A stretch of DNA of 64,000 nucleotides from Alphaproteobacteria bacterium (GTDB lineage Bacteria > Pseudomonadota > Alphaproteobacteria > Rhodobacterales > Rhodobacteraceae), in contig JAUHVK010000023.1 of the NCBI GenBank assembly GCA_030425145.1, positions 1 through 64,000 on the forward strand, read 5' to 3'. This document shows positions 1-64,000 of this stretch, one piece after another (position 1 is the first letter of the stretch; each line of letters opens with the position of its first letter). The notes under the pieces are model-generated. The model did no database searches. It worked only from the letters and a program-made list of their open reading frames with translations, and was not told the origin of the DNA. Position numbers and translations under genes: made by a program.

Positions 1-142
1 AAACGTCGGCGCATGAGATGGTCACCACGGGGCGCGCATCGCGTTGCTGTTACGCGGGCTGCTGTCCTTGACGGCAGGCTAGGTGTCTCAAAGCGGGCCG
101 CTTGACCACCAGCTTTTGCCCACTCCCGATATGCTTTGAAGC

Positions 143-1282
143 ATGGGTAGTCTCACAAATAACGGCACCAAAATCGAGGATTCCGACGTGTCGGACGCAG
201 AGATTTCGAGCTCGGCACGCCATACCGCACCGGACAGTGACGCGCGCGACGAGAGAACCTCTCGGAACGGAGCCTCAATCGCACTGCCCGCCCATGTGGC
301 CGGCTCCGGCGCGCTCGACCAGCTGATCGACACCGCTCGCGACTACGCCGAGGCCTCGACGGCTTGGAACACGAACAAGGCCTATGCGGCCGACTGGAAA
401 CACTTCAGCCGCTGGTGCCGGTTGAAAGGCACGGAACCTCTGCCCCCCTCGCCCGAGATGGTTGGACTTTATGTGGCTGATTTGGCTGCACCAACCGGGA
501 AGGCCCCTGCCCTTTCGGTCTCCACGATTGAGCGTCGTCTCTCGGGCCTTGCCTGGAACTACAGGCAGCGCGGGTTCACTCTCGATCGCAAGAACCGCCA
601 CATCGCCACGGTTCTGGCCGGGATCAAACGAAAGCATGCGCGCCCGCCAGTCCAGAAGGAAGCGATCTTGCCTGAGGACATCCAGGCCATGGTGGCCACC
701 CTTCCTTTCGATCTCCGCGGGCTTCGAGACCGGGCGATCTTGCTTTTGGGCTATGCAGGCGGCCTGCGCCGTTCGGAGGTGGTCTGCCTCGACGTGCACA
801 AGGACGATACGCCGGACTCCGGCGGCTGGCTCGAGATCTTCGACAACGGCGCGCTGCTGACGCTTAACGCCAAAACCGGGTGGCGCGAGGTCGAGGTCGG
901 CCGCGGCTCAAGCGACCAGACCTGTCCCGTCCACGCGCTTGAGCAATGGCGACACTTCGGACGCATCGACTTTGGGCCGGTCTTCGTGCGCATCTCCCGG
1001 GATGGCAAAAGCGCCCTAGAGGCGCGCCTCTCCGATAAGCACGTCGCGCGACTGATCAAAGCGACCGTTCTAAAGAGCGGCGTCAGGTCCGATCTGCCGG
1101 AAGCCAAACGGCTGGCAATGTTCTCCGGGCATTCCTTGCGCGCCGGGCTCGCCTCGTCGGCAGAGGTTGATGAGCGCTATGTTCAAAAGCAACTCGGACA
1201 TGCGTCGGCCGAGATGACCCGGCGCTATCAGCGCAGGCGCGACAGGTTCCGGGTGAACCTGACAAAAGCCGCAGGGCTGTGA
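143..1282 (+). CDS. Tyrosine recombinase / site-specific integrase
   Basis: A 379-residue tyrosine recombinase that would cut and rejoin DNA at a specific site. The N-terminal half looks like a SAM-like core-binding domain (around residues 60-160). The catalytic half shows the first Arg in GLRRSEVV (around 209), the HxxR box HSLR (330-333), a GHAS motif (352-355) and the nucleophile Tyr in RRYQRR (about 362). Its length is normal for plasmid integrases and resolvases. It stands alone at the window edge, ahead of a recombinase remnant and the replicon, so it may act in plasmid multimer resolution or belong to a mobile unit whose other end lies outside. The start was chosen as the first ATG; the first 50 residues are low-complexity and a later start is possible. 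Confidence 0.85.
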   Translation: MGSLTNNGTKIEDSDVSDAEISSSARHTAPDSDARDERTSRNGASIALPAHVAGSGALDQLIDTARDYAEASTAWNTNKAYAADWKHFSRWCRLKGTEPLPPSPEMVGLYVADLAAPTGKAPALSVSTIERRLSGLAWNYRQRGFTLDRKNRHIATVLAGIKRKHARPPVQKEAILPEDIQAMVATLPFDLRGLRDRAILLLGYAGGLRRSEVVCLDVHKDDTPDSGGWLEIFDNGALLTLNAKTGWREVEVGRGSSDQTCPVHALEQWRHFGRIDFGPVFVRISRDGKSALEARLSDKHVARLIKATVLKSGVRSDLPEAKRLAMFSGHSLRAGLASSAEVDERYVQKQLGHASAEMTRRYQRRRDRFRVNLTKAAGL

Positions 1283-1391
1283 TGCCCAGGATTCTTGGCG
1301 TGTTTGGTGAAGCGCTAAGATGAAATTCCAGCGCTTCAGTTTCAGCTTACTGTTTCAATTGAAATCGGGAACTAAACGCGACAACGGCTAC

Positions 1392-1790
1392 ATGGAGCGT
1401 CTGAACGAGACGGCACAAGATTGGGTGCCCCATGTGCGCCGGTTGCGACCCGACTTGGCCTGGGAAGACGTGGTGCGCATCATCAACGGCCCATTGCCCG
1501 AGGCGCGTCGCTGGACCCAAAGCCGTCTCTTGCGCGCTGTGAATGCCTATGTCCGCGACGGCTTCCTGCCGGCCGAGGTGCTGGCCCGCGCCGGGCGCCG
1601 CGAAACCGACGACCGTCTGCCCGCCATAGTTGCCGGCATCAAGGGCGCGGACCCCGACATCACGCTTCAGGCGATCTGCACCCGGCTGGAAGCGATGCGC
1701 GAACGCACACCACGTGGCCGCACGAGATGGCAGCCTTCTTCGGTGAAAATGCTACTGGAGCGGGCTGAGAGGCTGGGGCTGCTCGATTGA
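1392..1790 (+). pseudogene. C-terminal remnant, probable serine recombinase
   Basis: A 132-residue reading frame starting MERLNETAQDW. The tail (RERTPRGRTRWQPSSVKMLL) resembles the C-terminal DNA-binding part of resolvase-like 'recombinase family' proteins, where PRG..W.PSSV..LL..A is typical. There is no serine-recombinase catalytic N-terminus in the window: the preceding gene is a tyrosine recombinase in good shape. I infer a truncated or decayed recombinase. An upstream in-frame start at 1320 would add an unrelated hydrophobic stretch, so I prefer the ATG at 1392. It could instead be a small intact DNA-binding protein. Confidence 0.45.
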
Positions 1791-1994
1791 GATTCCCGAG
1801 AATCGCCCATCCGATTCTGCCGACTGATTTCTGTACGCACTCACAATACATCTTGTGGTCACTACGTAGTTGGCAACGAGGTGTTGAAGTAGAGCGAGAG
1901 CGCAGTCGCCCAAGACGCTGATTTTTAACAGTTTACCGTCGACAGAAATCGGTGCCTTCAACGCCCCCAGGCCGCTCAACGGTTTGGTCTGGAT

Positions 1995-2003
1995 TTATCC
2001 ACA
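1995..2003 (+). promoter_or_regulatory. Perfect DnaA box upstream of repA
   Basis: TTATCCACA matches the strict DnaA box exactly. It lies about 45 bp before the chosen repA start, in the otherwise gene-free 1791-2047 stretch that must carry the repABC promoter. A host DnaA contribution to replicon expression or initiation is an inference. Confidence 0.5.
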
Positions 2004-2047
2004 ATATCTGTTAAGCTTTGCAAAACAATAAAGACTTGAGGGCAGTG

Positions 2048-3229
2048 ATGAACGGGATACGGGCCTCCCAGAGATTTGAAGTCATGTCCAAGCGACTTGG
2101 TAGTCGGTTGCGTGAACATGCGCAGGAAACCTTCCCACCGGACGCTCAGAAGGGCCTCCGACGCTTCGCCATGCGGGAAGCGGCTGAACTGCTTCGCATT
2201 AATCAGAATACCTTTCGCCATCATGTGTCAAACCTCGAAGGCTTTCCCGAAGGTGTCCTGGAGGGCGGCAACCGCCGTAGCTTCTCTGCAGAGGAGATGG
2301 TCGAGGCACAACGCGTACTTCTCGAGACTGGAAGGATCAAGCCAGAAGAACACCCGCACAGAAGACCGGGAGAGGCTTGTCAGGTCTTGACGATTTTCAA
2401 CCTGAAAGGTGGTTCGGCAAAGACTTCATCTGTTGCCCATGTAGGACAACTACTGGGTCTCCGCGGATACCGGGTCTTGCTGATCGACCTCGACAGCCAG
2501 GCAAGTCTGACAAACCTGTTCGGGGTAACTCCCGAGCTTGATCCGGATATGCCAACTTCATACGATCTTATCCGATCCGACGATCCATTGCCCGCAGCAG
2601 AGATCATTCGCAAAACGAACTTCCCGACCGTGGATCTGATCCCGGCATCCATGGACATCATGGAGTACGAGTTTGAGGTCGCCTTGAGCTTCAGACACGG
2701 CGCCACCACGTTCCATAGCCGCATCCGGGAAGCACTTGAGCCCGTCCTCAACCGATATGATGTGGTGATATTTGACACCCCACCGCAGCTGAACTTCTCT
2801 GTGATCTCTGCCCTCTTTGCATCGACCGGGGTCCTGATCCCGCTCAACGCGTCGATGCTCGATGTCATGTCGCTGGCGAGCTTTCTGGGCATGGCGAGCA
2901 ACCTGATGGGCGTCGTAGAGGCACACGCCCCGGAACATGGACTGAACTTCGTGCGAGTTCTGATCACCCGTTACGAAAATACGGATGGTCCGCAGGTGCA
3001 GATTTCGTCTCTGCTTCGGACAGTCCTCGGGGATGCCGTGCTGTCTGCCGAGTTCCTGAAATCAACAGCCGTGGGTGATGCTGCGAACACCCAGCAGAGC
3101 ATCTTCGAGGTCGAACCTCGCGACGTGAATCGCAGAACTTACGAGCGCGCGATCGAGTCCGTCTCGCGCGTGACCGACGAAGTCGAACGCGAAATCCTGA
3201 AAGCATGGGGGCGTAGCCATGGCGCGTAA
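2048..3229 (+). CDS. repA: RepA, ParA-type partition ATPase of repABC
   Basis: The Walker-type ParA ATPase of the repABC segregation system; it moves plasmid copies with RepB and represses the operon. The N-terminal part (residues about 30-90) has the MerR/HTH-like region seen in RepA (PPDAQKGLRRF, then AAELLRINQNTFRHHV). The deviant Walker A is KGGSAKT (120-126), followed by the RGYRVLLIDLDSQASLT motif typical of RepA. I chose ATG 2048 because GAGGG lies 6 nt upstream; an in-frame TTG at 2018 has no visible ribosome site. The length of 393 residues fits the family. The gene overlaps repB by 11 bp, which suggests translational coupling. Confidence 0.95.
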   Translation: MNGIRASQRFEVMSKRLGSRLREHAQETFPPDAQKGLRRFAMREAAELLRINQNTFRHHVSNLEGFPEGVLEGGNRRSFSAEEMVEAQRVLLETGRIKPEEHPHRRPGEACQVLTIFNLKGGSAKTSSVAHVGQLLGLRGYRVLLIDLDSQASLTNLFGVTPELDPDMPTSYDLIRSDDPLPAAEIIRKTNFPTVDLIPASMDIMEYEFEVALSFRHGATTFHSRIREALEPVLNRYDVVIFDTPPQLNFSVISALFASTGVLIPLNASMLDVMSLASFLGMASNLMGVVEAHAPEHGLNFVRVLITRYENTDGPQVQISSLLRTVLGDAVLSAEFLKSTAVGDAANTQQSIFEVEPRDVNRRTYERAIESVSRVTDEVEREILKAWGRSHGA

Positions 3230-4142
3230 GGTCTTCGGGGACTCACTCAAGAACGCGATGGGCAAAACGCCGCCTTCGGACGAGGATCTGGATGTGAAGC
3301 GAACGAGCCCGACTGTAGCTCGCGCACAAGCATCCGTGCTCGAAGAAGATAAACATGCCACGCGGCTGATCGACCCTACCGCCATACGGATGTCCGCGGT
3401 CATGGACCGCATCGATCCAAGCGATGGTCTGGATGAGCTTGTCTCGTCGATCCGCGAGCACGGTCAAAAGGTTCCAGTGCTGGTTCGCCGAACCCAGGAC
3501 GGTGCGCTTGAGATCGTCTATGGACGCCGTCGGCTTCTCGCTTGTCGCCAACTTGGTCAGAAAGTGCGCGCCACGGTCATGGAGATGACCGACGAGGAAG
3601 CTCTCATTGCCCAAGGCGTGGAGAATAATGCGCGTCAAGACCCATCGTTCATCGAAAGGGCTCTGTTTGTCGCCGGGATCATTCGAGAACTTGGGAAAAC
3701 CGACGAAACGCGCAAGAACGCTCAAACGATCGCGTATCGGGCACTTCAGATCGATGAATCGCTCGTCTCGCGGATGAACCGTATCGCTACGGGCATCCCG
3801 ATGGAACTGATCCAGGCTATTGGACCTGCACACGGCGTTGGCCGACGGGTTTGGGAAAAGCTTTTCAGGCTGTGCGAGAAAGACGTTGCGAGAGCCCGAG
3901 AAGTTGCCGGCGAAATCCCTCGCAACATTCCGGGCCCCGACCGTCTCGAAGCGGCGGTTGCCTTGCTGACAGCCACCAAACCATCGACGCAGAAGACACA
4001 CCCCAGTGAGCGCGTGAAGATCGGCCGTAAGGGCAACCGTATCACCATCGATGTGGACGCGGATCTTGTCCCTCGTGTTGAGGAGGCAGTCCGGAAGCTG
4101 GTCACAGAGCTTCTTGACCGCGGTCAAGACAGGCCAGAGTGA
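3219..4142 (+). CDS. repB: RepB, ParB-type centromere-binding protein
   Basis: The 307-residue ParB partner of RepA; it binds the plasmid centromere. It shows the RepB order: a basic N-terminus (MARKVFGDSLKNAM), a ParB/Srx-like nuclease-fold domain with RIDPSDGLDELVSSIREHGQ and YGRRRL (about residues 62-110), then the HTH region with PSFIERALF and ALQIDESLVSRM (about 145-190). The last codons contain one copy of the putative centromere palindrome (4112-4129), a second copy follows directly, and a third sits behind repC. The start overlaps the repA end. Confidence 0.95.
   Translation: MARKVFGDSLKNAMGKTPPSDEDLDVKRTSPTVARAQASVLEEDKHATRLIDPTAIRMSAVMDRIDPSDGLDELVSSIREHGQKVPVLVRRTQDGALEIVYGRRRLLACRQLGQKVRATVMEMTDEEALIAQGVENNARQDPSFIERALFVAGIIRELGKTDETRKNAQTIAYRALQIDESLVSRMNRIATGIPMELIQAIGPAHGVGRRVWEKLFRLCEKDVARAREVAGEIPRNIPGPDRLEAAVALLTATKPSTQKTHPSERVKIGRKGNRITIDVDADLVPRVEEAVRKLVTELLDRGQDRPE
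4112..4129. repeat. parS-like palindrome, copy 1 (inside repB 3' end)
   Basis: TCTTGACCGCGGTCAAGA, a perfect 18-bp palindrome. The same sequence recurs at 4153-4170 and 5483-5500, bracketing the repB-repC junction and repC. In repABC plasmids such palindromes are the RepB-binding centromere that determines incompatibility. This copy is read through as the last codons of repB. Confidence 0.85.
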
Positions 4143-4152
4143 CGACCCCGTG

Positions 4153-4170
4153 TCTTGACCGCGGTCAAGA
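4153..4170. repeat. parS-like palindrome, copy 2 (repB-repC intergenic)
   Basis: The same 18-bp palindrome, extended here to 20 bp (GTCTTGACCGCGGTCAAGAC, 4152-4171). It lies 10 bp after the repB stop and upstream of the ctRNA gene. Confidence 0.85.
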
Positions 4171-4211
4171 CATCAAAAGAAACGAGCAGAGAACGAAAGG
4201 AGGACCGGCTA

Positions 4212-4270
4212 GAAAAAGAAAGACCCCCCGAAAGCGATGCTTCCGAAGGGCCTCAATCAGTCTCGACACC
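4212..4270 (-). ncRNA. Counter-transcribed antisense RNA of repABC
   Basis: The repB-repC gap carries a minus-strand RNA gene. A promoter fits TTGAAA (4302-4297), 17 bp, TATCAA (4279-4274). About 25 bp into the transcript, positions 4250-4224 fold into a 12-bp stem with a 3-nt loop once G-U pairs are allowed, followed by a U-rich run (complement of 4223-4212), which is a classic intrinsic terminator. The predicted RNA is about 55-60 nt, the size usual for repABC ctRNAs, which pair with the repC leader and lower RepC synthesis. On the plus strand TCAATCAG (4253-4260) pairs with CTGATTGA (4270-4277), a possible target stem in the repC leader. Confidence 0.8.
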
Positions 4271-4345
4271 TGATTGATACCCCCAAAACGAATCGATTTC
4301 AACACCGCTCGAGGTGAACGGGGAAGCTTTTTCTTCCGAAACACC

Positions 4346-5479
4346 ATGAGACATGCAACTGAAACAACAACCGCCCTGGCGGAACGGACATCTTTGCCCT
4401 GCCCTAACCCCTACGAGCTTCTGGGCCCAGTTCGCGTACTGAGGAAGGAGCTCGGTCTCACAACCAATGACCTCGCCGTTCTGACCGCGCTCATTAGCTT
4501 CCTACCCCGCAACGAACATGAGATTCAGGACAGCCAGCGACTTACGCTCACTGTCGTGTTCCCATCGAACGCTTCTCTCTCAGAGCGCGCCAATGGACTC
4601 GATGAGAGAACACTTCGACGCAGCCTGGGACGCCTCTCAGCTGCTGAACTGATCGAACGCAAGAACTCAGCAAATGGCAAACGCTTTCCGCTGAGGTATG
4701 GAGGCGTTATCAGAGATGCCTTCGGTATCGACCTGAAACCCTTGATACAGAGGTACGGCTCGCTCGCGACACAAGCCTTGCAACTCACCGAAGAACGCGA
4801 GCGCTTGCGCTCACTGAAGGCTGAGGCGTTGGCCCTACGTGCTTCGCTACTCCAACAGACACGCTTCGATGAAGCAAAGCTCTCTTCCCTCAACATGATC
4901 AGAAATGTCCTGCGTCGAGCAACACTAACCGTTGATGCAGTCCTGAGCGTTATCTCGGAACTTAGAGCCCTCGGAGCCGATACCGACGCAAGCTACGGTG
5001 AACACCATGCCGCAGCAAAAGCTGGTTCCGAAGATAATTTACAAGCTATCGAACACCAACCTTATGCACCAGAATCCAACGATCTGCCCGCCACAAACGG
5101 ACAAAATGTCCGGCACATAGAGTCTATAAAAAAAGATATTAAAAAGATTGCTCCCTCTACGGTCAATCGCGGTGAACAAACCGCAAAAACCAAACCGACG
5201 ATGAACCGAGACCCAGCACGCATGGCATGGGAAGACTTCACCCATGTTGCGGGATTTTTCCCAGAACCGCCGCGTACAGGAGAAGCCCTCACCCGCATTC
5301 TATACGATCTCGGTCGATTGCTTAGAATAAGCCAAGACGAACTGCGGCATGGCATCCAGAAAGCTGGCGCGGGAAAACTGCTTCTCGTCTTCGACTACCT
5401 GATAGCAAGAGCAGACACGATCAAACACCCTGACGCCTATTTCGAAAGGATCCTACGCACACAACTTGCTCCCACATGA
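4346..5479 (+). CDS. repC: RepC replication initiator
   Basis: The initiator of repABC replication, 377 residues from the ATG at 4346. Family signatures are clear: LTTNDLAVLTALISFLP, then LTVVFPSNASLSERANGLDERTLRRSLGRL (about residues 55-90), NGKRFPLRYGG and AFGIDLKPL. An upstream in-frame TTG at 4274 lies inside the ctRNA promoter, so the later ATG is chosen. The C-terminal third is variable and lysine/asparagine-rich, with an AT-rich DNA stretch (5117-5150); in this family the replication origin lies inside repC. The stop overlaps an in-frame ATG of the next reading frame, whose start I place much later. Confidence 0.93.
   Translation: MRHATETTTALAERTSLPCPNPYELLGPVRVLRKELGLTTNDLAVLTALISFLPRNEHEIQDSQRLTLTVVFPSNASLSERANGLDERTLRRSLGRLSAAELIERKNSANGKRFPLRYGGVIRDAFGIDLKPLIQRYGSLATQALQLTEERERLRSLKAEALALRASLLQQTRFDEAKLSSLNMIRNVLRRATLTVDAVLSVISELRALGADTDASYGEHHAAAKAGSEDNLQAIEHQPYAPESNDLPATNGQNVRHIESIKKDIKKIAPSTVNRGEQTAKTKPTMNRDPARMAWEDFTHVAGFFPEPPRTGEALTRILYDLGRLLRISQDELRHGIQKAGAGKLLLVFDYLIARADTIKHPDAYFERILRTQLAPT
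5117..5150. other. AT-rich stretch in repC, candidate origin
   Basis: A 34-bp run with long A tracts (AAAAAAAGATATTAAAAAG) in otherwise about 55-60% GC DNA. repABC origins map to an AT-rich part of repC in characterised plasmids; here the assignment rests only on composition and position. Confidence 0.45.
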
Positions 5480-5482
5480 ACT

Positions 5483-5500
5483 TCTTGACCGCGGTCAAGA
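5483..5500. repeat. parS-like palindrome, copy 3 (downstream of repC)
   Basis: The third exact copy of the 18-bp palindrome (20 bp as TTCTTGACCGCGGTCAAGAA, 5482-5501), 3 bp after the repC stop. It lies inside the apparent 5' extension of the next reading frame, which argues against translation from ATG 5476. Confidence 0.85.
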
Positions 5501-5508
5501 ACAACCGC

Positions 5509-5592
5509 GAGAGGGAAAGGAGTGTTGGTTTGAGGGTGACGGGAAGTGAGACCGGGAGAGTGGCTTCCGACGCCCGTCGTGGAGAAGATCTG
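5509..5592 (+). promoter_or_regulatory. Structured 5' leader (copy A) before parB-like gene
   Basis: Purine-rich leader beginning GAGAGGGAAAGGAGTG. GACGGG (5538-5543) can pair with CCCGTC (5573-5578), enclosing a hairpin GGGAG-AGTGG-CTTCC (5554-5568). The same layout is found before 25965 and 27806, with compensatory G-U change in the outer stem, so this looks like a conserved RNA element. GGAG at 5581 provides the ribosome site. Confidence 0.6.
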
Positions 5593-7749
5593 ATGACGAA
5601 AGCTGTCCAGAAAATCACCCTGTCCCCTTCGCGGGATATCCCTTTCGACAAGCTGGTGCTGAGCCAGTCCAATGTGCGGCGCATCAAGGCTGGCGTTTCC
5701 GTCGAGGAACTGGCCGAAGACATCGCCCGCCGCGGTCTGTTGCAGAGCCTGAGCGTGCGGCCCGTGTTGGCTGACGATGGGACCGAGACCGGCAAGTTCG
5801 AGATCCCGGCCGGTGGCCGCCGGTTTCAAGCATTGTCCCTGCTGGTGAAGCAGAAGCGTTTAGTGAAGACCACGCCCATTCCCTGCATAGTGCGGGATGC
5901 AGCGTCCGAGATCCTGGCCGAGGACGATTCCTTGGCCGAGAACATGCAGCGCGTCGCCCTGCACCCGCTCGATCAGTTCCGCGCGTTTGTGTCCCTGCGT
6001 GACAAGGGCCAGAGCGACGCAGAGATTGCTGCAGCCTTCTTCGTGACGCCGCAGATCGTGAAGCAGCGCCTGAAACTCGCTTCCGTCGCCCCTGCCCTGC
6101 TTGAGATCTATGCCGAGGATGGCATGACGCTGGAGCAGCTCATGGCCTTCACCGTGAACCCCGATCACGCGCGTCAGGTTCAGGTCTGGGATGTGATCCA
6201 TTCATCCTGGAACAAGGAGCCATTCCAGATCCGACGCATGCTGACGGAGACCTCGGTCAGGGTGTCCGACCGGCGTGCGGTCTTTGTGGGTGTTGAGGCC
6301 TATGAAGCGGCGGGCGGCACGATGCTGCATGACCTCTTTCAGGGCGATGACGGCGGTTGGCTCGAGGACCCTGCCCTGCTCGATCAGCTGGTGACGGAAA
6401 AACTCCAGGCCCAGGCTAAGACGGTTGCGGTTGAGGGTTGGAAGTGGATCGAGGTCGCACTCGACCTGCCCTACGGCTACAGCCACGGCCTGCGGTCCTT
6501 GTCCGGTGATCCCGCACCGATGACGGATGACGAAGGCGCCGCTCATGCCAAGCTGCTCGCCGAGTATCGGGCGTTGGAAGAGGAATACGCTGGTCAGGAT
6601 GACATCCCCGACGAGATCGACACGCGGCTTGGCGTGTTGGAAACGGAGATGGAAAAGATTGAAACCCGACCATTGATCTTCGATCAGGCAGAAATCGGGC
6701 GGGCAGGGGCATTCGTCACGCTCGACCGCTACGGCGCGCTGGCAGTCTATCGTGGGTATGTGCGTCCAGAGGATGAGTCCGTTGAGGAGACCGCGGTCCA
6801 GGACGGTACTGATCCTGCGGTCGCGGGGCAGGGGGATGATCGTAATCTCACTGATGGCCATGGCAGTGCCGCTCACGGCGGAACCATCATCATGTCGGAT
6901 GGCCATCCGATCGGAGCTGACCTGCCGGAGGATGAGGATGACGGAGCGCTGAAGCCGCTGCCCGAGCGGCTGGTCATGGAGTTGACGGCCCACCGGACGT
7001 TAGCACTGCGTGAAGCGATCGGGCGCTCGCCCGACGTGGCGTTGACGCTGCTGCTGCTGAAGCTGGTGACGGACACCTTCCGCACCTCCTCTGCTTCGGG
7101 CAGCTGTCTCGAAGCCTCAGTGCGTCAGGTCTATATGTCGGCGCAGGCGCTCGATCTGAAGGACAGCGTGGTGGCAAAGCTGGTCGACGAGCGTCACGCG
7201 GAATGGGAAGCCGATCTGCCGCTTGGCGATGATGCGGCACTCTGGGACTATCTGACGATCCTCGACCAGGGCAGTCGGCTGGCCCTGCTGGCGCATTGCC
7301 TCAGCTTCGGCGTCAACGCGCTGCATGAGAAGGTGAACCCTTACGGGGCAGGCATCTCTGCAGGGGGTCTGACCCGGCGTATGGCGCATGCCGATCTCGT
7401 GGCGCGCGCGACAGGTCTCGATATGGTCGAGGCGGGATGGGAGCCGACGGTCGACACCTATCTCAACCGCGTGCCCAAGGCCCGGATCCTCGAGGCCGTG
7501 CGGGAGGCGAAAGGGGAGGGGACTGCCCAACTCCTCGATCACCTTAAGAAAGGCGAGATGGCCAGTGAGGCCGAGCGCTTGCTGAAGGGCAGCGGCTGGT
7601 TGCCCGAGGTCCTTCGCCGGAACGATCTCGCGGCGCTGAACGGTGAGGGCCATGCCGAAGCGGCGGACAGCGTCAGTGAAGCTGACCTTCCTGCATTCCT
7701 GACGGATGACTTGCCTGCTGAAAGCGCGTCGATGCTGGCCGCGGAATAA
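5593..7749 (+). CDS. Large orphan ParB/RepB/Spo0J-like protein
   Basis: A 718-residue protein with an N-terminal ParB-like domain: DIPFDKLVLSQSNVRRIK, VEELAEDIARRGLLQSLSVR, the GGRRF box and LAEDDSLAENMQRVALHPLDQF (about residues 14-125), then a KorB-type HTH region (PQIVKQRLKLASVAP). The long C-terminal part is acidic in the middle (about 395-460) and then helical, without a family I recognise. Such oversized ParB-like proteins without a ParA partner are common on alphaproteobacterial plasmids; a role as DNA-binding or nuclease-like maintenance factor is inferred. The start is ATG 5593 behind GGAG, not ATG 5476, because 5476 would translate the centromere palindrome and the conserved leader. 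Confidence 0.85.
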   Translation: MTKAVQKITLSPSRDIPFDKLVLSQSNVRRIKAGVSVEELAEDIARRGLLQSLSVRPVLADDGTETGKFEIPAGGRRFQALSLLVKQKRLVKTTPIPCIVRDAASEILAEDDSLAENMQRVALHPLDQFRAFVSLRDKGQSDAEIAAAFFVTPQIVKQRLKLASVAPALLEIYAEDGMTLEQLMAFTVNPDHARQVQVWDVIHSSWNKEPFQIRRMLTETSVRVSDRRAVFVGVEAYEAAGGTMLHDLFQGDDGGWLEDPALLDQLVTEKLQAQAKTVAVEGWKWIEVALDLPYGYSHGLRSLSGDPAPMTDDEGAAHAKLLAEYRALEEEYAGQDDIPDEIDTRLGVLETEMEKIETRPLIFDQAEIGRAGAFVTLDRYGALAVYRGYVRPEDESVEETAVQDGTDPAVAGQGDDRNLTDGHGSAAHGGTIIMSDGHPIGADLPEDEDDGALKPLPERLVMELTAHRTLALREAIGRSPDVALTLLLLKLVTDTFRTSSASGSCLEASVRQVYMSAQALDLKDSVVAKLVDERHAEWEADLPLGDDAALWDYLTILDQGSRLALLAHCLSFGVNALHEKVNPYGAGISAGGLTRRMAHADLVARATGLDMVEAGWEPTVDTYLNRVPKARILEAVREAKGEGTAQLLDHLKKGEMASEAERLLKGSGWLPEVLRRNDLAALNGEGHAEAADSVSEADLPAFLTDDLPAESASMLAAE

Positions 7750-7761
7750 CGTGTTCCAGCA

Positions 7762-7782
7762 GGGGGCGGAGATTCCGCCCCC
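7762..7782 (+). terminator. GC hairpin after parB-like gene
   Basis: GGGGGCGGA, a 3-nt loop GAT, then TCCGCCCCC: a perfect 9-bp stem 12 bp after the stop. No T run follows, so it may be a processing or weak termination hairpin. Confidence 0.55.
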
Positions 7783-7848
7783 AATCACCCTATAGTGTAA
7801 CAATATCAATAAGATGAGTGCGATTACTCGCATTCGGAATGAGGAATC

Positions 7849-8322
7849 ATGTCTGCAACAACCATCATCGACACAGCCCCCCTCGGGGCGCTCATTCGCT
7901 ACACTGACGGCAGCCCCAAGCCACCGGCACGCTTCACCAAGAAACTGGCGGCCTGGGAGCGCTCGAACGGCGTCGGCCGCCTCGTGAAAAAGGAACCACC
8001 CCGGCCTTACGCGACCTGGACGGCTCCCGCGTCGTTCACGCTGCATGAGGGCAATTTCTCCTCGGAGGGGGTGATCCTCGTCACCATCATGCGCAGCCAT
8101 TCGGCTGACAGCGCCCTGGTCTTCGAGGTGACCGAGCAGCCGAAGCCCGGGCAGGTGCGCGTGCTTCTCGACTTCGGCGGCAACACCGAGCTGCTGCATT
8201 TGGCGGAATCTGTCACTGCGGCCGAGCTTTGGATCGCCAAGGAAGGATACCGCAATGCGCGACTTGAAATCGTCGGCGATGAAGAGGGCGAAAGGGCAGG
8301 GGGCGCGGACCTGGCCGCCTGA
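7849..8322 (+). CDS. Conserved-looking hypothetical protein, 157 aa
   Basis: I do not recognise a domain. The protein starts MSATTIIDTAPLGALIRYTDG, has a basic, proline-containing N-terminal third, a beta-rich middle (SFTLHEGNFSSEGVILVTIM) and an acidic end. There is no signal peptide or membrane segment. It follows the ParB-like gene by 99 bp, in the same direction, and is followed by a hairpin, so it is probably a separate short transcription unit (AATGAGGA lies just before the ATG). Codon use looks like that of its neighbours. Confidence 0.7.
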   Translation: MSATTIIDTAPLGALIRYTDGSPKPPARFTKKLAAWERSNGVGRLVKKEPPRPYATWTAPASFTLHEGNFSSEGVILVTIMRSHSADSALVFEVTEQPKPGQVRVLLDFGGNTELLHLAESVTAAELWIAKEGYRNARLEIVGDEEGERAGGADLAA

Positions 8323-8340
8323 GCCCAACTGAAACCGAGG

Positions 8341-8360
8341 GGCCCGCCCAAGCGCGGGCC
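8341..8360 (+). terminator. GC hairpin terminator-like
   Basis: GGCCCGC (8341-8347) pairs with GCGGGCC (8354-8360) around a 6-nt loop, 18 bp after the stop of the 157-residue gene. Only a short TCTC follows. Confidence 0.5.
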
Positions 8361-8708
8361 TCTCAACCATCACAACCTTGTCCTTTCAGTTCGCGGGGCA
8401 CCAAAGGATCCATCCCCAAAGAAGAAGTCTTCAACCAAGAGCGTGGCCGGGAGGCTGGCGGCGTTCCAAGCATCAGCGGGACAACCGGCTCCTGACGTTG
8501 GGGGACCATCCCCCGCTCGCCATTCCCTTCCTTGGCCCGAATCCCGGGCTCAAAATCAACCCGCGAGGGGTCGGACTACGGGCAAGCCCGTGCCGCCGGA
8601 TGGATTCGGGCAAGCCGAACGCACCCGGTGATGTCAGCCAGTATTCGGGCCTGCGGGGTCCTGTCGCGCGGGGGATGGTCCCCCGCCTCCAAGACAGGAG
8701 CCAAACAG
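8361..8708. other. Gene-poor stretch with short hairpins
   Basis: 348 bp without a convincing gene. Reading frames on both strands here are arginine/proline-rich shadows. Two related hairpin-like strings occur (GGGGGACCATCCCCCG near 8501 and GGGGGATGGTCCCCCG near 8673), which may form a long-range structure in the leader of the small gene at 8709. Confidence 0.4.
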
Positions 8709-8873
8709 ATGTCCCGCAAAGATGCACACGCCTTCGCAGCCTCCCTCGCCGCCACGCTCATGGTTTCGATCGTCGTCTTCCAGGCTGGGGATGGAACCTT
8801 CGGCGCCGTCCCCGCCGATGAAATCGACGGAGACGAGGTCGTGATCGTCTCGGAATACGATCCCTTCGGGTGA
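8709..8873 (+). CDS. Small single-pass membrane protein, 54 aa
   Basis: A short protein starting MSRKDAHAFAASLAATLMVS. Residues about 6-25 form one hydrophobic segment (HAFAASLAATLMVSIVVFQ), followed by an acidic tail (DEIDGDEVVIVSEYDPFG). CAGGAG lies 10 nt before the ATG, and this is the only part of the longer open frame with normal composition. It could be an inner-membrane peptide or a secretion signal followed by a short acidic peptide. Function unknown. Confidence 0.6.
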   Translation: MSRKDAHAFAASLAATLMVSIVVFQAGDGTFGAVPADEIDGDEVVIVSEYDPFG

Positions 8874-9053
8874 GGCTTCGGCCTCACTTCCCGAGGGCTT
8901 GGCGCAAAAGCGGCTATCGCCGATAGAGGGCCTGCTCTACAGAACAGTCCCAAGTTCATAAAAAATATAAGAAAATAGCTCTCCTATAAGAAAGCTTTCC
9001 TACGTTTCTGCGATTTTCTTCAAACGATGACGTCGCCGGTGATGCGTCAGACT

Positions 9054-10421
9054 TCAAGGCCAATGCTCCCGATCTTTCACATGGGCATTTGGAGCATCTG
9101 TTGGCAATCTGACGGATGCCTGAAATCCAGAAGTTTCACCGGGAAGTGGTGACTGGAGCAAGAGAGAGGTTTCGATCCGTTCTGCGATGGCTGAGACGAT
9201 AGCGAGGCCAAGCCCGCTACCATCAGTTTTTGCATCTGCCCTCTCGAAGCGCCCTGTCAGGCGTTCGAGTGTTTGGGTTGCTACCGCGGGGCCCTCGTTC
9301 GCCACGATCAACTGCCCGTCGCTCGTGAGTGTAACCTCGACTGGGGCATTCTGCGCCCCGTGGCGTAGGGCGTTTTCCACCAGATTCCGGCACAGAATTC
9401 CCAATGCGTCGGGGTCGATATCAGACAAGACAGGCGTGTCCGGCAAGTTCAACATAAGGCGCCCGTTCTCTGTGCTGCGCGCAATATCTTCCACCACGAC
9501 CCGAGTGATGGTTCTGACATCAGCGCTCTGGTCCATCCGAAGTCTACCGCCTTCCGCCCGCGCAAGCTGCAGGAGACGTTCGGACAGCCGAGCGAGACGC
9601 TTGAGCGTCGCCTCGATCTCGGCGGCGCGCGCGTCGATGGTCGGATCTTTGGTCTCTGACCGCAGTCGCTGCGCCTGGGCGATAGCGCCCGCCAATGGTG
9701 TCCTTAGTTCATGAGCCGCATTGGCTGCAAAACTTCGCTCAGCCTCGAACGCGTCGCGCAGCCGAGCCAAAAGGCTGTTCAAGGTTGCGGCTAGCGGTCC
9801 TATTTCCGTCGGCAGGTCGGCCGCGGGTACTTCTGACAGGTCGCGCACGCCGCGCGCTTCAAGCCGCGTACGGAACCGATGGAGAGGGGCGAGGCTGAAG
9901 CGCACAGCGAGAATAATCGACGCGAGCGCCAACGGCAGCACGACCAGCAGCGGCAGGCCGAGGCTCATCTGGATTTCAAGAGCAACCGATGCGCGATGCG
10001 CCAACGGTTCGGCCACGGTGATGCTGATCGTCCCCTGGAGCGCCGCGTCGCTGTAGAGGCGATGTGTGGCGTTCTGCCCAAATCCCGGCCCGTCGTATGG
10101 AGGGAACACCGCAGGGTCCGCCGCATGGGATTGCAGCAGGATGCGTCCCGCGGCATCGCGTACGATGTAGGTGAAGAACTCGTCATGCTCCCGGATCGGC
10201 GCGAGGCGCTGCGTCACACCCTGATCTTCCCGCCCGACGATGTCGGTCACGGCCAGCGGCAGGATGCGCTCGGCGGTTTCGCGCAGGGCGCTGTCGAAGA
10301 CCTCGTCCATCTCGCCCCGAACGATCACCGCGGTAACCGTGGCGGCGGCGAGCCAGAGGATCGTCAGCACAAGGCCGAGTGACAAGCCGAGCCGTACCTG
10401 AAGGCTGGATGGCCACATCAT
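9054..10421 (-). CDS. Sensor histidine kinase
   Basis: Membrane sensor kinase of a two-component system, 455 residues from ATG 10421. The N-terminal membrane helix is LSLGLVLTILWLAAATVTAV, then a periplasmic sensor region of about 110 residues, a second helix (LPLLVVLPLALASIILAV), a HAMP-like linker, the H-box NAAHELRTPLAGAIAQ, the N-box LCRNLVENALRHG and the G-box DGSGLGLAIV. The architecture matches QseC/PmrB-type kinases. The start overlaps the stop of the response regulator gene (ATGA), so they are coupled. It lies next to iron/redox envelope genes and probably senses their signal; the ligand is unknown. Confidence 0.92.
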   Translation of the reverse strand: MMWPSSLQVRLGLSLGLVLTILWLAAATVTAVIVRGEMDEVFDSALRETAERILPLAVTDIVGREDQGVTQRLAPIREHDEFFTYIVRDAAGRILLQSHAADPAVFPPYDGPGFGQNATHRLYSDAALQGTISITVAEPLAHRASVALEIQMSLGLPLLVVLPLALASIILAVRFSLAPLHRFRTRLEARGVRDLSEVPAADLPTEIGPLAATLNSLLARLRDAFEAERSFAANAAHELRTPLAGAIAQAQRLRSETKDPTIDARAAEIEATLKRLARLSERLLQLARAEGGRLRMDQSADVRTITRVVVEDIARSTENGRLMLNLPDTPVLSDIDPDALGILCRNLVENALRHGAQNAPVEVTLTSDGQLIVANEGPAVATQTLERLTGRFERADAKTDGSGLGLAIVSAIAERIETSLLLQSPLPGETSGFQASVRLPTDAPNAHVKDREHWP

Positions 10422-11077
10422 GGCTTGCCCAGCCGGTAACCCATGCCGCGCTCGGTCTCGATGATGGCGCTCCCCAGTTTCTTGCGCAGGCGGCTCACGT
10501 GCACCTCGATGGTGTTGCTCTCGACTTCGGCGTCGAAAGCGTAGAGCTTCTCCTCCAACTGCGCCTTGGACAGGAGCTGCCCGGGACGCGCCAGGAAGGC
10601 CTCGAAGAGCGCCCATTCCCGCGCCGTCAGCGGCACATGTCTGCCATCCCGATGGACGCTGCGCGCGGCAAGGTCGATGTCGAGCGGTCCGTGGGTCAGG
10701 ATCGGGTTGGGGTTACCGCTGTAGCGCCGCGCGACCGATCCGATCCGTGCCGACAGTTCCGACAGGTCGAAGGGCTTCACAAGATAGTCGTCAGCGCCCG
10801 CATTGAGGCCTTCGATCCTATCGGACACCTGGTCGAGCGCCGTCAGGATGATGACCGGCGTCACGTCTCCACGCGTCCTTAGGCCCTTGAGGAACCCGAT
10901 ACCACGTCCGTCTGGCAGCATGAGGTCGAGCAGGAGCAGGTCGTAGGAGGTTGCGCTCATCGCGTCTGCCGCCGCGTCTAGCCGCGTGACCCAGTCTACT
11001 GACTGGCCATCAGCTGCGATCTGGTCGCGCACGGCAGCGCCAAGAGTCGTGTCGTCCTCGATCAGCAATATGCGCAT
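10418..11077 (-). CDS. OmpR/PmrA-family response regulator
   Basis: A 219-residue regulator: receiver domain (MRILLIEDD; phosphoacceptor Asp about 51 in LLLLDLMLPDG; VKPF with the conserved Lys), then an OmpR-type winged helix (LTAREWALFEAFLARPGQLLS, VHVSRLRKKLG, GYRLGK). The start is MRILLIEDD at ATG 11077, behind GGAAAGGA. It is divergent from the PepSY gene at 11223. Two inverted 18-bp elements made of CTGA repeats at 11-bp spacing occupy the shared promoter region, and a second pair precedes the Asp-rich gene. These fit binding by a tandem OmpR-family dimer, so this protein likely controls both units. Confidence 0.93.
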   Translation of the reverse strand: MRILLIEDDTTLGAAVRDQIAADGQSVDWVTRLDAAADAMSATSYDLLLLDLMLPDGRGIGFLKGLRTRGDVTPVIILTALDQVSDRIEGLNAGADDYLVKPFDLSELSARIGSVARRYSGNPNPILTHGPLDIDLAARSVHRDGRHVPLTAREWALFEAFLARPGQLLSKAQLEEKLYAFDAEVESNTIEVHVSRLRKKLGSAIIETERGMGYRLGKP

Positions 11078-11121
11078 GGTCGTACCCGTCCTTTCCTGAT
11101 GTCCCTCCATGATCCGTCTGG

Positions 11122-11139
11122 CTGACACGAAGCTGAAGC
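11122..11139 (+). promoter_or_regulatory. Putative response-regulator box 1
   Basis: CTGACACGAAGCTGAAGC: two CTGA half-sites whose starts are 11 bp apart. It differs by 3 bases from the box at 12969-12986. Confidence 0.55.
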
Positions 11140-11153
11140 TTGTGGGTCGAGCC

Positions 11154-11171
11154 CCTTCAGGCTGCCGTCAG
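11154..11171 (-). promoter_or_regulatory. Putative response-regulator box 2 (inverted)
   Basis: On the minus strand CTGACGGCAGCCTGAAGG, again CTGA-N7-CTGA. With box 1 it forms a convergent pair spanning 50 bp, 52 bp before the PepSY start codon. Confidence 0.55.
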
Positions 11172-11222
11172 CTTCGCGGCGCATGAATGGCATCAAGAGG
11201 CGAGCCACTAGGAGTGTGCCCC

Positions 11223-11540
11223 ATGAAGAAGACATTGACAATTATCGGCTTTCTCGCGGTCTTTCCGGTCGGCGCGGCGCTGGCTGACGACGATTGCTTC
11301 GTGCCGATGGCCGACTGGCAGCCGCGCGATGCTGTTGCCATGCTGGCTGAGGAAAATGGTTGGACGGTGCGCCGGATCAAGATCGATGACGGCTGCTACG
11401 AGATCGATGGGAGGGATGCCGAGGGGCGTGCGATCGAGGTGACTGTCCACCCGGCCACGCTGGAGGTAATCGAGTTCGAATACGAGGACGACGAGGATGA
11501 TCGCCGCGAGCGGGATCACGAGAGACGCGACGATGACTGA
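11223..11540 (+). CDS. Secreted PepSY-domain protein
   Basis: A 105-residue exported protein. Signal peptide MKKTLTIIGFLAVFPVGAALA (cleavage before DDDC), then a PepSY-like fold with WTVRRIKIDDGCYEIDGRD and IEVTVHPATLEVIEFE, ending in a highly charged acidic/basic tail (EYEDDEDDRRERDHERRDDD). Two Cys residues could form a periplasmic disulphide. AGGAG precedes the ATG. It is the first gene of the island downstream of the divergent operator and overlaps the reductase gene, so both are probably made together. Family knowledge: small PepSY proteins often accompany ferric-reductase-like membrane proteins; a direct role here is inferred. Confidence 0.85.
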   Translation: MKKTLTIIGFLAVFPVGAALADDDCFVPMADWQPRDAVAMLAEENGWTVRRIKIDDGCYEIDGRDAEGRAIEVTVHPATLEVIEFEYEDDEDDRRERDHERRDDD

Positions 11541-12882
11541 TGCAGCGCGTCGCGACGGTAATGTCCCGGTGCCGGGCCTGCCGCCACTCTCCCGGCTTTC
11601 CCTAAACTCTCCTCTAGCCCTGACGGGCCCGGTGCTGGTTGCGTTGCCATGCCTGCTGGCGGCACTGATCGGGTTCAACACCTATGCGCCCTATGGCGCG
11701 GATGCAGCACTTGGCATTGCCGTCGGGGCCGCGGCAGTTGTCGCGATGGCACAGACCCTGATCCTCGCCGCACGGCCGCCGCTGGTGGAACCATTGTTCG
11801 GCGGTCTCGATCGCATGTACCGTTTCCACAAGTGGCTTGGTATTTCCGCAATGGTCCTGATGATCCTGCACCAGCAGATCGAGCCGGATTTCGAGCGTTT
11901 GGTGCGTGAAACCTCCCTTGGTGAACTTGGTGAAGAGGCGGGCGAACTTGCCTTCAACGCGCTTCTCGCCCTGGTTGCTGTCAGCTGGTTCCGGAGATTG
12001 CCCTTCACCCCACTGGAAATCCCCTATCAGATCTGGCGGTTCAGCCATCGTTTCATGGGGGCCCTTTTTGCAATCGTGGTCTTTCACCAGTTCTTCGTCG
12101 ACCTGCCGACAGAGGTAGATCCACCGCTCTCGGTGCTTCTGAACACATTTGGCATCGCGGGAGTGATCGCGTGGATATTCACCGAGCTGGTCGCCCCGTA
12201 CCTGCGGCGTAGAGAATTCACCGTCACAGAGATCAGCCAGACCAAGGACACCACCACGCTAACCCTCCGCCCCGAGGGGCGGGCCATGCGGTGGCGGCCG
12301 GGGCAATTCGCCTTCTTCCGCGCGCCAGAGGCAGGACTGTCCGAGCCGCACCCCTTCACGATCGCCAGCGCCCCGCGCCCTGACGGCACCCTGACGTTCT
12401 CCATCCGGGGCTTGGGTGGCTGGACACGAAGCCTGCCCGCCATCTTGCGGACCGGAACGCGCGTGCAGGTCGAAGGGCCATATGGACGGTTCAATTTCCG
12501 CAAGGGCGGTGCGCGCCAGATATGGCTGGCGGGCGGCATCGGTATCACGCCGTTCCTCGCCTGGGCCGAAAGCCTGAGCGAAGCGGATAGCCGCGACATT
12601 CACCTCATCCACTGCGTTCGGACACAAGAGGAGGCGATTGGGGTAGAGACGCTGCGCGCTGCGGCTGCCCGCAACCCGAGGTTCAGTTTCGAGGTGGTCG
12701 TAACGACGCGCGATGGCAGGCTCACGGCCGAGCGCCTGATTGGCGCGGTCCCTTTCGCGATCCGGCAAGCCGATCTGTGGTTCTGCGGCCCAACCGGTCT
12801 GAAGGACGGGATTCTCAAGGGCTTGAAAGCACAAGGCCAAACGCCTCGCCGTGTCCGCTTCGAGCAGTTCGAATTCGCCTGA
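11533..12882 (+). CDS. Ferric-reductase-like flavocytochrome
   Basis: A 449-residue membrane reductase: a ferric-reductase-like transmembrane part with paired His in FHKWLGISAMVLMILHQQ and HRFMGALFAIVVFHQFF (haem ligands by family analogy), then an FNR-type FAD domain (EPHPFTIASAP, the flavin-binding stretch) and an NAD(P) domain (WLAGGIGITPFLAW, FCGPTGLKDG). It would pass electrons from cytoplasmic NAD(P)H through FAD and haem to an acceptor outside. The start ATG 11533 overlaps the PepSY stop by 8 bp. A terminator follows. The exact acceptor (Fe(III), quinone or a periplasmic protein) cannot be read from sequence. Confidence 0.88.
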   Translation: MTDAARRDGNVPVPGLPPLSRLSLNSPLALTGPVLVALPCLLAALIGFNTYAPYGADAALGIAVGAAAVVAMAQTLILAARPPLVEPLFGGLDRMYRFHKWLGISAMVLMILHQQIEPDFERLVRETSLGELGEEAGELAFNALLALVAVSWFRRLPFTPLEIPYQIWRFSHRFMGALFAIVVFHQFFVDLPTEVDPPLSVLLNTFGIAGVIAWIFTELVAPYLRRREFTVTEISQTKDTTTLTLRPEGRAMRWRPGQFAFFRAPEAGLSEPHPFTIASAPRPDGTLTFSIRGLGGWTRSLPAILRTGTRVQVEGPYGRFNFRKGGARQIWLAGGIGITPFLAWAESLSEADSRDIHLIHCVRTQEEAIGVETLRAAAARNPRFSFEVVVTTRDGRLTAERLIGAVPFAIRQADLWFCGPTGLKDGILKGLKAQGQTPRRVRFEQFEFA

Positions 12883-12938
12883 ACGCGGGGCAGGGCGCAT
12901 AGCCATGCCAGCCCTGTAGCCTGCGCTCGCATTTTTTT

Positions 12939-12962
12939 GGCCCCGCCATCATCGGCGGGGCC
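12939..12962 (+). terminator. Intrinsic terminator after the reductase gene
   Basis: GGCCCCGCC, loop ATCATC, GGCGGGGCC: a 9-bp GC stem preceded by seven Ts and followed by ATTTTC, about 57 bp after the stop. It separates the PepSY-reductase unit from the next promoter. Confidence 0.8.
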
Positions 12963-12968
12963 ATTTTC

Positions 12969-12986
12969 CTGACGGCAAGCTGAAGC
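12969..12986 (+). promoter_or_regulatory. Putative response-regulator box 3
   Basis: CTGACGGCAAGCTGAAGC, CTGA-N7-CTGA, nearly identical to box 1, directly after the terminator. Confidence 0.55.
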
Positions 12987-13000
12987 AGGAATCGCTGGGG

Positions 13001-13017
13001 CGTCAGGATGCCCTCAG
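13001..13017 (-). promoter_or_regulatory. Putative response-regulator box 4 (inverted)
   Basis: On the minus strand CTGAGGGCATCCTGACG, CTGA-N7-CTGA. Boxes 3 and 4 span 49 bp, nearly the same geometry as boxes 1 and 2, and end 46 bp before the Asp-rich gene. Confidence 0.5.
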
Positions 13018-13062
13018 GTCGGGGTGCCAGATTGGTCTCATCAAACGAAAGGAGACCTTGCC

Positions 13063-13449
13063 ATGAAAAAGACCCTGACCCTTCTCGCAGCGACAACGGC
13101 GCTGACCGCCGCCATCGGCGTTCCTGCTTGGAGCGCAATGCAGGCCCCGGCCGACAGCATGCTTCGGCCCGTTGCCGCGCTCTTTGATGACGCCTCACAA
13201 GACATGCCTCTCATTCTCGCAAGCGACGATGACGACGACGACCGCTGGCGGGACGGTTCGCGTCGCGGACACGACGACGACGATGACGATGACGAAGACG
13301 ATGACGAAGACGATGATGACTGCGACGACGATGATGACGACGACGATTGTCGGGGCGGCGTCCGCAATCCCGCGCCCGCTGGAACGGTCGCTCCTCCGCA
13401 GAACGGCCTCTTCGGAAACGGCGCCCCTCCGCAGGTTCAGGTGAACTGA
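13063..13449 (+). CDS. Secreted Asp-rich acidic protein
   Basis: A 128-residue exported protein. Signal peptide MKKTLTLLAATTALTAAIGVPAWS, a short linker, then a low-complexity acidic core with long Asp/Glu runs between about residues 58 and 100, holding two Cys in DDCDDDD and DDCRGG, and a Pro/Gly-rich tail. Asp-rich extracytoplasmic proteins bind divalent or trivalent cations; here iron or another metal handled by the neighbouring reductases is an inference. GGAGACC precedes the ATG. It sits under the second operator pair and begins the second transcription unit of the island. The GAC/GAT repeats create spurious open frames on other strands. Confidence 0.8.
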   Translation: MKKTLTLLAATTALTAAIGVPAWSAMQAPADSMLRPVAALFDDASQDMPLILASDDDDDDRWRDGSRRGHDDDDDDDEDDDEDDDDCDDDDDDDDCRGGVRNPAPAGTVAPPQNGLFGNGAPPQVQVN

Positions 13450-13484
13450 ACAGCTCCGAAGCACCCTGAACAAGGATCATTCCC

Positions 13485-13955
13485 ATGAAATCACTTCTCG
13501 CAACGCTCGCGCTTACTACCGCACTCACGCTTCCCGGCCTCGCTATGGCACGGCCCGTGACGCTCACAACCACCCTTAACAACTATGGCGGCGACGGCGC
13601 CTACCTCGCGCTTTACGTTACCGACGCCTCGGGCGCCTATGTCGGCAGTCTCTGGATGGCTGGTGGCAAGTCCAAGTACTACGAGCATCTGAGCGACTGG
13701 TACCGTGCCACGGGCGGCGATACCGCGCAGGTAAACGGTATCACCGGCGCCAGCGTCGGCGCGGGCCGCAGTCTCGAGATCACGCTCGATCTGGCCGACG
13801 CGCTGTTCGATGCGGGCTACACGCTGCACATCGACGCGGCGGTCGAGGATATGCGCGACAGCCCGAACGAGGTGGCCGTGCCGCTGACGACGGCGGGCGC
13901 GGGTACGCCGGTGAGCGGGCGGCGCTACATCGCCAACTTCTCCTACGACATGTGA
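13485..13955 (+). CDS. DUF2271-family periplasmic protein
   Basis: A 156-residue exported protein. The signal peptide (MKSLLATLALTTALTLPGLAMA) is followed by a beta-rich domain: NNYGGDGAYLALYVTD..GAYVGSLWMAGGKSKYYEHLSDWYRATG, then VNGITGASVGAGRSLEITLDLAD and YTLHIDAAVED. This matches the DUF2271 family, which occurs beside PepSY membrane proteins and ApbE flavin transferases. It is followed by the PepSY-flavodoxin gene 11 bp later. A thioredoxin-like or flavin-accepting role has not been shown; I give no activity. Confidence 0.75.
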   Translation: MKSLLATLALTTALTLPGLAMARPVTLTTTLNNYGGDGAYLALYVTDASGAYVGSLWMAGGKSKYYEHLSDWYRATGGDTAQVNGITGASVGAGRSLEITLDLADALFDAGYTLHIDAAVEDMRDSPNEVAVPLTTAGAGTPVSGRRYIANFSYDM

Positions 13956-13966
13956 GGGGCAGGGCC

Positions 13967-16177
13967 ATGATCCGTACACTCCATCGCTGGCCGGGTCTTC
14001 TGGCACTCGCGCTCGTCACGATCCTGAGCCTGAGCGGCGCGGCGCTCTCGGTCTTTCCTGCGGCCGAGCGCATCGCCGCGCCGCAGGTGGAGACTGGCCA
14101 GACAGTCGCCACCCTCGCGGACCGCATCCAGGCCGTCTATCCGGGCGTCGAGCAGATCCGGCGGTCGCCCTCCGGTCGGATCACCGCCTATTGGTTCGAT
14201 CAGGGCGCGCCGGGTGCTGCCGTGATCGACCCGGCGACGGGCGAGGGCGTTGCCTCGGCCGACCCGAACCAGGCCCTTCGCTGGCTCACCAACTTTCATC
14301 GCTCGCTCTTCCTCGGGGATGGCGGGCGCATCGCCATGGCCGCCGGGGCCGCAGCAATGCTGGTCCTCTCGCTCTCGGGTGCTGTGCTGGTCGTGCGACG
14401 GGCGGGCGGATGGCGGCACTGGTTCGCGCCCTTGCGCGGTCCGCTCGCGGGCAGGCTGCATGTCGAGATCGCCCGGATTGCCGTCATCGGCCTCGTTCTG
14501 TCCTCCACCACCGCCCTCTGGATGACGGCCTCGACCTTCGATCTTCTGCCGGACGGTGGCGTCCTGCCGGCCGATCCCGCCGAAGTGAGCGGAGAGATTG
14601 GGTTCGCTCTCGATCAGATGGCCACGCTGCTGCAGACGCCCGTCGCCGAGCTGCGCGAGCTGAGCTTTCCCTATCCCGGCGATGCGACGGACGTGTTCAC
14701 ACTGAAGACCGACCGGGGCACCGGCTATCTCGACCAGGGAACCGGCGCGCTCGTGGCATGGGCCGACCTGACCGGGTGGGAGCGCGTCTCGGAAACTATT
14801 TACATGCTGCACACGGGGCAGGGGGCCGCGACGCTCGGCCTTGTGCTCGGGATGATGGCGCTCGGAGTGCCGGCGATGGGCGTGACCGGCGTCCTGATCT
14901 GGCTTGCCGGGCGGCGCGGGCGGCCGCGCATCCGGGGCAACCAGCCCGCGGGCCGTGCCGAGACGATCATTCTTGTCGGCAGCGAGGGTGGCAGCACCTG
15001 GGGCTTCGCCGGGACCCTGCATGCCGCGCTGACGGCAGCGGGGCAGGGCGTCCATGTTGGCCCGATGTCGGGCTTCGCACCAGAGCGCTACGCCCGTGCA
15101 GAGCGCATCATCGTTCTCGCCGCGACTTATGGCGATGGTGCGGCGCCCGCCTCGGCCAAGGGGTTCCTCGACCGGATGAACGCGTCGGCCCCTGCGCCTG
15201 ATATCCCGATGGCCCTGCTCGGCTTCGGCGACCGCAGCTTTCCGGCCTATTGCGCCTTCGCCAAGGCCGTTGCGGCAGCGGCGCAGGCGAAGGGCTGGGC
15301 CGAACTCATGCCGCTGGACACGATCGACCGCCAATCGCCACAGGATTTCGCGCGCTGGGGCCGCGCGCTTGGCGAGATGCTTGGCATCTCTCTCGAGCTT
15401 TCTCACCAGCCCGTTTCGCCGCGCACCGAAACATTGACCCTCGTCTCGCGGCGCAACTACGGGGCCGAAATGCAGGCGGGGGCCGCGATCCTGCGCTTCG
15501 ACCTACCGCGCGCGACGCTGTGGCAGCGGCTGACCGGCGCGGGCTTCGCACGGTTCCAGGCGGGCGACCTGATCGGCGTCCTGCCGCAGGGCAGCCCGGT
15601 GCCGCGCCTCTATTCGCTGGCCTCGGGCCGGCGCGACGGGTTCGTCGAGATCGTGGTGCGCAAGCATCCGGGCGGTCTGGCCTCGGGTCAGCTGACCGCC
15701 TTGGAGCCGGGCGATACGGTCACGGCCTTCCTGCGCCGCAATCCCGGCTTTCACGCCGACCGCGGTCGCACCCCGCTGATCCTGATCGGGGCGGGCACCG
15801 GCATCGGGCCGCTGGCGGGCTTCATCCGCGGCAATGCGCGGCACAGGCCCGTGCACCTGTTTTTCGGGATGCGGCATGCGGACAGCGATTTCTTCTATGG
15901 CGAAGAGATGCCCGGCTGGCAGGCTGAGGGGCGGTTGACCCGGCTTGTCACCGCCGTCTCGCGCGGCGCGCGACGCAGTTATGTGCAGGACGCCCTGCGC
16001 GCCGACGCGGCGCAGGTGGCCCGACTGATCCGCGACGGGGCGCGTGTGATGGTCTGCGGCGGGCGCGACATGGCCACGGGCGTGAGCGATGCGTTGGCCG
16101 AGATCCTCGCACCTGCCGGGCTTACGCCCGCAGTCCTGAAGACGGAGGGGCGGTATGTTGCGCGTTCCAGAGGATGA
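13967..16177 (+). CDS. PepSY-TM / flavodoxin / FNR fusion reductase, C-terminus altered by IS
   Basis: A 736-residue fusion. The N-terminal PepSY-associated membrane part has helices near residues 1-25 (MIRTLHRWPGLLALALVTIL), 122-145, 165-190 and 285-310. A flavodoxin-like domain begins about residue 330 (ETIILVGSEGG) and a CysJ-like FAD/NADPH domain from about 490 (PRLYSLASGRRDG; GAGTGIGPLAGFIRGN). It would carry electrons from NADPH via FAD and FMN to the membrane. The IS21 element enters codon 732: the frame now ends RYVARSRG. Removing the element and one target copy restores RYVEDIY followed by a stop, the aromatic terminus typical of CysJ-like reductases. The loss of that Tyr may change nucleotide handling. 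Confidence 0.85.
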   Translation: MIRTLHRWPGLLALALVTILSLSGAALSVFPAAERIAAPQVETGQTVATLADRIQAVYPGVEQIRRSPSGRITAYWFDQGAPGAAVIDPATGEGVASADPNQALRWLTNFHRSLFLGDGGRIAMAAGAAAMLVLSLSGAVLVVRRAGGWRHWFAPLRGPLAGRLHVEIARIAVIGLVLSSTTALWMTASTFDLLPDGGVLPADPAEVSGEIGFALDQMATLLQTPVAELRELSFPYPGDATDVFTLKTDRGTGYLDQGTGALVAWADLTGWERVSETIYMLHTGQGAATLGLVLGMMALGVPAMGVTGVLIWLAGRRGRPRIRGNQPAGRAETIILVGSEGGSTWGFAGTLHAALTAAGQGVHVGPMSGFAPERYARAERIIVLAATYGDGAAPASAKGFLDRMNASAPAPDIPMALLGFGDRSFPAYCAFAKAVAAAAQAKGWAELMPLDTIDRQSPQDFARWGRALGEMLGISLELSHQPVSPRTETLTLVSRRNYGAEMQAGAAILRFDLPRATLWQRLTGAGFARFQAGDLIGVLPQGSPVPRLYSLASGRRDGFVEIVVRKHPGGLASGQLTALEPGDTVTAFLRRNPGFHADRGRTPLILIGAGTGIGPLAGFIRGNARHRPVHLFFGMRHADSDFFYGEEMPGWQAEGRLTRLVTAVSRGARRSYVQDALRADAAQVARLIRDGARVMVCGGRDMATGVSDALAEILAPAGLTPAVLKTEGRYVARSRG
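16153..16158 (+). repeat. IS21 target duplication, left copy (GTATGT)
   Basis: GTATGT directly before the left inverted repeat; identical to 18738-18743. The ATG within it was originally the apbE start codon, with GGAGGGG as its ribosome site. Confidence 0.85.
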
Positions 16178-16305
16178 TGGGCAAGGATTCCACGGGATGA
16201 TGGGCACGCATTCCAGGTGATCGTGGGCAAAGATTCCAGACGATCGTGGGCAGGTCAGAGCGGCAGTCTGACTTTAAGGTTCCTCCAGAAATGGAGAGGA
16301 CCTGC

Positions 16306-17844
16306 ATGCCAACGAAACGATTGCTGATGCGCCGTATACGAGACGTCTTGCGACTAAAGCTGACCCAAGGACTGAGCGACCGGGCGATTGCTACGTCACT
16401 TGGCCTGTCAAAGGGCAGTGTAAACAACTATGTGACCCGGGCCAGACAGGCCGGGCTGGATTGGCCGCTGCCAGATGGGCTTGATGACGACAGCCTGGAA
16501 CTGTTGCTGTTCCCGGCCTCCAAATCTGTACCGACGCCCGAACGTCCTGTGCCGGACTGGGTCACGATTGACCAAGAGATGCGCAAGCGAAACGTGACGC
16601 GGGCGCTGTTGTGGGAAGAATACCGCACAGCCCATCCGCAAGGGTTCGGCTATGCGTGGTTTTGTGATCATTACGATGCCTGGAAAGGCCGTGTTCGGCT
16701 GAGCATGCGACAGCATCATGTCGGGGGCGACAAGGTGTTTGTCGACTATGCGGGCGACACGATCGACATCATCAACCCCGAAACGGGCGAAGTCCACGAG
16801 GCCAAGCTGTTCGTCGCAGCAATGGGAGCATCCAGCTATACCTACGCCGAAGCGGTGGGCAGCGAAGGCCTGGAAGACTGGGTCAGCGCGCATACCCGGA
16901 TGTTTGCCTATCTTGGTGGCGTGCCCAGGGCGGTTGTGCCTGACAATCTGAAGTCCGGCGTCACCAAACCGGATCGCTTTGAGCCCGGGGTGAACCGGAC
17001 CTATGCCGACATGGCCGCGCATTACGGCACCGCGATCCTGCCCGCTCGCGTGCGCAAGCCGCGAGACAAGAGCAAGGTTGAGGTCGCCGTTCAGGTGGCG
17101 CAACGCTGGATTCTTGCACGTCTGCGGAACCACCGGTTCTATTCGATTGCCGAAGCGAACGCCGCAATCCGCCCGCTGCTGGACGATCTCAACACCCGGA
17201 TCATGCGCGATTACGCCGCCAGCCGTGCCGATCTGTTCGCCACACTGGACCGTCCCAATCTGCAGCCACTGCCCAGTGAGGCCTATGTTTTTGCCCGCTG
17301 GAAAACCGCCCGGGTCGGACCGGATTACCATGTCGAAGTCGATCTGTGCTGGTATTCCGTGCCGTCCAGCCTGGTCAAACAGACGGTCGACATTCGCGTA
17401 ACCCATTCCACGGTTGAGGTTTTCCGCAAAGGCAAACGCGTGGCCAGCCATGCCCGCGATCCGGGGCGCCGCAGCCATGTGACCATTCCCGAACACATGC
17501 CCTCGGCCCACCGACGTTACGCAGAATGGACGCCTGCGCGCATGCTGTCCTATGCCGAAACGCTCGGTCCCTCAGTTGCTGCGTTCTGCGACTGCGTCAT
17601 GCAGGACCGGCCCCACCCGGAACAGGGCTTCCGCACCTGCCTGGGCGTGTTGCACCTGGCAAAAAGCTATGATGCCGAGCGGCTGGATGCCGCCTGTCGT
17701 CGCGGCGTGGCCATTGGCGCGCGGTCCGTCGCGTCCATCCGCTCGATCCTGAAAAACGGCCTGGATCAGGCCTTTCTCGACCCCGATCCCGAGGACCTGC
17801 CGCTCAAACACCCCAACATACGCGGCCAGAAATATTATCACTGA
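16306..17844 (+). CDS. istA: IstA transposase (IS21 family)
   Basis: A 512-residue DDE transposase. An N-terminal HTH (LSDRAIATSLGLSKGSVNNYVTRA, about 20-45) precedes the rve-type catalytic core: VFVDYAGDTID, then VVPDNLKSGV, and the KPRDKSKVE stretch with the last acidic residue, followed by the C-terminal beta domain (DYHVEVDLCWYSVP). ATG 16306 is preceded by GGAGAGGA; the ATG at 16291 has no such site. Full length, no frameshift seen. Confidence 0.95.
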   Translation: MPTKRLLMRRIRDVLRLKLTQGLSDRAIATSLGLSKGSVNNYVTRARQAGLDWPLPDGLDDDSLELLLFPASKSVPTPERPVPDWVTIDQEMRKRNVTRALLWEEYRTAHPQGFGYAWFCDHYDAWKGRVRLSMRQHHVGGDKVFVDYAGDTIDIINPETGEVHEAKLFVAAMGASSYTYAEAVGSEGLEDWVSAHTRMFAYLGGVPRAVVPDNLKSGVTKPDRFEPGVNRTYADMAAHYGTAILPARVRKPRDKSKVEVAVQVAQRWILARLRNHRFYSIAEANAAIRPLLDDLNTRIMRDYAASRADLFATLDRPNLQPLPSEAYVFARWKTARVGPDYHVEVDLCWYSVPSSLVKQTVDIRVTHSTVEVFRKGKRVASHARDPGRRSHVTIPEHMPSAHRRYAEWTPARMLSYAETLGPSVAAFCDCVMQDRPHPEQGFRTCLGVLHLAKSYDAERLDAACRRGVAIGARSVASIRSILKNGLDQAFLDPDPEDLPLKHPNIRGQKYYH

Positions 17845-17858
17845 AAAGGAGATATCCC

Positions 17859-18623
17859 TTGCTGACACATCCCACATCTAACCGGCTTGAGGCTCTTGGC
17901 CTCACCGGCATGGCCAAAGCGCTGGACGATCAGCGCCACGCCCATGCCACCTTCGATCATCTCAGTTTCGAAGAACGGCTGGGCTTGTTGGTCGACCGCG
18001 AAGCCGCAGACCGCGATGCCAAGAAACTGGCGACACGGTTGCGCTTTGCCGCCCTACGGCACGCTGCCTGTGCCGAAGACATCGATATGCGTAGCCCCCG
18101 TGGCATCGACGCCAGTGTGATGGCGCTCCTGATCGACGGCAACTGGATTGATCGGCATGAGAACTTGCTCATCACCGGTCAAACCGGGCTGGGCAAGAGT
18201 TGGATTGCCTGCGCCCTGGGCCATAAGGCCTGCCGCGATGACAGGCGTGTCATGTATCACCGCGTCCCTCGCCTGTTCCAGATGTTGGCCATTGCGCGCG
18301 GCGACGGGCGTCATGCCCGCGTCCTGAAATCCATCGAACGCACCGAGCTACTGATCCTGGACGACTGGGGCCTGTCGGTCCTTACCGCCCCAGAACGCCG
18401 CGATCTGCTGGAAATCTTCGAAGACCGGCAGGGCCGCGGATCCACCATCGTGACCAGCCAGCTGCCCGTCGATCAATGGCACGAAGCCATCGGCGACCCG
18501 ACTTTGGCTGACGCCATTCTCGACCGCCTGGTCCACAATGCCCACCGCCTTGCCCTGACCGGAGACAGCATGCGCAGAAAGATGAGCACGACGAAAACGC
18601 TTGACCAAAACGGCCAGGGCTGA
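17859..18623 (+). CDS. istB: IstB helper ATPase (IS21 family)
   Basis: A 254-residue AAA+ ATPase of the DnaC/IstB type that assists IstA in target capture. Walker A is GQTGLGKSW (about 107-115), Walker B LLILDDWG, and a typical sensor stretch STIVTSQLP follows. Translation starts at TTG 17859 behind AAAGGAG. It begins 14 bp after istA. Intact. Confidence 0.95.
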   Translation: MLTHPTSNRLEALGLTGMAKALDDQRHAHATFDHLSFEERLGLLVDREAADRDAKKLATRLRFAALRHAACAEDIDMRSPRGIDASVMALLIDGNWIDRHENLLITGQTGLGKSWIACALGHKACRDDRRVMYHRVPRLFQMLAIARGDGRHARVLKSIERTELLILDDWGLSVLTAPERRDLLEIFEDRQGRGSTIVTSQLPVDQWHEAIGDPTLADAILDRLVHNAHRLALTGDSMRRKMSTTKTLDQNGQG

Positions 18624-18737
18624 CTCAATAAATCCTGCCGGTCGCCTGCCCAAGTTCATGGAATAGGCGCCCACGATGCCGTGGAAGCCGTGCCCACGAT
18701 CGCGTGGAATCATTGCCCAAGATCACTGGAATGCGCA

Positions 18738-18743
18738 GTATGT
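18738..18743 (+). repeat. IS21 target duplication, right copy (GTATGT)
   Basis: GTATGT; its ATG (18740-18742) is the present apbE start codon. Confidence 0.85.
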
Positions 18744-19720
18744 CGAAGATATCTACTGAGCGCGCGCGCATCGCCCTGAACGGCCCCACCATGGGCACGC
18801 GCTGGTCGGCGCTGTTCTTCGCGGATCGGGGCCGCGACACGGATGCAATCCGTGCCGCTCTTCAGGCGGCTGTCGACGAGGTGGACACGCAGATGTCGAC
18901 GTGGAACGCGGCGAGCGCACTCATGCGGATCAACGCGGCGCCGGTGGGCGATTGGGTGATGGTGCCGGAGCAACTGCGGTCGGTCCTGCGCCTCGGGCTC
19001 GAGATCGGGAGCGCCTCGGGCGGGGCCTTCGATATCGGCATGGGCGATGCGGTGACGGCCTGGGGTTTCGGGCCCGGGGCCGCCGCGCCCGAGGGTATCC
19101 GCGCCGCGATGGACGCCCTCCGCCGCCCGGCGCAGGAGGTGCTGGAGATCGAGGGGATGCAGCTGCGCAAGACGGCCCCCATCGCGCTGGACCTCAACGG
19201 CATCGCCAAAGGCTACGGCGTCGACCGGCTCGCCGAGACCCTGCGCGACCACGGGATCGCCGATGCCCTCGTCGGGATCGATGGCGAGATGCGTGCAATC
19301 GGTCTCAGGCCGGATGGCGAAGCTTGGACGATCGCGGTCGAGGCGCCCTACCCGGACCGCCGCGCGCCGCATTCGGTTCTGGCGCTGCAGGACGCCGCCG
19401 TCGCGACCTCCGGTGACTACCGCCACTGCGTCGAGGTTCAGGGGCGCCGCCTGTCGCATACTATGGATCCGAGACGTGGCGCGCCGCTGATCGCGTCGCC
19501 CGCCTCCGTCACCGTGGTGGCCCGCACCTGTGCCGAGGCCGACGCCTGGGCGACGGCGCTGATGGTGCTCGGTGCGGAGAGGGGTGCGGACCTCGCAAGA
19601 CAACGTGGACTCGACGCCCTGTTTCTTCTGCGCGATGATGAAGGGAATGCAATGGGCGTGGGAGTCGGGCGTCTTTTTTCCGAAGAACCAGCGGCAATCG
19701 CCTCAGCCGGGGGAAGTTGA
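18740..19720 (+). CDS. apbE: ApbE, FAD:protein FMN transferase
   Basis: A 326-residue flavin transferase that attaches FMN to a Thr/Ser of target flavoproteins. Motifs: GPTMGTRWSALFF near the N-terminus, the GGAFDIGMGD region, IALDLNGIAKGYGVDRLA (about 150-168), GDYRH and LSHTMDPRRGAPL, and ADAWATALMVLG. No signal peptide or lipobox is visible, so a cytoplasmic form is possible. The start codon lies in the right target duplication of the IS21. Its original Shine-Dalgarno (GGAGGGG) stayed on the far side of the element, and the IS end upstream offers no good replacement, so expression is probably reduced. It overlaps the ATPase unit at TTG 19717. Confidence 0.9.
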   Translation: MSKISTERARIALNGPTMGTRWSALFFADRGRDTDAIRAALQAAVDEVDTQMSTWNAASALMRINAAPVGDWVMVPEQLRSVLRLGLEIGSASGGAFDIGMGDAVTAWGFGPGAAAPEGIRAAMDALRRPAQEVLEIEGMQLRKTAPIALDLNGIAKGYGVDRLAETLRDHGIADALVGIDGEMRAIGLRPDGEAWTIAVEAPYPDRRAPHSVLALQDAAVATSGDYRHCVEVQGRRLSHTMDPRRGAPLIASPASVTVVARTCAEADAWATALMVLGAERGADLARQRGLDALFLLRDDEGNAMGVGVGRLFSEEPAAIASAGGS

Positions 19721-19725
19721 GCCGC

Positions 19726-21633
19726 ATGGAACAGGCCCATACCGATCGCTTCAAGACCGCACTCCTGCTGATGGCCGCAACCGGGCTGATCGTGGGACTC
19801 GCATTCTACCTTGCGGGCCAACCAGAGATTGCGAGCCTGATCTGGATTGCAGGAGTTGTTCCCGCGCTCTCAGCGCTTGTGGTCGAAATCGTCCGGAGCA
19901 TTGGGCGGGGCGAGGTGGGCCTCGATATCGTTGCCGCGCTGTCGATGTCGGCGGCGCTTGTCTTCGGCGAGACCTTGGCTGCGGCTGTCGTCGCAGTCAT
20001 GTATTCTGGAGGCACCTTCCTCGAAGCCTTCGCTGAGGGGCGTGCACGCCGTTCGATGAAGGATCTTTTATCCCGCGTACCCCGGACCGCGACGCGGCAC
20101 CGGAACGGCGGTCTTGAGGATGTGCCTCTCGAAGAGATCGCACCGGGCGATCGCCTGCTGATCCGGCAGGGCGATGTCGTTCCCGTGGACGGCACGGTGG
20201 CGTCCGACACCGCCTTCCTCGACACCGCGGCGCTGACCGGCGAGTCCCTGCCAGTCCGGCTGGCGCGCGGGGCCGACGCCATGAGCGGATCGACCAACGC
20301 GGGCGAGGCCTTCGACCTGACGGCGACGCGCGAGGCCAAGGACAGCACCTATGCCGGGATCGTTCGTCTGGTGGAGGAGGCGCAGGCGTCCAAAGCGCCG
20401 ATGTCCCGGCTGGCCGACCGCTGGTCGCTGGGCTTTCTGGTCGTCACCGTCAGTATCGCCTTCGCGGCGTGGTGGTTCACCGGTGATCCGATCCGCGCGG
20501 TTGCCGTTCTGGTCGTCGCCACGCCCTGTCCGCTGATCCTTGCTGTGCCGGTCGCACTGGTCGCCGGCCTGTCGCGTGCGGCGCATTTTGGCGTGCTGAT
20601 CAAGGGCGCGGGGCCGCTCGAGACAATGGCGCGGATCCGCACGCTGATCCTCGACAAAACGGGGACGCTGACGGATGGCCGTCCGCAGATCGTCTCGATC
20701 GACAGCCACGATGGCATGACCGAGGACGACATCCTCCGCCTCGCCGCCGCGCTCGATCAGGCATCGAAACACCCCGTGGCGCAGGCCATCGTCGCTGCCG
20801 CAAAGGCGCGGGGCTTCACACTGCCCGTTCCGACAGAAGTGGCTGAGATCCCGGGCGAAGGGGTCTTGGGTCGTGTGGAGGACCGCGAGGTGATCGTCGG
20901 CGGCGACGGCTTCGTGGCGTCCCGTGTCGGGCGGATGGTGGGCGATCACCCCGCCAAGGGCGCCGGATCGGTCCTTGTCGCAGTGGCAGTTGACGGTCAC
21001 ATGGCCGGGCACCTCGTCATGTCCGACCCGCTGCGCGAGGGGGCGGGCACCATGCTGGACGGTCTGCGCCGTCAAGGGATCGCGCGCATCCTTCTGGCTA
21101 CTGGCGACCGCGCGGACGTGGCCGAGCGCGTGACCGAGGGGCTGGGCCTCGACGGGCTGCGGGCCGGTCTGACGCCGGATCAAAAGGTGTTACTGGTGCT
21201 TTCCGAGCGTAAACACGGGCCGGTGATGATGGTGGGTGATGGTGTCAACGACGCGCCCGCCCTGGCCGCAGCCGATGTAGGCGTGGCAATGGGGGCACGG
21301 GGCGCCGCGGCCTCGGCCGAGGCCGCGGACGTGGTGCTGCTCGTCGACCGGATCGACCGGCTTGGGCCCGGGATCGAGATCGCGCGGGCGTCGCGCCGGA
21401 TCGCTGTCGAAAGCGTGGTCGCGGGTATCGGTCTGTCGGTTCTCGGCATGATTGCCGCCGCTTTCGGGTATCTCACCCCGGTGCAGGGGGCGCTTCTGCA
21501 AGAGGTCATCGACGTCGCTGTTATCCTGAACGCCCTGCGCGCGCTGCGCATCGCGCCACAGGAGCCAGCTACGGGCAAACCACAGGCCATCATGTCAGAG
21601 CAAGCTGACATCGTTCAAGGAGCCACGCCATGA
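19726..21633 (+). CDS. P1B-type metal-transporting ATPase (TPC motif)
   Basis: A 635-residue heavy-metal pump without N-terminal metal-binding domains. The membrane metal site is TPCPLILAVP (Thr266-Pro-Cys-Pro), i.e. TPC-x6-P rather than the CPC of copper pumps. Other motifs: ALTGES, DKTGT with phosphorylated Asp310, the HP box (SKHPVAQA) and GDGVND (504-509). TPC-type pumps (the Nia group) have been linked to Fe2+/Ni2+ export, which suits the iron-redox context, but the substrate is inferred. It follows apbE with a TTG/ATG choice at 19717/19726 behind GGGGGAAG and overlaps the VIT gene (ATGA). Confidence 0.9.
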   Translation: MEQAHTDRFKTALLLMAATGLIVGLAFYLAGQPEIASLIWIAGVVPALSALVVEIVRSIGRGEVGLDIVAALSMSAALVFGETLAAAVVAVMYSGGTFLEAFAEGRARRSMKDLLSRVPRTATRHRNGGLEDVPLEEIAPGDRLLIRQGDVVPVDGTVASDTAFLDTAALTGESLPVRLARGADAMSGSTNAGEAFDLTATREAKDSTYAGIVRLVEEAQASKAPMSRLADRWSLGFLVVTVSIAFAAWWFTGDPIRAVAVLVVATPCPLILAVPVALVAGLSRAAHFGVLIKGAGPLETMARIRTLILDKTGTLTDGRPQIVSIDSHDGMTEDDILRLAAALDQASKHPVAQAIVAAAKARGFTLPVPTEVAEIPGEGVLGRVEDREVIVGGDGFVASRVGRMVGDHPAKGAGSVLVAVAVDGHMAGHLVMSDPLREGAGTMLDGLRRQGIARILLATGDRADVAERVTEGLGLDGLRAGLTPDQKVLLVLSERKHGPVMMVGDGVNDAPALAAADVGVAMGARGAAASAEAADVVLLVDRIDRLGPGIEIARASRRIAVESVVAGIGLSVLGMIAAAFGYLTPVQGALLQEVIDVAVILNALRALRIAPQEPATGKPQAIMSEQADIVQGATP

Positions 21634-22331
21634 GCCGTCTATCACATTCTGAAATCCATATGGTGCATCGCATCGGCTGGCTGCGGGCCGCCGTTCTCGG
21701 CGCCAATGATGGTCTTGTCTCGACTGCGAGCCTCGTCGTCGGCGTCGCGGCCGCAGGCTCCGGCAAGCCCGAGGTCATGATCGCCGGGCTGGCCGGGCTT
21801 ATGGCTGGCGCGATGTCCATGGCGGCGGGGGAGTATGTCTCGGTCAGCTCGCAAACTGACGCCGAACAGGCGGACCTCGCCCGAGAGAGCCGTGAGCTCG
21901 AGGAAACGCCCGAGGCCGAGCTCGAGGAACTAACCCGGATTTATGTTGAAAGGGGGCTGGACCGCGACCTGGCGGAAAAGGTTGCCGTGCAACTGACTGA
22001 ACGTGACGCGCTCGGATCGCATGCGCGCGACGAGCTCGGCATTTCGGAAACCGTGACGGCCCGCCCTATCCAGGCGGCTCTGGTGTCCGCACTGACCTTC
22101 GCAGCTGGGGCGGTGCTACCTCTGATCGTCGTGCTGCTGGTCTCGGAGGCGCAGATCGCTTCCCTGGTGGCGGGATCGACGATCTTCGGCCTTGCGGTTC
22201 TTGGCGGATTGGGCGCTTCGGCCGGCGGCGCAGGCGTCGTCCGTGGGGCCGCGCGGGTCACGCTATGGGGAGCGCTTGCAATGGCGGCGACAGCCGGGGT
22301 CGGTGCGCTGTTCGGGGTCGCCGTAGGCTAG
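21630..22331 (+). CDS. VIT-family (VIT1/CCC1) metal transporter
   Basis: A 233-residue integral membrane protein. The signature GWLRAAVLGANDGLVSTASLVVGVAAAG and MAGAMSMAAGEYVSVSSQTDAEQADL belong to the VIT1/CCC1 iron/manganese transporter family. A cytosolic acidic helical section (about 80-145, rich in Glu) lies between helix 2 and the last three helices. By family it moves Fe2+ or Mn2+ out of the cytosol. The start codon overlaps the ATPase stop by 4 bp, so the pump and this carrier are coupled. Confidence 0.9.
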   Translation: MSRLSHSEIHMVHRIGWLRAAVLGANDGLVSTASLVVGVAAAGSGKPEVMIAGLAGLMAGAMSMAAGEYVSVSSQTDAEQADLARESRELEETPEAELEELTRIYVERGLDRDLAEKVAVQLTERDALGSHARDELGISETVTARPIQAALVSALTFAAGAVLPLIVVLLVSEAQIASLVAGSTIFGLAVLGGLGASAGGAGVVRGAARVTLWGALAMAATAGVGALFGVAVG

Positions 22332-22337
22332 GAGTCA

Positions 22338-22751
22338 ATGGGGTGTACCCTAACCCCGCTCCGGCTGCTTGTTGCGGCATCGCTCGTCAACATCGCGCTG
22401 AAGATCGTCTTTACCCCGATGCTCGGTGCCGTCGGGCTTGCCCTTGCGACATCAGTGGGCATCACGGTCTACGCGACGCTGCTCTACCGGGAAAACCGGG
22501 TCCGTGGTTTCCTCACGGGGCCCGCGCCGATACCGGCGGGCGCTCTCGTCGCAACGGGGGTCGGATTGGGCCTGTTTGTCTTGTGGTCACGCGATGCCGT
22601 CCTGCGCGCCATCGAGTATCTGACGCCAGGTCTGGGATTGCCGGTCGCGTTGCTGATGCTGGTGATCGCGATTCTGGCGGTTCACGGCTCGGTGAGTGCT
22701 ATGGTTATCGGGCGCCGCACGATTGAAAAAATGGGCGCACCGGGGGAATAG
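22338..22751 (+). pseudogene. C-terminal fragment of a MurJ/MviN-like flippase
   Basis: 137 codons beginning 6 bp after the VIT stop. ASLVNIALKIVFTPMLGAVGLALATSVG and the two following hydrophobic segments resemble the last helices of MurJ-type lipid II flippases. The 370 or so residues that should precede are absent. A translation start (ATG 22338) exists, but the product would be a membrane stub. Most likely a chromosomal remnant captured by recombination at this edge of the iron island. Confidence 0.55.
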
Positions 22752-22890
22752 CTCTGACACTCCCGCTATGAAAACTCGCCCACAATCGGATCATGCGCGA
22801 AATGTTCAGCGCTCATCTTGAGCACAGCGCAAAAAATCATGCGGACCAGTTCACAGGTCAAACCCATAGCCGTGACCGCTCCAATCCGAT

Positions 22891-23215
22891 TTATTGATTG
22901 ATGGTTAAATCCCCTGTCGTCTTCCCAGCAGCTAGCGCCTCTACGAACCACTGCTGTTTACGACTGCGGCCTGACCAAGTGAGCGACGGGTTCTCAGGAT
23001 GCCGGTAACTTGCCGCGGCAGGCGCGCGGGAGGATTTCATCTCAGTGCCGACAAGTTCGGCCAGGGAGTAGCCGAGGTCTCGGGCGAGATATTCCACCTT
23101 GGAGCAGGCTTCCGCCTTCTGCCGATCTTGATAGGTGGAGATCGCCTTGGCGACGTAGTTGAGGCATTTTCTTCAGCTCGCCGAGCGACAGTGCCTCGAG
23201 ATCGTAATCAGCCAT
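22891..23215 (-). pseudogene. Frameshifted H-NS-family nucleoid protein gene
   Basis: Read on the minus strand from ATG 23215: MADYDLEALSLGELKKM in frame 1, then after a one-base shift near 23165 the frame continues LNYVAKAISTYQDRQ and VEYLARDLGYSLAELVG, ending with the H-NS C-terminal signature YRHPENPSLTWSGRSRKQQWF. Together they give a normal-sized (about 105 residues) H-NS/MvaT-like DNA-binding protein as carried by many alphaproteobacterial plasmids. The shift sits in GAAGAAAATGCC and leaves no complete frame. Confidence 0.75.
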
Positions 23216-23641
23216 TGATGCGGTCCGTGTCCTGAATGATCCGGCATCGATAGCTCGTCGCGGCAGGGGGCCGCAACTCACGGAAGGCTGGGGCAGGGGT
23301 GGCAAAGGCTGTTGATCGCCGTTGTCGCCAGTGAGGTGGTGAACTGGGGGTCAGGCAGTCCCGATTGGCAAGATGACAGGGACTGGCATGGGCTCCCCGC
23401 GCCTCTCTGGCCTCTGGTCCATCCCTTCGACTGACAATCCCCTAATCCCGTTCGGCCTCCTGCGCGCAACCCCGCGTCAGCCCGGGCCGTGTTGGCCGCC
23501 TGTGGCGTCCTGCCCGCTCCACCCCGGTCCTCTGGGGGTTTCCGGTGTCCGTTCCGTCCACCGTGCACGCGTCACCCGACGGGCTTTTTCCGGGTCTTGT
23601 CGAAGGGACGGTCCCGAAGACAGGAAGCACAGGAGCTAATC
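23216..23641. other. Intergenic leader region of ssb
   Basis: 426 bp without a supported gene. Pyrimidine-rich plus strand, with a hairpin AAGGGACGGTCCCGAAG near 23606 close to the ssb start. AGGAG sits 7 bp before the ssb ATG. No resemblance to the purine-rich leaders found elsewhere in the window. Confidence 0.4.
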
Positions 23642-24046
23642 ATGCAAAACATCGTCATCCTCGCCGGCAACATCGGTCAGAAACCCGAAACCCGCACCAC
23701 TCAGGGCGGCACCAACATCACCAACTTCAGCCTCGCCACCTCCCGCCCCCGCCTCTCGGAAGGTCGCGTCCTGCGCGACGAGAACGGCTACCGTGTCATG
23801 GACACCGAATGGCACCGCATCACCTGCTTCAACGGTCTCGGCAAGACGGTCGCGGAGCATTGCGAAAAGGGCATGAAAGTCCTTGTCCACGGCCGCATCC
23901 ATTACAGCAAGTGGATCGACAGCATGGGCAACGACCGCTACGGCTGCGAGATCATCGCCGAGAAGGTCGACTTTCTGAGCCGCCCGAAGTCGGCTGAGAA
24001 CGAAAACCCCGAGCTGGTCGACCGCGACGACGAGATCCCGTTCTGA
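23642..24046 (+). CDS. ssb: Single-stranded DNA-binding protein
   Basis: A 134-residue SSB with the OB-fold start NIVILAGNIGQKPETRTTQGGTNI, the TEWHRITCFN motif and KGMKVLVHGRI; the tail ends DDEIPF, the acidic tip that recruits replication and repair proteins. Shorter than chromosomal SSB because the Gly-rich linker is nearly absent, as in many plasmid-encoded forms. Plasmid SSBs are thought to protect incoming single strands and dampen SOS after transfer. The start ATG 23642 follows AGGAG. Confidence 0.93.
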   Translation: MQNIVILAGNIGQKPETRTTQGGTNITNFSLATSRPRLSEGRVLRDENGYRVMDTEWHRITCFNGLGKTVAEHCEKGMKVLVHGRIHYSKWIDSMGNDRYGCEIIAEKVDFLSRPKSAENENPELVDRDDEIPF

Positions 24047-24068
24047 GGAACGGGGTCTCCCCCTCGGG

Positions 24069-24090
24069 CCCGGCGGGGCAACCCGCCGGG
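24069..24090 (+). terminator. Stable hairpin with GCAA loop after ssb
   Basis: CCCGGCGGG, tetraloop GCAA, CCCGCCGGG: a perfect 9-bp stem with a GNRA loop, 22 bp after the ssb stop. No T run follows. Confidence 0.6.
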
Positions 24091-24161
24091 TTCGCGGCAC
24101 TGCCGCAAGGCAGCTTCGAGCCCGACATGCTCATTCATCAAGGCGCAGCGACTGTCCGATC

Positions 24162-25031
24162 TTAATGCTCGTCTTGTGAACCGAACACAGAGGCGAGGTA
24201 GTCCTGCAAAGACACTTCACCCCGGACTGGCTCGTCCGTTGGCATCGTTTTTCCGTCGATCATCCGGCGGGTCATGCAGGCATAGGATGCTGCGGCTTCA
24301 TCTGAGAATCCAAACGCTCGAAAGGTGTCTTCCAAAGCATCGCGGGGAATCTCCTGAACCTCCACCTTACGATCCATTTGTTCTGCAAAGGCGGTAGCGA
24401 CATCGTTGGCTGTATAGCGATCCGGTCCTTCAATGTGCTCGATGCCCACATCATCAGTTCCAGACATGAGACGCCGGGCAGCAGCCTTACCAAGGTCAGC
24501 CGGTGCCACCATCGGCACTGACAAATCGGCTGGAAAGAAGCTCGGCAGTGTTCCGTTTCCCCGCACAGGTTCGGCCATCCCCGCCCAGTTGCTCATGTAG
24601 TATCCTGCCCGATTGACCGCAGCCGGAATGGCCTGCTTTTCCAGCGCCTGTTCAAACTCGCGCAGGACAGTCAGGTCGCCGCAGCGTTCGCCATCAAAGG
24701 CACCGTAGGTCGATGCGGCAACGACTTTTTCGAGACCCGATCCATCAAGCGCCGAGAGGATTGCGACTACATTTTCGCGTTCTTCCGTGTCGGTATCGCT
24801 CGAAGGGTCGGCTGGTGGGTTAAGCAGAAAGGCACGCCTGCCTGTCTGAAGAACACTCCGCAGCGCATCCACATCACGCACATCCGCGACAGCGAGTTTC
24901 GCTCCGGCTTCCATCAGATCCTTGCCGTGGCTTTTGTCGCGTGTGACGACTGTCACCTCTTCGCCTTCGTCCAGAAGAGTGCGCGCCGTTGCCGATCCGA
25001 CCTGCCCCGTTCCACCAAGTATCACATACAT
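24162..25031 (-). CDS. NmrA/SDR-type NAD(P)-binding protein
   Basis: A 289-residue atypical short-chain dehydrogenase of the NmrA/NAD(P)H-binding type. It starts MYVILGGTGQVGSATA with the GGTGQVG dinucleotide motif, followed by VVTRDKSHG and AVADVRDVDALRSVL. ASTYGAF replaces the usual catalytic Tyr context, so it may sense redox cofactors rather than catalyse. The start is ATG 25031, after GGAGATCGGG. It lies downstream of and in the same direction as a WYL-type regulator, so a two-gene unit is likely. Confidence 0.8.
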   Translation of the reverse strand: MYVILGGTGQVGSATARTLLDEGEEVTVVTRDKSHGKDLMEAGAKLAVADVRDVDALRSVLQTGRRAFLLNPPADPSSDTDTEERENVVAILSALDGSGLEKVVAASTYGAFDGERCGDLTVLREFEQALEKQAIPAAVNRAGYYMSNWAGMAEPVRGNGTLPSFFPADLSVPMVAPADLGKAAARRLMSGTDDVGIEHIEGPDRYTANDVATAFAEQMDRKVEVQEIPRDALEDTFRAFGFSDEAAASYACMTRRMIDGKTMPTDEPVRGEVSLQDYLASVFGSQDEH

Positions 25032-25103
25032 CCCGATCTCCTTTTCCAAATTCCGTCCGAGGCATATCAGCCGGTTTTGACAGAACGTGTCAGGAGTCCT
25101 CAG

Positions 25104-25787
25104 TCAGACGTTTGCGTGGGGTTCGAGCTTGCGATAATCGGCCAGAAGGTTGTTGCGGCATCGGGGGATGTTCTCTTCGAGCAAGGTCAGGCTGTCGAGC
25201 CGGTCGATGCGAAAATGGCGAAACGCATCGCGCAGCTCGCACCACGCCGCCAGCATTTCAATCTGGTCGAAGAAGCCTAGTGCGACCGGCCAGACAACGC
25301 GGCTGTTCGCTGCCCGGCCATCAGCCCGGTATGCGATTTTCAGTTTGCGGCGGTCCCGCAGTGCTCGTCTGATCGTTCTCAGCTCGTCTTGCCGCTCGGT
25401 TTCCGGTGGACCTACTGTCAGGCCATTCGCCAGCATCTGCGCTTCAGCCTGGTCCCCCATCCCATCTGCGATCTTGAGCAAGGCAGTGTCGGCTGCCTTG
25501 GCGATCTCTCTGTCGCCGCGCGCAAGGACGAAGCGCAGACCCAAAAGGATGGCATCGGCTTCGTCTCTCGTGAAAGCCATCGACGGAAGGAAAAAGCCGG
25601 GACGCAGGATGAAGCCCGTGCCAGCTTCGCCTTCGACCGGAACGCCCAGTTCCAAAAGCGTTTCCATGTCACGATAGATCGTGCGTTCGGAGACGCCAAA
25701 CTGTTGCGCCATAGCTTTCGCGGTCACAGCCCCGCGTCTTTCGCGAAGTGTCTGAAGAAGTTGAAGAAGTCGGCCTGATCTTTGCAT
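25104..25787 (-). CDS. YafY-type HTH/WYL-domain regulator
   Basis: A 227-residue transcription factor. HTH: LLQTLRERRGAVTAKAMAQQFGVSERTIYRDMETLLELGVPV (residues about 6-50), then LRPGFFLPSMAFTRDEADAILLGL and a WYL-like ligand domain whose hallmark reads KIAYRADGRA and RVVWPVALGFFDQIEMLAAWCELRDAFRHFRIDRL. WYL proteins bind nucleic acid or small ligands. Start MQRSGRLLQLL; the longer frame upstream lacks support. Probably controls the adjacent NmrA-like gene. Confidence 0.85.
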   Translation of the reverse strand: MQRSGRLLQLLQTLRERRGAVTAKAMAQQFGVSERTIYRDMETLLELGVPVEGEAGTGFILRPGFFLPSMAFTRDEADAILLGLRFVLARGDREIAKAADTALLKIADGMGDQAEAQMLANGLTVGPPETERQDELRTIRRALRDRRKLKIAYRADGRAANSRVVWPVALGFFDQIEMLAAWCELRDAFRHFRIDRLDSLTLLEENIPRCRNNLLADYRKLEPHANV

Positions 25788-25880
25788 CTGGTAAACATAG
25801 AACAAGTTGGCATCTGCCGAAAGCTGCCGTTCGGCGAATGGCAGCAAAGTCCGCATTGCGGCCGATCATGCCAAGCTTTC

Positions 25881-25964
25881 GAGAGTGAGAGGAGTGCCGG
25901 TTTCCCGGTGACGGGTTGAAGGCTGGGAGAGTGGCTTCCAGCGCCTGTCACGGAGGAATAGCCA
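25881..25964 (+). promoter_or_regulatory. Structured 5' leader (copy B) before DUF932 gene
   Basis: Starts GAGAGTGAGAGGAGTG, closely matching copy A. GACGGG (25910-25915) pairs with CCTGTC (25944-25949) using one G-U pair where copy A has G-C, and encloses the identical hairpin GGGAG-AGTGG-CTTCC (25925-25939). GGAGG lies before the start codon. Confidence 0.65.
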
Positions 25965-27164
25965 ATGGGCATTGTGGAAGTTTTGGACCCTGTGCAGCCC
26001 GCACGGACGGGTGGCTACAAGGTGGATGTGAGCCGGGGTGAGCGGAACGGGCGGGTGTCGTCCGAATGGTTCAACCGGCCCGATGACGAGCGGTATCTGT
26101 CGCTCGACGATCTTTGGGCTTCGGTGAAGGGCCGTTCCGAGCGCAGCCGCAGCCGGGTGGTGCAGACCGCCGATATCCGGGTCGAGGCTGCTCGGGACAC
26201 CGCCGACCGGCTGCATCTTGTGCTGCCGAAGGCGCAGGAACCGGTGGCCCCGACCCACTGGGCCTTTAGTCAACTCGCGAGTCTCGTCGGCGCGCCGGCC
26301 TCTTACCTGCGGCAGCTGCCCGCGCCGTTGGCGGGGATCAACCTGCAATACGGTCTGACCAATCACCGCGCCGAACAGGTCAAGACCTTCGAGACCGAGG
26401 ATGGCCGCACGGAACTGCGTGCTGTCACTGGCCCCGACTATGGCCGCATCCATGATCACGAGTTGGTTGAAGCGGTGCAGCGGATTGCAGGCAATGGCAC
26501 GGGCGATACGCGCTGGAAGGTGCCGGGAGTGCTCGACTGGTCGACCGGGGTCTACAACCCCGATGTCGAAATCAGCCGCGACACAACCACGCTTTATGCC
26601 TCGGATCGCGATGTCTTCCTGTTCCTGGTGGATGATCGCAACCCGATCGAGGCGGGCAAGCTGCCTGACGGCTCTCCTGATCTCTACTTTCGGGGCTTCT
26701 ACTGCTGGAACTCCGAGGTGGGCGCAAAAACCCTCGGCATGGCGAGTTTCTACCTGCGGGCAGTGTGCCAGAACCGCAACCTCTGGGGCGTCGAGGATTT
26801 TCAGGAGATCCGGATCCGCCACTCGAAATACGCGGCCTCGCGCTTTGCCCATGAGGCGGCCCCGGCGCTGACGCGGTTCGCCAATTCCTCGCCGCAGGGC
26901 TTCCTGAACGGCATCAAGGCCGCGCGGCAGCAGATCGTGGCACGGACCGACGAGGATCGCGCGGATTTCCTCCGCAAGCGCGGCTTCTCAAAAGCCGAGT
27001 CTGGCAAGATCATCGAGAAGGTACTGATGGAAGAGGGCCGCCCGCCCGAGAGCATCTTCGACTTCGTGCAGGGCATCACGCGGCTGGCGCGCGACAAGAC
27101 CCAGCAGGATGCACGGCTCGACATGGAGGGGCGCGCCAAGAAGCTCCTCGACCGGGTGGGGTGA
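25965..27164 (+). CDS. DUF932 plasmid/phage-like protein
   Basis: A 399-residue DUF932-family protein. Recognisable parts: THWAFSQLASLVGAPASYLRQLP, LRAVTGPDYGRIHDHELVEAV, TLYASDRDVFLFLVDD, FYCWNSEVGAKTLGMASFYLRAVCQN and FAHEAAPALTRFANSSPQGFLNG. DUF932 genes are standard on plasmids and phages near ssb and other DNA-maintenance genes; the biochemical role is not established. No membrane segment. It is preceded by the conserved leader and followed by its own terminator, so it is a single-gene unit. Confidence 0.88.
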   Translation: MGIVEVLDPVQPARTGGYKVDVSRGERNGRVSSEWFNRPDDERYLSLDDLWASVKGRSERSRSRVVQTADIRVEAARDTADRLHLVLPKAQEPVAPTHWAFSQLASLVGAPASYLRQLPAPLAGINLQYGLTNHRAEQVKTFETEDGRTELRAVTGPDYGRIHDHELVEAVQRIAGNGTGDTRWKVPGVLDWSTGVYNPDVEISRDTTTLYASDRDVFLFLVDDRNPIEAGKLPDGSPDLYFRGFYCWNSEVGAKTLGMASFYLRAVCQNRNLWGVEDFQEIRIRHSKYAASRFAHEAAPALTRFANSSPQGFLNGIKAARQQIVARTDEDRADFLRKRGFSKAESGKIIEKVLMEEGRPPESIFDFVQGITRLARDKTQQDARLDMEGRAKKLLDRVG

Positions 27165-27171
27165 CCTGAGT

Positions 27172-27194
27172 TGGGGCGCCTCGCTGGCGCCCCA
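27172..27194 (+). terminator. Hairpin terminator after DUF932 gene
   Basis: TGGGGCGCC, loop TCGCT, GGCGCCCCA: a perfect 9-bp stem 7 bp past the stop. A poor T tract follows. Confidence 0.65.
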
Positions 27195-27258
27195 CTGAAA
27201 TCGCCGTGAAGAGCCCATTTCGCCAGATGCTGTGCAGCAGACGGGTGGACGTTTCCGG

Positions 27259-27594
27259 CTAACTTCCCATAAACCGCCGTCTTGCCTCTACGGCTATGTT
27301 GTAGCGTTGCTGCAGGTCGGCGATCAAGGCCATTGCAACGCGTTTGGCGTCATCGCCCTCCGCTTCCCTGTAGCTTTGCTTCGCTGCCTCCAGCAGCTTC
27401 TTGATCTTGAATTCCTCGGGCAGTGTGCCTGCTTCGGCCATTATGCGGACCGCCACCGCTGTCGCCATGTCGGTAAACGCCTCACCCGAGCGGTCGGGCA
27501 GCGGTTTCCCCTCGCCTTCAAGGCCGCGTAATTTGCCCTCTGCGAGGGCTTTCAGGATTTGCCGTTCCACGAGCCGGTTAAGAGACTGGGTCAT
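27259..27594 (-). CDS. DUF1992 (DnaJ-homologue C28-like) protein
   Basis: A 111-residue protein matching DUF1992: MTQSLNRLVERQILKALAEGKLRGLEGEGKPLPDRSG, the last part being the family's strongest motif, followed by an alpha-helical tail ending RRRFMGS. It lacks an HPD J-domain. It is the only minus-strand gene of this block, convergent to the DUF932 gene and divergent from the gene at 27806. Function in bacteria unknown. Confidence 0.8.
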   Translation of the reverse strand: MTQSLNRLVERQILKALAEGKLRGLEGEGKPLPDRSGEAFTDMATAVAVRIMAEAGTLPEEFKIKKLLEAAKQSYREAEGDDAKRVAMALIADLQQRYNIAVEARRRFMGS

Positions 27595-27729
27595 GCTGTA
27601 TTGCTTTCTTCTTCCTGATGCCGCCGAGGCGACTATAGCTTAGAAACAAAACCAACTTTGGAAGTTCTGCGCCGAACGGCGGAAAAGTTCGCTTTGCCGA
27701 CATAAGTTTTCATCATCCGCTGCCCCTTC

Positions 27730-27805
27730 GAGGAAGAGGGCGGGGGTTTGGTCTTTGACGGATGAGGCGGGGAGAGAAGCTTCCCGCGCCGTTGGAGATA
27801 TTGCC
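27730..27805 (+). promoter_or_regulatory. Structured 5' leader (copy C) before 27806 gene
   Basis: Starts GAGGAAGAGGGCGGGGGTTT. GACGG (27757-27761) pairs with CCGTT (27789-27793), enclosing GCGGGGAG-AGAAG-CTTCCCGC (27767-27787). The stem is longer and the loop differs from copies A and B, but the order of elements and the GCGCC/GGAG ending are kept. Confidence 0.55.
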
Positions 27806-28324
27806 ATGTTTGACCTTCCCCTGCCTATCCAGCCGAGCCCGCGTCCGATGTGCCCTGTTCCAAATGGCGGGACTGTCGCTCCTGATACCAGCCTGCCTTT
27901 CGCGCTGACGCGGATGCACCGGACGCCGGCAGCCTTGATGTCGGGCACCGCTGCTCCCGTGTTGGTTGAGCGTTTTGCGACCTTGGCCGATGCTATGCAG
28001 GGGGCGTTTGAGCAGGCAGAGGACAACGGCTCCGATGCAGCGCCGCAGCTTCTGGCCATCCTTGATTGCGACCAGCGCCTGGTTCTTGCCGGGGCCGCCA
28101 GTCATGGCGCTGTGGCTTGGTGCCAGCCTGTCGCCAATGCTCTTGAGGCGCGGGCCGTCGTGACCGAGGCGGTTCAGCTGCGCGCCCAAGCTGGCCGCGC
28201 CATTGATTGGCACGAGCCTGAACTGGCGCAGCGACTGCGTTACCGTGCCGATCTGCTGGATGCGCGTCTGGTCGACCCGCTCTGGCGCGCCTTTGCCGCT
28301 CGCGCGCTGCAGATCGCGGCGTGA
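27806..28324 (+). CDS. Hypothetical protein, 172 aa
   Basis: I do not recognise a named family. The protein starts MFDLPLPIQPSPRPMCPVPNGG, with a Pro-rich first 30 residues, then an alpha-helical Ala-rich body (VLVERFATLADAMQGAFEQAE, LLAILDCDQRLVLAG). No signal peptide or membrane helix. The ATG at 27806 is chosen because the upstream part of the open frame is the conserved leader, and GGAG lies 11 bp before. It sits between other plasmid-maintenance genes with the same type of leader, so a shared regulation is likely. Confidence 0.7.
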   Translation: MFDLPLPIQPSPRPMCPVPNGGTVAPDTSLPFALTRMHRTPAALMSGTAAPVLVERFATLADAMQGAFEQAEDNGSDAAPQLLAILDCDQRLVLAGAASHGAVAWCQPVANALEARAVVTEAVQLRAQAGRAIDWHEPELAQRLRYRADLLDARLVDPLWRAFAARALQIAA

Positions 28325-28329
28325 CGCTC

Positions 28330-28427
28330 AAGAGACAGAGGAGGGCTGGGAAGGGTTTGAGCCTTCGGGGGGCAGAGGAGTGCGCCACCCGGGGGGTCTG
28401 ACCTGTCCTCACCGAACGGAGATATCC
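28330..28427 (+). promoter_or_regulatory. Purine-rich leader (possible copy D)
   Basis: Starts GAGACAGAGGAGGGCTGGG and carries GGGGGGCAGAGGAG; it resembles copies A-C in the opening purine block and position, but I could not draw the same two-stem fold. GGAG lies 10 bp before the ATG. Confidence 0.35.
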
Positions 28428-28919
28428 ATGACCCAGACTGAACCCACTCTGGCCGCACCGCTGCGGCCTTCCACCGTCGATTTCGGGGCGATCCTTGCCG
28501 CGCATGCCGAACGCACCGCCCGGACCCTCGCCCTGCGCCCGGGCAACAAGGACCGCCTGTACGATGGCCTCATGGCCGCCAGCATCACCCATGTCACCGT
28601 GACCTTCGACGGGGCCGGCGACAGCGGCCAGATCGAAAGTATCGGCGCCTGGGCGGGCGAGACGGCTGTCGACTTCCCCGCGACTGAAATCCCCTATGCC
28701 GCGCTGACGTGGGATGATCCCGAGGTCGAGATGCGCAGCCTATCACTGGAGGATGTTGTCGAGCAGCTCACCTACGACTTCCTGTCTGACACACATGGCG
28801 GTTGGGAAAACAACGACGGCGCCTGGGGCGAATTCTGCTTCGACGCCGCGGCCCGCTGCATCCACCTCGAGTTCAACGAACGGTTCACGTCGTCCGAACT
28901 CTTCACCCATGATTTCTGA
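28428..28919 (+). CDS. DUF6878-like protein
   Basis: A 163-residue protein. ASITHVTVTFDGAGDSGQIESI, then DFLSDTHGGWENNDGAWGEFCFDAAARCIHLEFNERF and ELFTHDF recall the plasmid-borne DUF6878 family; I am fairly but not fully sure of the number. Acidic, soluble, without signal. Start ATG 28428 behind GGAG. The next gene (DUF6915-like) follows after 10 bp, so the two are co-transcribed. Confidence 0.7.
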   Translation: MTQTEPTLAAPLRPSTVDFGAILAAHAERTARTLALRPGNKDRLYDGLMAASITHVTVTFDGAGDSGQIESIGAWAGETAVDFPATEIPYAALTWDDPEVEMRSLSLEDVVEQLTYDFLSDTHGGWENNDGAWGEFCFDAAARCIHLEFNERFTSSELFTHDF

Positions 28920-28929
28920 GGGGGTTGCG

Positions 28930-29091
28930 ATGGCACATCCCTATCACCACGCCCTGTCCTCGGTGAAGAAGTGGGGCGGTACGGTCGACGATTTCATCGC
29001 GGTACATACATGGTTCGACCAGAGCAAGGAGATCACCGCTGATTTTCGGCACCGGGCCCTGCGGCACCATGCCGAGGGCATATTCATGGCC
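28930..29091 (+). pseudogene. DUF6915-like gene, 5' part (54 codons)
   Basis: MAHPYHHALSSVKKWGGTVD through HRALRHHAEGIFMA is the N-terminal half of a DUF6915-like protein. At ATGGCC (29086-29091) the frame runs into a Tn554-like element. The missing half resumes at 32474 in the correct frame; joining the two at the shared GGCC gives an uninterrupted 125-residue protein. The interrupted gene cannot make its normal product. Confidence 0.8.
29088..29091 (+). repeat. Shared GGCC core, left junction
   Basis: GGCC present at both junctions (also 32470-32473) of the Tn554-like element. It may be a crossover core or coincidental microhomology. Confidence 0.5.
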
Positions 29092-29134
29092 GTTACATGG
29101 ACACACAAGCGCAAATTTCACCGAGCTTCGATGA

Positions 29135-29188
29135 GGGACAGGCCGACCGCCGCGCTCCCCATAAAGCTGGCGGTGGTCGGCCTGTCCC
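29135..29188. terminator. Long inverted repeat at the tnpB end
   Basis: GGGACAGGCCGACC (29135-29148) is repeated inverted at 29175-29188, with further pairing inside (GCC/GGC); the loop is about 20 nt. It lies 17 bp past the tnpB stop and would end transcripts leaving the element, or shield it from read-through of the host gene. Confidence 0.6.
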
Positions 29189-29204
29189 GTTTGGCGAGCA
29201 GCGT

Positions 29205-31250
29205 TTATTCCAATGTTTCCCCAAGATCGGAGAGAAGCCCTTCGATCCTGCGGGCAATTGCGCAATGACGCTCGACTTCGCGAGGCCAGGATCTGACACG
29301 GGCATCGTCCGCAAGCGACAACTCGAGCCGGTGGCGTTCACGCAACCGCGGCCCGTAGCTTGGTGTCGTCACAAACCGCGAACAGTTGAGGTAAAGGTCG
29401 CATTCACAGGGACCTTCCGACGGGAGTCGCAGGCAATGACCAAGCTCCAATTCTGTTTTCAAGAAGTTGGTGCGCAGCCAATCAATTGCATCACTTCCGA
29501 GGTCGCCACTGCGGATTGCCTCAGCTCCTGCGCCAGCAATCAGCGCGCCCGGCTCCAGAACCGACCGATAGTCTCGCAGGACTTCGGCATCGCTGATCCG
29601 GCAGTAGATCATCGACATCCGGGGGCTTTCATGACCGAGCACACTCATGATCGTGTGCAGCTTCGCGCCACGTTCTGCCAGCTCGGTCCCGAGGGTGTGC
29701 CGGAACCGATGCATCGTGATGGTGCGCCGACCATTGGAGTCCACCAGTCCGGCGGCGTTGCAAAGGTGCTTCAGCGGGTTCTCGAAAAGATGGCGAACGC
29801 TCATCAGCTTCCCGTGCCTGACAAACACGAACCGGACCAGTTCACCGGTGCGTTCATCGGGAAGATCCCGATCCGCCACGTCCGCGCGAATGGCAAGAAC
29901 AGCGTTCAGAGCATCCGCCGCTTCTTCGTGCAAAGGAACAAGTCGCTCTCGTGCGGTCTTTCCGACAGGCAAGCGAAGGCGTGCCGTTCCATCTGGGTAG
30001 GTGTCCAGGCAGTCCGTCGTCAGGCGCTGGATCTCGCTTCGCCGCGCGCCGGACCAGCGGGCCACAAGGAAAGCGGCGCGTTGGAACGGGTCGTCGAGCA
30101 ACCGAACAACAACCATAAGCCGCTCAAGGTCAGCACGCGGAATATACCGTGGGATGCACTCCGGTACGCGTGGCAAGTCCCGCTTCGCCACCAGCGGCCA
30201 GCGCGGTATGCCCGGCCAGGCCCAGTCCTCAGCATCCTTGAAAAACTGTGCAAGCCGAATGACCCTCTCGCGCTGCGATCGCGTGGTCAAGGGTCGTCCC
30301 GTCTTGGGAGACAGCTCGGTCGCCATCGAATCCATCCAGCTCACGATATGATCGTGCTTTACAGCCGCGAATGTCTGAACCTCGGGTGCGACGGAACCGA
30401 GGTGCTGGAGGAAGCGGCGGGCGGTCAAGGCGTGGTGATATACTGTGGCCGGCCGCAAGGCCGGTGCCCTTCGTTGCAGCCACAAGTCGATAACAGCTAC
30501 CATCTCGGGTTGTGATGCCGGGACCGCGTAAGACGGCATGATCTTGCGGGGAACCTCATGCGCCTGTCCGCGATGATACAGCACCAGCCGAAGCTGGCTG
30601 ACCATCGTGATCCAGCTTTTGGAAACGACGCCGTATCGTTCGACTGATCCCCAGTAGTCAGCAAGATCTGAACGCTCCCCGAACTTACGGATTGCACTGA
30701 GCAAGCCGTCAACGTCGGCGTCACCGAGTTGATCGGCCGAACGCTTCCCGTGGTGCATGGCCAGCCTGCCCAGTGTCCACCGCATCGCGCTGTCGGAGGT
30801 AGTCAGGCGCAGACCCAACGCTGCCCCCTCGCGCGCCAGCATCTCGACGCCCAGATCGATCCTCATGTGCCGTACGACATCATGGATGCACAGATCGCCG
30901 ACTGCGAGCAGCCAGTCATAGTCGATCCGAAGATGTCCGCTCAGCGCTAGATAGTAGAGATAGGTGCGCGCCCAATAGGAGGGTGGGTTGAGAAGAGACC
31001 TGCGGGTATGTCCGTCGATCCGACCCACGCGCTTTGCCAGCGGCGCATGCAGCCATTCCTCGAGGTTCGGCCAAGCGTCTACGAACAACTTACGGTGGCT
31101 TCGACGCTGCTGGACGAAGCCCTTGCCATTGCCGCAGCCTGCAAGAAACGCATCGTACTCATCGGCTGAGCAATGGCGACTGTGGAAAGTCTGGTCCTCA
31201 ACGACCACGCGCGCCTGCATGGCAGCGGCCGATACCGGTCCGCGCCTCAT
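29205..31250 (-). CDS. tnpB: TnpB-like tyrosine recombinase (Tn554 family)
   Basis: A 681-residue recombinase. A long N-terminal region leads into a SAM-like core (about 270-370), then the catalytic domain with RWSGARRSEIQRL (first Arg), HRFRHTLGTELAERG (H-x-x-R), LGHESPRMSMIYCRI (second His and nucleophile Tyr) and a C-terminal Cys/basic segment CECDLYLNCSRFVTTP that is typical of Tn554 TnpB. The start ATG 31250 overlaps the tnpA stop (ATGA). Intact. Confidence 0.88.
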   Translation of the reverse strand: MRRGPVSAAAMQARVVVEDQTFHSRHCSADEYDAFLAGCGNGKGFVQQRRSHRKLFVDAWPNLEEWLHAPLAKRVGRIDGHTRRSLLNPPSYWARTYLYYLALSGHLRIDYDWLLAVGDLCIHDVVRHMRIDLGVEMLAREGAALGLRLTTSDSAMRWTLGRLAMHHGKRSADQLGDADVDGLLSAIRKFGERSDLADYWGSVERYGVVSKSWITMVSQLRLVLYHRGQAHEVPRKIMPSYAVPASQPEMVAVIDLWLQRRAPALRPATVYHHALTARRFLQHLGSVAPEVQTFAAVKHDHIVSWMDSMATELSPKTGRPLTTRSQRERVIRLAQFFKDAEDWAWPGIPRWPLVAKRDLPRVPECIPRYIPRADLERLMVVVRLLDDPFQRAAFLVARWSGARRSEIQRLTTDCLDTYPDGTARLRLPVGKTARERLVPLHEEAADALNAVLAIRADVADRDLPDERTGELVRFVFVRHGKLMSVRHLFENPLKHLCNAAGLVDSNGRRTITMHRFRHTLGTELAERGAKLHTIMSVLGHESPRMSMIYCRISDAEVLRDYRSVLEPGALIAGAGAEAIRSGDLGSDAIDWLRTNFLKTELELGHCLRLPSEGPCECDLYLNCSRFVTTPSYGPRLRERHRLELSLADDARVRSWPREVERHCAIARRIEGLLSDLGETLE

Positions 31251-32392
31251 TTGAGGTCTCCGTTGTCGGTGTCAGCTGCCGGATCATCAAAGCCAAGGGC
31301 ATGCCTATACTCGGCGACCACGATGGAATCTGAAACGCGCGTGTATATGCGCGTGGCCTCTGGCGAGGCATGGCCGAGGCGCTTTTGCAGGGTAAGTTCG
31401 CGCATCCCGCCTTCCCACATGCGGGTTGCGTGGGTGTGGCGAAGGGCGTGTGGTGTGACCCATGGCGCGCGGATCTGAGCGCGGGAACAAGCTCTCGCGA
31501 AGAGCTTGGCCAATGCCGAATACGACAACGCGACGTGCCTTCGCGGGCCATGGCCACCGACCAGGAACAAGATTGGCGTGTCGGTGTCCTGAGGCCGCTC
31601 ATGCATTACATAGGCACTGACCGATTCCAGAGTTGCGGCCTCGTGAAGATCGACCACGCGCTCGATCCTCGATTTGCTGCGCGCACCGCGAGGGTGGTCG
31701 AAACGAACACGGATCGTCACCCGTCGCTTTCCGTAGGCAATATCAGTGAGGTGAAGGCCGAGCACTTCGCCGGGACGCAACCCACCATCGAGCATCAAGC
31801 GAACGATGGCGAGATCGCGTCGGCATCGCAGCTGCGAGACAAGTGCATCGACCTGATCGTCGGCCATCGGGCGTGGCAGCCGATGCACTTGCCTCAACCG
31901 CACCGGACTCCGGGTTGGCGGCGACGAGATGACGCCGGCCAGGAATGGACGATGGCGCTCTGCGACGTGCATGGCCGCCCGATCGTGGACCCGCGTTATA
32001 GGGTTGGTGCCACCGAACCGCTCGGTAATCGTGGCCCATTCGAAAAATGAAGATACAGCCGCCAAGATCCGGTTGATCGTCGAAACGCTCAGACGGGCCG
32101 AAGCTGGTTCGCCATCTACGGTGGTGGGTGAGGGACGGCGCGCGAGACCACGTCGACGACTTGGCTTCTGTCGGAGGTGGATCAGCAGATCAACTGCGCG
32201 CGCAGGCGTCAGCGCCGTCCAGTCCAATGAATGCTCAACAAGGAAGGAACGAAGATGAGTAAGATCATGCCCATAGGCACGCGCCGTGTTCGGGGAGCAG
32301 CCCGACGCATCAAGATAGGCCACAAACCTTGCACGGGCTTCATCGAAACTGACCATAGATTTATTGTTGGCTACCGCAAAACTGTCTCCCAT
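31247..32392 (-). CDS. tnpA: TnpA-like tyrosine recombinase (Tn554 family)
   Basis: A 381-residue recombinase. The core-binding domain FDEARARFVAYLDASGCSPNTARAYGHDL is followed by catalytic motifs LDGGLRPGEVLGL, TPHALRHTHATRMWEGG, KRLGHASPEATRIYTRVS. Start ATG 32392 is chosen because AGGAG precedes it by 7 nt; the longer open frame would run out of the element into the split host gene. First gene of the tnpA-tnpB unit. Confidence 0.88.
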   Translation of the reverse strand: MGDSFAVANNKSMVSFDEARARFVAYLDASGCSPNTARAYGHDLTHLRSFLVEHSLDWTALTPARAVDLLIHLRQKPSRRRGLARRPSPTTVDGEPASARLSVSTINRILAAVSSFFEWATITERFGGTNPITRVHDRAAMHVAERHRPFLAGVISSPPTRSPVRLRQVHRLPRPMADDQVDALVSQLRCRRDLAIVRLMLDGGLRPGEVLGLHLTDIAYGKRRVTIRVRFDHPRGARSKSRIERVVDLHEAATLESVSAYVMHERPQDTDTPILFLVGGHGPRRHVALSYSALAKLFARACSRAQIRAPWVTPHALRHTHATRMWEGGMRELTLQKRLGHASPEATRIYTRVSDSIVVAEYRHALGFDDPAADTDNGDLK

Positions 32393-32469
32393 GGTCGATC
32401 TCCTATCGACTCGTATCCCGCCGCAATCATACGCCGAAAGCTCTGCCAGACACAGTTTGTCTATATAAA

Positions 32470-32473
32470 GGCC
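32470..32473 (+). repeat. Shared GGCC core, right junction
   Basis: GGCC matching the left junction; the interrupted gene continues immediately after it. Confidence 0.5.
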
Positions 32474-32689
32474 GAGACGATCTTCGGCCAGACCCTCACG
32501 CTCTCGACCGGGCGCATCATCCCGACCCGCTGGGTCGGCGAACAGCACGTGAAGGAAGACCTCGGCTTTATCCCGAGTTTCGCCGACTGGGTGAAGGCCA
32601 TCCGGCCCGAACCCTGGATGGGCCGGTCCGGGCGGATCGAGGCGCTGGTCGATCCGCATCTCGCCTCGCCCGTGGTCGAGGTCAGTTGA
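32474..32689 (+). pseudogene. DUF6915-like gene, 3' part (71 codons)
   Basis: Reads ETIFGQTLTLSTGRIIPTRWVGEQHVKEDLG and FADWVKAIRPEPWMGR, the conserved C-terminal half of the DUF6915-like protein whose N-terminal half is at 28930. The stop is at 32687-32689, followed after 1 bp by the next gene's ATG. No ribosome site of its own. Confidence 0.8.
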
Positions 32690-32690
32690 C

Positions 32691-32888
32691 ATGACTGATC
32701 CCGCATACTTGCGCCTCGGTCTGCCGCCGACGGCATCGCCCCAGACAGTTCTGCGCGCGGCGGTCCGGGCGCTGCACCCCGATACGCGCGCCGTGCGCAG
32801 CTTCCGGACGGCGCGCAAGCGCTTCTACCGGCAGATGCTCTGCGCGCATGCCGCGCGGCAGGCATCGGGCGACAATCCGACCGGCTGA
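32691..32888 (+). CDS. Small basic hypothetical protein, 65 aa
   Basis: MTDPAYLRLGLPPTASPQTV, then AVRALHPDTRAVRSFRTARKRFYRQMLC. The LHPDTR motif and helical layout recall the start of a J-domain, but the protein is too short and I do not call it DnaJ. Basic (many Arg), likely nucleic-acid or protein binding. The start is 1 bp after the DUF6915 stop, so it depended on that gene's transcript and probably on translational coupling, both now disturbed by the insertion. Confidence 0.6.
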   Translation: MTDPAYLRLGLPPTASPQTVLRAAVRALHPDTRAVRSFRTARKRFYRQMLCAHAARQASGDNPTG

Positions 32889-32964
32889 TCGCTTCCAACC
32901 AACCCTTCATCCCAATCCAGCGCCCGGCCCCAAGGCCCGGGTTTCTCAATCTCAGGAGGTCCCC

Positions 32965-33384
32965 ATGGCGGATTACTTCACCCATTTCTCATGCCTGATC
33001 GACGTCGGCAGCCCCGAAAAGGCCGCCCGCGCACTCGAGCTGTTTCATGACCTGCGCGCTGCGGATCAGCACGCAGACGAGCCTGAGGTCTCGGGCTTCA
33101 CTCTTGCGCGCCAGGACGCGCCCGAGGACAGCACGCTCTGGATCCATGACGACGAGCACGGCGATGTCGAGGCGGTTATCCGCTTCGTGTTGCGCCTGGC
33201 AGAAGACCTCGACCTCACCGGCCTCTGGGGGTTCCAGTACGGGCTGACCTGTTCCCGGCCGCGCCTCGACGCCTTCGGCGGCGGCGCGCATGTCATCGAT
33301 CTTGGTGCCCGCAAATCCATCGGCTGGACCAGCACGCAAGAATGGCTGGCCGCCGCGCTGAACGGGGAGGACGTCTATGCCTGA
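32965..33384 (+). CDS. Hypothetical protein, 139 aa
   Basis: Starts MADYFTHFSCLIDVGSPEKA behind a strong CAGGAGGT. Contains ALELFHDLRAADQH, an acidic middle and VIRFVLRLAEDLDLTGLWGFQYGLTCSRPRLDAFGGGAHVIDL. Soluble, acidic. Seen by its style as one of the conserved plasmid accessory proteins of Rhodobacterales, but I cannot name a family. Overlaps the next gene by 8 bp, so the two are coupled. Confidence 0.75.
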   Translation: MADYFTHFSCLIDVGSPEKAARALELFHDLRAADQHADEPEVSGFTLARQDAPEDSTLWIHDDEHGDVEAVIRFVLRLAEDLDLTGLWGFQYGLTCSRPRLDAFGGGAHVIDLGARKSIGWTSTQEWLAAALNGEDVYA

Positions 33385-34021
33385 GGTGATCTGCACAACA
33401 GTCTACCAGTTCCCTGAACTCTCCGACGTCGCCAAGGAAAAGGCGCGCAGCTGGTATCGTGAGCTTGGGCCCCATGATGATTTGTGGGACGCGGTCTACA
33501 AGGATTTCGAGAGGATCTGCGAGATCCTCGGAATCCGCCTGAAGACCACGCCCGTGCGCCTGATGGGCGGCGGGACTCGGGCCAAGCCCTGCATCTGGTT
33601 CTCAGGGTTCTGGAGCCAGTGCGACGGGGCTTGCTTCGAAGGTTACTGGTCCCACTCCAAGGGCGCGGCCGCGCGCATCCGGGACTACGCCCCGACGGAC
33701 GCGACGCTGCATGGCATAGCCGACTGGCTGCAGGCCATCCAGCGGCGGAATTTCTACCAGCTCGCTGCCGAGGTCAGCCACCGCGGCCGCTACTACCACG
33801 AATACACCATGTCCGTGGACGTCACGCGGGACAGCCCGACCTGGCAGCCGCCGACCGAAGACGCCGAGGAGATCGTGACCGAGGCGCTGCGTGATCTGGC
33901 CCGCTGGCTCTACCGCCAGCTTCAGGCTGAATACGACCACCTGACCTCGGACGAGGCTATAGAGGAGGGGATCATCGTCAACGAGTACACCTTCACCGAA
34001 GAAGGGCGCCGGTTCGGGTGA
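33377..34021 (+). CDS. Hypothetical protein, 214 aa
   Basis: MPEVICTTVYQFPELSDVAKEKARSW opens an alpha/beta protein with many Trp/Tyr (CIWFSGFWSQCDGACFEGYWSHSKG; YYHEYTMSVDVTRD) and a helical acidic C-terminal part. No signal or membrane helix. Homologues are sometimes labelled 'antitoxin of toxin-antitoxin stability system', a label I would not rely on. Coupled to the upstream 139-residue gene, which may be its partner. Confidence 0.75.
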   Translation: MPEVICTTVYQFPELSDVAKEKARSWYRELGPHDDLWDAVYKDFERICEILGIRLKTTPVRLMGGGTRAKPCIWFSGFWSQCDGACFEGYWSHSKGAAARIRDYAPTDATLHGIADWLQAIQRRNFYQLAAEVSHRGRYYHEYTMSVDVTRDSPTWQPPTEDAEEIVTEALRDLARWLYRQLQAEYDHLTSDEAIEEGIIVNEYTFTEEGRRFG

Positions 34022-34039
34022 GATCGCGGGCAGTTCATT

Positions 34040-34072
34040 TGATCTTTACAATGAGGCCATATGATCTATATT
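34040..34072 (+). promoter_or_regulatory. Promoter with tandem operator-like repeats (TA unit)
   Basis: TTTACA (34045-34050), 16 bp, TATATT (34067-34072) gives a good sigma-70-type promoter 20 bp before the antitoxin start. TGATCTTTA (34040-34048) and TGATCTATA (34062-34070) are direct repeats 22 bp apart, two helical turns, overlapping both promoter elements; they are likely autorepressor sites. Confidence 0.55.
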
Positions 34073-34091
34073 CAGCCCAATGGAGGACGCC

Positions 34092-34481
34092 ATGTACGTC
34101 GCAGAGAAAATCCGAGAACCTGCACAGATCAACGCCGTCGCGTTGAAGGCCTATGCGCGCGTGGTCGATGCTTGGGGCCTTAACCTGAACGAAGCGGCTG
34201 GCCTTGCCGATATGACGGTGAGCACGTGGAAGCGTGCCAAGAAGCCGGATTTCGCGGGGGAACTGACCAAGGATCAACTGCTGCGGCTCAGTGCGGTGAT
34301 CGGCATCTACAAATCGCTCGAACTCTATTTCTCCGAGCCGCTCGCGCGAAGCTGGTTCACCCGGCCGAACACGGGGCCGCTCTTTGGGGGCAGCCGTCCG
34401 GTTGACACGGCGATCGACGGCGGCTTGCCGCAAATTCTCGCGGTTCGGACCTATCTGGATGCGCTGCGTGGTGGGGCATGA
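34092..34481 (+). CDS. Xre/MbcA/ParS-type antitoxin
   Basis: A 129-residue antitoxin for the adjacent RES toxin. The N-terminal half is a divergent Xre helix-turn-helix (WGLNLNEAAGLADMTVSTWKRAKKP, about 29-53), the C-terminal half the MbcA/ParS toxin-binding part (RLSAVIGIYKSLELYFSEPLARSWFTRPNTGPLFGG). Start ATG 34092 behind GGAGGACGCC; an ATG at 34080 is possible. It overlaps the toxin start by 4 bp (ATGA). Confidence 0.88.
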   Translation: MYVAEKIREPAQINAVALKAYARVVDAWGLNLNEAAGLADMTVSTWKRAKKPDFAGELTKDQLLRLSAVIGIYKSLELYFSEPLARSWFTRPNTGPLFGGSRPVDTAIDGGLPQILAVRTYLDALRGGA

Positions 34482-35179
34482 AGCAGACCGAGATTTCCGA
34501 TCGCGGTCTCGTTCGTCTTCTGCCCGCTACCTACCACAAGCCGCCATCCCTGCGCGGTCTCGTCGATACCGATGACGAGATGGAGATCCTCGCAGAGATC
34601 GAGGGCCTGACCAGCGGCCGCCTTCTGGCCGAACGTGGCCGCAATCCCCATCTGGACCCGCGCGAGCTTGCCTGGCAGCGGCGCAGCCGCGATCTGCGCA
34701 TTTACGGCGACAGTCATGTCAACGCCGCCTTCACCTATACCCGCGCCGGCGGGAACCGCTTCAACACCGAAGATCGTGGCGCCTGGTACTGCGCGTGGGA
34801 GGTGATGGTTTCTGTCAGCGAAGTGGCCTGGCACCGCACCCGTGAACTCGGCTTTACCGGCAGCTTCCATGACAGCGCTCGCTATGTGGAATTGTTGGCG
34901 GATTTCATCGGCGTCTTAGATGACATGACCGACGAGCCAGGCCATCCCGCACTGCATCCGGATCCGGCTGTCGGCTATCCCGAGGGCCAAAGCCTGGCCC
35001 AACATCTTCGCCGGGCTGGATCGCGGGGTCTGATCTACCCCTCGGTCCGGGCGCCTGCGCCGGGTGGGAATTGCTTGGTCTGCTTCGAGCCGCACGCGAT
35101 CCAGAACGTCCGACCGGGCGCATCCTGGGATCTTGTTTGGAATGGGACACCGCACTACTCGGTTACGGCTGTCGGCTGA
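34478..35179 (+). CDS. RES-domain toxin
   Basis: A 233-residue RES-family protein; characterised members destroy NAD+ by phosphorolysis or hydrolysis. The signature residues are RAGGNRFNTE (RES Arg), the WEVMVSVSEVAWHR helix with Glu, and RGLIYPSVRAPAPGGNCLVCF with the Ser of 'YPS'. This is somewhat longer than the shortest RES toxins. Directly coupled to the Xre-type antitoxin, so plasmid stabilisation or phage defence is the likely role. Confidence 0.88.
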   Translation: MKQTEISDRGLVRLLPATYHKPPSLRGLVDTDDEMEILAEIEGLTSGRLLAERGRNPHLDPRELAWQRRSRDLRIYGDSHVNAAFTYTRAGGNRFNTEDRGAWYCAWEVMVSVSEVAWHRTRELGFTGSFHDSARYVELLADFIGVLDDMTDEPGHPALHPDPAVGYPEGQSLAQHLRRAGSRGLIYPSVRAPAPGGNCLVCFEPHAIQNVRPGASWDLVWNGTPHYSVTAVG

Positions 35180-35216
35180 CGAGTTACAGCGCAAGCGCCC
35201 TTGGAGGTCCGAAGAA

Positions 35217-35393
35217 ATGAAACCGGCTAATGACAATAGCGCGGAGGTCACGCACTTGAAGCCATGTGACCATCAGGTGTTCTTTGAGGCTTTGGACTGT
35301 CTGCCCTCACCTCCGGACGCACTACGAGCAGCATTTCGCCGGACGAAAGAGAGGTCATTCCGGCAAAACACATGGCTTCCAAAGATGGACTGA
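35217..35393 (+). CDS. Small hypothetical protein, 58 aa
   Basis: MKPANDNSAEVTHLKPCDHQ, then FEALDCLPSPPDALRAAFRRTKERSFRQNTWLPKMD. Start ATG 35217 lies 10 bp behind GGAGG. It follows the RES toxin by 37 bp. Two Cys, basic end, no membrane helix. No family recognised. Confidence 0.55.
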   Translation: MKPANDNSAEVTHLKPCDHQVFFEALDCLPSPPDALRAAFRRTKERSFRQNTWLPKMD

Positions 35394-35792
35394 GTCCGCC
35401 GGTCTTCTGGGCTTCCCATAGACGCGCTGAGGGCGGCGACGCCTCTGCCCCAAGAGACCACTATAGTTGTCTTTGATCAGGATACTTTTCCAGCGTTATG
35501 GACGCTCCAATATTGAGATTTCCAAAGAACTGAGGGGCTAGCCCCAAGTGGTGGGAGATATGAAGACGCGGGTTTGAGAGACGGCGGCGACTTGCGGTGG
35601 TTGCCGAATCTCGATGCGATGTGCCTCCCGGCGCGCCGTCGGGACCAGACCTTGGTCCTTCGGACAGGAGTATGACCGAGGCTGATGTCCCGAAGGGCTA
35701 ATCTGCCAATCTATAGGTTGGCAACCACGCTCGGTTTGCCAAGCCACGGTATGGCAGAAGCTCTGGAAGGCCGGAGCCAGCCGGTGCCGTGC
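35394..35792. other. Gene-free stretch
   Basis: 399 bp without a supported gene; frames on both strands are short and of unusual composition. A hairpin-like GGGGCTAGCCCC occurs at 35533-35544. It separates the toxin-antitoxin unit from a minus-strand gene. Confidence 0.4.
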
Positions 35793-36089
35793 TCACTTGT
35801 TTCCGTCGATCCACTTCGACATCAGCCCCTTGTCGCGGAAGCATTCATCCGGAACGGCGCGCCGTTTGATCCGAGCAAGCTTCTCCGCGAAGGCCACCTG
35901 CTTCGACGTCGGCAACCGATCCATGTCGGAGACCGGCTTCAGCTGGGCCTGCGCCTCGATCCAAGCACTCAACGACCGGCGGTCCTGCTGAACCTCCCAA
36001 GGCAGGAGGGTCTGGTTGCGTAAGGCGAGTGACCGCGCATAGGCGATCTGCTTAGGGGTCGCGGGCAGCGCGTACGTTGTGCTTTCCAT
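35793..36089 (-). CDS. Hypothetical protein with internal duplication, 98 aa
   Basis: Contains the repeated motif ATPKQIAYARSLALR (about 10-24) and PTSKQVAFAEKLARIK (about 60-75), each followed by a W-containing helix (LSAWIEAQ, MSKWIDG). The duplicated TxKQxxxAxxLA helix is also found in plasmid primase/topoisomerase-type proteins, so a nucleic-acid role is plausible. Divergent from the strawberry-notch gene. Start ATG 36089, behind GGGAGTTTCCCC. Confidence 0.7.
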   Translation of the reverse strand: MESTTYALPATPKQIAYARSLALRNQTLLPWEVQQDRRSLSAWIEAQAQLKPVSDMDRLPTSKQVAFAEKLARIKRRAVPDECFRDKGLMSKWIDGNK

Positions 36090-36171
36090 GGGGAAACTCC
36101 CTTGCTTGCTTGATCACCAATATAGAACATAACAAGAACAAAATCAAGCCGAGCGACTTCCAAGCATCGGT

Positions 36172-36266
36172 TCGAGAGGAAGAGGGTGGCCGGGGAAGAT
36201 CAGGCCTGAGGGTGCCCGAGAGAGGGTGTCCGGGCCTGATCCTGTCCCTCATTCCGGAGTTTCCCG
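36172..36266 (+). promoter_or_regulatory. Purine-rich leader with long stem (possible copy E)
   Basis: Starts GAGAGGAAGAGGGTGGCCGGGG as a purine block like copies A-C. GATCAGGCC (36198-36206) pairs perfectly with GGCCTGATC (36233-36241) around GGGTGCCCGAGAGAGGGTGT. GGAG lies 12 bp before the start codon. The fold differs in detail from copies A-C. Confidence 0.45.
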
Positions 36267-39200
36267 ATGACCTATCTCGCGCCTGTTGCGCCTCCCGTTC
36301 CCGTTCCATCTCGCAATCCCGCGCCTGCGATCCTCGCCGTCGCCGAAGCGTTGCAGCCCGATCTGGCGAAGGGCTTCCAGATCGACGCGCTGCGCCTGCG
36401 GCTTGAGATGGAGCACGCCTTTGGCGGCTCCGATGCCGATGGTGCCTGGGACTGGAAGCTCGCCTATGAGGCGGGCGAGGTGGCGCTCGTCCTCTTCCTG
36501 CGGAAATTCGGCCGCGCGCTTCTGACCCGGGCGGGCTCACCTGCCGCGTTGCTGCCGATCGTCGCCAAGGTGGCAGCCCTCTTGCCCACGCATACCCGGC
36601 GCTCGGAGCAAATGGAGCGCTTCCAGCAATTCTCGACGCCGCTGCCCATGGGACTGGCTGCAATGGCGGCAGCGCAAATCACGACCCGTGACCTCGTCCT
36701 CGAGCCTTCGGCCGGGACCGGGCTTCTGGCGATCCTCGCCGAAATCACGGGCGGCAGTCTCGCGCTGAACGAGCTTGCCGACACCCGCGCCGATCTTCTG
36801 CGCCGCCTCTTTCCGGGACGTCCGGTCACCGCGTTCGACGCCGCACAAATCGACGATCATCTCGACGCAAACCTGCGCCCGAGCGTCATCCTGATGAACC
36901 CGCCGTTCTCGGCGGTGGCCAATGTCGACGCTCGCAGCACCGAGGCAACAGCGCGGCATCTGCGCTCGGCGCTTGCGCGTCTGGCCCCCGGCGGACGGCT
37001 GGTCGCCATCACCGGTGCCGGTTTCGCGCCCGACGCACCCGCTTGGGCCGAGACCTTCGCCCGCCTGACCAAGACCGCGCATCTGGTCTTTACGGGTGCT
37101 GTGTCTGGTGCCGCCTTCGCGAACCACGGCACCAGCTTTGAAACCCGCCTCTCGGTCTTTGACAAGTGCCGCGGCGGCGAGCTGGGCGGCATCACAGCCG
37201 ATCTGGCGCGCCCGATATCTCCTGATGTCGCCAGCCTGCTGTCGCTGATTATCGCCCATGTCCCCCCGCGGCTTGTGCTGGCGCAGGTCGCACCAGCCCG
37301 GGAGGGCCCCACTTCCCCATTCCCGGGAAATCCTGCCCGCACCACGCGCACTGCGCCTACCGGCTCTCGCACCACGCCGGCAACACCCCCCACCAACACC
37401 GCTCCGCAGATCGAGGCCGCAGACCTTGCCTATACCTTGCGGGATGCGACCGAGGACGGGGCCAGCGCGCGCCTGTCGGATGCCATTTATGAGACCTTCC
37501 GTCTGCAGGCGATCGACATCCCCGGAGCGGAACCGCATCCGACCAAGCTTGTGCAATCTGCGGCCATGGCCTCGGTCGCACCGCCAAAACCGACCTATCG
37601 CCCCAAGCTGCCAGGCGGCGTACTCCGCGACGGCCTGCTGTCCGACGCGCAGCTCGAGACCGTGATCTACGCGGGCGAGGCGCATGGCGCGTATCTCGCG
37701 GGGTCTTGGACTGTCGATGAAACCGGCGACATGGTCTCGGCCGCGCCGGACGATGCCGCTGACGTCGTCCGTTTCCGCCGCGGCTTCTTCCTTGGCGACG
37801 GCACCGGGGCGGGCAAGGGCCGCCAGTCTGCCGGGATCCTGCTCGACAACTGGGCCCAGGGTCGGCGCAAAGCGCTCTGGATCTCGAAGAGCGACAAGCT
37901 GCTGGAGGATGCGCAGCGCGACTGGTCCGCACTCGGGCAGGAACGCTTGCTGGTGACGCCGCTGTCGCGCTTTGCGCAAGGCAAGGATATCCCGCTCTCC
38001 GAGGGCATCCTGTTCACCACCTATGCAACGGTGCGCTCCGAGGAGCGGGGCGCAAAAAAGTCCCGCGTCGACCAGATCGTCGACTGGCTCGGGGCCGACT
38101 TCGACGGGGTGATCTTGTTCGACGAAAGCCACGCCATGGCCAATGCCGCAGGAAGCAAGGGCGAGCGCGGCGATGTCACGGCGTCGCAGCAGGGCAGGGC
38201 GGGCCTGCGCCTGCAGCACAAGCTGCCCAATGCCCGTGTGGTCTATGTCTCTGCCACGGGCGCGACCTCGGTGCACAACCTTGCCTATGCGCAGCGGCTT
38301 GGGCTCTGGGGTGGCGAAGACTTTCCGTTCGCCACCCGGGCGGAGTTCGTCGAGGCGATTGAGGCGGGCGGTGTCGCCGCGATGGAAGTCCTCGCCCGCG
38401 ACCTGCGGTCGCTTGGCCTCTACACCGCCCGGTCGCTTTCTTACGACGGCGTCGAGTACGAGATGCTGGAACATGCGCTGACCCCCGAGCAGCGCGGCAT
38501 CTATGATGCCTATGCCGGGGCCTTCGCCATCATTCACAACAACCTCACCGCCGCGATGGAAGCCGCCAACATCACCGGTGAGAATAGCACGCTGAACCGC
38601 CAGGCCAAATCCGCCGCGCGCTCGGCCTTCGAATCCGCCAAGCAGCGCTTCTTCGGCCACCTGCTGACCTCAATGAAAACCCCCACCCTGATCGCCGCCA
38701 TCGACGCTGATCTCACCGCAGGCCATGCGGCTGTCATCCAGATCGTCTCGACCGGTGAGGCGCTGATGGAGCGCCGCCTGTCGGAGATCCCCACGGACGA
38801 GTGGAACGATGTGCGGGTGGATATCACGCCAAGAGAGGCTTGCCTGGACTACCTCGCCCATTCCTTCCCGGTGCAGCTCTATGAGCCCTTCACTGACAGC
38901 GAAGGCAACCTCTCCTCGCGCCCGGTCACGCGCGATGGCCAGCCGGTCGAATGCCGCGAGGCCGCCCGGAGGCGCGACGCGCTGATCGAGCATCTGGCCT
39001 CGCTGCCGCCGGTGCCCGGCGCGCTGGACCAGATCGTCCAGCGCTTCGGCACTGATCTGGTGGCGGAAGTGACAGGCCGCTCGCGCCGCATCGTGCGCAA
39101 GGGCGAAGGGCATGCGGCGCGCCTCGTGGTCGAATCCCGGGCGGGGTCTGCCAATCTCGCGGAAACCGCCGCGTTCATGGATGACCAGAAGCGCATCCTG

Positions 39201-40628
39201 ATCTTCTCGGATGCGGGTGGCACGGGGCGCAGCTATCACGCCGATCTGGGCGCCAAGAACCAGCGCCTGCGGGTCCACTACCTGCTCGAGCCGGGCTGGA
39301 AGGCCGATGCCGCGATCCAGGGCCTCGGGCGCACCAACCGCACCAATCAGGCGCAGCCGCCACTGTTCCGCCCCGTCGCCACGAATGTGAAAGCAGAAAA
39401 GAGGTTCCTGTCGACCATCGCGCGTCGCCTCGACACGCTCGGGGCGATCACGCGCGGCCAGCGTCAAACCGGCGGGCAGGGGCTGTTCCGGCCCGAGGAC
39501 AATCTGGAGTCTCCCTATGCCCGCGATGCCTTGCGCCAGCTTTACCGCCGCATCTATCGCGGCGATGTCGCGGGGTGCTCACTTGGCGCTTTCGAGGATG
39601 CCACAGGTCTCAGCCTGACCGATGACAATGGGCTGAAGGATGATCTGCCCCCGATCACGACCTTCCTCAATCGCCTGCTGGCGCTGACGATCGACATGCA
39701 GGCCGTGCTCTTCGCGGCCTTCGAGGAACTCCTCGACCAGCGAATCGAGGGCGCTATCGCGGCCGGGGTCTATGACCTCGGGCTCGAGACGCTGCGCGCC
39801 GAGAGCTTTCAGGTGACGGACGCACGGGTGATCTACACCCATCCCGGCTCCGGCGCGGAAACCCAACTGCTGACCATCGCGGAGAAGCGGCGCAATACGC
39901 CGACCTCGCTGGCCGATGCGCTGGACTGGCTCGGTGATCCAAAGGCGCGCCTGCTGGTCAACAGCCGTTCGGGCCGGGCGGCGGTGCAGGTTCCAGCCAC
40001 TAGCCTGATGTTGGATGACGGCACCATCGAGCCCCGCTTGCGGCTGATCCGGCCAACGGAGGCCAGCACCGTGCCTGCCAAGATCATGGAAGACACCCAA
40101 TGGCTGGAAGCCGACCGCACGGCCTTCGCCGCCGCATGGACCGCGGAACTGGCCGAGGTGCCGGAATTCACGGAAACCACGCTGCATATCGTGGCGGGGC
40201 TGCTGCTGCCGATCTGGAAGCAGCTCCCCCAGGATGAAACCCGCGTCTACCGGCTGCAGACCGATGACGGTCAGCGCATCATCGGTCGCCGCGTTTCGCC
40301 GTCGTGGGTCGCGACCACACTTGCCGCCGATGCGCCGAAGCTCACGGCGGCGCAGGTCCATGCCCTCGTTCTGGAGGGAAAGACCGTGGTGCGGCTGGCC
40401 GAGGGGATGGAGTTGCACCGGTCCCGCGTCATGGGGGTGAACCGGATCGAACTGTCCGGCTTTTTGGGTGCCGCCAAGGACCGGCTGAAGGCAGATGGGT
40501 TCTTCTCGGAGATCATCAGCTGGAAACTGCGGCTCTTCTGCCCAACAGACTCGAGCGGCATCGCAGTGCTTGATCGTCTGCTTGCACGTTGTCCTGTGAC
40601 AGAACTACATGCGCGCGGAGGGTGCTGA
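36267..40628 (+). CDS. Strawberry-notch-type helicase with N-terminal methyltransferase
   Basis: A 1453-residue plasmid protein. The N-terminal third contains a class I methyltransferase fold with LVLEPSAGTGLLAILAE (about 145-160) and the catalytic-type NPPFS (about 210). A Pro/Thr-rich linker (about 350-385) leads to the strawberry-notch (AAA_34-type) helicase core: LGDGTGAGKGRQ (Walker A, about 509-519), FDESHAMAN (DEAH-type box), VVYVSATGATS, and the C-terminal helicase part FSDAGGTGRSYHADLGAKNQRLRVHYLLEPGW with GLGRTNRTNQ. Family members are common on alphaproteobacterial plasmids; the role (anti-restriction, establishment or DNA modification) is unproven. Followed after 3 bp by the Toprim gene. 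Confidence 0.9.
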   Translation: MTYLAPVAPPVPVPSRNPAPAILAVAEALQPDLAKGFQIDALRLRLEMEHAFGGSDADGAWDWKLAYEAGEVALVLFLRKFGRALLTRAGSPAALLPIVAKVAALLPTHTRRSEQMERFQQFSTPLPMGLAAMAAAQITTRDLVLEPSAGTGLLAILAEITGGSLALNELADTRADLLRRLFPGRPVTAFDAAQIDDHLDANLRPSVILMNPPFSAVANVDARSTEATARHLRSALARLAPGGRLVAITGAGFAPDAPAWAETFARLTKTAHLVFTGAVSGAAFANHGTSFETRLSVFDKCRGGELGGITADLARPISPDVASLLSLIIAHVPPRLVLAQVAPAREGPTSPFPGNPARTTRTAPTGSRTTPATPPTNTAPQIEAADLAYTLRDATEDGASARLSDAIYETFRLQAIDIPGAEPHPTKLVQSAAMASVAPPKPTYRPKLPGGVLRDGLLSDAQLETVIYAGEAHGAYLAGSWTVDETGDMVSAAPDDAADVVRFRRGFFLGDGTGAGKGRQSAGILLDNWAQGRRKALWISKSDKLLEDAQRDWSALGQERLLVTPLSRFAQGKDIPLSEGILFTTYATVRSEERGAKKSRVDQIVDWLGADFDGVILFDESHAMANAAGSKGERGDVTASQQGRAGLRLQHKLPNARVVYVSATGATSVHNLAYAQRLGLWGGEDFPFATRAEFVEAIEAGGVAAMEVLARDLRSLGLYTARSLSYDGVEYEMLEHALTPEQRGIYDAYAGAFAIIHNNLTAAMEAANITGENSTLNRQAKSAARSAFESAKQRFFGHLLTSMKTPTLIAAIDADLTAGHAAVIQIVSTGEALMERRLSEIPTDEWNDVRVDITPREACLDYLAHSFPVQLYEPFTDSEGNLSSRPVTRDGQPVECREAARRRDALIEHLASLPPVPGALDQIVQRFGTDLVAEVTGRSRRIVRKGEGHAARLVVESRAGSANLAETAAFMDDQKRILIFSDAGGTGRSYHADLGAKNQRLRVHYLLEPGWKADAAIQGLGRTNRTNQAQPPLFRPVATNVKAEKRFLSTIARRLDTLGAITRGQRQTGGQGLFRPEDNLESPYARDALRQLYRRIYRGDVAGCSLGAFEDATGLSLTDDNGLKDDLPPITTFLNRLLALTIDMQAVLFAAFEELLDQRIEGAIAAGVYDLGLETLRAESFQVTDARVIYTHPGSGAETQLLTIAEKRRNTPTSLADALDWLGDPKARLLVNSRSGRAAVQVPATSLMLDDGTIEPRLRLIRPTEASTVPAKIMEDTQWLEADRTAFAAAWTAELAEVPEFTETTLHIVAGLLLPIWKQLPQDETRVYRLQTDDGQRIIGRRVSPSWVATTLAADAPKLTAAQVHALVLEGKTVVRLAEGMELHRSRVMGVNRIELSGFLGAAKDRLKADGFFSEIISWKLRLFCPTDSSGIAVLDRLLARCPVTELHARGGC

Positions 40629-40631
40629 GCC

Positions 40632-41663
40632 ATGTATTCTGAGACTGAAGATGTGATCCGCGGTCTGGCGGAGAACGCAGAGAGCGTGTGTCGCGCCTAC
40701 CTTCCCGCCGGACGGCGGGAAGGGTCCTACTGGATTGTGGGCGATTTGCAGAACAACCCTGGCCGGTCGCTCTTCGTGCGGCTGACTGGGCCTGCGTCAG
40801 GGCCGGGTGCTGCCGGCAAGTTCACGGACGGCGCCACGGGTGAGCATGGCGATCTCCTCGATATCATCCGCGAGCGAACCGGGATCTCGCGCTTTCCCGA
40901 TCTTCTGGCCGAGGCCCGTGCGCATCTAGGCCGTCCCCAGCCGTCCCTCCCGAATACGCCAGTGCCGAAGAAGGCCAAAGCCCCCGGTGGCACGCCAGCG
41001 GCGGCGGCGCGATTGTTTGCAGCCTCGGTGCCGGTCGCAGGCACGCTTGCCGACACCTACCTCCGCTCCCGAGGCATCACCCAAGGCGGCACGATGAGCG
41101 CGCTGCGCTTCCACCCGAAGTGCTGGCATCGGGATGAGGGTCAGACCCGAAGCATCCCCAGACCGGCGCTGATCGCGGCTGTCACCGATGGGGCAGGGGC
41201 CTTGCAGGGCGTGCATCGCACCTGGTTGGCGCCTGACGGACAGGGAAAGGCGGCTGTCGAGACGCAGCGGCGTGCCATGGGTCACCTCCTCGGCAATGCC
41301 GTCAGGCTGACCCCGCATGATGACATCCTCGTGATCGGCGAGGGCATCGAGACCATGCTGTCCCTGTCCGAAGCGGCCCCCGGCCTTCCCGTCTGGGCGG
41401 CGCTCTCGTCGGGTCACCTCGGGGCGGTCCAGTTGCCGAAGGGGCTGCAGCGCCTTTACATCGCCATCGACCGCGATCCGGCCGGGCAACGCGCGGCAGA
41501 GAGGTTGAGCGCCAGAGCAACCGAGGTCGGGATTGCCGTTCGGGTGTTGGAACCGCTGCTCGGAGATTTCAACGATGATCTCCGCGCGAACGGCAAGGAG
41601 GCGCTGCGCCAGCATCTGGCAGGGCAGATCGGGCTTGAGGATCGCCAACGCCTGTTGGGCTGA
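40632..41663 (+). CDS. Toprim-domain, primase-like protein
   Basis: A 343-residue protein with an N-terminal DUF7146-like part (YWIVGDLQNNPGRSLFVRLTG, GKFTDGATGEHGDLLDII, the zinc-free CHC2-like look-alike) and a C-terminal Toprim domain: ILVIGEGIETMLSLSEA (catalytic Glu, about 237) and LYIAIDRDPAGQRAAERL (DxD, about 276-278). Such proteins resemble phage/plasmid primases and act on incoming or replicating plasmid DNA by inference. It begins 3 bp after the strawberry-notch gene, so the two form an operon. Confidence 0.87.
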   Translation: MYSETEDVIRGLAENAESVCRAYLPAGRREGSYWIVGDLQNNPGRSLFVRLTGPASGPGAAGKFTDGATGEHGDLLDIIRERTGISRFPDLLAEARAHLGRPQPSLPNTPVPKKAKAPGGTPAAAARLFAASVPVAGTLADTYLRSRGITQGGTMSALRFHPKCWHRDEGQTRSIPRPALIAAVTDGAGALQGVHRTWLAPDGQGKAAVETQRRAMGHLLGNAVRLTPHDDILVIGEGIETMLSLSEAAPGLPVWAALSSGHLGAVQLPKGLQRLYIAIDRDPAGQRAAERLSARATEVGIAVRVLEPLLGDFNDDLRANGKEALRQHLAGQIGLEDRQRLLG

Positions 41664-41781
41664 GCCGCATCGCGCAGGGGGCGGTCAGGGGCAGAGGGGG
41701 TAGGGGTCCTGCAGTCCTGTCGCGGGTGTGGATCATCACCTTTGCCTCTTCCCGGGTAAATCTCATCCACCCGACACCCGA

Positions 41782-41989
41782 GCGGCCTTCAAGAGATGGG
41801 CAGGCGGCCGTCAAAGGGGACGCCTCATCAAGGGCGGCAGGCAAGCTATTTCCGCCGCGGGGGACGAGCCCCCGCTTTGCATCGCGAAACAAATAGCTTG
41901 CCTGCCGCCCTCCTCCACATGCGTTCCGGCCCCGAAGGCGGGGTGAGGGGGCGTCCCCAGTGACAGCTTTCGCAGCCCATGAAGGCCGC
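41782..41989. repeat. 208-bp nested palindrome
   Basis: Five pairs of arms are arranged symmetrically: GCGGCCTTC/GAAGGCCGC (41782-41790, 41981-41989); ATGGGC/GCCCAT (41796, 41975); GGGGACGCC/GGCGTCCCC (41816-41824, 41950-41958); a perfect 20-bp arm GGGCGGCAGGCAAGCTATTT (41832-41851) with its complement at 41891-41910; and a central hairpin GCGGGGG-ACGAG-CCCCCGC (41857-41875). It fills the gap between the Toprim and DUF2493 genes. It could be a cruciform, a MITE-like repeat or a structured leader. Confidence 0.75.
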
Positions 41990-42033
41990 GCGGGTTGTCG
42001 CGCGGATGAGACAGGCCCGGAGGCAAGAAACTG

Positions 42034-42966
42034 ATGACGATCCACACTCACGACGACACGTATGAACCCGCCCACACCGCATCCCAGACCGCCCATGCGC
42101 TCGACGAGTTGCAGCTTTACGGCTACCGCCCCTTTGATGAGCCCGATCCGCGCCCAATGCCCGATGGGCAGCGCCTTGCGGTCGCCGTCGCAGACATTTT
42201 CGATGCCCTCGTCGCGACCCTGGAAGACACCCGCATGGAACCCGACCTCGAAGAGGTGCTCTGGGGCCAGGTCAACCTCTTTCACCGCGCCACGGCGAGG
42301 ATTGAGCGGTCGCTCGACGAGAACGAGCAGGTGCAGCGCCGCCTCCAGCGGGAGCAGGACGGCTCCGAGGTGAAATCCACCGAACTCGAACGCCTGACGG
42401 CCGAAGGCCTGACCCTGATCGAACGTCGGAACTGCATGGACATGATGCGCGATCACGCCGCCACCGAGTTCGTCCATCACACGGGATCGACCTGGCGGCC
42501 CCGCACCGGCTCGATGGTGAACCGTCAGCACATGACCGCGGCGCTCATCGACAGCCGCGACTTCCTGGCCGCCAAGCGCCGCGCAGAAACCGAGGTGATG
42601 TTGCCCGCAGGCCCCAAGGTCGCCCTCACCGGCGGGACCGACTTCAACGATCACCGCCTGATCTGGGGCAAGCTCGATCAGGTCCGCACCAAGTATCCCG
42701 ATATGGTGCTCTTGCACGGTGGTAGCCCGAAGGGCGCAGAGCTCATCGCCGCCAAATGGGCCGAGGCCCGGGGCGTTACACAGGTGGCCTTCAAGCCCGA
42801 TTGGACCAAGCACGCCAAGGCCGCGCCCTTCAAGCGCAACGACGCGATGCTGGATGTGCTCCCCGTGGGTGTTCTCGTCTTTCCGGGCACCGGCATCCAG
42901 GAGAACCTTGCTGACAAGGCCAAAAAGCTCGGCATCCCGGTCATGAAGTTCGAGAAGGGGGCATGA
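42034..42966 (+). CDS. DUF2493-domain protein
   Basis: A 310-residue protein. The C-terminal third is a DUF2493 (SLOG-like, Rossmann) domain: KVALTGGTDFNDHRLIWGKLDQV (about 191-213), MVLLHGGSPKGAELIAAKWAEARG, VLVFPGTGIQENLADKAKKLGIPV. The N-terminal two thirds are helical, Glu/Arg-rich and family-specific. SLOG proteins bind nucleotides or nucleotide-derived signals. Start ATG 42034 behind CGGAGGC. Typical member of the plasmid accessory block; a role as sensor or nucleotide hydrolase is inferred. Confidence 0.85.
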   Translation: MTIHTHDDTYEPAHTASQTAHALDELQLYGYRPFDEPDPRPMPDGQRLAVAVADIFDALVATLEDTRMEPDLEEVLWGQVNLFHRATARIERSLDENEQVQRRLQREQDGSEVKSTELERLTAEGLTLIERRNCMDMMRDHAATEFVHHTGSTWRPRTGSMVNRQHMTAALIDSRDFLAAKRRAETEVMLPAGPKVALTGGTDFNDHRLIWGKLDQVRTKYPDMVLLHGGSPKGAELIAAKWAEARGVTQVAFKPDWTKHAKAAPFKRNDAMLDVLPVGVLVFPGTGIQENLADKAKKLGIPVMKFEKGA

Positions 42967-42994
42967 GCCCCCTTTTCCTCTCGCGGGGAAATCG

Positions 42995-43018
42995 AGGTGG
43001 AAGAGCAGGCTTCCACCT
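42995..43018 (+). terminator. Hairpin after DUF2493 gene
   Basis: AGGTGGAAG, loop AGCAGG, CTTCCACCT: a perfect 9-bp stem followed by GATATTTTGG, about 28 bp past the stop. Confidence 0.6.
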
Positions 43019-43051
43019 GATATTTTGGAAGAAAGCCTGCTGGATCACGAT

Positions 43052-43309
43052 ATGTCTCACTCTGTCGCTCAACTTGAGGTGTTCCCGACCGACCTGCAGA
43101 TGCGGCGGATCGATCCAGCCTGCAACATGCGGCGGTTTTACCGCATGAGCATTCAGCTCGATCTCTTTGGGGGCGCCAGCTTGGTGCGCGAATGGGGCCG
43201 CATTGGCGCGCGCGGGCAGATGATGATTGAGCAGCATCCAGATGAAGGGCGCGCCGTAACCGCGCTGATGAAACTTGCGGCGATAAAGAAGCGGCGGGGT
43301 TATGCATGA
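43052..43309 (+). CDS. WGR-domain protein
   Basis: An 85-residue single-domain WGR protein: RFYRMSIQLDLFGGASLVREWGRIGARGQMMIEQ carries the WGR motif, followed by DEGRAVTALMKLAAIKKRRGY. WGR domains bind nucleic acid in PARPs and bacterial regulators. Start ATG 43052; the TTG at 43025 lies next to the hairpin. It overlaps the next gene by 4 bp. Confidence 0.8.
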   Translation: MSHSVAQLEVFPTDLQMRRIDPACNMRRFYRMSIQLDLFGGASLVREWGRIGARGQMMIEQHPDEGRAVTALMKLAAIKKRRGYA

Positions 43310-43590
43310 TGCGCGGCCGCGGTTCGAAAAGCGGGCAGACACAGGAAAACGAGGGGGAGATGGCACTCGACACTGACAAGATCGATGATGCGGCTCTCGC
43401 GATCCTCAGCCTGACGCTGCATTACGGCGATCAGGTCTGGAAGGGAATCGATTGGGCCATCACCAACCGGCTTTTCGAGAAAGGCCTGATTTTTGATCCC
43501 AAAAACAAGGCGAAATCGCTGAGCCTGACCCCAGAAGGGGTCGCGCATGCGCGGGAAATTCTCGCGCGGGAGTTCAGCAAGGCCGAGTGA
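43306..43590 (+). CDS. DUF6429-like protein
   Basis: A 94-residue protein (76 residues if translation starts at ATG 43360). DTDKIDDAALAILSLTLHYGDQVWKGIDWAITNRLFEKGLIFDPKNKAKSLSLTPEG fits the DUF6429 family, small proteins that occur beside IS66-type and plasmid genes. The first 18 residues are Gly/Arg-rich and the GAGGGGGAG preceding ATG 43360 is very close to that codon, so the start is uncertain. Last gene of the plus-strand block; convergent with the Gabija pair. Confidence 0.7.
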   Translation: MMRGRGSKSGQTQENEGEMALDTDKIDDAALAILSLTLHYGDQVWKGIDWAITNRLFEKGLIFDPKNKAKSLSLTPEGVAHAREILAREFSKAE

Positions 43591-43726
43591 CGGGCGGCTT
43601 TGTGGGACCTTCCAGTTGTTCGCTGCTTCTGCGCCGGAGGCTTGGTGCAATGACCTGAGCGGACATTCCTAGGGTCGTCATCATTGTCCTGCGTGCCAGC
43701 CACTTGGTGCTGAATTGATCAGAGCT

Positions 43727-45643
43727 TCACTGCGATGGTTGATCGGGCAACGAGAAACCCATCTCAAGTAAAAAACGTGACGGCTGCTTATTCCATCCCC
43801 GATAGTTGTCGGCATAGGAGAGGCAGAGCCACTCTCGCGCACGCGTGATAGCCACGAAGCAGTTGCGCCGCTCCTCTTCCATTTCAGCGCTGTTCTCGCC
43901 TGCTTTCAGGCTTTGAAAGCTCGGCAAGATGTCCTCCGCCAGTCCGACCACATAAACATGATCGAATTCCTTCCCCTTGGCGCCGTGGATCGTCATAAGG
44001 GTCACGGTATTGCTGCCGACTGGGGCCTCCTTTGAGCGGATGGCCAGTTCCTGAAGAAACTGTTCAAGCGGCGCATCGCGGCCGATGGTTTTACCGATAC
44101 TTCTCACAAGATCGGACCAAGCCGCCCGGTCTTCTGCAATGTCACTGGCTTCATCGTCCTGCGCCGGGATCATCGCGAGGACTGCATCAACAAACTGCCT
44201 GAACCGCGCGGGCTCCTTTGCGAAGGTTGCAGCTAGGTCGACGAGAGCGTTGCCATTGACGTCATCTCCAAGCCCGGCTTTGACCGCTACCGCCCATTCA
44301 TCGAGCAGGGAGCGTTCGGTCAGTTCGGTGGCGGTAACGATGAGATCGACACGGGCGTCAGTGCCAAACCAACGATTGAAAGCGCCGGTCAGGATTTCCA
44401 GCGCACGTCGATCAAGCGGACGCAGCCCTTGGCGAAGTACGGCAGCGAGCCATAGGAATTGAGGTGATCTGAAATCATCGCGGCGCTGAGAAATGACCGC
44501 GTTGACCTGCTTTTGCGTTAGGGCGGATTGAAGCTTTTCGAGCATGTAGCGCGTGCGGGCCAGTACCGCGACCTCTCCCCATTGAGCGCGGTCGATTTTG
44601 GCGATGCCTTCCGCAATCGACGCGGCTTCCACGTCGTCGGTGGAATAGCGTAGGACGCAGATGTGCTGTTCATCGGGATACTTCAGCGAGGTTTTGCCCG
44701 CCTCCAGCGGCTGCTTGGCAGTCGTGCGCTGCAGATTGTGGACCACAAGACGGTTGGCGACAGAAACAATTGCAGGTGGACAACGGTAGTTTGTAGGAAG
44801 CTGCAATTCCTGCGGGGAAAAGTCGGCCCGGAACCGCTGGATCTGTTGGTAGCTCGCACCGTTCCACTGGTAGATGATCTGGTCATCGTCGGCAACGGCG
44901 AAGACATTCCTGAAATCCTCGCCGGCAAGCGCGCGGATTAGTCGGTACTGCCCGTCGGTAGTGTCCTGAAACTCGTCGAACATCCAGTAGGCATAGGTCT
45001 TGCGATAGCGTCCAGCAATGCCGGGGAAGGCTGTGACTAGCCGATGAGCTTGGGCGATGAGCGAACCAAAATCTAGGGCGTTGGCTTGGGTGAGCGCCGC
45101 CTCGTAAGCGGCGTATACCTGCTCCACGCGTGAGCCATCAGACGGATCACGAAAGTATCGGGCCGAGCCTGCCGGCTGGATGAGCTGCGACTTAAGCTTG
45201 TCAATGGTAGACAGCAGCCGAACGTCGTCTGGGCTCAGGCCCGCTTGTTTGATCGCGTCGCGCAGAATTTCCTGACGATCTACGTCGAGCGAGTAGATCG
45301 CAAAATCAGGGTTGATGCCAATGTGGGAGCCGTGCTGTTGCAGCATCTGCATGCAGAACGAGTGAAAGGTCCCGATGAGAGCACGGCGCTCCTGTTCAGG
45401 TACCAGTGCAGTGACGCGGGCGGACATTTCGTCAGCGGCCTTGTTGGTGAAGGTTAGAGCCAGGACGCGGAACGAACGATCCGGCGTGTCGGCGAGCAAT
45501 TTGGCGACACGTGTTGTCAACACTCGGGTCTTACCGGAGCCGGGGCCGGCGAGAACGAACATCGGGCCATCGCGCCAAGCGACAGCAACGCTTTGAGCCT
45601 CGGTCAGTTCTGACAATGCGACGCTGAGGGAGGAATCGGTCAT
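43727..45643 (-). CDS. gajB: GajB-like UvrD/Rep-family helicase (Gabija)
   Basis: A 638-residue superfamily 1 helicase. Motifs: TEAQSVAVAWRDGPMFVLAGPGSGKT (Q motif and Walker A), ALTFTNKAADEM (Ia), MFDEFQDTTDGQYRL (II), VADDDQIIYQWNGA (III), YRCPPAI (IV), VTLMTIHGAKGKEFDHVYVVGL (V) and RRNCFVAITRARE (VI). The start ATG 45643 overlaps the stop of the OLD-nuclease gene (ATGA), the arrangement of gajA-gajB. In Gabija the helicase partner helps sense or unwind phage DNA termini. It could also be a class 2 OLD accessory helicase without a defence role. Confidence 0.85.
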   Translation of the reverse strand: MTDSSLSVALSELTEAQSVAVAWRDGPMFVLAGPGSGKTRVLTTRVAKLLADTPDRSFRVLALTFTNKAADEMSARVTALVPEQERRALIGTFHSFCMQMLQQHGSHIGINPDFAIYSLDVDRQEILRDAIKQAGLSPDDVRLLSTIDKLKSQLIQPAGSARYFRDPSDGSRVEQVYAAYEAALTQANALDFGSLIAQAHRLVTAFPGIAGRYRKTYAYWMFDEFQDTTDGQYRLIRALAGEDFRNVFAVADDDQIIYQWNGASYQQIQRFRADFSPQELQLPTNYRCPPAIVSVANRLVVHNLQRTTAKQPLEAGKTSLKYPDEQHICVLRYSTDDVEAASIAEGIAKIDRAQWGEVAVLARTRYMLEKLQSALTQKQVNAVISQRRDDFRSPQFLWLAAVLRQGLRPLDRRALEILTGAFNRWFGTDARVDLIVTATELTERSLLDEWAVAVKAGLGDDVNGNALVDLAATFAKEPARFRQFVDAVLAMIPAQDDEASDIAEDRAAWSDLVRSIGKTIGRDAPLEQFLQELAIRSKEAPVGSNTVTLMTIHGAKGKEFDHVYVVGLAEDILPSFQSLKAGENSAEMEEERRNCFVAITRAREWLCLSYADNYRGWNKQPSRFLLEMGFSLPDQPSQ

Positions 45644-47553
45644 GTGAGGCCTCTGAGTGCCAGGATTGCATCGCGGAACGGTGCAGGCATGCGCTGAGCC
45701 AGCGCCTGGTTCTCGGCGCACTGTTTCGCGAGAACAGCAGCATAGCCACTCTTGTCGTTCTCGAGTGCCGAAATCAACGTTTCATTGTCAAAGTCCGTCG
45801 CCGCTGCATTTCCAAAAGAGACGAGGATCGCTTTTAGTTCGTTTTGCAGACCATCTTCTACGAGCTGCTGCTCAAGAAATCCGGCAGGCAAAGAGTAGGT
45901 ACGTCGTGCGATTTCTGCGGCAGAGAAATTTCTGGCGGTGATCCTGGCGATGTAATCATGCCCTGCGTGGTCTCCGTCTACGACGGCAAGCCATGGATAA
46001 CCCAGCGCTCGTGCAAGTACCGCAAAAATTTCCGGGCTGCCATTATTCTGAAAATCGATGACGGCGACGCCGTGTTCATCGAGATCATAGCCCAAGCCTT
46101 TGGCGATGCCATGAACAAGTTGGTATTCGGATTGCCCTTCAACGAGAAGCCATCGGCGTGCGAAGAAAATTTCGCCGCGGATTCGCCGGGCAAATGTCCC
46201 GAGTTTCTCCAATTCTGCGTCAGAGATAAACTCCTGCGATGCATCGCATGCTTTTCGCAGTGCAGCGTGGATGCCCTGCGTGTCGGGGCGTCCGGCATAG
46301 GCCACGAGGAGATTGCGATACTGGTTTTCGGGCAACGTGCCGGATAAAACGAGTTCGTTGAGGCTGCGGTCATAGGTGATGATTCCGCCAGAGTCGGCGA
46401 TGATGGCGTCGATCTGAGGAACATGCGGAACGGGCGCGCGGAATTGCCGAGGGAGTGAGCTCACCGTTGTGCCGTTGGCCTCGACACGGACAACGCGAAT
46501 ATCGCGGAAGGGAACGTGCTGAAGGAAGTACGGCGAATGTGTTGTTACGATCTTCTGGCCTGGCAGTTCACTGATATGACGCCAAAGGCTGCGGGCCGCC
46601 TGCGGATGAAGATGTGTCTCCGGCTCCTCCAGCGCCAAGACAGCCGTGCTTTCAGGCCGATACAGGTCGCTAAGGATCAGTTCAACGAATGCTTTGAAGA
46701 GGAACATCACAGAAAGGCTCTGCACACCTTGACCGTGCCGCGCCAACGGGAGCCACGGTTTGCCGCCCTCCGTCTGATAGATGACCTCCGCCTTCGAGAG
46801 GATATCCCATGTATTGAGGGGCAACAGCCGTAAGTCAGCTTGACCCGGTGCGTCGGAGGCGGCGACACTACTGATATGGGAAAGACCGGTGGCAAGATTG
46901 GTCAGAAGCGGATCAGCATCGAGTAGGCGTCGATTCAAGAGATCGAAAATACGCTTTGATCTCTGTTCGAGAGGCTCGGGAATTTGCACCGTCCGAAGCA
47001 ACTTGCCCCAGAATTGGCTCCTTGAGGAAAATTCGTCTGTGACGTCGCGAAGCGCCTCAAGGTAGAATACAGGCAGAAACTGGAAGAATTCCTGGAGATT
47101 GACGGCGCGGGCGCCGCGCCCGGCGAGTGGGTTCCTGTCGACGTTCAGGAATTCCCATCGTGGAACGAAACTCTCTTCGGCCGCGTCCCATGAGCAGCTG
47201 ACGCGCATGATGATCGACGCACGGCCGGTTACCGGGTCGAGCTGGATGATGTCTTCTAGTTCGCCTTGGAGGTCCTCGGGCCACTCGTTGGCTACAGCCT
47301 CCTGGAGCTCGACCTCGATAACAACTGGATCGCCGACTTTTGGATCTGGCCTGCCGTCGCATAGATGCACATCATATTCAGTGAATCCGGTTCCGCGCTG
47401 TCCCCACCGTCTGGTCAGCGCGATGCGGATCGCTTCCAGTATTGCCGATTTCCCGGCGTTGTTGGTCCCTATAAGGACTGTAACCGCACCAAACTGAATT
47501 TCTGCCTCTTTGATAGAGCGAAAGTTTGATATTTTAAGTCGACTTATTTGCAC
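45640..47553 (-). CDS. gajA: GajA-like OLD-family ATPase/TOPRIM nuclease (Gabija)
   Basis: A 637-residue protein from a GTG start. The ABC/SMC-like ATPase shows ISNFRSIKEAEIQFGAV, Walker A IGTNNAGKSAILEA (about 29-42), the signature-like GQGVQSLSVMFLFKAFVEL and VLALEEPETHLHPQAARSLW, then a TOPRIM nuclease: LLVEGQSEYQL with Glu472, and AVVDGDHAGHD with Asp526 and Asp528. This is the GajA layout: ATPase and metal-dependent nicking nuclease. AAGGGAT lies about 12 bp before the GTG. With the coupled helicase it forms a Gabija-type anti-phage pair. Confidence 0.87.
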   Translation of the reverse strand: MQISRLKISNFRSIKEAEIQFGAVTVLIGTNNAGKSAILEAIRIALTRRWGQRGTGFTEYDVHLCDGRPDPKVGDPVVIEVELQEAVANEWPEDLQGELEDIIQLDPVTGRASIIMRVSCSWDAAEESFVPRWEFLNVDRNPLAGRGARAVNLQEFFQFLPVFYLEALRDVTDEFSSRSQFWGKLLRTVQIPEPLEQRSKRIFDLLNRRLLDADPLLTNLATGLSHISSVAASDAPGQADLRLLPLNTWDILSKAEVIYQTEGGKPWLPLARHGQGVQSLSVMFLFKAFVELILSDLYRPESTAVLALEEPETHLHPQAARSLWRHISELPGQKIVTTHSPYFLQHVPFRDIRVVRVEANGTTVSSLPRQFRAPVPHVPQIDAIIADSGGIITYDRSLNELVLSGTLPENQYRNLLVAYAGRPDTQGIHAALRKACDASQEFISDAELEKLGTFARRIRGEIFFARRWLLVEGQSEYQLVHGIAKGLGYDLDEHGVAVIDFQNNGSPEIFAVLARALGYPWLAVVDGDHAGHDYIARITARNFSAAEIARRTYSLPAGFLEQQLVEDGLQNELKAILVSFGNAAATDFDNETLISALENDKSGYAAVLAKQCAENQALAQRMPAPFRDAILALRGLT

Positions 47554-48070
47554 TATTGAACATCCCTTACGCCCTTGGCCAACGATACCGAGAGAACGGC
47601 GCTTTGCACAGCTTGAACCGCACGCATCCGCCGACGGCGGCAGCCGTGTCTTACGGATCGGGTGGTTTTCCGTTCCGCAAGAGTTGGGTGTCCGCTTTCA
47701 GGTATATCGCCGGGCGGCACCGACAGGGTTCGGATGTCGGCTATGGGCCGAACACAATACTGCACCTGCGAAATAGGCTTCCATGCTGCGATGTGCGTGA
47801 CTGTGATGGTGAAGGTTTCGACATGGGCAAGCCCCGCAAGCGGGGTCGGGCTGCTGAGGCTCCGCCCTGAATTCCGACCTTGCTGTCTTCCTGTGCCAAT
47901 ACGTCTTGGTCTGTCTCATCCTGAGCCACCCCAAGCCGTTTGTCACATGGTCGCCATCACGATCCGCTTTCAGCTCTGACGGGTCTGCATCCCTCTTGCA
48001 AGGCGGACGCTGCCGCCAGGCGAAGCCGAGGGGCTCTAGTGTTCGCCACTTGGCATATGATTCCGAAGGG
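47554..48070. other. Gene-free stretch upstream of gajA
   Basis: 517 bp without a supported gene. Short frames on both strands have shadow composition. It must hold the minus-strand promoter of the gajA-gajB unit; I see no strong consensus pair. Confidence 0.4.
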
Positions 48071-48340
48071 CTATGCGTCTGGTTTCTGGTCGAAAAGAAT
48101 AACATGCGCGCCTTCTTCACTGTCAGGGTTGCCTACCAGCACGAACGGCATATCCGACCCGTACTTCTCGTAGAGACAGCGGTATTTCATCTCGCCGCTG
48201 AGCGGATCGCGCACTTGGTCATAGCGAAAGCTGTGCTGAACGCCGTCTTCGATCCAGGCCTTGACGCCATCGGGGGTCACCAGTGCAAGCGGCGCGCCGT
48301 CCAGCAAGATTGTCTCGCCAACGTTGAAAATCTCTTTCAT
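48071..48340 (-). CDS. Small hypothetical protein, 89 aa
   Basis: MKEIFNVGETILLDGAPLALVTPDGVKAWIEDGVQHSFRYDQ, with YRCLYEKYGSDMPFVLVGNPDSEEGAHVILFDQ. Compact, acidic, beta-rich, no signal peptide. GGAGACC lies upstream of the ATG at 48340. Forms with the 59-residue gene at 48500 a minus-strand pair of small genes. No family recognised. Confidence 0.6.
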   Translation of the reverse strand: MKEIFNVGETILLDGAPLALVTPDGVKAWIEDGVQHSFRYDQVRDPLSGEMKYRCLYEKYGSDMPFVLVGNPDSEEGAHVILFDQKPDA

Positions 48341-48499
48341 CTCATGGGTCTCCTATCGGTCTTCTTTGGCAGCGTTACAAACCGTCGTCGCCTTTGCAAC
48401 GATCTCTGCCCCGCGTGTTCCCTCTCTCGGTGTCATTGGCCCGGATCACAATCGTGTCCTGCTCCGGTCGCTTGCGAGCATTTTAGGGCTGGAGGCGGT

Positions 48500-48679
48500 C
48501 TATCCCGCGTCCTCATAGGGCTCGTACCTCAGGTTCGCGCCGTCCGCCTGATCAAAGTCATCGGACCATCTGGTACGGCGCATGCCGCAGCTCCATTGGA
48601 ATACGACGCCGACCTCGACGTCTTCACCGTTTACCGTCGTCCAAATGACTTCGACGGGGTATCCCGCATACTTCTTCAT
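48500..48679 (-). CDS. Small hypothetical protein, 59 aa
   Basis: MKKYAGYPVEVIWTTVNGED, then VEVGVVFQWSCGMRRTRWSDDFDQAD and a tail ending EPYEDAG. GGAG lies 7 bp before ATG 48679 (AGGAGAAGAGC). Too short for common gene finders, but composition and ribosome site look real. One Cys, several Trp. Function unknown; same strand as the 89-residue gene downstream. Confidence 0.6.
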   Translation of the reverse strand: MKKYAGYPVEVIWTTVNGEDVEVGVVFQWSCGMRRTRWSDDFDQADGANLRYEPYEDAG

Positions 48680-48749
48680 GCTCTTCTCCTGACCTCCATT
48701 TGGTCGGAGCCGCAGTAATCAGGTGGCAGGTATCTGCCTATCCCTATAT

Positions 48750-49202
48750 ATGCTTGGCCAACACAAAACGGAGTTTAGTAACTTGCTTTACAGGCCTCTA
48801 CATATTGCGCTCTTTCTGGGCGCGGCTTCATCGGCTGTCGCTGCCGAGTGGGAGATCGGCTTGTCGCGAGGTCTGGAGACCTATGCTGCGACTGCAAACG
48901 ACGGGACCTTGCTCTTAGTTTGCGATCCTGACCGTGTCTACAACCCAAACGAGAGCCATGCGTACTTTTTGTCGCGTCACAGCGATGACAAAGCGCCACA
49001 ACGCATTGTCTTTCTCGCGGCGACCGGAGAGCAGGCTGCCTTTTCAGTGCAGGACGGGATCGCAACGCAACGGGATGCTGATCATGCCGAATGGGCACAG
49101 CTCATCGATATGATCGAGGCGGGCGGTCAGATTGCTGTCGTGACCGCACGCGATGCCTTTACGCTGGATCAGGACGCGCTGCCCGGGCTTCGATGTCGCT
49201 GA
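48750..49202 (+). CDS. Hypothetical exported protein
   Basis: 150 residues from ATG 48750. The N-terminus contains a hydrophobic segment and signal-like cleavage site (LLYRPLHIALFLGAASSAVAA, then EWEIGLSRGLETYAATANDG). The rest is beta-rich with one Cys pair candidate (LLLVCDPDRV). A GTG at 48723 would extend it; neither start has a clear ribosome site. Its last 44 bp overlap the virC2 3' end in the opposite direction. No family recognised. Confidence 0.55.
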   Translation: MLGQHKTEFSNLLYRPLHIALFLGAASSAVAAEWEIGLSRGLETYAATANDGTLLLVCDPDRVYNPNESHAYFLSRHSDDKAPQRIVFLAATGEQAAFSVQDGIATQRDADHAEWAQLIDMIEAGGQIAVVTARDAFTLDQDALPGLRCR

Positions 49203-49848
49203 TCTTTTGAGCGAGCTCTTCGATCTCGGAGTGCAGCAGCGCCTTACCGAAGGCGGATAACAGCAGCGTCACCCCATAGACGTTGAGCGGGTCATCAATG
49301 CTTGTCTGCAACGCCGCCATATGGGCGGCGTCGAGCCTGATCATCGATTTCATGAAGGGGGCACCAGTGCCTTTGGACTCGGCCAGGCGTGGTCGTGCAG
49401 CGGAGGCAACCTCATGCCAGGTCGCGGTGTCGCGCAGGTTTTGCATGCGGGCGCGAACCGCTTTGATCAAGGCACGCCGAACGTAGTCCGGATCAAGGCC
49501 AGATCGTTCTGCCAGCGCCTCAATCCGTGCCTGATCCTCAGCTCCGATGCGCACGTAATAGGTTCGAGACTGCCCTTCGGTGCGAGTGCTGCAAGCATCA
49601 TCCGCCACCGGCTGGGTGGATACCCCCGAGTTGATGCGCGCCGTTTCAGCCGCGGCTGCCTTTTCCCCTTTCCGGGGTTCATTCTTGACCACTGATTTTA
49701 CCGCTGGGCCTTCTGTCGCGACCGCTTCCGCCGTACTCTGATCGAACGCGGCATATTTCGTGGTGCTCGTGGCGAACTGCCGCGATCGCGCCAGCCTGTC
49801 TTCGTTCGAGACAGCGGTCCCGGACCGGCTTGGAATCTTCCTAGCCAT
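49159..49848 (-). CDS. virC2: VirC2-like transfer accessory protein
   Basis: A 229-residue protein following the ParA-like gene. The N-terminal half is low-complexity; the C-terminal half has a ribbon-helix-helix-like unit: TYYVRIGAEDQARIEALAERSGLDPDYVRRALIKAVRARM. VirC2 proteins are RHH DNA-binders that, with VirC1, enhance relaxosome assembly. Start ATG 49848 overlaps the virC1 end by 8 bp. Identity rests mainly on synteny with virC1 and the divergent virD1-D2-D4. Confidence 0.7.
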   Translation of the reverse strand: MARKIPSRSGTAVSNEDRLARSRQFATSTTKYAAFDQSTAEAVATEGPAVKSVVKNEPRKGEKAAAAETARINSGVSTQPVADDACSTRTEGQSRTYYVRIGAEDQARIEALAERSGLDPDYVRRALIKAVRARMQNLRDTATWHEVASAARPRLAESKGTGAPFMKSMIRLDAAHMAALQTSIDDPLNVYGVTLLLSAFGKALLHSEIEELAQKISDIEARAARPDPA

Positions 49849-50632
49849 TGGCGGAGTCCACCATGGCCTCGATGTCGCAAAGGACATCGCCGCACAGTGT
49901 CAGGGCTGAGGAAAGATGCCCCGCCTGCAACCGATGACGAAGATCCTGTTCATAAATGTCCCGCACGTATCCCAGCGGTCCGGTCAACGGCATGCGCTGG
50001 ATCGCGGCGAGATGGGGCACCGGCGTTGGTAGGAGCGGCAGGGTTGAAATCACCTCGAAGACCTCAAGGTCCTGCCGGTGAACCCTGCGTCTTGCCGCAT
50101 CACGCTCAAAGTCATCGCCTGCGGTCACGAAATCGATCGCGCGTTTGTCCGCGTTCATCAATACCGCGGAAAACAGCGGGGCGGGGTCATCCGGTCCGAG
50201 GGTCTCGATCATGCGCATTACCCATGTCAGGGTTTTCAGGGCCGCCACGAAATCCGATTGTACCGGCACGGCCGGCACCAGGATCATGTCGCAGGCCAGC
50301 GCCAGTGTTTCGGTGTCGGGGTGCTCGCCGGGGCGGGTGTCGATCAGAACCAGTTCCACACCTTCAGCCTCAAAGCCGTCCAACGCGTGGTAAAGGCCTT
50401 CAACGGTCTCGGGGGCATCGGCCACGGTCAAGCCTGTGGGCCATGGAAGGCGTGGCAGATCACCGAAGTCGGCGCGCGCGCTTTTAGATTCCCATTCGAG
50501 GATCTGCTTGTCAGCATCCGCATCCATGACATGCACACGGCGGCCGCGTGCGAGCATGGCGGACGCAAGCATCTGTATGAGAGTTGTCTTTCCCGATCCG
50601 CCCTTCGCGGAGATGGCCGTCACAACAAGCAT
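49841..50632 (-). CDS. virC1: VirC1-like ParA ATPase
   Basis: A 263-residue deviant-Walker ATPase: MLVVTAISAKGGSGKTTLIQML (Walker A, about 9-18), VHVMDADADKQILEW, VELVLIDTRPGEHPD, and PAVPVQSDFVAAL. The xxFDAD/DADxxxxxxxW style is that of VirC1 rather than of plasmid-partition RepA. VirC1 gathers relaxosomes at the transfer channel and raises T-strand number. No parB-like partner follows; virC2 does. Divergent from virD1. Confidence 0.82.
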   Translation of the reverse strand: MLVVTAISAKGGSGKTTLIQMLASAMLARGRRVHVMDADADKQILEWESKSARADFGDLPRLPWPTGLTVADAPETVEGLYHALDGFEAEGVELVLIDTRPGEHPDTETLALACDMILVPAVPVQSDFVAALKTLTWVMRMIETLGPDDPAPLFSAVLMNADKRAIDFVTAGDDFERDAARRRVHRQDLEVFEVISTLPLLPTPVPHLAAIQRMPLTGPLGYVRDIYEQDLRHRLQAGHLSSALTLCGDVLCDIEAMVDSANG

Positions 50633-51309
50633 TCCTCGACTCCATAACGTATATCTTGCGCCGTTATGGCGATGCCTCGGGATGGCGTCCAGACCTTGCG
50701 CGATACAGGCGTTCAACCTTTGGGTCCGACAGATGTGCAGCTGCTGTGGCGATGTGCTGTTTTGGCGATCATCTGTGTACGCCTTCGGTCAATCGGTCAG
50801 CAGGTCACTCACGCCGACCCTCATTGCAGCGTCCATTCATTTCGCCATCGCGTCGTTGTGACAATTTCCCAATGCTGCCATCAGCCTTCGAGGTGTCGGG
50901 TCACCTGACCATCGACTATCCGTATCAGCGCCGAGGTAATACGCACGGTGCTGCGCAGGCGTTCCAATCCCACAAGGTCTTCTTCTCCTTCCGGGAAAAC
51001 CCCTTTGAGCATTCAACGCCAATGAAGGGATATCGTGTCGGCTGCGCCGACGTCATTCCCGCGCCTGTTCAGGATCCGGGCCTACGTCCCGGATCGCGGC
51101 GCGGGGGAGGCGGTGTCCCTTCGGTCTGTTCGTTGTCGCGTGGGGTTTACAGCATGCATGGCCAAGGCCCTGCCTGCTGATCACCGAAGGTGCGACAACG
51201 GATCGAAGGGACGTTGACAGGAACGGTATTGTGTATGACAAAACTTGTACGGCGACTCGTTAGAGTTTTCGTGTTTACAAAAACTATCTAATGATAAATC
51301 TTGCCGCCT
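50633..51309. other. Divergent virC-virD intergenic region
   Basis: 677 bp between the start codons of virC1 and virD1 with no convincing gene. It holds both promoters and, near its virD1 end, a border-like candidate oriT (51215-51240). The last 100 bp before virD1 are AT-rich. GATCCGGGCC-TAC-GTCCCGGATC (51073-51095 region) is an additional imperfect hairpin. Confidence 0.5.
51215..51240. other. Candidate oriT nick region (T-DNA-border-like)
   Basis: TGACAGGAACGGTATTGTGT continues into ATGACA. It matches the start of the T-DNA border (TGGCAGGATATATTGTGGTG) at TG-x-CAGGA and again at ATTGTG, with a 2-bp longer spacer. By analogy the cut would fall on the minus strand between 51218 and 51217 (CCTG/TCA). 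It lies 70 bp upstream of virD1-virD2, a usual place for oriT. Confidence 0.5.
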
Positions 51310-51858
51310 ATGTCCAAACGCCTCTCCACCATAGCCCGACAAGAGGTTCTCCGGCTCGCTGCTCAAGGGCTTGGCGATGGGGAGATCGCCGTGCGTGTTG
51401 GCTGCTCCCGGCCCACTGTCGCCCGCGTGCGGGCGCGCGGTGTGGTGACGGATCGAACCACAAAGGGCCGCGTGCTGCAGGTTCGGGTGTCCGCCCGTGA
51501 GGCTGAAGCATTCGAGGCGCTTGTGGCTGAGACGGGCATGACCACGTCGGGTTTGCTCCGGCACATGATCCGTCTGTCATCCGGCATTGTCGCGTTTCGC
51601 CGGGACGAGGTCACGGCGCTCAAGGCGTCGGCCAATCAGCTCAATGCCTTGGCGCGCAATCTTGTGCAGATGCTGAAGCTTGCCCATGCGGGCAAGCTGC
51701 GGTGGAACGCGCGCGACGCGGCAATGGTCGGTCGGCTTGCGGACCGGGCCGAAGAGGTTGCTCGGGCCGTGCAGGCTTTGCGCGCGGCCTCGCTGCGCGG
51801 GTCCTTCGTCCGGGTGTCCGATCTTCGGGACGTTGGGGAGGGGCAGCGCGATGGCTGA
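51310..51858 (+). CDS. virD1: VirD1-like relaxosome accessory protein
   Basis: A 182-residue protein in the position of virD1, overlapping the relaxase gene by 8 bp. Residues about 9-40 form an HTH (GLGDGEIAVRVGCSRPTVARVRARG), unusual for classical VirD1; then VRVSAREAEAFEALVAETGMTTSGLLRHMIRL gives an RHH/MobC-like unit, and a helical tail (ANQLNALARNLVQMLKLAHAG) follows. It should bind the oriT region and admit the relaxase. Start ATG 51310; the TTG at 51301 is less likely. Confidence 0.75.
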   Translation: MSKRLSTIARQEVLRLAAQGLGDGEIAVRVGCSRPTVARVRARGVVTDRTTKGRVLQVRVSAREAEAFEALVAETGMTTSGLLRHMIRLSSGIVAFRRDEVTALKASANQLNALARNLVQMLKLAHAGKLRWNARDAAMVGRLADRAEEVARAVQALRAASLRGSFVRVSDLRDVGEGQRDG

Positions 51859-53725
51859 AACACGCACCCTCCAGCAGGCGGTATTGGGCGAGATACTGCC
51901 TCATGTGGGGCGGCGGTCTGCAGCCATGGCGGGCGAGGCGCGCGTATCGCCGGGCCGTCGGCGTGGCGCGTCCGGCGGGACGGTTGCGGTAATGTCCTGG
52001 AACGCGCTGCGGGTGCCGCAAAGCGTGGTGAAGCGGGTCGGCACGGGCGGGTGTCATTCACCCAAAGAGTTACGCCGACAGATGAAATACATCCTGCGCG
52101 ACGAGGCGCGGATCGCAGCCTGGTCGAACCAGATCGGCATCGATCGTGTCTTTGGCGAGCGCGGCATGGAAAATGTCATTGCCGATTGGAGTGCATCCTG
52201 GTGCGGGGCGCCGAAACGGGGTCACACCGATCACATCATCCTGTCCTTTCCCAAGGGAACCGAGGCGGAGTTGGCGGAAGCCATCTCGCGCGAATGGGCG
52301 CAGGAGGTGTTCGGCGGGGATTACCGGGATCGATATCGGTATGTGGCGGCCCTCCATTGCAACACAGATCATGTGCATGCCCATGTCCTTGTCGACAAGG
52401 TCGGGATGGAGGACGGCAAGTTCCTCTCGATCAGCCGCCATTCCGAGATCAGCTATGACATGATGCGCGAACTGCATGCGCAGATCGCGGGCGAGCACGG
52501 GCTGGTGCTGAACGCCTCTTCCCGTCTGTCGCGTGGCATCATGGAAAACGCCCCGCGGGACACTGATTTGCAGGCGGCCCGCAAGGAGGGACGGGAGCCA
52601 ATGGTTGCCCCGCTGGATCCTGAAAGCCGCGCTCTGCGAGAGGCCGAGATACGCAGGCACGCCGAGGGGTATCGTCAGCTGGCGCAACTTGCCGGGATGC
52701 GCCTGGAGGCCAACACCCCTCCGGATGGATGGATGGGGCGCATCGCGGAGAGCGCAGAGCTTGCCGCCACCAACTTGATGAAAGGAATGCCGGTGAAAGA
52801 AGGGTTTGCCGAAGGGGTTGATATCCCCGCTGTCGGAGCGGATGTAATCGGTCGTCTGATCGCCGCCCGCGAGACATTGCAAGCGGAAGCCGACACCGCC
52901 TGGAGCGCCATTCAGGACATGGCGCCCGGTGCCGAAAAGGTCGAACTGGAACAGCTCTTTGCGGGGCAGGCCCGCGAAATGGGCACGCTTCTGGGCCGCG
53001 ACTTTCTTGCGGATCATTCTTCATCGGTGTCGCCCGAGCGCGATCCCTACAGTGTTCAGGGGATTGCGGGGCTGGCTGCACGGGCAGCAGAGGAGGGCAA
53101 TCCGCTCGTCGCCGAGGCCGATGCTGCATTGGGTCAATTCAGAGCGGAGTTGGCGCGCGTTCTGGCACCGATGGAGGCACGACTCGAGGAGGCGGGCAGC
53201 AGTATCGAAGAAGTTGCTGCCCGTTTCACCGCACCCCATCGCAGCGAGGCGCAACTCGAAGCCTCACGCCCAGTGGACGCCCAGGAGCGCTCGGACTGGC
53301 TTGGGCTCGAACGCGACCTGCAGGCGCGCGCGCGTGATGTTTTTGCGGGGCTGCACATGGATCGTGATCTTTTGGCGGATCTGGCGCGTCAGGATATTCT
53401 TGACGCGGGGCAGGGCAGTCGCCTTGCCGACATCGCCACGCTGGACAAGCTGATCTCCGACGTGCGGCAAGACCTGCGCGACGGGGATATGGATCAGCTG
53501 GCCGCTGGCCGGATCGATCCGCTCATGGACCGCATCGAAGACCCCGGTCTGCGACAAGCCGTGTTCTCGGAGCTAAAGGCCATCGCCGCAGTGGATGCGG
53601 GTGATGACATTACCGGGCGCGACAGCGAACCCGCCGCCACCTACCGGACCCGGATCGAGGCTTTCGAGCGCGCCGAGGAGCGGGGGCGCGACCGGGACGA
53701 TACCAGTGGCGATTACGGCCTCTAG
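51851..53725 (+). CDS. virD2: VirD2-like relaxase
   Basis: A 624-residue MobQ/VirD2-type relaxase that nicks oriT and stays bound to the 5' end. Candidate nucleophile is Tyr80 in RRQMKYILRDEAR; the metal-binding histidine motif is HCNTDHVHAHVLVD (His169, His174, His176, His178 region). GHTDHIILSFPKGTE precedes it. The C-terminal 350 residues are helical and acidic, without a motor domain, and should carry the secretion signal. Start ATG 51851. Coupled with virD1 and followed by virD4 after 12 bp. Confidence 0.88.
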   Translation: MAETRTLQQAVLGEILPHVGRRSAAMAGEARVSPGRRRGASGGTVAVMSWNALRVPQSVVKRVGTGGCHSPKELRRQMKYILRDEARIAAWSNQIGIDRVFGERGMENVIADWSASWCGAPKRGHTDHIILSFPKGTEAELAEAISREWAQEVFGGDYRDRYRYVAALHCNTDHVHAHVLVDKVGMEDGKFLSISRHSEISYDMMRELHAQIAGEHGLVLNASSRLSRGIMENAPRDTDLQAARKEGREPMVAPLDPESRALREAEIRRHAEGYRQLAQLAGMRLEANTPPDGWMGRIAESAELAATNLMKGMPVKEGFAEGVDIPAVGADVIGRLIAARETLQAEADTAWSAIQDMAPGAEKVELEQLFAGQAREMGTLLGRDFLADHSSSVSPERDPYSVQGIAGLAARAAEEGNPLVAEADAALGQFRAELARVLAPMEARLEEAGSSIEEVAARFTAPHRSEAQLEASRPVDAQERSDWLGLERDLQARARDVFAGLHMDRDLLADLARQDILDAGQGSRLADIATLDKLISDVRQDLRDGDMDQLAAGRIDPLMDRIEDPGLRQAVFSELKAIAAVDAGDDITGRDSEPAATYRTRIEAFERAEERGRDRDDTSGDYGL

Positions 53726-53737
53726 AGGATTCAAAAC

Positions 53738-55675
53738 ATGCTGCATGCAATGGAAAGCCGTTGGCGGTATCCGATCGCCATCCTGCTCGGTCTCGGTGTT
53801 GGCACCTGGATCGGTGCCGCGATCGCCACGCTCTATCTGATGGTGCGATTTGGCGAAGACCTGGGTGGGTTCGATATTTTCGAACTTTGGCTGCTCAATC
53901 TGTCTGATCCACGGATCAAGGCAAACCCTGCGGTGGAACATACTGCGTGGCTCATCACGGCACTTCCTGCCCTGCTTCTGGCGGCGACAGGAGCGACATC
54001 CGTTCATCGCGGGTCGCTCACCGATTATGATGATGCGCATTTCCAGTCGCGTCCCGAGCTCCGCCGCAACCGTATGTCGGCGTCTCTTTCCCAGAACGGC
54101 TTTCTGTTCGGCAAGCTCGGGTCACCTGCGTCCCCTGCGCCTTTCGTGTCTGCCACGCCAGATCGCTTCCCACACGCTATGATGATCGCGCCAACGGGCC
54201 GGGGCAAAGGGGTAGGCTTCGTTTTACCGAACCTTTTGCACTTCCAGGGCAGTGCCGTGATCCTCGACGTTAAGGGCGAGAATTTCGAGAAGACATCCAT
54301 CCACCGCAAAAAGGCGCTGAACAATCAGGTCTGGTACTTTTCGCCCTATGACTACGTTCAGCCCGAGGGCAAGAACGGGCCCGTCCTGACCCGCACGCAC
54401 CGGTTCAATCCTCTCCAGCGCATTGCCGATCTGCCCAGCCCCGAGCAGCAATACACCGCCGTCAACACCATGGCGGACTTGTTCCTCATCGTCGAAAGCG
54501 TGAACGCGCAGAGCTTTTTCCAGGCCGGACGCAGCCTGTTCGTGGCGTCTTGCCTCTATGCCATCGAGACCGGCAAGCCGACGATCGGTGAGGCGCTGCG
54601 GATCATGACTGGCGGCGGCAATAAAAAGGAATTCTACAAACGGGCCGCCATGCAGACCGCGAACCCGGTGGTGGCAGAGATTTTCCTGAGCATGGCCGAC
54701 GAAGTGGACAAGATTCTCGATTCCTATGTCAGTGTGATCCGCGGTGCCGGATTGGAGCTCTGGCTCGATCCGGCGGTGGACCGAGCGACACAGGCAAGCG
54801 ATTTCGACTTCGGGACGTTCCGACGAAAGCCACAGTCGCTCTATATTGTCGTGCAGCCGGAGCACCTGAAAACACTGGCCCCCCTGATCCGGCTCCTGTT
54901 CGCCGATGCCATCGCATGTCTGCAGCGCGCGCATCCCGGACCGGACGAGCCACATCCCGTCATGTTCCTGATGGATGAATTCGACCAACTGGGCAAACAA
55001 CCCCTGGTCTTGCAGAGCATCAAGACGATCCGTTCCTATGGCGGGCGGCTCTTTATCATCTCGCAGTCGATCCCCGGTCTTGAGGGCATCTACGGCGAAA
55101 CCGACCGCCGCGCGCTGCAGGCCGGTGCGGGTGTACAGATCTACATGACCCCGCAAGATGATCGCACTGCCGACGTGCTGTCCGCAGCCCTCGGCAAACG
55201 CACGATCGTGGGCAAGACCAGATCACAGGCAACCGTGCGCAAGCTCTCGGAAAGCGCAAATATCAGCCGTCGCTCGGAAGAACGGGCGCTGGTATCCCCC
55301 GCTGAATTGCTGCGTTTCCCGCTCGACAAGGTCCTTGTCCTGCCCGAGGGGCAATATCCCATCAAGGCGGATCACATCCGCTACTATGCGGACCGGCATT
55401 TTGAGGAGATCGACAAAGCACGGCAAGGGCATGCCTTGCCCTATCCTCCTGCTGCAGCGCCAGTCTCGAACAGGCCGAAGAAAATCACCCTCGAGCAACC
55501 AGAACCCGCAGCACCCGCGGCGATCTCCATGGGCGACAAGGAATTCGAGACTGCGGTCCAGACCTATACAGGCGCGCTACAGGGATACGCAGAAGCCGCC
55601 AGGGCAAAGCCAAAGAAAACACGATCTGGTCGTAGGCAACGGAGCTCAGGCTTGGCCGGAACTAGTACAGCCTGA
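53738..55675 (+). CDS. virD4: VirD4-type coupling protein (T4CP)
   Basis: A 645-residue coupling ATPase. Two or more N-terminal membrane helices (YPIAILLGLGVGTWIGAAIATLYLMV; TAWLITALPALLLAATGA), then Walker A APTGRGKGVGFVLPNLL (Lys about 157), GSAVILDVKGENFEKTS, and Walker B PVMFLMDEFDQLGK; also RSYGGRLFIISQSIPGLEGIYGE. It links the relaxosome to a type IV secretion channel. No virB genes lie in the window, so the channel must be elsewhere on the plasmid or supplied by another element. Confidence 0.92.
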   Translation: MLHAMESRWRYPIAILLGLGVGTWIGAAIATLYLMVRFGEDLGGFDIFELWLLNLSDPRIKANPAVEHTAWLITALPALLLAATGATSVHRGSLTDYDDAHFQSRPELRRNRMSASLSQNGFLFGKLGSPASPAPFVSATPDRFPHAMMIAPTGRGKGVGFVLPNLLHFQGSAVILDVKGENFEKTSIHRKKALNNQVWYFSPYDYVQPEGKNGPVLTRTHRFNPLQRIADLPSPEQQYTAVNTMADLFLIVESVNAQSFFQAGRSLFVASCLYAIETGKPTIGEALRIMTGGGNKKEFYKRAAMQTANPVVAEIFLSMADEVDKILDSYVSVIRGAGLELWLDPAVDRATQASDFDFGTFRRKPQSLYIVVQPEHLKTLAPLIRLLFADAIACLQRAHPGPDEPHPVMFLMDEFDQLGKQPLVLQSIKTIRSYGGRLFIISQSIPGLEGIYGETDRRALQAGAGVQIYMTPQDDRTADVLSAALGKRTIVGKTRSQATVRKLSESANISRRSEERALVSPAELLRFPLDKVLVLPEGQYPIKADHIRYYADRHFEEIDKARQGHALPYPPAAAPVSNRPKKITLEQPEPAAPAAISMGDKEFETAVQTYTGALQGYAEAARAKPKKTRSGRRQRSSGLAGTSTA

Positions 55676-55928
55676 CCACTTCTAAATCATTAAACAAATA
55701 AAAACCAAGGCTTAAGAAGCGCTTACGATCCTAGTCTGGGCTTAGGTAGTGGATTAAGGTGATGGGGTGGCCGATGGCCGAATGCTTGGAGAAGGGCTGA
55801 CGCTTGGCTTCGCCCAAGGCTCCGAGTTATTCTTTTTGGCAGTGTAAACAGCTTTGCGCATTTATTTTCAAAGCGTTGCACATTCTGCCGCGAGAGTTAG
55901 TGTGACATCATTTCCGAACATATGACCT
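55676..55928. other. AT-rich intergenic region before the RM island
   Basis: 253 bp, markedly AT-richer than the flanks (AATCATTAAACAAATAAAAACC near 55684). It holds a hairpin GCTTGG-CTTCG-CCCAAGGC (55804-55822 region) that could end virD4 transcripts, then the promoter region of the RM island. No clear -35/-10 pair is assigned. The composition change marks the edge of the acquired island. Confidence 0.5.
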
Positions 55929-58900
55929 ATGGGGGAACTTTTGCGGATTGTCGACAACACAACCACGCTGCTGGGAGATGATCTGAAAAGCGAGCTGTCC
56001 GGCGCGTCGAAATTTCGGGTCGCCGCCGCGTGCTTCTCTATTTACGCATTCGATGCCCTGAAAACGGAATTGAGTGAACTAAAAGAGTTCGAGTTCATTT
56101 TTACCACACCGACGTTTACCCCAAACGGTGCGATCGACCGCATCAAGAAGGAGAAGCGTGAGTTTTTCATTCCCAAAGGGCGAGCGGCAGAAACGCTTTC
56201 AGGCAGCGAGTTTGAGATTCAGCTTCGGAACAAGATGACTCAACGGGCGGTCGCGCGGGAATGTGCCGACTGGATCCGCAAAAAGGCGCGCTTCAAGTCG
56301 AACGTCACATCAGCACCGATGCAGCAGTTCGGACATGTGCAGCGGTCCGAGACCGGTGCGGCCTATATGCCGCTGTCAGGGTTTACCGCTGTTGACCTCG
56401 GGTATCAGCGCGGGGATGCGGTCTCAAGCTACACACAGGTCATGGATGAGCCCCAGTTTGCGCAGACCTACCTGAACCTCTTTGACCAGATCTGGAATGA
56501 TGAGGAAAAGCTGCGAGATGTCACGGCCGAAGTCCTTGAGCACATCGAGTCCGTGTACCAGGAGAATCCTGCCGAACGGGTCTACTTCATGATTCTGTTC
56601 AACCTGTTCAGCGACTTCCTGAGCGAGATCGATGAGGACGTTCTGCCTAAGGATCGAACCGGTTATCTTGAAAGTCTTGTTTGGCAGAAGCTCTTCAATT
56701 TCCAGCGAGATGCCGCCGTCGGCGTTATCAACAAGCTGGAAACTTATAACGGGTGCATTCTGGCCGACAGTGTGGGGCTGGGCAAAACCTTCACGGCTCT
56801 GGCGGTGGTGAATTATTACGAACTGCGCAACAAGGACGTTCTGGTCCTGTGCCCGAAAAAGCTAGCAGACAACTGGCGCAACTATAATGCAAACCTGACC
56901 ACCAACATTTTCGCCAAGGACCGGTTTCGATACGACGTGTTGTGCCATACGGACCTTTCACGAACGTCTGGCGAGTCATTCGGGATGCGGCTCGATCGTG
57001 TGAACTGGGGCAATTACGATCTGGTCGTCATCGATGAATCCCACAACTTCCGGAACAACGATGTCTACAAGGACCGCGAAACCCGTTACCAACGTCTGAT
57101 GAACCAGGTGATCAAGGCCGGGGTCAAGACCAAGGTCCTGATGTTGTCGGCGACGCCGGTTAACAATCGTTTCACAGATCTGAGAAACCAACTGGCGCTT
57201 GCCTATGAAGGGCATTCAGATGCCCTGAGCAAGAACCTGAAAACCAAGACCAGCGTGGAAGAGATATTTCGTCGCGCGCAGACTGCGTTTAACGTCTGGT
57301 CCAACTTACCCCCGGATCAAAGGACGCCAGCCTCCATCCTAAGGGCACTGGATTTCGATTTCTTCGAGCTGCTCGATGCGGTGACGATCGCGCGATCCCG
57401 CAAGCATATCGAAACCTTCTACGACACGGCGGACATCGGCAAGTTTCCAACGCGACTGAAGCCGTTGTCACATCATCTGCCGATCACGCACCGTGACGAC
57501 GTCATCGGCTTCAATGAGATATTCGCCCAGCTGAGCGACCTGAAAATGGCCGTCTATGCACCGGTCAACTATATCCAGCCCAGTCGTTTGAAAAAATACG
57601 AAGACCTCTATGACACCAAGACGGAGGGCGGCAAAGGCACGCTGAAACAGGCTGACCGCGAGAAGAGCCTGCAAGCCTTGATGACGACCAACCTGCTCAA
57701 GCGGTTGGAAAGCTCTGTCCATGCATTCCGCAAGACCCTTGGCGCGCTGTCCGGCAATATCGGCCGGACGCTGGATGCCATTGCCCAGTTCGAGGCTTCC
57801 GGCGGTGCAGCGACGGTCGAGGATTTGGACATCGACCTGGAAGCTGTTGCGGACGAGGATGACGACTTCGCCGATTTCTCTGTAGGTAAGAAGATCAAGA
57901 TTGATCTGGCAGATATGGACGTCACGGCCTGGAAGCAGGAGTTGTCGGTCGACAAGATCATCATCGATGGCCTGATTGCCGAGATGGAGAAGGTCACGCC
58001 CGAAGACGACGCGAAGCTTCAGCATCTAATTGCCGAGATCGCCGGAAAGATGGCCAACCCTCTGAACCCCGGCAACCGCAAGGTGGTCGTTTTCACCGCC
58101 TATGCCGATACCGCGAACTACCTGTTCGATCAGCTCGCGCCACATTTCGCCGATGCACAGAACATTCACAGCGGCATTGTCACCGGATCGGGCAATCCGC
58201 GAACCACGCTCAAGAAATACTATGACTTCCAATCCGTCCTGACGCTCTTTGCCCCCCGCGCCAAGGAGAAGGACAAGATCATGCCCGATGATCCGGCTGA
58301 GCTGGACATCCTGATCGGCACCGACTGCATATCCGAGGGACAGAACCTTCAGGATTGCGACTACCTGATCAACTATGACATCCACTGGAATCCTGTTCGC
58401 ATCGTCCAGCGGTTCGGCCGGATCGACCGCATCGGCTCGCCCAACACCCAGATCCAGCTGTCCAACTACTGGCCCGACATCAGCCTGGACGAATACATCA
58501 ACCTCAAGGAACGCGTCGAGAACCGGATGCATATCGTCGACATGGCGGGCACCGGCGAGGATAACGTGCTCACCTCCAAAAGCTCGGACGTCGCCTACCG
58601 CAAGGACCAACTTCAGCGCCTTCAGAACGAGGTGATCGAGCTTGAGGACGTGAAGACCGGCATTTCCATCACCGACCTGGGCCTGAACGACTTCCGGATG
58701 GACCTGCTCAACTACCTCAAGACCCATGATGACCTGCCGCGCATGCCGCATGGGTTGCACACGGTCATCCCGTCGGACCCCAAGCGCGGCCTGCATCCCG
58801 GCGTGATCTTCACGCTGCGCAACATCCATGACAGCGTGAACGTGGGCCAGCAGAACCGCCTGCATCCTTATTACCTGATCTATATCGGTCAGGACGGCCA

Positions 58901-59201
58901 GATCATCGCGGACCAGACACAGGTCAAACGCCTGCTTGATCTGATCCGGTCGGGCTGCAAGGGCGTCACACAGCCCATTCGCGACTTGTGCACAGCCTTC
59001 AACGCGGAAACGCAGGATGGGCGCAGGATGGGGACCTACTCAAACCTGCTCAACGACGCCATCCGCTCGATGATCGAGGTCAAGGAGGAACGTGATATCG
59101 ACAGTCTGTTCTCGGGTGGGCATACCACGGCGCTGACCCAGACCATCGCGGGTCTGGAGGATTTCGAACTCATTGCCTTCATCGTGGTGCGCGACCCATG
59201 A
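55929..59201 (+). CDS. PLD-like/SNF2-type helicase of the RM island
   Basis: A 1090-residue protein. The N-terminal part (ASKFRVAAACFSIYAFDALK, FEFIFTTPTFTPNG) resembles the PLD-like domain seen in front of SNF2 helicases. The motor: FNFQRDAAVGVINKLETYNGCILADSVGLGKT (Walker A Lys286), LVLCPKKLADNW, DLVVIDESHNFRN (Asp369-Glu-Ser-His), VLMLSATPVNN, then the C-terminal RecA lobe KVVVFTAYADTANYL and GTDCISEGQNLQDCD with IVQRFGRIDRIGS. First gene of a coupled operon; overlaps the DUF4391 gene (ATGA). Double-strand translocation or remodelling of invading DNA is the likely job. Confidence 0.87.
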   Translation: MGELLRIVDNTTTLLGDDLKSELSGASKFRVAAACFSIYAFDALKTELSELKEFEFIFTTPTFTPNGAIDRIKKEKREFFIPKGRAAETLSGSEFEIQLRNKMTQRAVARECADWIRKKARFKSNVTSAPMQQFGHVQRSETGAAYMPLSGFTAVDLGYQRGDAVSSYTQVMDEPQFAQTYLNLFDQIWNDEEKLRDVTAEVLEHIESVYQENPAERVYFMILFNLFSDFLSEIDEDVLPKDRTGYLESLVWQKLFNFQRDAAVGVINKLETYNGCILADSVGLGKTFTALAVVNYYELRNKDVLVLCPKKLADNWRNYNANLTTNIFAKDRFRYDVLCHTDLSRTSGESFGMRLDRVNWGNYDLVVIDESHNFRNNDVYKDRETRYQRLMNQVIKAGVKTKVLMLSATPVNNRFTDLRNQLALAYEGHSDALSKNLKTKTSVEEIFRRAQTAFNVWSNLPPDQRTPASILRALDFDFFELLDAVTIARSRKHIETFYDTADIGKFPTRLKPLSHHLPITHRDDVIGFNEIFAQLSDLKMAVYAPVNYIQPSRLKKYEDLYDTKTEGGKGTLKQADREKSLQALMTTNLLKRLESSVHAFRKTLGALSGNIGRTLDAIAQFEASGGAATVEDLDIDLEAVADEDDDFADFSVGKKIKIDLADMDVTAWKQELSVDKIIIDGLIAEMEKVTPEDDAKLQHLIAEIAGKMANPLNPGNRKVVVFTAYADTANYLFDQLAPHFADAQNIHSGIVTGSGNPRTTLKKYYDFQSVLTLFAPRAKEKDKIMPDDPAELDILIGTDCISEGQNLQDCDYLINYDIHWNPVRIVQRFGRIDRIGSPNTQIQLSNYWPDISLDEYINLKERVENRMHIVDMAGTGEDNVLTSKSSDVAYRKDQLQRLQNEVIELEDVKTGISITDLGLNDFRMDLLNYLKTHDDLPRMPHGLHTVIPSDPKRGLHPGVIFTLRNIHDSVNVGQQNRLHPYYLIYIGQDGQIIADQTQVKRLLDLIRSGCKGVTQPIRDLCTAFNAETQDGRRMGTYSNLLNDAIRSMIEVKEERDIDSLFSGGHTTALTQTIAGLEDFELIAFIVVRDP

Positions 59202-59884
59202 CGCTGTATCAATACCCGCCCCAGACCGCGCTCAAACGCGTGATCCCCAAGACCCGCATCTATGACGGGGCCGCCGCCAGCACGGCACTGCGCGACCGTT
59301 TTGTCCGCGAGGTGGATCAGATCACATGGGCGCATAAACTCGCCCCCGAAACGCTGAACCTGCCCGCCACGCCTGCCGTGCCGGAAATTCAGGTATTCCG
59401 CGTCACGCTCAAGGGCGACACGCTGCATGACGACATCCTGCGCGCCATTGACCGGGCCATTCCCTTTCCGCTGATGTTCGAGCTGGTGGCGGGGAACCGT
59501 ATCCAACCCGCCGCCGCCTACAAACGCCCGTCCGAGGCGGAGCGCGGCAAATGGGTGCTGTCCGATCCCTTGCGGGGGGAGTGGACCGCGCATGACGCCC
59601 CCCGCGCGCCCTTGCCGGTGGCGGTCAACATGGGTGTGCTCTATGACAGGATGCTGTCCGCGCTTATGCCGGTTGCGCCGGTGCCGGGCGAGGATGTGGA
59701 GAGCCGCCTTGCGCGACTGGCGGCAATCAGGGCAAAAGAACGTGAGATTGCGCAGCTTCAATCGAAGTTGAAACGCGAAAGCCAGTTCAACATCAAGGTG
59801 ACCCTGCACGGCCAATTGGCCGAGGCTCAGGCGGCCTTTGACCATATGAAAGACCCGAATAAAACGGGCGGGGAAAAACCATGA
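59198..59884 (+). CDS. DUF4391-family protein
   Basis: A 228-residue protein of the DUF4391 type: YQYPPQTALKRVIPKTRIYDGAAAS, FVREVDQITWAHKLAPETLNLP, EIQVFRVTLKGDTLHDDILRAIDRAIPFPLMFEL. A C-terminal coiled-coil-like region (about 165-215, LAAIRAKEREIAQLQSKLKRE) follows. DUF4391 genes regularly sit between such helicases and type III Mod genes, so a structural or adaptor role in one complex is likely; no catalytic motif is visible. Overlaps both neighbours by 4 bp. Confidence 0.8.
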   Translation: MTLYQYPPQTALKRVIPKTRIYDGAAASTALRDRFVREVDQITWAHKLAPETLNLPATPAVPEIQVFRVTLKGDTLHDDILRAIDRAIPFPLMFELVAGNRIQPAAAYKRPSEAERGKWVLSDPLRGEWTAHDAPRAPLPVAVNMGVLYDRMLSALMPVAPVPGEDVESRLARLAAIRAKEREIAQLQSKLKRESQFNIKVTLHGQLAEAQAAFDHMKDPNKTGGEKP

Positions 59885-61776
59885 GTGACGAGATTGAAAA
59901 GCTGAAAATGCACAGCCCCGACCTGACCGCGCAGAATGTGGAGCGGATCGCGGCGCTGTTTCCGGGATGTGTGACGGAAAGCACCGGCCCGGACGGCACG
60001 CTGCGCCGCGCGGTGGATTTTGACCTGCTGCGGCAGGAATTATCGGACAGCATCGTGGAAGGCCCGCAAGAACGCTATCATCTGGACTGGCCGGGCAAGC
60101 GGCAGGCGCTGATCACGGCCAATGCGCCGATAGCCAAAACCCTGCGGCCCGTGCGGGCGGAGTCGGTGGATTTCGACACCACCCGCAACCTGTTCATCGA
60201 GGGCGATAATCTTGAGGCGCTGAAACTGCTGCAAGAGACCTATCTGGGTAAGGTCAAGATGATCTATATCGACCCGCCTTATAATACGGGGAATGATTTT
60301 GTTTATGATGACGACTTTGTCGAAAGCACGGCAGAGTTTATGGCCAAGTCAAATCAGGTGGATGAAGCAGGCAATCGGCTAACCGTAAACTCTGAGGCAA
60401 ACGGTCGTTTTCACTCAGAGTGGCTATCAATGATTTTTGCAAGGCTGAAGTTGGCAAGAAACCTCCTGAGTGATGAAGGTCTAATATTCATAAGTATTGA
60501 TGATGGCGAGGTCGCAAACCTACGGCGTTGCTGTGACGAAATATTTGGTGAGAACAACTTCATAGCGCAAATCGCCTGGGAGAAAAGATACACGAGATCA
60601 AATAACGCAAAGCGATTCTACTCTCTTAAAGACACCGTCATTGTATTCAGAAAGTCGGAAGTTCTAGAGGAAATCAAAGAAGCTCGCACAGAAAAGGCAG
60701 ATGCAAATTATCGGAATCCAGATAATGATCCAAAAGGTCTTTGGACAACTTCTTCATATGTAAATCCAGCAACAAGAGAAGCGCGTCCAAACTTAGTATA
60801 TGAAATACAGAATCCCCATACAGGTGTGATGGTGTCCCATCCTACCCATGCGTGGAAATTTGGTCGGACAGAGCACGAAGTTCATGTCGCTTCCAACAGG
60901 TTATGGTGGGGAGCAGACGGTTCGGCAGATTATCCTCGCTTGAAACTCTACCTTTCCGAACAAAGCAAGGGCATGGTTCCGATTGATGTGTGGGACTACA
61001 AATCCACCGGAACCACGGATGAAGGTGGGAGTGAAATAAAAGCTCTGTTTGATGCCGCCGTTTTTGACACGCCGAAACCAACGAAACTCATAAAACGAAT
61101 GCTTGGCATCGCAAGTTCGAAAAACAATGGTGACATTATTTTGGACTTCTTTGCTGGATCGGCAAGCACTGCTGCCGCAGTGATGGCGCAGAACGCTGAA
61201 GATAATGGAAATCGGCAAGTTATTTCTGTTCAAATCCCTGAAGCTTGCCCGAAGGGTTCGGTTGCAGAGAAGAACGGTTTTCCCACCATCGCCGAAATCT
61301 CCAAAGAACGCATCCGCCGCGCGGGGGCAAAAATCCTCGAAGGCGAGTGTCACCCCGACTGGAACCGCGATGTGGGCTTTCGCGTGCTGAAAATCGACAG
61401 CTCGAACATGGCCGATGTCTATTACACCCCCGACGCTACCACACAGGCCGACCTGCTGACCCGCGTTGACAATATCAAGCCGGATCGCAGCCCCGAAGAC
61501 CTGCTGTTTCAGGTGCTGCTGGACTGGGGCGTTGACCTGACCCTGCCCATCACCCGCGAGAGCATTGGCGGCAAGACCGTCTTCACCGTCGCCGGCACCG
61601 CCCTGATCGCCTGTTTCGACAACGGCGTGGATGAAACCCTCGTCAAAACCCTCGCCACCCGCAAACCCCTGCGCGTGGTGTTCAAGGACACAGGCTTCAA
61701 GGACGACGCGACCAAGATCAACGTGAAACAGATCTTCAAATCCCTGTCGCCCGACACCGAAGTCAAAGCCATCTGA
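59881..61776 (+). CDS. mod: Type III restriction-modification methyltransferase (Mod)
   Basis: A 631-residue beta-class N6-adenine/N4-cytosine methyltransferase. Motif IV is DPPYNTG (Asp131-Tyr134), followed by a long target-recognition segment, then motif I DFFAGSAST (from Asp422). The order IV, TRD, I is the type III Mod arrangement. The DNA from just after DPPY to just after the FAG motif (about 60285-61250) is AT-richer than the flanks, marking an exchanged specificity block. With the downstream Res it forms a type III system that cuts unmodified DNA. Overlaps DUF4391 (ATGA) and, by 1 bp, the next gene. Confidence 0.92.
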   Translation: MSDEIEKLKMHSPDLTAQNVERIAALFPGCVTESTGPDGTLRRAVDFDLLRQELSDSIVEGPQERYHLDWPGKRQALITANAPIAKTLRPVRAESVDFDTTRNLFIEGDNLEALKLLQETYLGKVKMIYIDPPYNTGNDFVYDDDFVESTAEFMAKSNQVDEAGNRLTVNSEANGRFHSEWLSMIFARLKLARNLLSDEGLIFISIDDGEVANLRRCCDEIFGENNFIAQIAWEKRYTRSNNAKRFYSLKDTVIVFRKSEVLEEIKEARTEKADANYRNPDNDPKGLWTTSSYVNPATREARPNLVYEIQNPHTGVMVSHPTHAWKFGRTEHEVHVASNRLWWGADGSADYPRLKLYLSEQSKGMVPIDVWDYKSTGTTDEGGSEIKALFDAAVFDTPKPTKLIKRMLGIASSKNNGDIILDFFAGSASTAAAVMAQNAEDNGNRQVISVQIPEACPKGSVAEKNGFPTIAEISKERIRRAGAKILEGECHPDWNRDVGFRVLKIDSSNMADVYYTPDATTQADLLTRVDNIKPDRSPEDLLFQVLLDWGVDLTLPITRESIGGKTVFTVAGTALIACFDNGVDETLVKTLATRKPLRVVFKDTGFKDDATKINVKQIFKSLSPDTEVKAI

Positions 61777-63431
61777 TGACCCCCGCCGAGTTGCGCCTCA
61801 AACTGACCGACCTGATCGCCACCTGGGAAAACGAGGTGGTCGAGTTCAAAGAGGCGTCCAATTCCTATTCCACAGGGGATATCGGGAAATACTTTTCGGC
61901 CCTCTCGAATGAGGCAAACCTGAAGGACGTCGACGCGGGCTGGCTTGTGTTCGGGGTAAACAACAAAAGCAGGACTGTCGTGGGGACGGATTACCGGCCC
62001 GCCCACGACCATCTGCAAAGCCTCAAACAGCAGATTGCCGACGGCGCAGACCCGAAAATCACGTTCCGGCAAATCCACGAGGTAGATGTGGATGGCAAGC
62101 GGGTTGTCATGCTGGAAATCCCGCCCGCCCCAAGGGGTATTCCCATTGCGTGGCAGGGTCAGACCTATGCGCGGGCAGGTGAAAGCCTGAGCGCACTTGG
62201 CTTTGCGAAACAGGATGAAATCCGCAACCAAACCCTGCACGGCGATTGGAGCGCGCAGGTGGTGGACGGCGCCACGCTGGACGATCTGGACCCGAATGCG
62301 GTGGAGCGCGCGCGCAGTGACTTTGCCCTGAAGCATCAAAATCGGATCGACGCGGATGAGGTGCGCGGTTGGCCGGTGGCGACCCTGCTGGACCGCGCGA
62401 AGGTAACCCAACGCGGACAGGTGACCCGCACGGCGCTGTTGCTCTTGGGGCGTGCGGAAAGCGCCTACCTGCTGTCCCCCCATCCCGCACAGATGACATG
62501 GAAGCTGGTCGGGCCGGAATCGGCCTATGAACATTTCGGCCCGCCATTCCTGCTGGCGACCTCGCAGCTGTATCAACGTATCCGCAACATCCAGCTGCGG
62601 CTGCTGCCCGATGACGAGCTTTTGCCGCATGAGGTGTCGAAATACGATCAGAAGGTGGTGCTGGAGGCGCTGCACAACTGCATCGCCCATCAGGATTACC
62701 GCCAGAACCAGCGGATCATCGTGACCGAGCGGCCGGATCGCTTGGTGTTGGAAAACGCAGGGCGGTTCTTTGAGGGCGCCCCCGAGGATTATGTGCGCGG
62801 CGACAAGACGCCGAGGGGCTATCGCAACCCCTATCTGGTGCAGGCCATGGTCGAGCTGAACATGATCGACCAGATGGGCTATGGCATTCAGCGGATGTAT
62901 GAAACGCAGCGTCGGCGCTACCTTCCGATGCCGGATTACGAGGTGTCGGGCGATGCAGTGGTGATGACGGTCTATGGTGGGGTGGTCGATCCGGCCTATA
63001 CACGCGTTCTGATGGAAAACGGCGGCTTGAAGCTGACCGACGTGCTGGCGCTGGACCGGGTGCAGAAAAGGTTGGAGGTGCCGGATGCGGCGATCCAGGC
63101 TCTGAAGCGCAAGGGGCTGGTTGAGGGGCGTAAACCTCGGTTCCGCGTCTCGGCTGCTGTCGCGGCTGCATCGTCCAAGAAGGCCGAATACATCAAGACC
63201 CGTGCGTTTGACGATCAGCATTACGCGGACATGGTGGTTGAGTTTTTACGAAAGTTCGGCAGCGCTTCACGAAAGGACGTTGATGACCTGCTCTGGGACA
63301 AGTTAAGCGACGCCTTGGATGACACGCAGAAGAGAAACAAAATCGGAAACCTTCTCAGCGGCTTACGGCGCAAAGACGTGATTTTTAACGCTGGCTCCAA
63401 ACCTGCTCCACAATGGAAGCTGTGCGAATGA
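61776..63431 (+). CDS. AlbA_2 / HATPase-like protein of the RM island
   Basis: A 551-residue protein. The N-terminus is an AlbA_2 (Schlafen-like) domain: [53 protein letters not shown] (about 18-70). The middle holds a RecG-like HATPase part: [36 protein letters not shown] and [29 protein letters not shown] winged-helix end follows ([22 protein letters not shown]). AlbA_2 proteins act in nucleic-acid defence or regulation. It is inserted between mod and res, where simple type III systems have nothing. Overlaps mod by 1 bp and the mini-cistron by 4 bp. Confidence 0.82.
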
Positions 63432-63496
63432 AACAAGAACATCCTACGAAAGAAATTACGAAAGAAGCGCTGGATTTAAGAAAGCGACAGTCATGA
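63428..63496 (+). CDS. 22-codon mini-cistron coupling AlbA_2 gene and res
   Basis: [22 protein letters not shown]. Its ATG overlaps the AlbA_2 stop (ATGA, 63428-63431) and its stop overlaps the res start (ATGA, 63493-63496). It is Lys/Glu-rich with AT-rich codons. It may be a translated spacer that carries ribosomes to res, or a small protein. Confidence 0.45.
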
Positions 63497-64000
63497 AAAT
63501 CAAGTTCAAGTCGCAACCCTATCAGACCGATGCCGTCGATGCGGTGGTCGATTGCTTTGAGGGCCAGCCCCGGCAGGATGTTCTGAAATACACCATCGAC
63601 CCCGGCGCCGACCGGCAGGCCAAGATGGAGGTGGAGGGTTTTGGCAACGCCCCTGTCAAGCTGCCCGAGGACGTCTTGTTGGAGAACATCCGCAAGGTGC
63701 AGCGCGGCGCGATGCTGCCCCCGTCGGACAGCCTGACGCATCACACCGATGACAAGGGCAAGACCAAGCCCGCCAGCTACAAGCCCGGCGCGCAGATCAA
63801 CCTCGACGTCGAGATGGAGACAGGCACGGGCAAGACCTATGTCTACATCAAGACCATGTTCGAGATGCACAAACGCTATGGCTGGTCCAAGTTCATCATC
63901 ATGGTGCCCAGCGTGGCGATCCGCGAAGGGGTGGCCAAGTCGATCCAGATGACGGCTGAGCATTTCCAGCAAGAATACGGCAAGAAGGTCCGGGCGTTCG
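63493..64000 (+). CDS. res: Type III restriction enzyme Res subunit, 5' part (cut by window end)
   Basis: Open to the window end (169 codons seen). It starts [22 protein letters not shown], the usual Res opening with the Q-motif-like YQTDAV, and shows Walker [19 protein letters not shown] (Lys about 120) and [14 protein letters not shown]. Res is the helicase-nuclease that translocates with Mod and cuts DNA; the DEAD box and PD-(D/E)XK nuclease should lie beyond 64000. Start overlaps the mini-cistron stop by 4 bp. Confidence 0.9.

Follow-up and report, generated by a model that had tools for sequence, protein, structure and literature searches.

A structured mRNA leader family, predicted to act on translation, recurs before plasmid establishment and anti-defence genes of Alphaproteobacteria

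Several unrelated genes on one contig of a bacterium of the Rhodobacteraceae are preceded by leaders that resemble each other, which raises the question of whether they share an RNA element and what that element might do. Our analysis of the window (the whole stretch of 64,000 nucleotides) points to a family of structured mRNA leaders, spread across Alphaproteobacteria, that would control translation of the establishment and anti-defence genes of plasmids and integrative elements, a reading to which we assign a probability of about 0.65. The original prediction had placed three such leaders on this contig, and all three were found at those positions, with their stems, inner hairpin and GGAG. 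We call them type I leaders; with their Shine-Dalgarno (SD) sequences and genes they are as follows.

5509..5584, + strand: leader A, type I, of the ParB-like 718-aa gene (AGAG block 5509-5520, SD 5581-5584)
5593..7749, + strand: ParB-like protein, 718 aa (Pfam ParB_N, E 1e-6)
25881..25955, + strand: leader B, type I, of the DUF932 399-aa gene (8-bp inner stem, SD 25952-25955)
25965..27164, + strand: DUF932 protein, 399 aa (Pfam DUF932, E 2.6e-4, 21.3 bits, under the curated cut-off of 23)
27728..27797, + strand: leader C, type I with a shortened outer stem, of the 172-aa orphan gene (linker UCUUU 27752-27756)
27806..28324, + strand: 172-aa orphan protein (no Pfam match up to E 0.01)

The outer stem pairs GACGGG with CCCGTC in leader A (5538-5543/5573-5578) and with CCTGTC in leader B (25910-25915/25944-25949), while leader C has GACGG with CCGTT (27757-27761/27789-27793). 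The inner hairpin GGGAGAGNNGCTTCC lies at 5554-5568 in A, 25925-25939 in B and 27770-27784 in C, and GGAG ends at 5584, 25955 and 27797, ahead of ATG codons at 5593, 25965 and 27806. This arrangement of outer stem and inner hairpin had been described correctly, except that leader C alone was said to have a lengthened inner stem: the stem is 8 bp in both B and C, so C is not uniquely long, and leader A carries a C.A mismatch there.

Covariance model R1 gave 95.6 bits for leader A and 87.7 bits for leader B, both of which are in its seed, and 44.2 bits for leader C, which is outside it; with model R2 the scores were 79.6, 85.4 and 62.4 bits, respectively. Compared with shuffled sequences, the predicted folds of B and C had z values of -3.25 and -2.20, and that of A was no more stable than the shuffles (z 0.46). 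A 15-mer pattern of the inner hairpin matched 46 times in 198 family genomes against 17 times for the reversed pattern, and 6 times against 0 in the genome that holds the window. Seven of 30 fetched loci with this pattern were judged by eye to be chance matches. Leader A together with its gene start had matches in 150 PLSDB records, 72 of them from Pseudosulfitobacter.

A covariance model made from the leaders and run on relatives, as had been proposed, recovered the family in Rhodobacteraceae and class genomes. Matches were present in at least 43 of 198 family genomes (E<1e-3, own and seed genomes counted), at least 29 of 385 class genomes (E<=0.001) and at least 27 of 299 genomes in a phylum draw (E<=0.01), two of the latter being non-Alphaproteobacteria, at 29 and 24 bits. 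These counts are lower bounds because few candidates were scored (12 to 24 first-look candidates per genome in the large searches) and the filters were strict. Its recurrence across Alphaproteobacteria, ahead of anti-restriction and DNA-handling genes of mobile DNA, suggests a shared control element that has yet to be catalogued. A phage origin was considered and set aside: leader B, the sole query, found nothing convincing among 50,697 phage records. One exact pattern had a single match in viral contigs, at a locus (L165) with three R2 matches.

For the genes downstream, we assembled 350 matches (121 from alignment A4, 150 from A6, 66 from A7 and 13 additional A6 matches) and collapsed 15 repeats to obtain 335 distinct leaders, with L230 and L243, both cut at the end of a stretch, left out. 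The next gene was ParB-like in 135 cases (a label for one BLAST cluster minus proteins with the ArdC motif), DUF932 in 75, the 172/182-aa orphan in 45 and ArdC in 38, so that 293 of the 335 stand before one of these four; the others precede RadC (5), other genes (10) or no called gene (27). Across the five main gene groups, 296 of 298 leaders have the SD 7-9 nt from the start codon, and all leaders of a multi-leader locus are on one strand in 95 of 97 loci. On a Tabrizicola piscis plasmid, the counterpart of the 172-aa orphan stands behind the leader and is annotated as DNA repair protein RadC. Both the common structure ahead of unrelated genes and the constant gene company (ParB-like, DUF932, ArdC, RadC and orphan, with a strawberry-notch helicase behind leader E, described below) were thus borne out.

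The compensatory change predicted for the stems was also seen. The covariation score was reached by 0 of 500 shuffles in each of A4 (115 distinct rows), A5 (89) and A6 (137), in alignments that were fitted to the model structure and with shuffles that ignore kinship among rows. Some of the matches in A4 are weak (22-25 bits) and lack a convincing gene; in A6, 130 of the 137 rows do not occur among the rows of R2, the model that aligned them, and 96.7% of cells are paired compared to at most 50.5% in slid controls. With the outermost inner-stem pair excluded (32/109 A-C cells in A4 and 22 more A-C cells in A6), G-U pairs numbered 165 versus 14 A-C mismatches in A4, counted without its six weakest matches, and 169 versus 24 in A6. 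This excess of G-U pairs argues that the RNA of the sense strand is selected. Comparison of the leaders shows a 5' AGAGNNAGAG block, an outer GACGGG/CCCGTC stem, an inner hairpin whose loop is AGNGG, and GGAG at a distance of 7-9 nt from the start codon. The stems are under selection in the sense strand, and the leader as a unit is reused ahead of several unrelated genes. The AGNGG loop and the spaced AGAG block are kept across leaders, and a covarying structure at a fixed distance from the start codon, ahead of a defined gene set, is what a structured cis-regulatory leader would present.

The likeness among leaders could instead have come from a recent duplication of one upstream region. The nearest neighbour of a leader precedes the same gene in 259 of 275 cases (shuffled mean 86, maximum 115), and leaders are closer to a same-gene leader elsewhere than to a different-gene leader in their own locus in 139 cases versus 1. 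Leaders cluster by gene and not by plasmid, which argues against recent duplication. The original prediction had named such a duplication and a lack of covariation as the two results that would count against it; we looked for both and found neither.

Two further purine-rich leaders on the contig had been put forward as possible relatives.

28331..28421, + strand: leader D, type II, of the 163-aa gene at 28428-28919 (AGAGACAGAGG block, long stem, SD 28418-28421)
36175..36259, + strand: leader E, type II, of the 1453-aa strawberry-notch helicase (AGAGGAAGAGG block, SD 36256-36259)
36267..40628, + strand: strawberry-notch type helicase, 1453 aa (Pfam AAA_34 and Helicase_C_4)

The kinship holds, in the 5' block and the AGAG loop, whereas the architecture of A-C is not theirs: D and E represent a second architecture, linked to type I by the 5' AGAGNNAGAG block and by AGAG in the apical loop. 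The apical loop of D contains AGAGG, and leader E has a 9-bp stem (36198-36206/36233-36241) with the apical loop GAGAGAGGG. The R2 model gave only 18.0 bits on D, via the 5' block, and only 12.6 bits on E, and the predicted folds had z values of -2.25 for D and only -1.30, a weak value, for E. Leader D was found by a regex scan, and its relatives precede the same 163-aa gene; class-wide relatives of leader E likewise stand before similar genes. With queries that included some coding sequence, matches at E<=0.001 came from 8 (D) and 21 (E) of the 198 family genomes, although several were short or weak, and leader E occurs in 116 PLSDB records, 73 of them Pseudosulfitobacter. In an alignment of 20 type II leaders, the AGAGNNAGAG block and a GAGAGAG loop are nearly invariant.

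Fold prediction suggests what the type I structure could do. The fold predicted for leader C pairs the linker UCUUU with the SD GGAGA, and the predicted probability that the SD is unpaired is 0.02, compared to 0.50 in B, 0.55 in E and 0.74 in A. By gene, the mean predicted probability was 0.16-0.29, versus 0.40-0.52 with the linker shuffled, and it fell below the control mean in 90 of 121 ParB-like, 62 of 73 DUF932, 31 of 35 ArdC and 27 of 42 orphan leaders. The SD was predicted to be mostly paired in 36 of 36 ArdC, 88 of 100 other ParB-like, 64 of 73 DUF932, 33 of 42 orphan and 3 of 4 RadC leaders, but in only 2 of 28 Rhodobacteraceae-type ParB leaders, which comprise copy A and its relatives and were split off by a pattern devised after copy A was seen to be open. 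Most type I leaders are thus predicted to bury the SD, with copy A an exception. Linker-to-SD pairs were paired in 92.0% of cells versus at most 60.7% in slid controls; taken by themselves, the four pairs had a score reached by 26 of 500 shuffles, so that their covariation is unconvincing. A linker-formed hairpin, P1, was dropped as a general feature: no more than 17 of 137 rows form all four tested pairs, and ArdC leaders account for 12 of these. In type II, the SD is predicted to be at least half open in 19 of 20 leaders, and a closed default is therefore not common to all leaders. A conserved promoter directly upstream was also discarded: 276 upstream stretches had no common promoter-like A+T-rich position before the block.

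In most type I leaders, then, the linker between block and stem would extend the stem and pair with the SD, giving a default state that is predicted to be closed. One trans-acting factor, either an RNA-binding protein or a CUCU small RNA, might dock on the AGAG sites of the block and apical loop in both architectures and shift SD pairing, setting these genes together, plausibly when an element enters a new cell. It is a tentative proposal that a single factor, class-wide or element-borne, reads AGAG in both architectures and switches on the establishment and anti-defence set at element entry; that ArdC, ParB-like, RadC, DUF932, the strawberry-notch helicase and the orphans would form one such RNA-level regulon is equally conjectural. 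Control of the genes that shield plasmid DNA on arrival is generally discussed in terms of promoters or of entry signals in single-stranded DNA, and a covarying leader common to unrelated protective genes across a class suggests control at the RNA level. The leader offers a handle for finding its regulator and a sequence-only marker for establishment and anti-defence genes, including the 172/182-aa, 163-aa and 140-aa orphans. ArdC-N, ParB, RadC and strawberry-notch domains are discussed among proteins of invading elements in the available text of PMC5512222, and ardC of R388 is described, in the available text of PMC7213743, as needed in recipients and not in donors.

The leader could also be a constitutive element for translation or mRNA stability, in which a 5' purine standby site and a protective hairpin precede a strong SD and nothing switches. 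The purine-rich block and the SD that is at least half accessible in copy A, its relatives and nearly all type II leaders fit this account, which we nevertheless consider unlikely, since the AGNGG loop and the spaced AGAG block are specific features that are kept although a generic stabiliser could do without them, and most type I leaders bury the SD beyond the linker-shuffled controls. The AGAG sites repeated in both architectures would equally suit a trans-acting antisense small RNA with CUCU that acts without a dedicated protein, but once the complements of leaders B, D and E are set aside, the window has a single CCTCTNNCTCT site (14365-14375), and we regard this account as improbable. An RNA thermometer similar to ROSE or FourU would fit the predicted pairing of UCUUU with GGAGA in leader C; against it stand the lack of an Rfam match, very stable G+C-rich stems, genes that are DNA-handling and not heat-shock, and an AGAG block left unexplained, which together make it very unlikely. 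A structure or promoter in single-stranded DNA on the incoming strand, of the Frpo type, is about as poorly placed: the gene company is typical of element entry and the leaders of a locus nearly always share a strand, but the wobble asymmetry favours folding of the sense, non-template strand over its complement, the would-be template, and so disfavours a structure in the transferred strand, and the structure is followed, at a constant distance, by an SD and a start codon.

Membership in the radC RNA family (RF01754) had been suggested, and we find it barely conceivable. The radC RNA precedes genes for DNA-interacting proteins, and the present leaders are like it in gene company only, with ParB-like, ArdC and RadC genes downstream. 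In the available text of PMC2864571 it is a candidate cis-regulatory leader of Proteobacteria. Its 149-position consensus is unrelated to our leaders in sequence and fold; none of the five leaders matched it up to E=10, and the window as a whole gave 0 matches at the gathering threshold (40 bits). In the whole genome, with 150 of 315 first-look candidates scored, 14 sub-threshold radC matches were listed, none on the window contig, the best reaching 19.6 bits on another contig. More broadly, none of the 4227 families of Rfam 15 matched at gathering in the window or in 16 other leader-bearing loci, permissive scans around the leaders gave sub-threshold matches only, and no published description of the leader was among the literature matches listed, which covered few subscription papers. 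Leaders A-C are, on this comparative evidence, real and form an RNA family without an Rfam 15 match.

Three known systems help to place the family. STAXI (RF01728) is described as a pseudoknot repeated in tandem, often with UUCG loops, and is listed for Enterobacteriales, whereas the present leaders have two nested stems, an AGNGG loop and an alphaproteobacterial distribution. Riboswitches and ROSE/FourU thermometers are translational switches that bury the SD, and most type I leaders are like them in the predicted linker-GGAG pairing; they differ in having no Rfam match or known ligand domain, in the AGAG sites that are kept and in copy A being open. Frpo-type sequences are single-stranded DNA promoters of conjugative leading regions, and the likeness lies in the proposed role, early expression of establishment genes; the leaders described here differ in that selection acts on the fold of the sense strand, and an SD and a start codon stand at a constant distance behind that fold.

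The type I leaders A, B and C lie where the original prediction had placed them, and its central observation, a shared leader before unrelated plasmid genes, was confirmed. The 5′ block is AGAG-rich in A and B and CGAG in C, the outer stems are GACGGG/CCCGTC (A), GACGGG/CCTGTC (B) and GACGG/CCGTT (C), and all three contain an inner hairpin of the form GGGAG-AGNNG-CTTCC and place ATG 8 or 9 nt from GGAG. The genes behind the leaders are mutually unrelated, encoding a protein with a Pfam ParB_N match (A), a DUF932 protein with a match slightly under the Pfam cut-off (B), an orphan (C) and a strawberry-notch helicase (E). The GGGAGAGNNGCTTCC 15-mer pattern gave 6 matches in the own genome against 0 for the reversed pattern, and 46 against 17 in 198 family genomes. 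The features of the window are as follows.

5484-5499, 16-nt perfect palindrome CTTGACCGCGGTCAAG between the upstream gene and leader A
5509-5584, leader A, type I, before the ParB-like gene
25881-25955, leader B, type I, before the DUF932 gene
27728-27797, leader C, type I, before the orphan gene
27806-28324, 172-aa orphan without a Pfam match
28331-28421, leader D, type II, before a 163-aa gene
29205-32818, minus strand, two adjoining tyrosine recombinase genes between the D and E genes and opposite to them
36175-36259, leader E, type II, before the helicase gene
51680-55675, MobA/VirD2-like relaxase and coupling protein genes

Traces of the palindrome (GTCAAGA) also occur 5′ of several other ParB-like leaders, and the orphan has a counterpart on a Tabrizicola piscis plasmid (L051:23843-24361) that is annotated as DNA repair protein RadC.

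The type I leaders are a real RNA family. Covariation in homologous leaders had been set beforehand as a test and was present: in each of the alignments A4, A5 and A6 (115, 89 and 137 distinct rows), 0 of 500 shuffles reached the covariation score or the percentage paired, with a shuffle control that does not remove relatedness and alignments fitted to the model structure. Slid versions, in which relatedness is kept, scored far lower than observed, and 130 of the 137 distinct rows of A6 are absent from those that made the covariance model R2. Compensatory change is strongest in the inner stem; one of its pairs, for example, occurs as CG, UG, GC and UA, a second as GC, GU and AU, and a third as AU and GC. 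With the outermost inner-stem pair left out, G-U cells outnumber A-C cells by 165 to 14 in A4 and 169 to 24 in A6, the bias that folding of the sense strand, rather than of its complement, would produce; at that outermost position A-C is common, and it may not be a pair in every member. Outside the stems of A4, there is almost no variation at the AGAG and AG of the block or at the AG[A/T]GG of the loop.

A first model, R1, with 14 leaders of ParB-like, DUF932 and ArdC genes as its seed, scored leader C, which was not among them, at 44.2 bits. It found matches at E ≤ 1 in 63 of the 198 family genomes, 43 of which had a best E <1e-3 (own and seed genomes included). R2, built from 93 sequences, matched 29 of 385 class genomes at E ≤ 0.001, and a draw of 299 genomes from the phylum gave 27 with a match at E ≤ 0.01, just two of these genomes (29 and 24 bits) falling outside the class. 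Scanning named genomes with a pattern gave at least 119 stretches, and 116 of the 119 listed have an R2 match at E ≤ 0.001. Judged from names, 80 of their titles are nearly all Alphaproteobacteria, the exceptions being a Gammaproteobacteria MAG with two matches (L220) and an unspecific Proteobacteria MAG (L180); a Streptomyces stretch among the 80 (L222) has no R2 match. Four genomes share near-identical degenerate leaders of 34-39 bits with R1 (L119:1029-1103, L121:2384-2458, L122:2229-2303 and L123:1501-1575) with no matching gene behind them, possibly a copy carried on a mobile element.

Behind 335 distinct leaders we found ParB-like (135), DUF932 (75), 172/182-aa orphan (45), ArdC (38), RadC (5) and other (10) genes, no gene being called for 27 by the rule applied. 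The leader ends 7-9 nt from the start codon in 296 of 298 cases from the five main gene groups, and where a locus has several leaders they are all on one strand in 95 of 97 (exceptions, L091 and L106). Recent duplication of one upstream region would account for the similarity of the leaders, but is contradicted by the way they track their genes. Of 275 leaders, 259 have as their nearest neighbour in another locus a leader of the same kind of gene, against a mean of 86 and a maximum of 115 with shuffled labels, and the count is still 226 with close matches barred. For 139 leaders the same gene's leader elsewhere is closer than another gene's leader in the own locus, the opposite holding for 1. 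The leader types are therefore old and stay with their genes.

In a Pfam scan of representative downstream proteins, the sole regulator was an AlpA-like protein (Phage_AlpA; L291:1660-2037). ArdC and ParB-like genes share a single uninterrupted 969-aa open frame at L190:1270-4176, perhaps a real fusion and perhaps an assembly error. The type I leader that this frame crosses (2296-2371) is intact and would become a translated linker. Among the ArdC leaders and some of the DUF932 leaders (e.g., L235, L213 and L255), many of the members listed have a G+C-rich, hairpin-like stretch resembling CCCCTTCTGCGGGGAGACCCCGCAACGCCCCC immediately 5′ of the AGAG block.

Leaders D and E, proposed as possible relatives, have the block and AGAG loop in common with type I but are not members of its model: R2 barely detects them (18.0 and 12.6 bits, against 8.3 bits for the highest-scoring chance-like match of that search), and we therefore treat them as a second architecture. 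A regular expression (AGAG-N2/3-RRAG, spacer and Shine-Dalgarno before an open frame of at least 60 aa) matched A, B, D, E and two other places, judged chance, in the 80,879-base contig, and missed C because its block starts CGAG. E with its gene start occurs in 116 PLSDB records (73 Pseudosulfitobacter) and 21 of 198 family genomes, and D in 8 of 198, some family matches being weak and partial in both cases; across the class, relatives of E stand before similar genes. An alignment of 20 type II leaders (5 of E's own kind and 15 others) shows almost no variation in the AGAGNNAGAG block or in a GAGAGAG apical loop, and RNAalifold gave 15 pairs for it, 6 of them having both partners changed in one sequence or more. 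Type II-like leaders of L099, L170, L192 and L199 precede an apparent nameless 140-aa protein family, which makes this family another candidate for the set.

Folding predicts that in type I the linker between the AGAG block and the outer stem pairs with the Shine-Dalgarno. The predicted mean unpaired probability of the latter is 0.29 for ParB-like, 0.24 for DUF932, 0.16 for ArdC and 0.25 for orphan leaders, against 0.52, 0.42, 0.44 and 0.40 with only the linker shuffled, and 90 of 121, 62 of 73, 31 of 35 and 27 of 42 leaders, respectively, lie lower than the mean of their own controls. It is predicted to be mostly paired in 36/36 ArdC, 64/73 DUF932, 33/42 orphan and 3/4 RadC leaders. Among ParB leaders of the Rhodobacteraceae type, to which leader A belongs, the same prediction holds for just 2 of 28, compared to 88 of 100 other ParB-like leaders. 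Counted alone, the linker-to-Shine-Dalgarno pairs are 92.0% paired, with a covariation score reached by 26 of 500 shuffles, which is not convincing. Predicted values in the window are 0.74 (A), 0.50 (B), 0.02 (C), 0.28 (D) and 0.55 (E). Among the 20 type II leaders, 15 have a block predicted to be more than half paired; in the folds inspected its partner is largely a pyrimidine tract immediately 5′ of the Shine-Dalgarno, and the Shine-Dalgarno itself is predicted to be at least half open in 19. These predictions make translational control likely, with a closed default state likely for most type I leaders, though not universal. The AGAG sites repeated in both architectures suggest that a single docking factor might read them. 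As the original prediction proposed, the leaders may act as a common switch on plasmid entry.

The relaxase and coupling protein genes indicate that the contig is probably part of a transferable plasmid. Some leaders are on megabase-size contigs (e.g., G188:C1 and G149:C1) and may belong to integrated elements. PMC5512222 discusses ArdC-N, ParB (including a DdrB-like kind), RadC and strawberry-notch domains among invading-element proteins.

The suggestion that the leaders belong to the radC type proved wrong. Neither the window nor 16 other loci with leaders contained a match reaching the gathering score of any Rfam 15 family, and permissive scans around the window leaders gave only unrelated sub-threshold matches. 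The radC model gave 14 weak matches among those listed for the own genome, all on contigs other than that of the window, the best at 19.6 bits against a cut-off of 40 (150 of 315 candidates scored). The leaders are an RNA family absent from Rfam, standing before a consistent set of mobile-element genes, and differ from radC RNA in both consensus sequence and fold.
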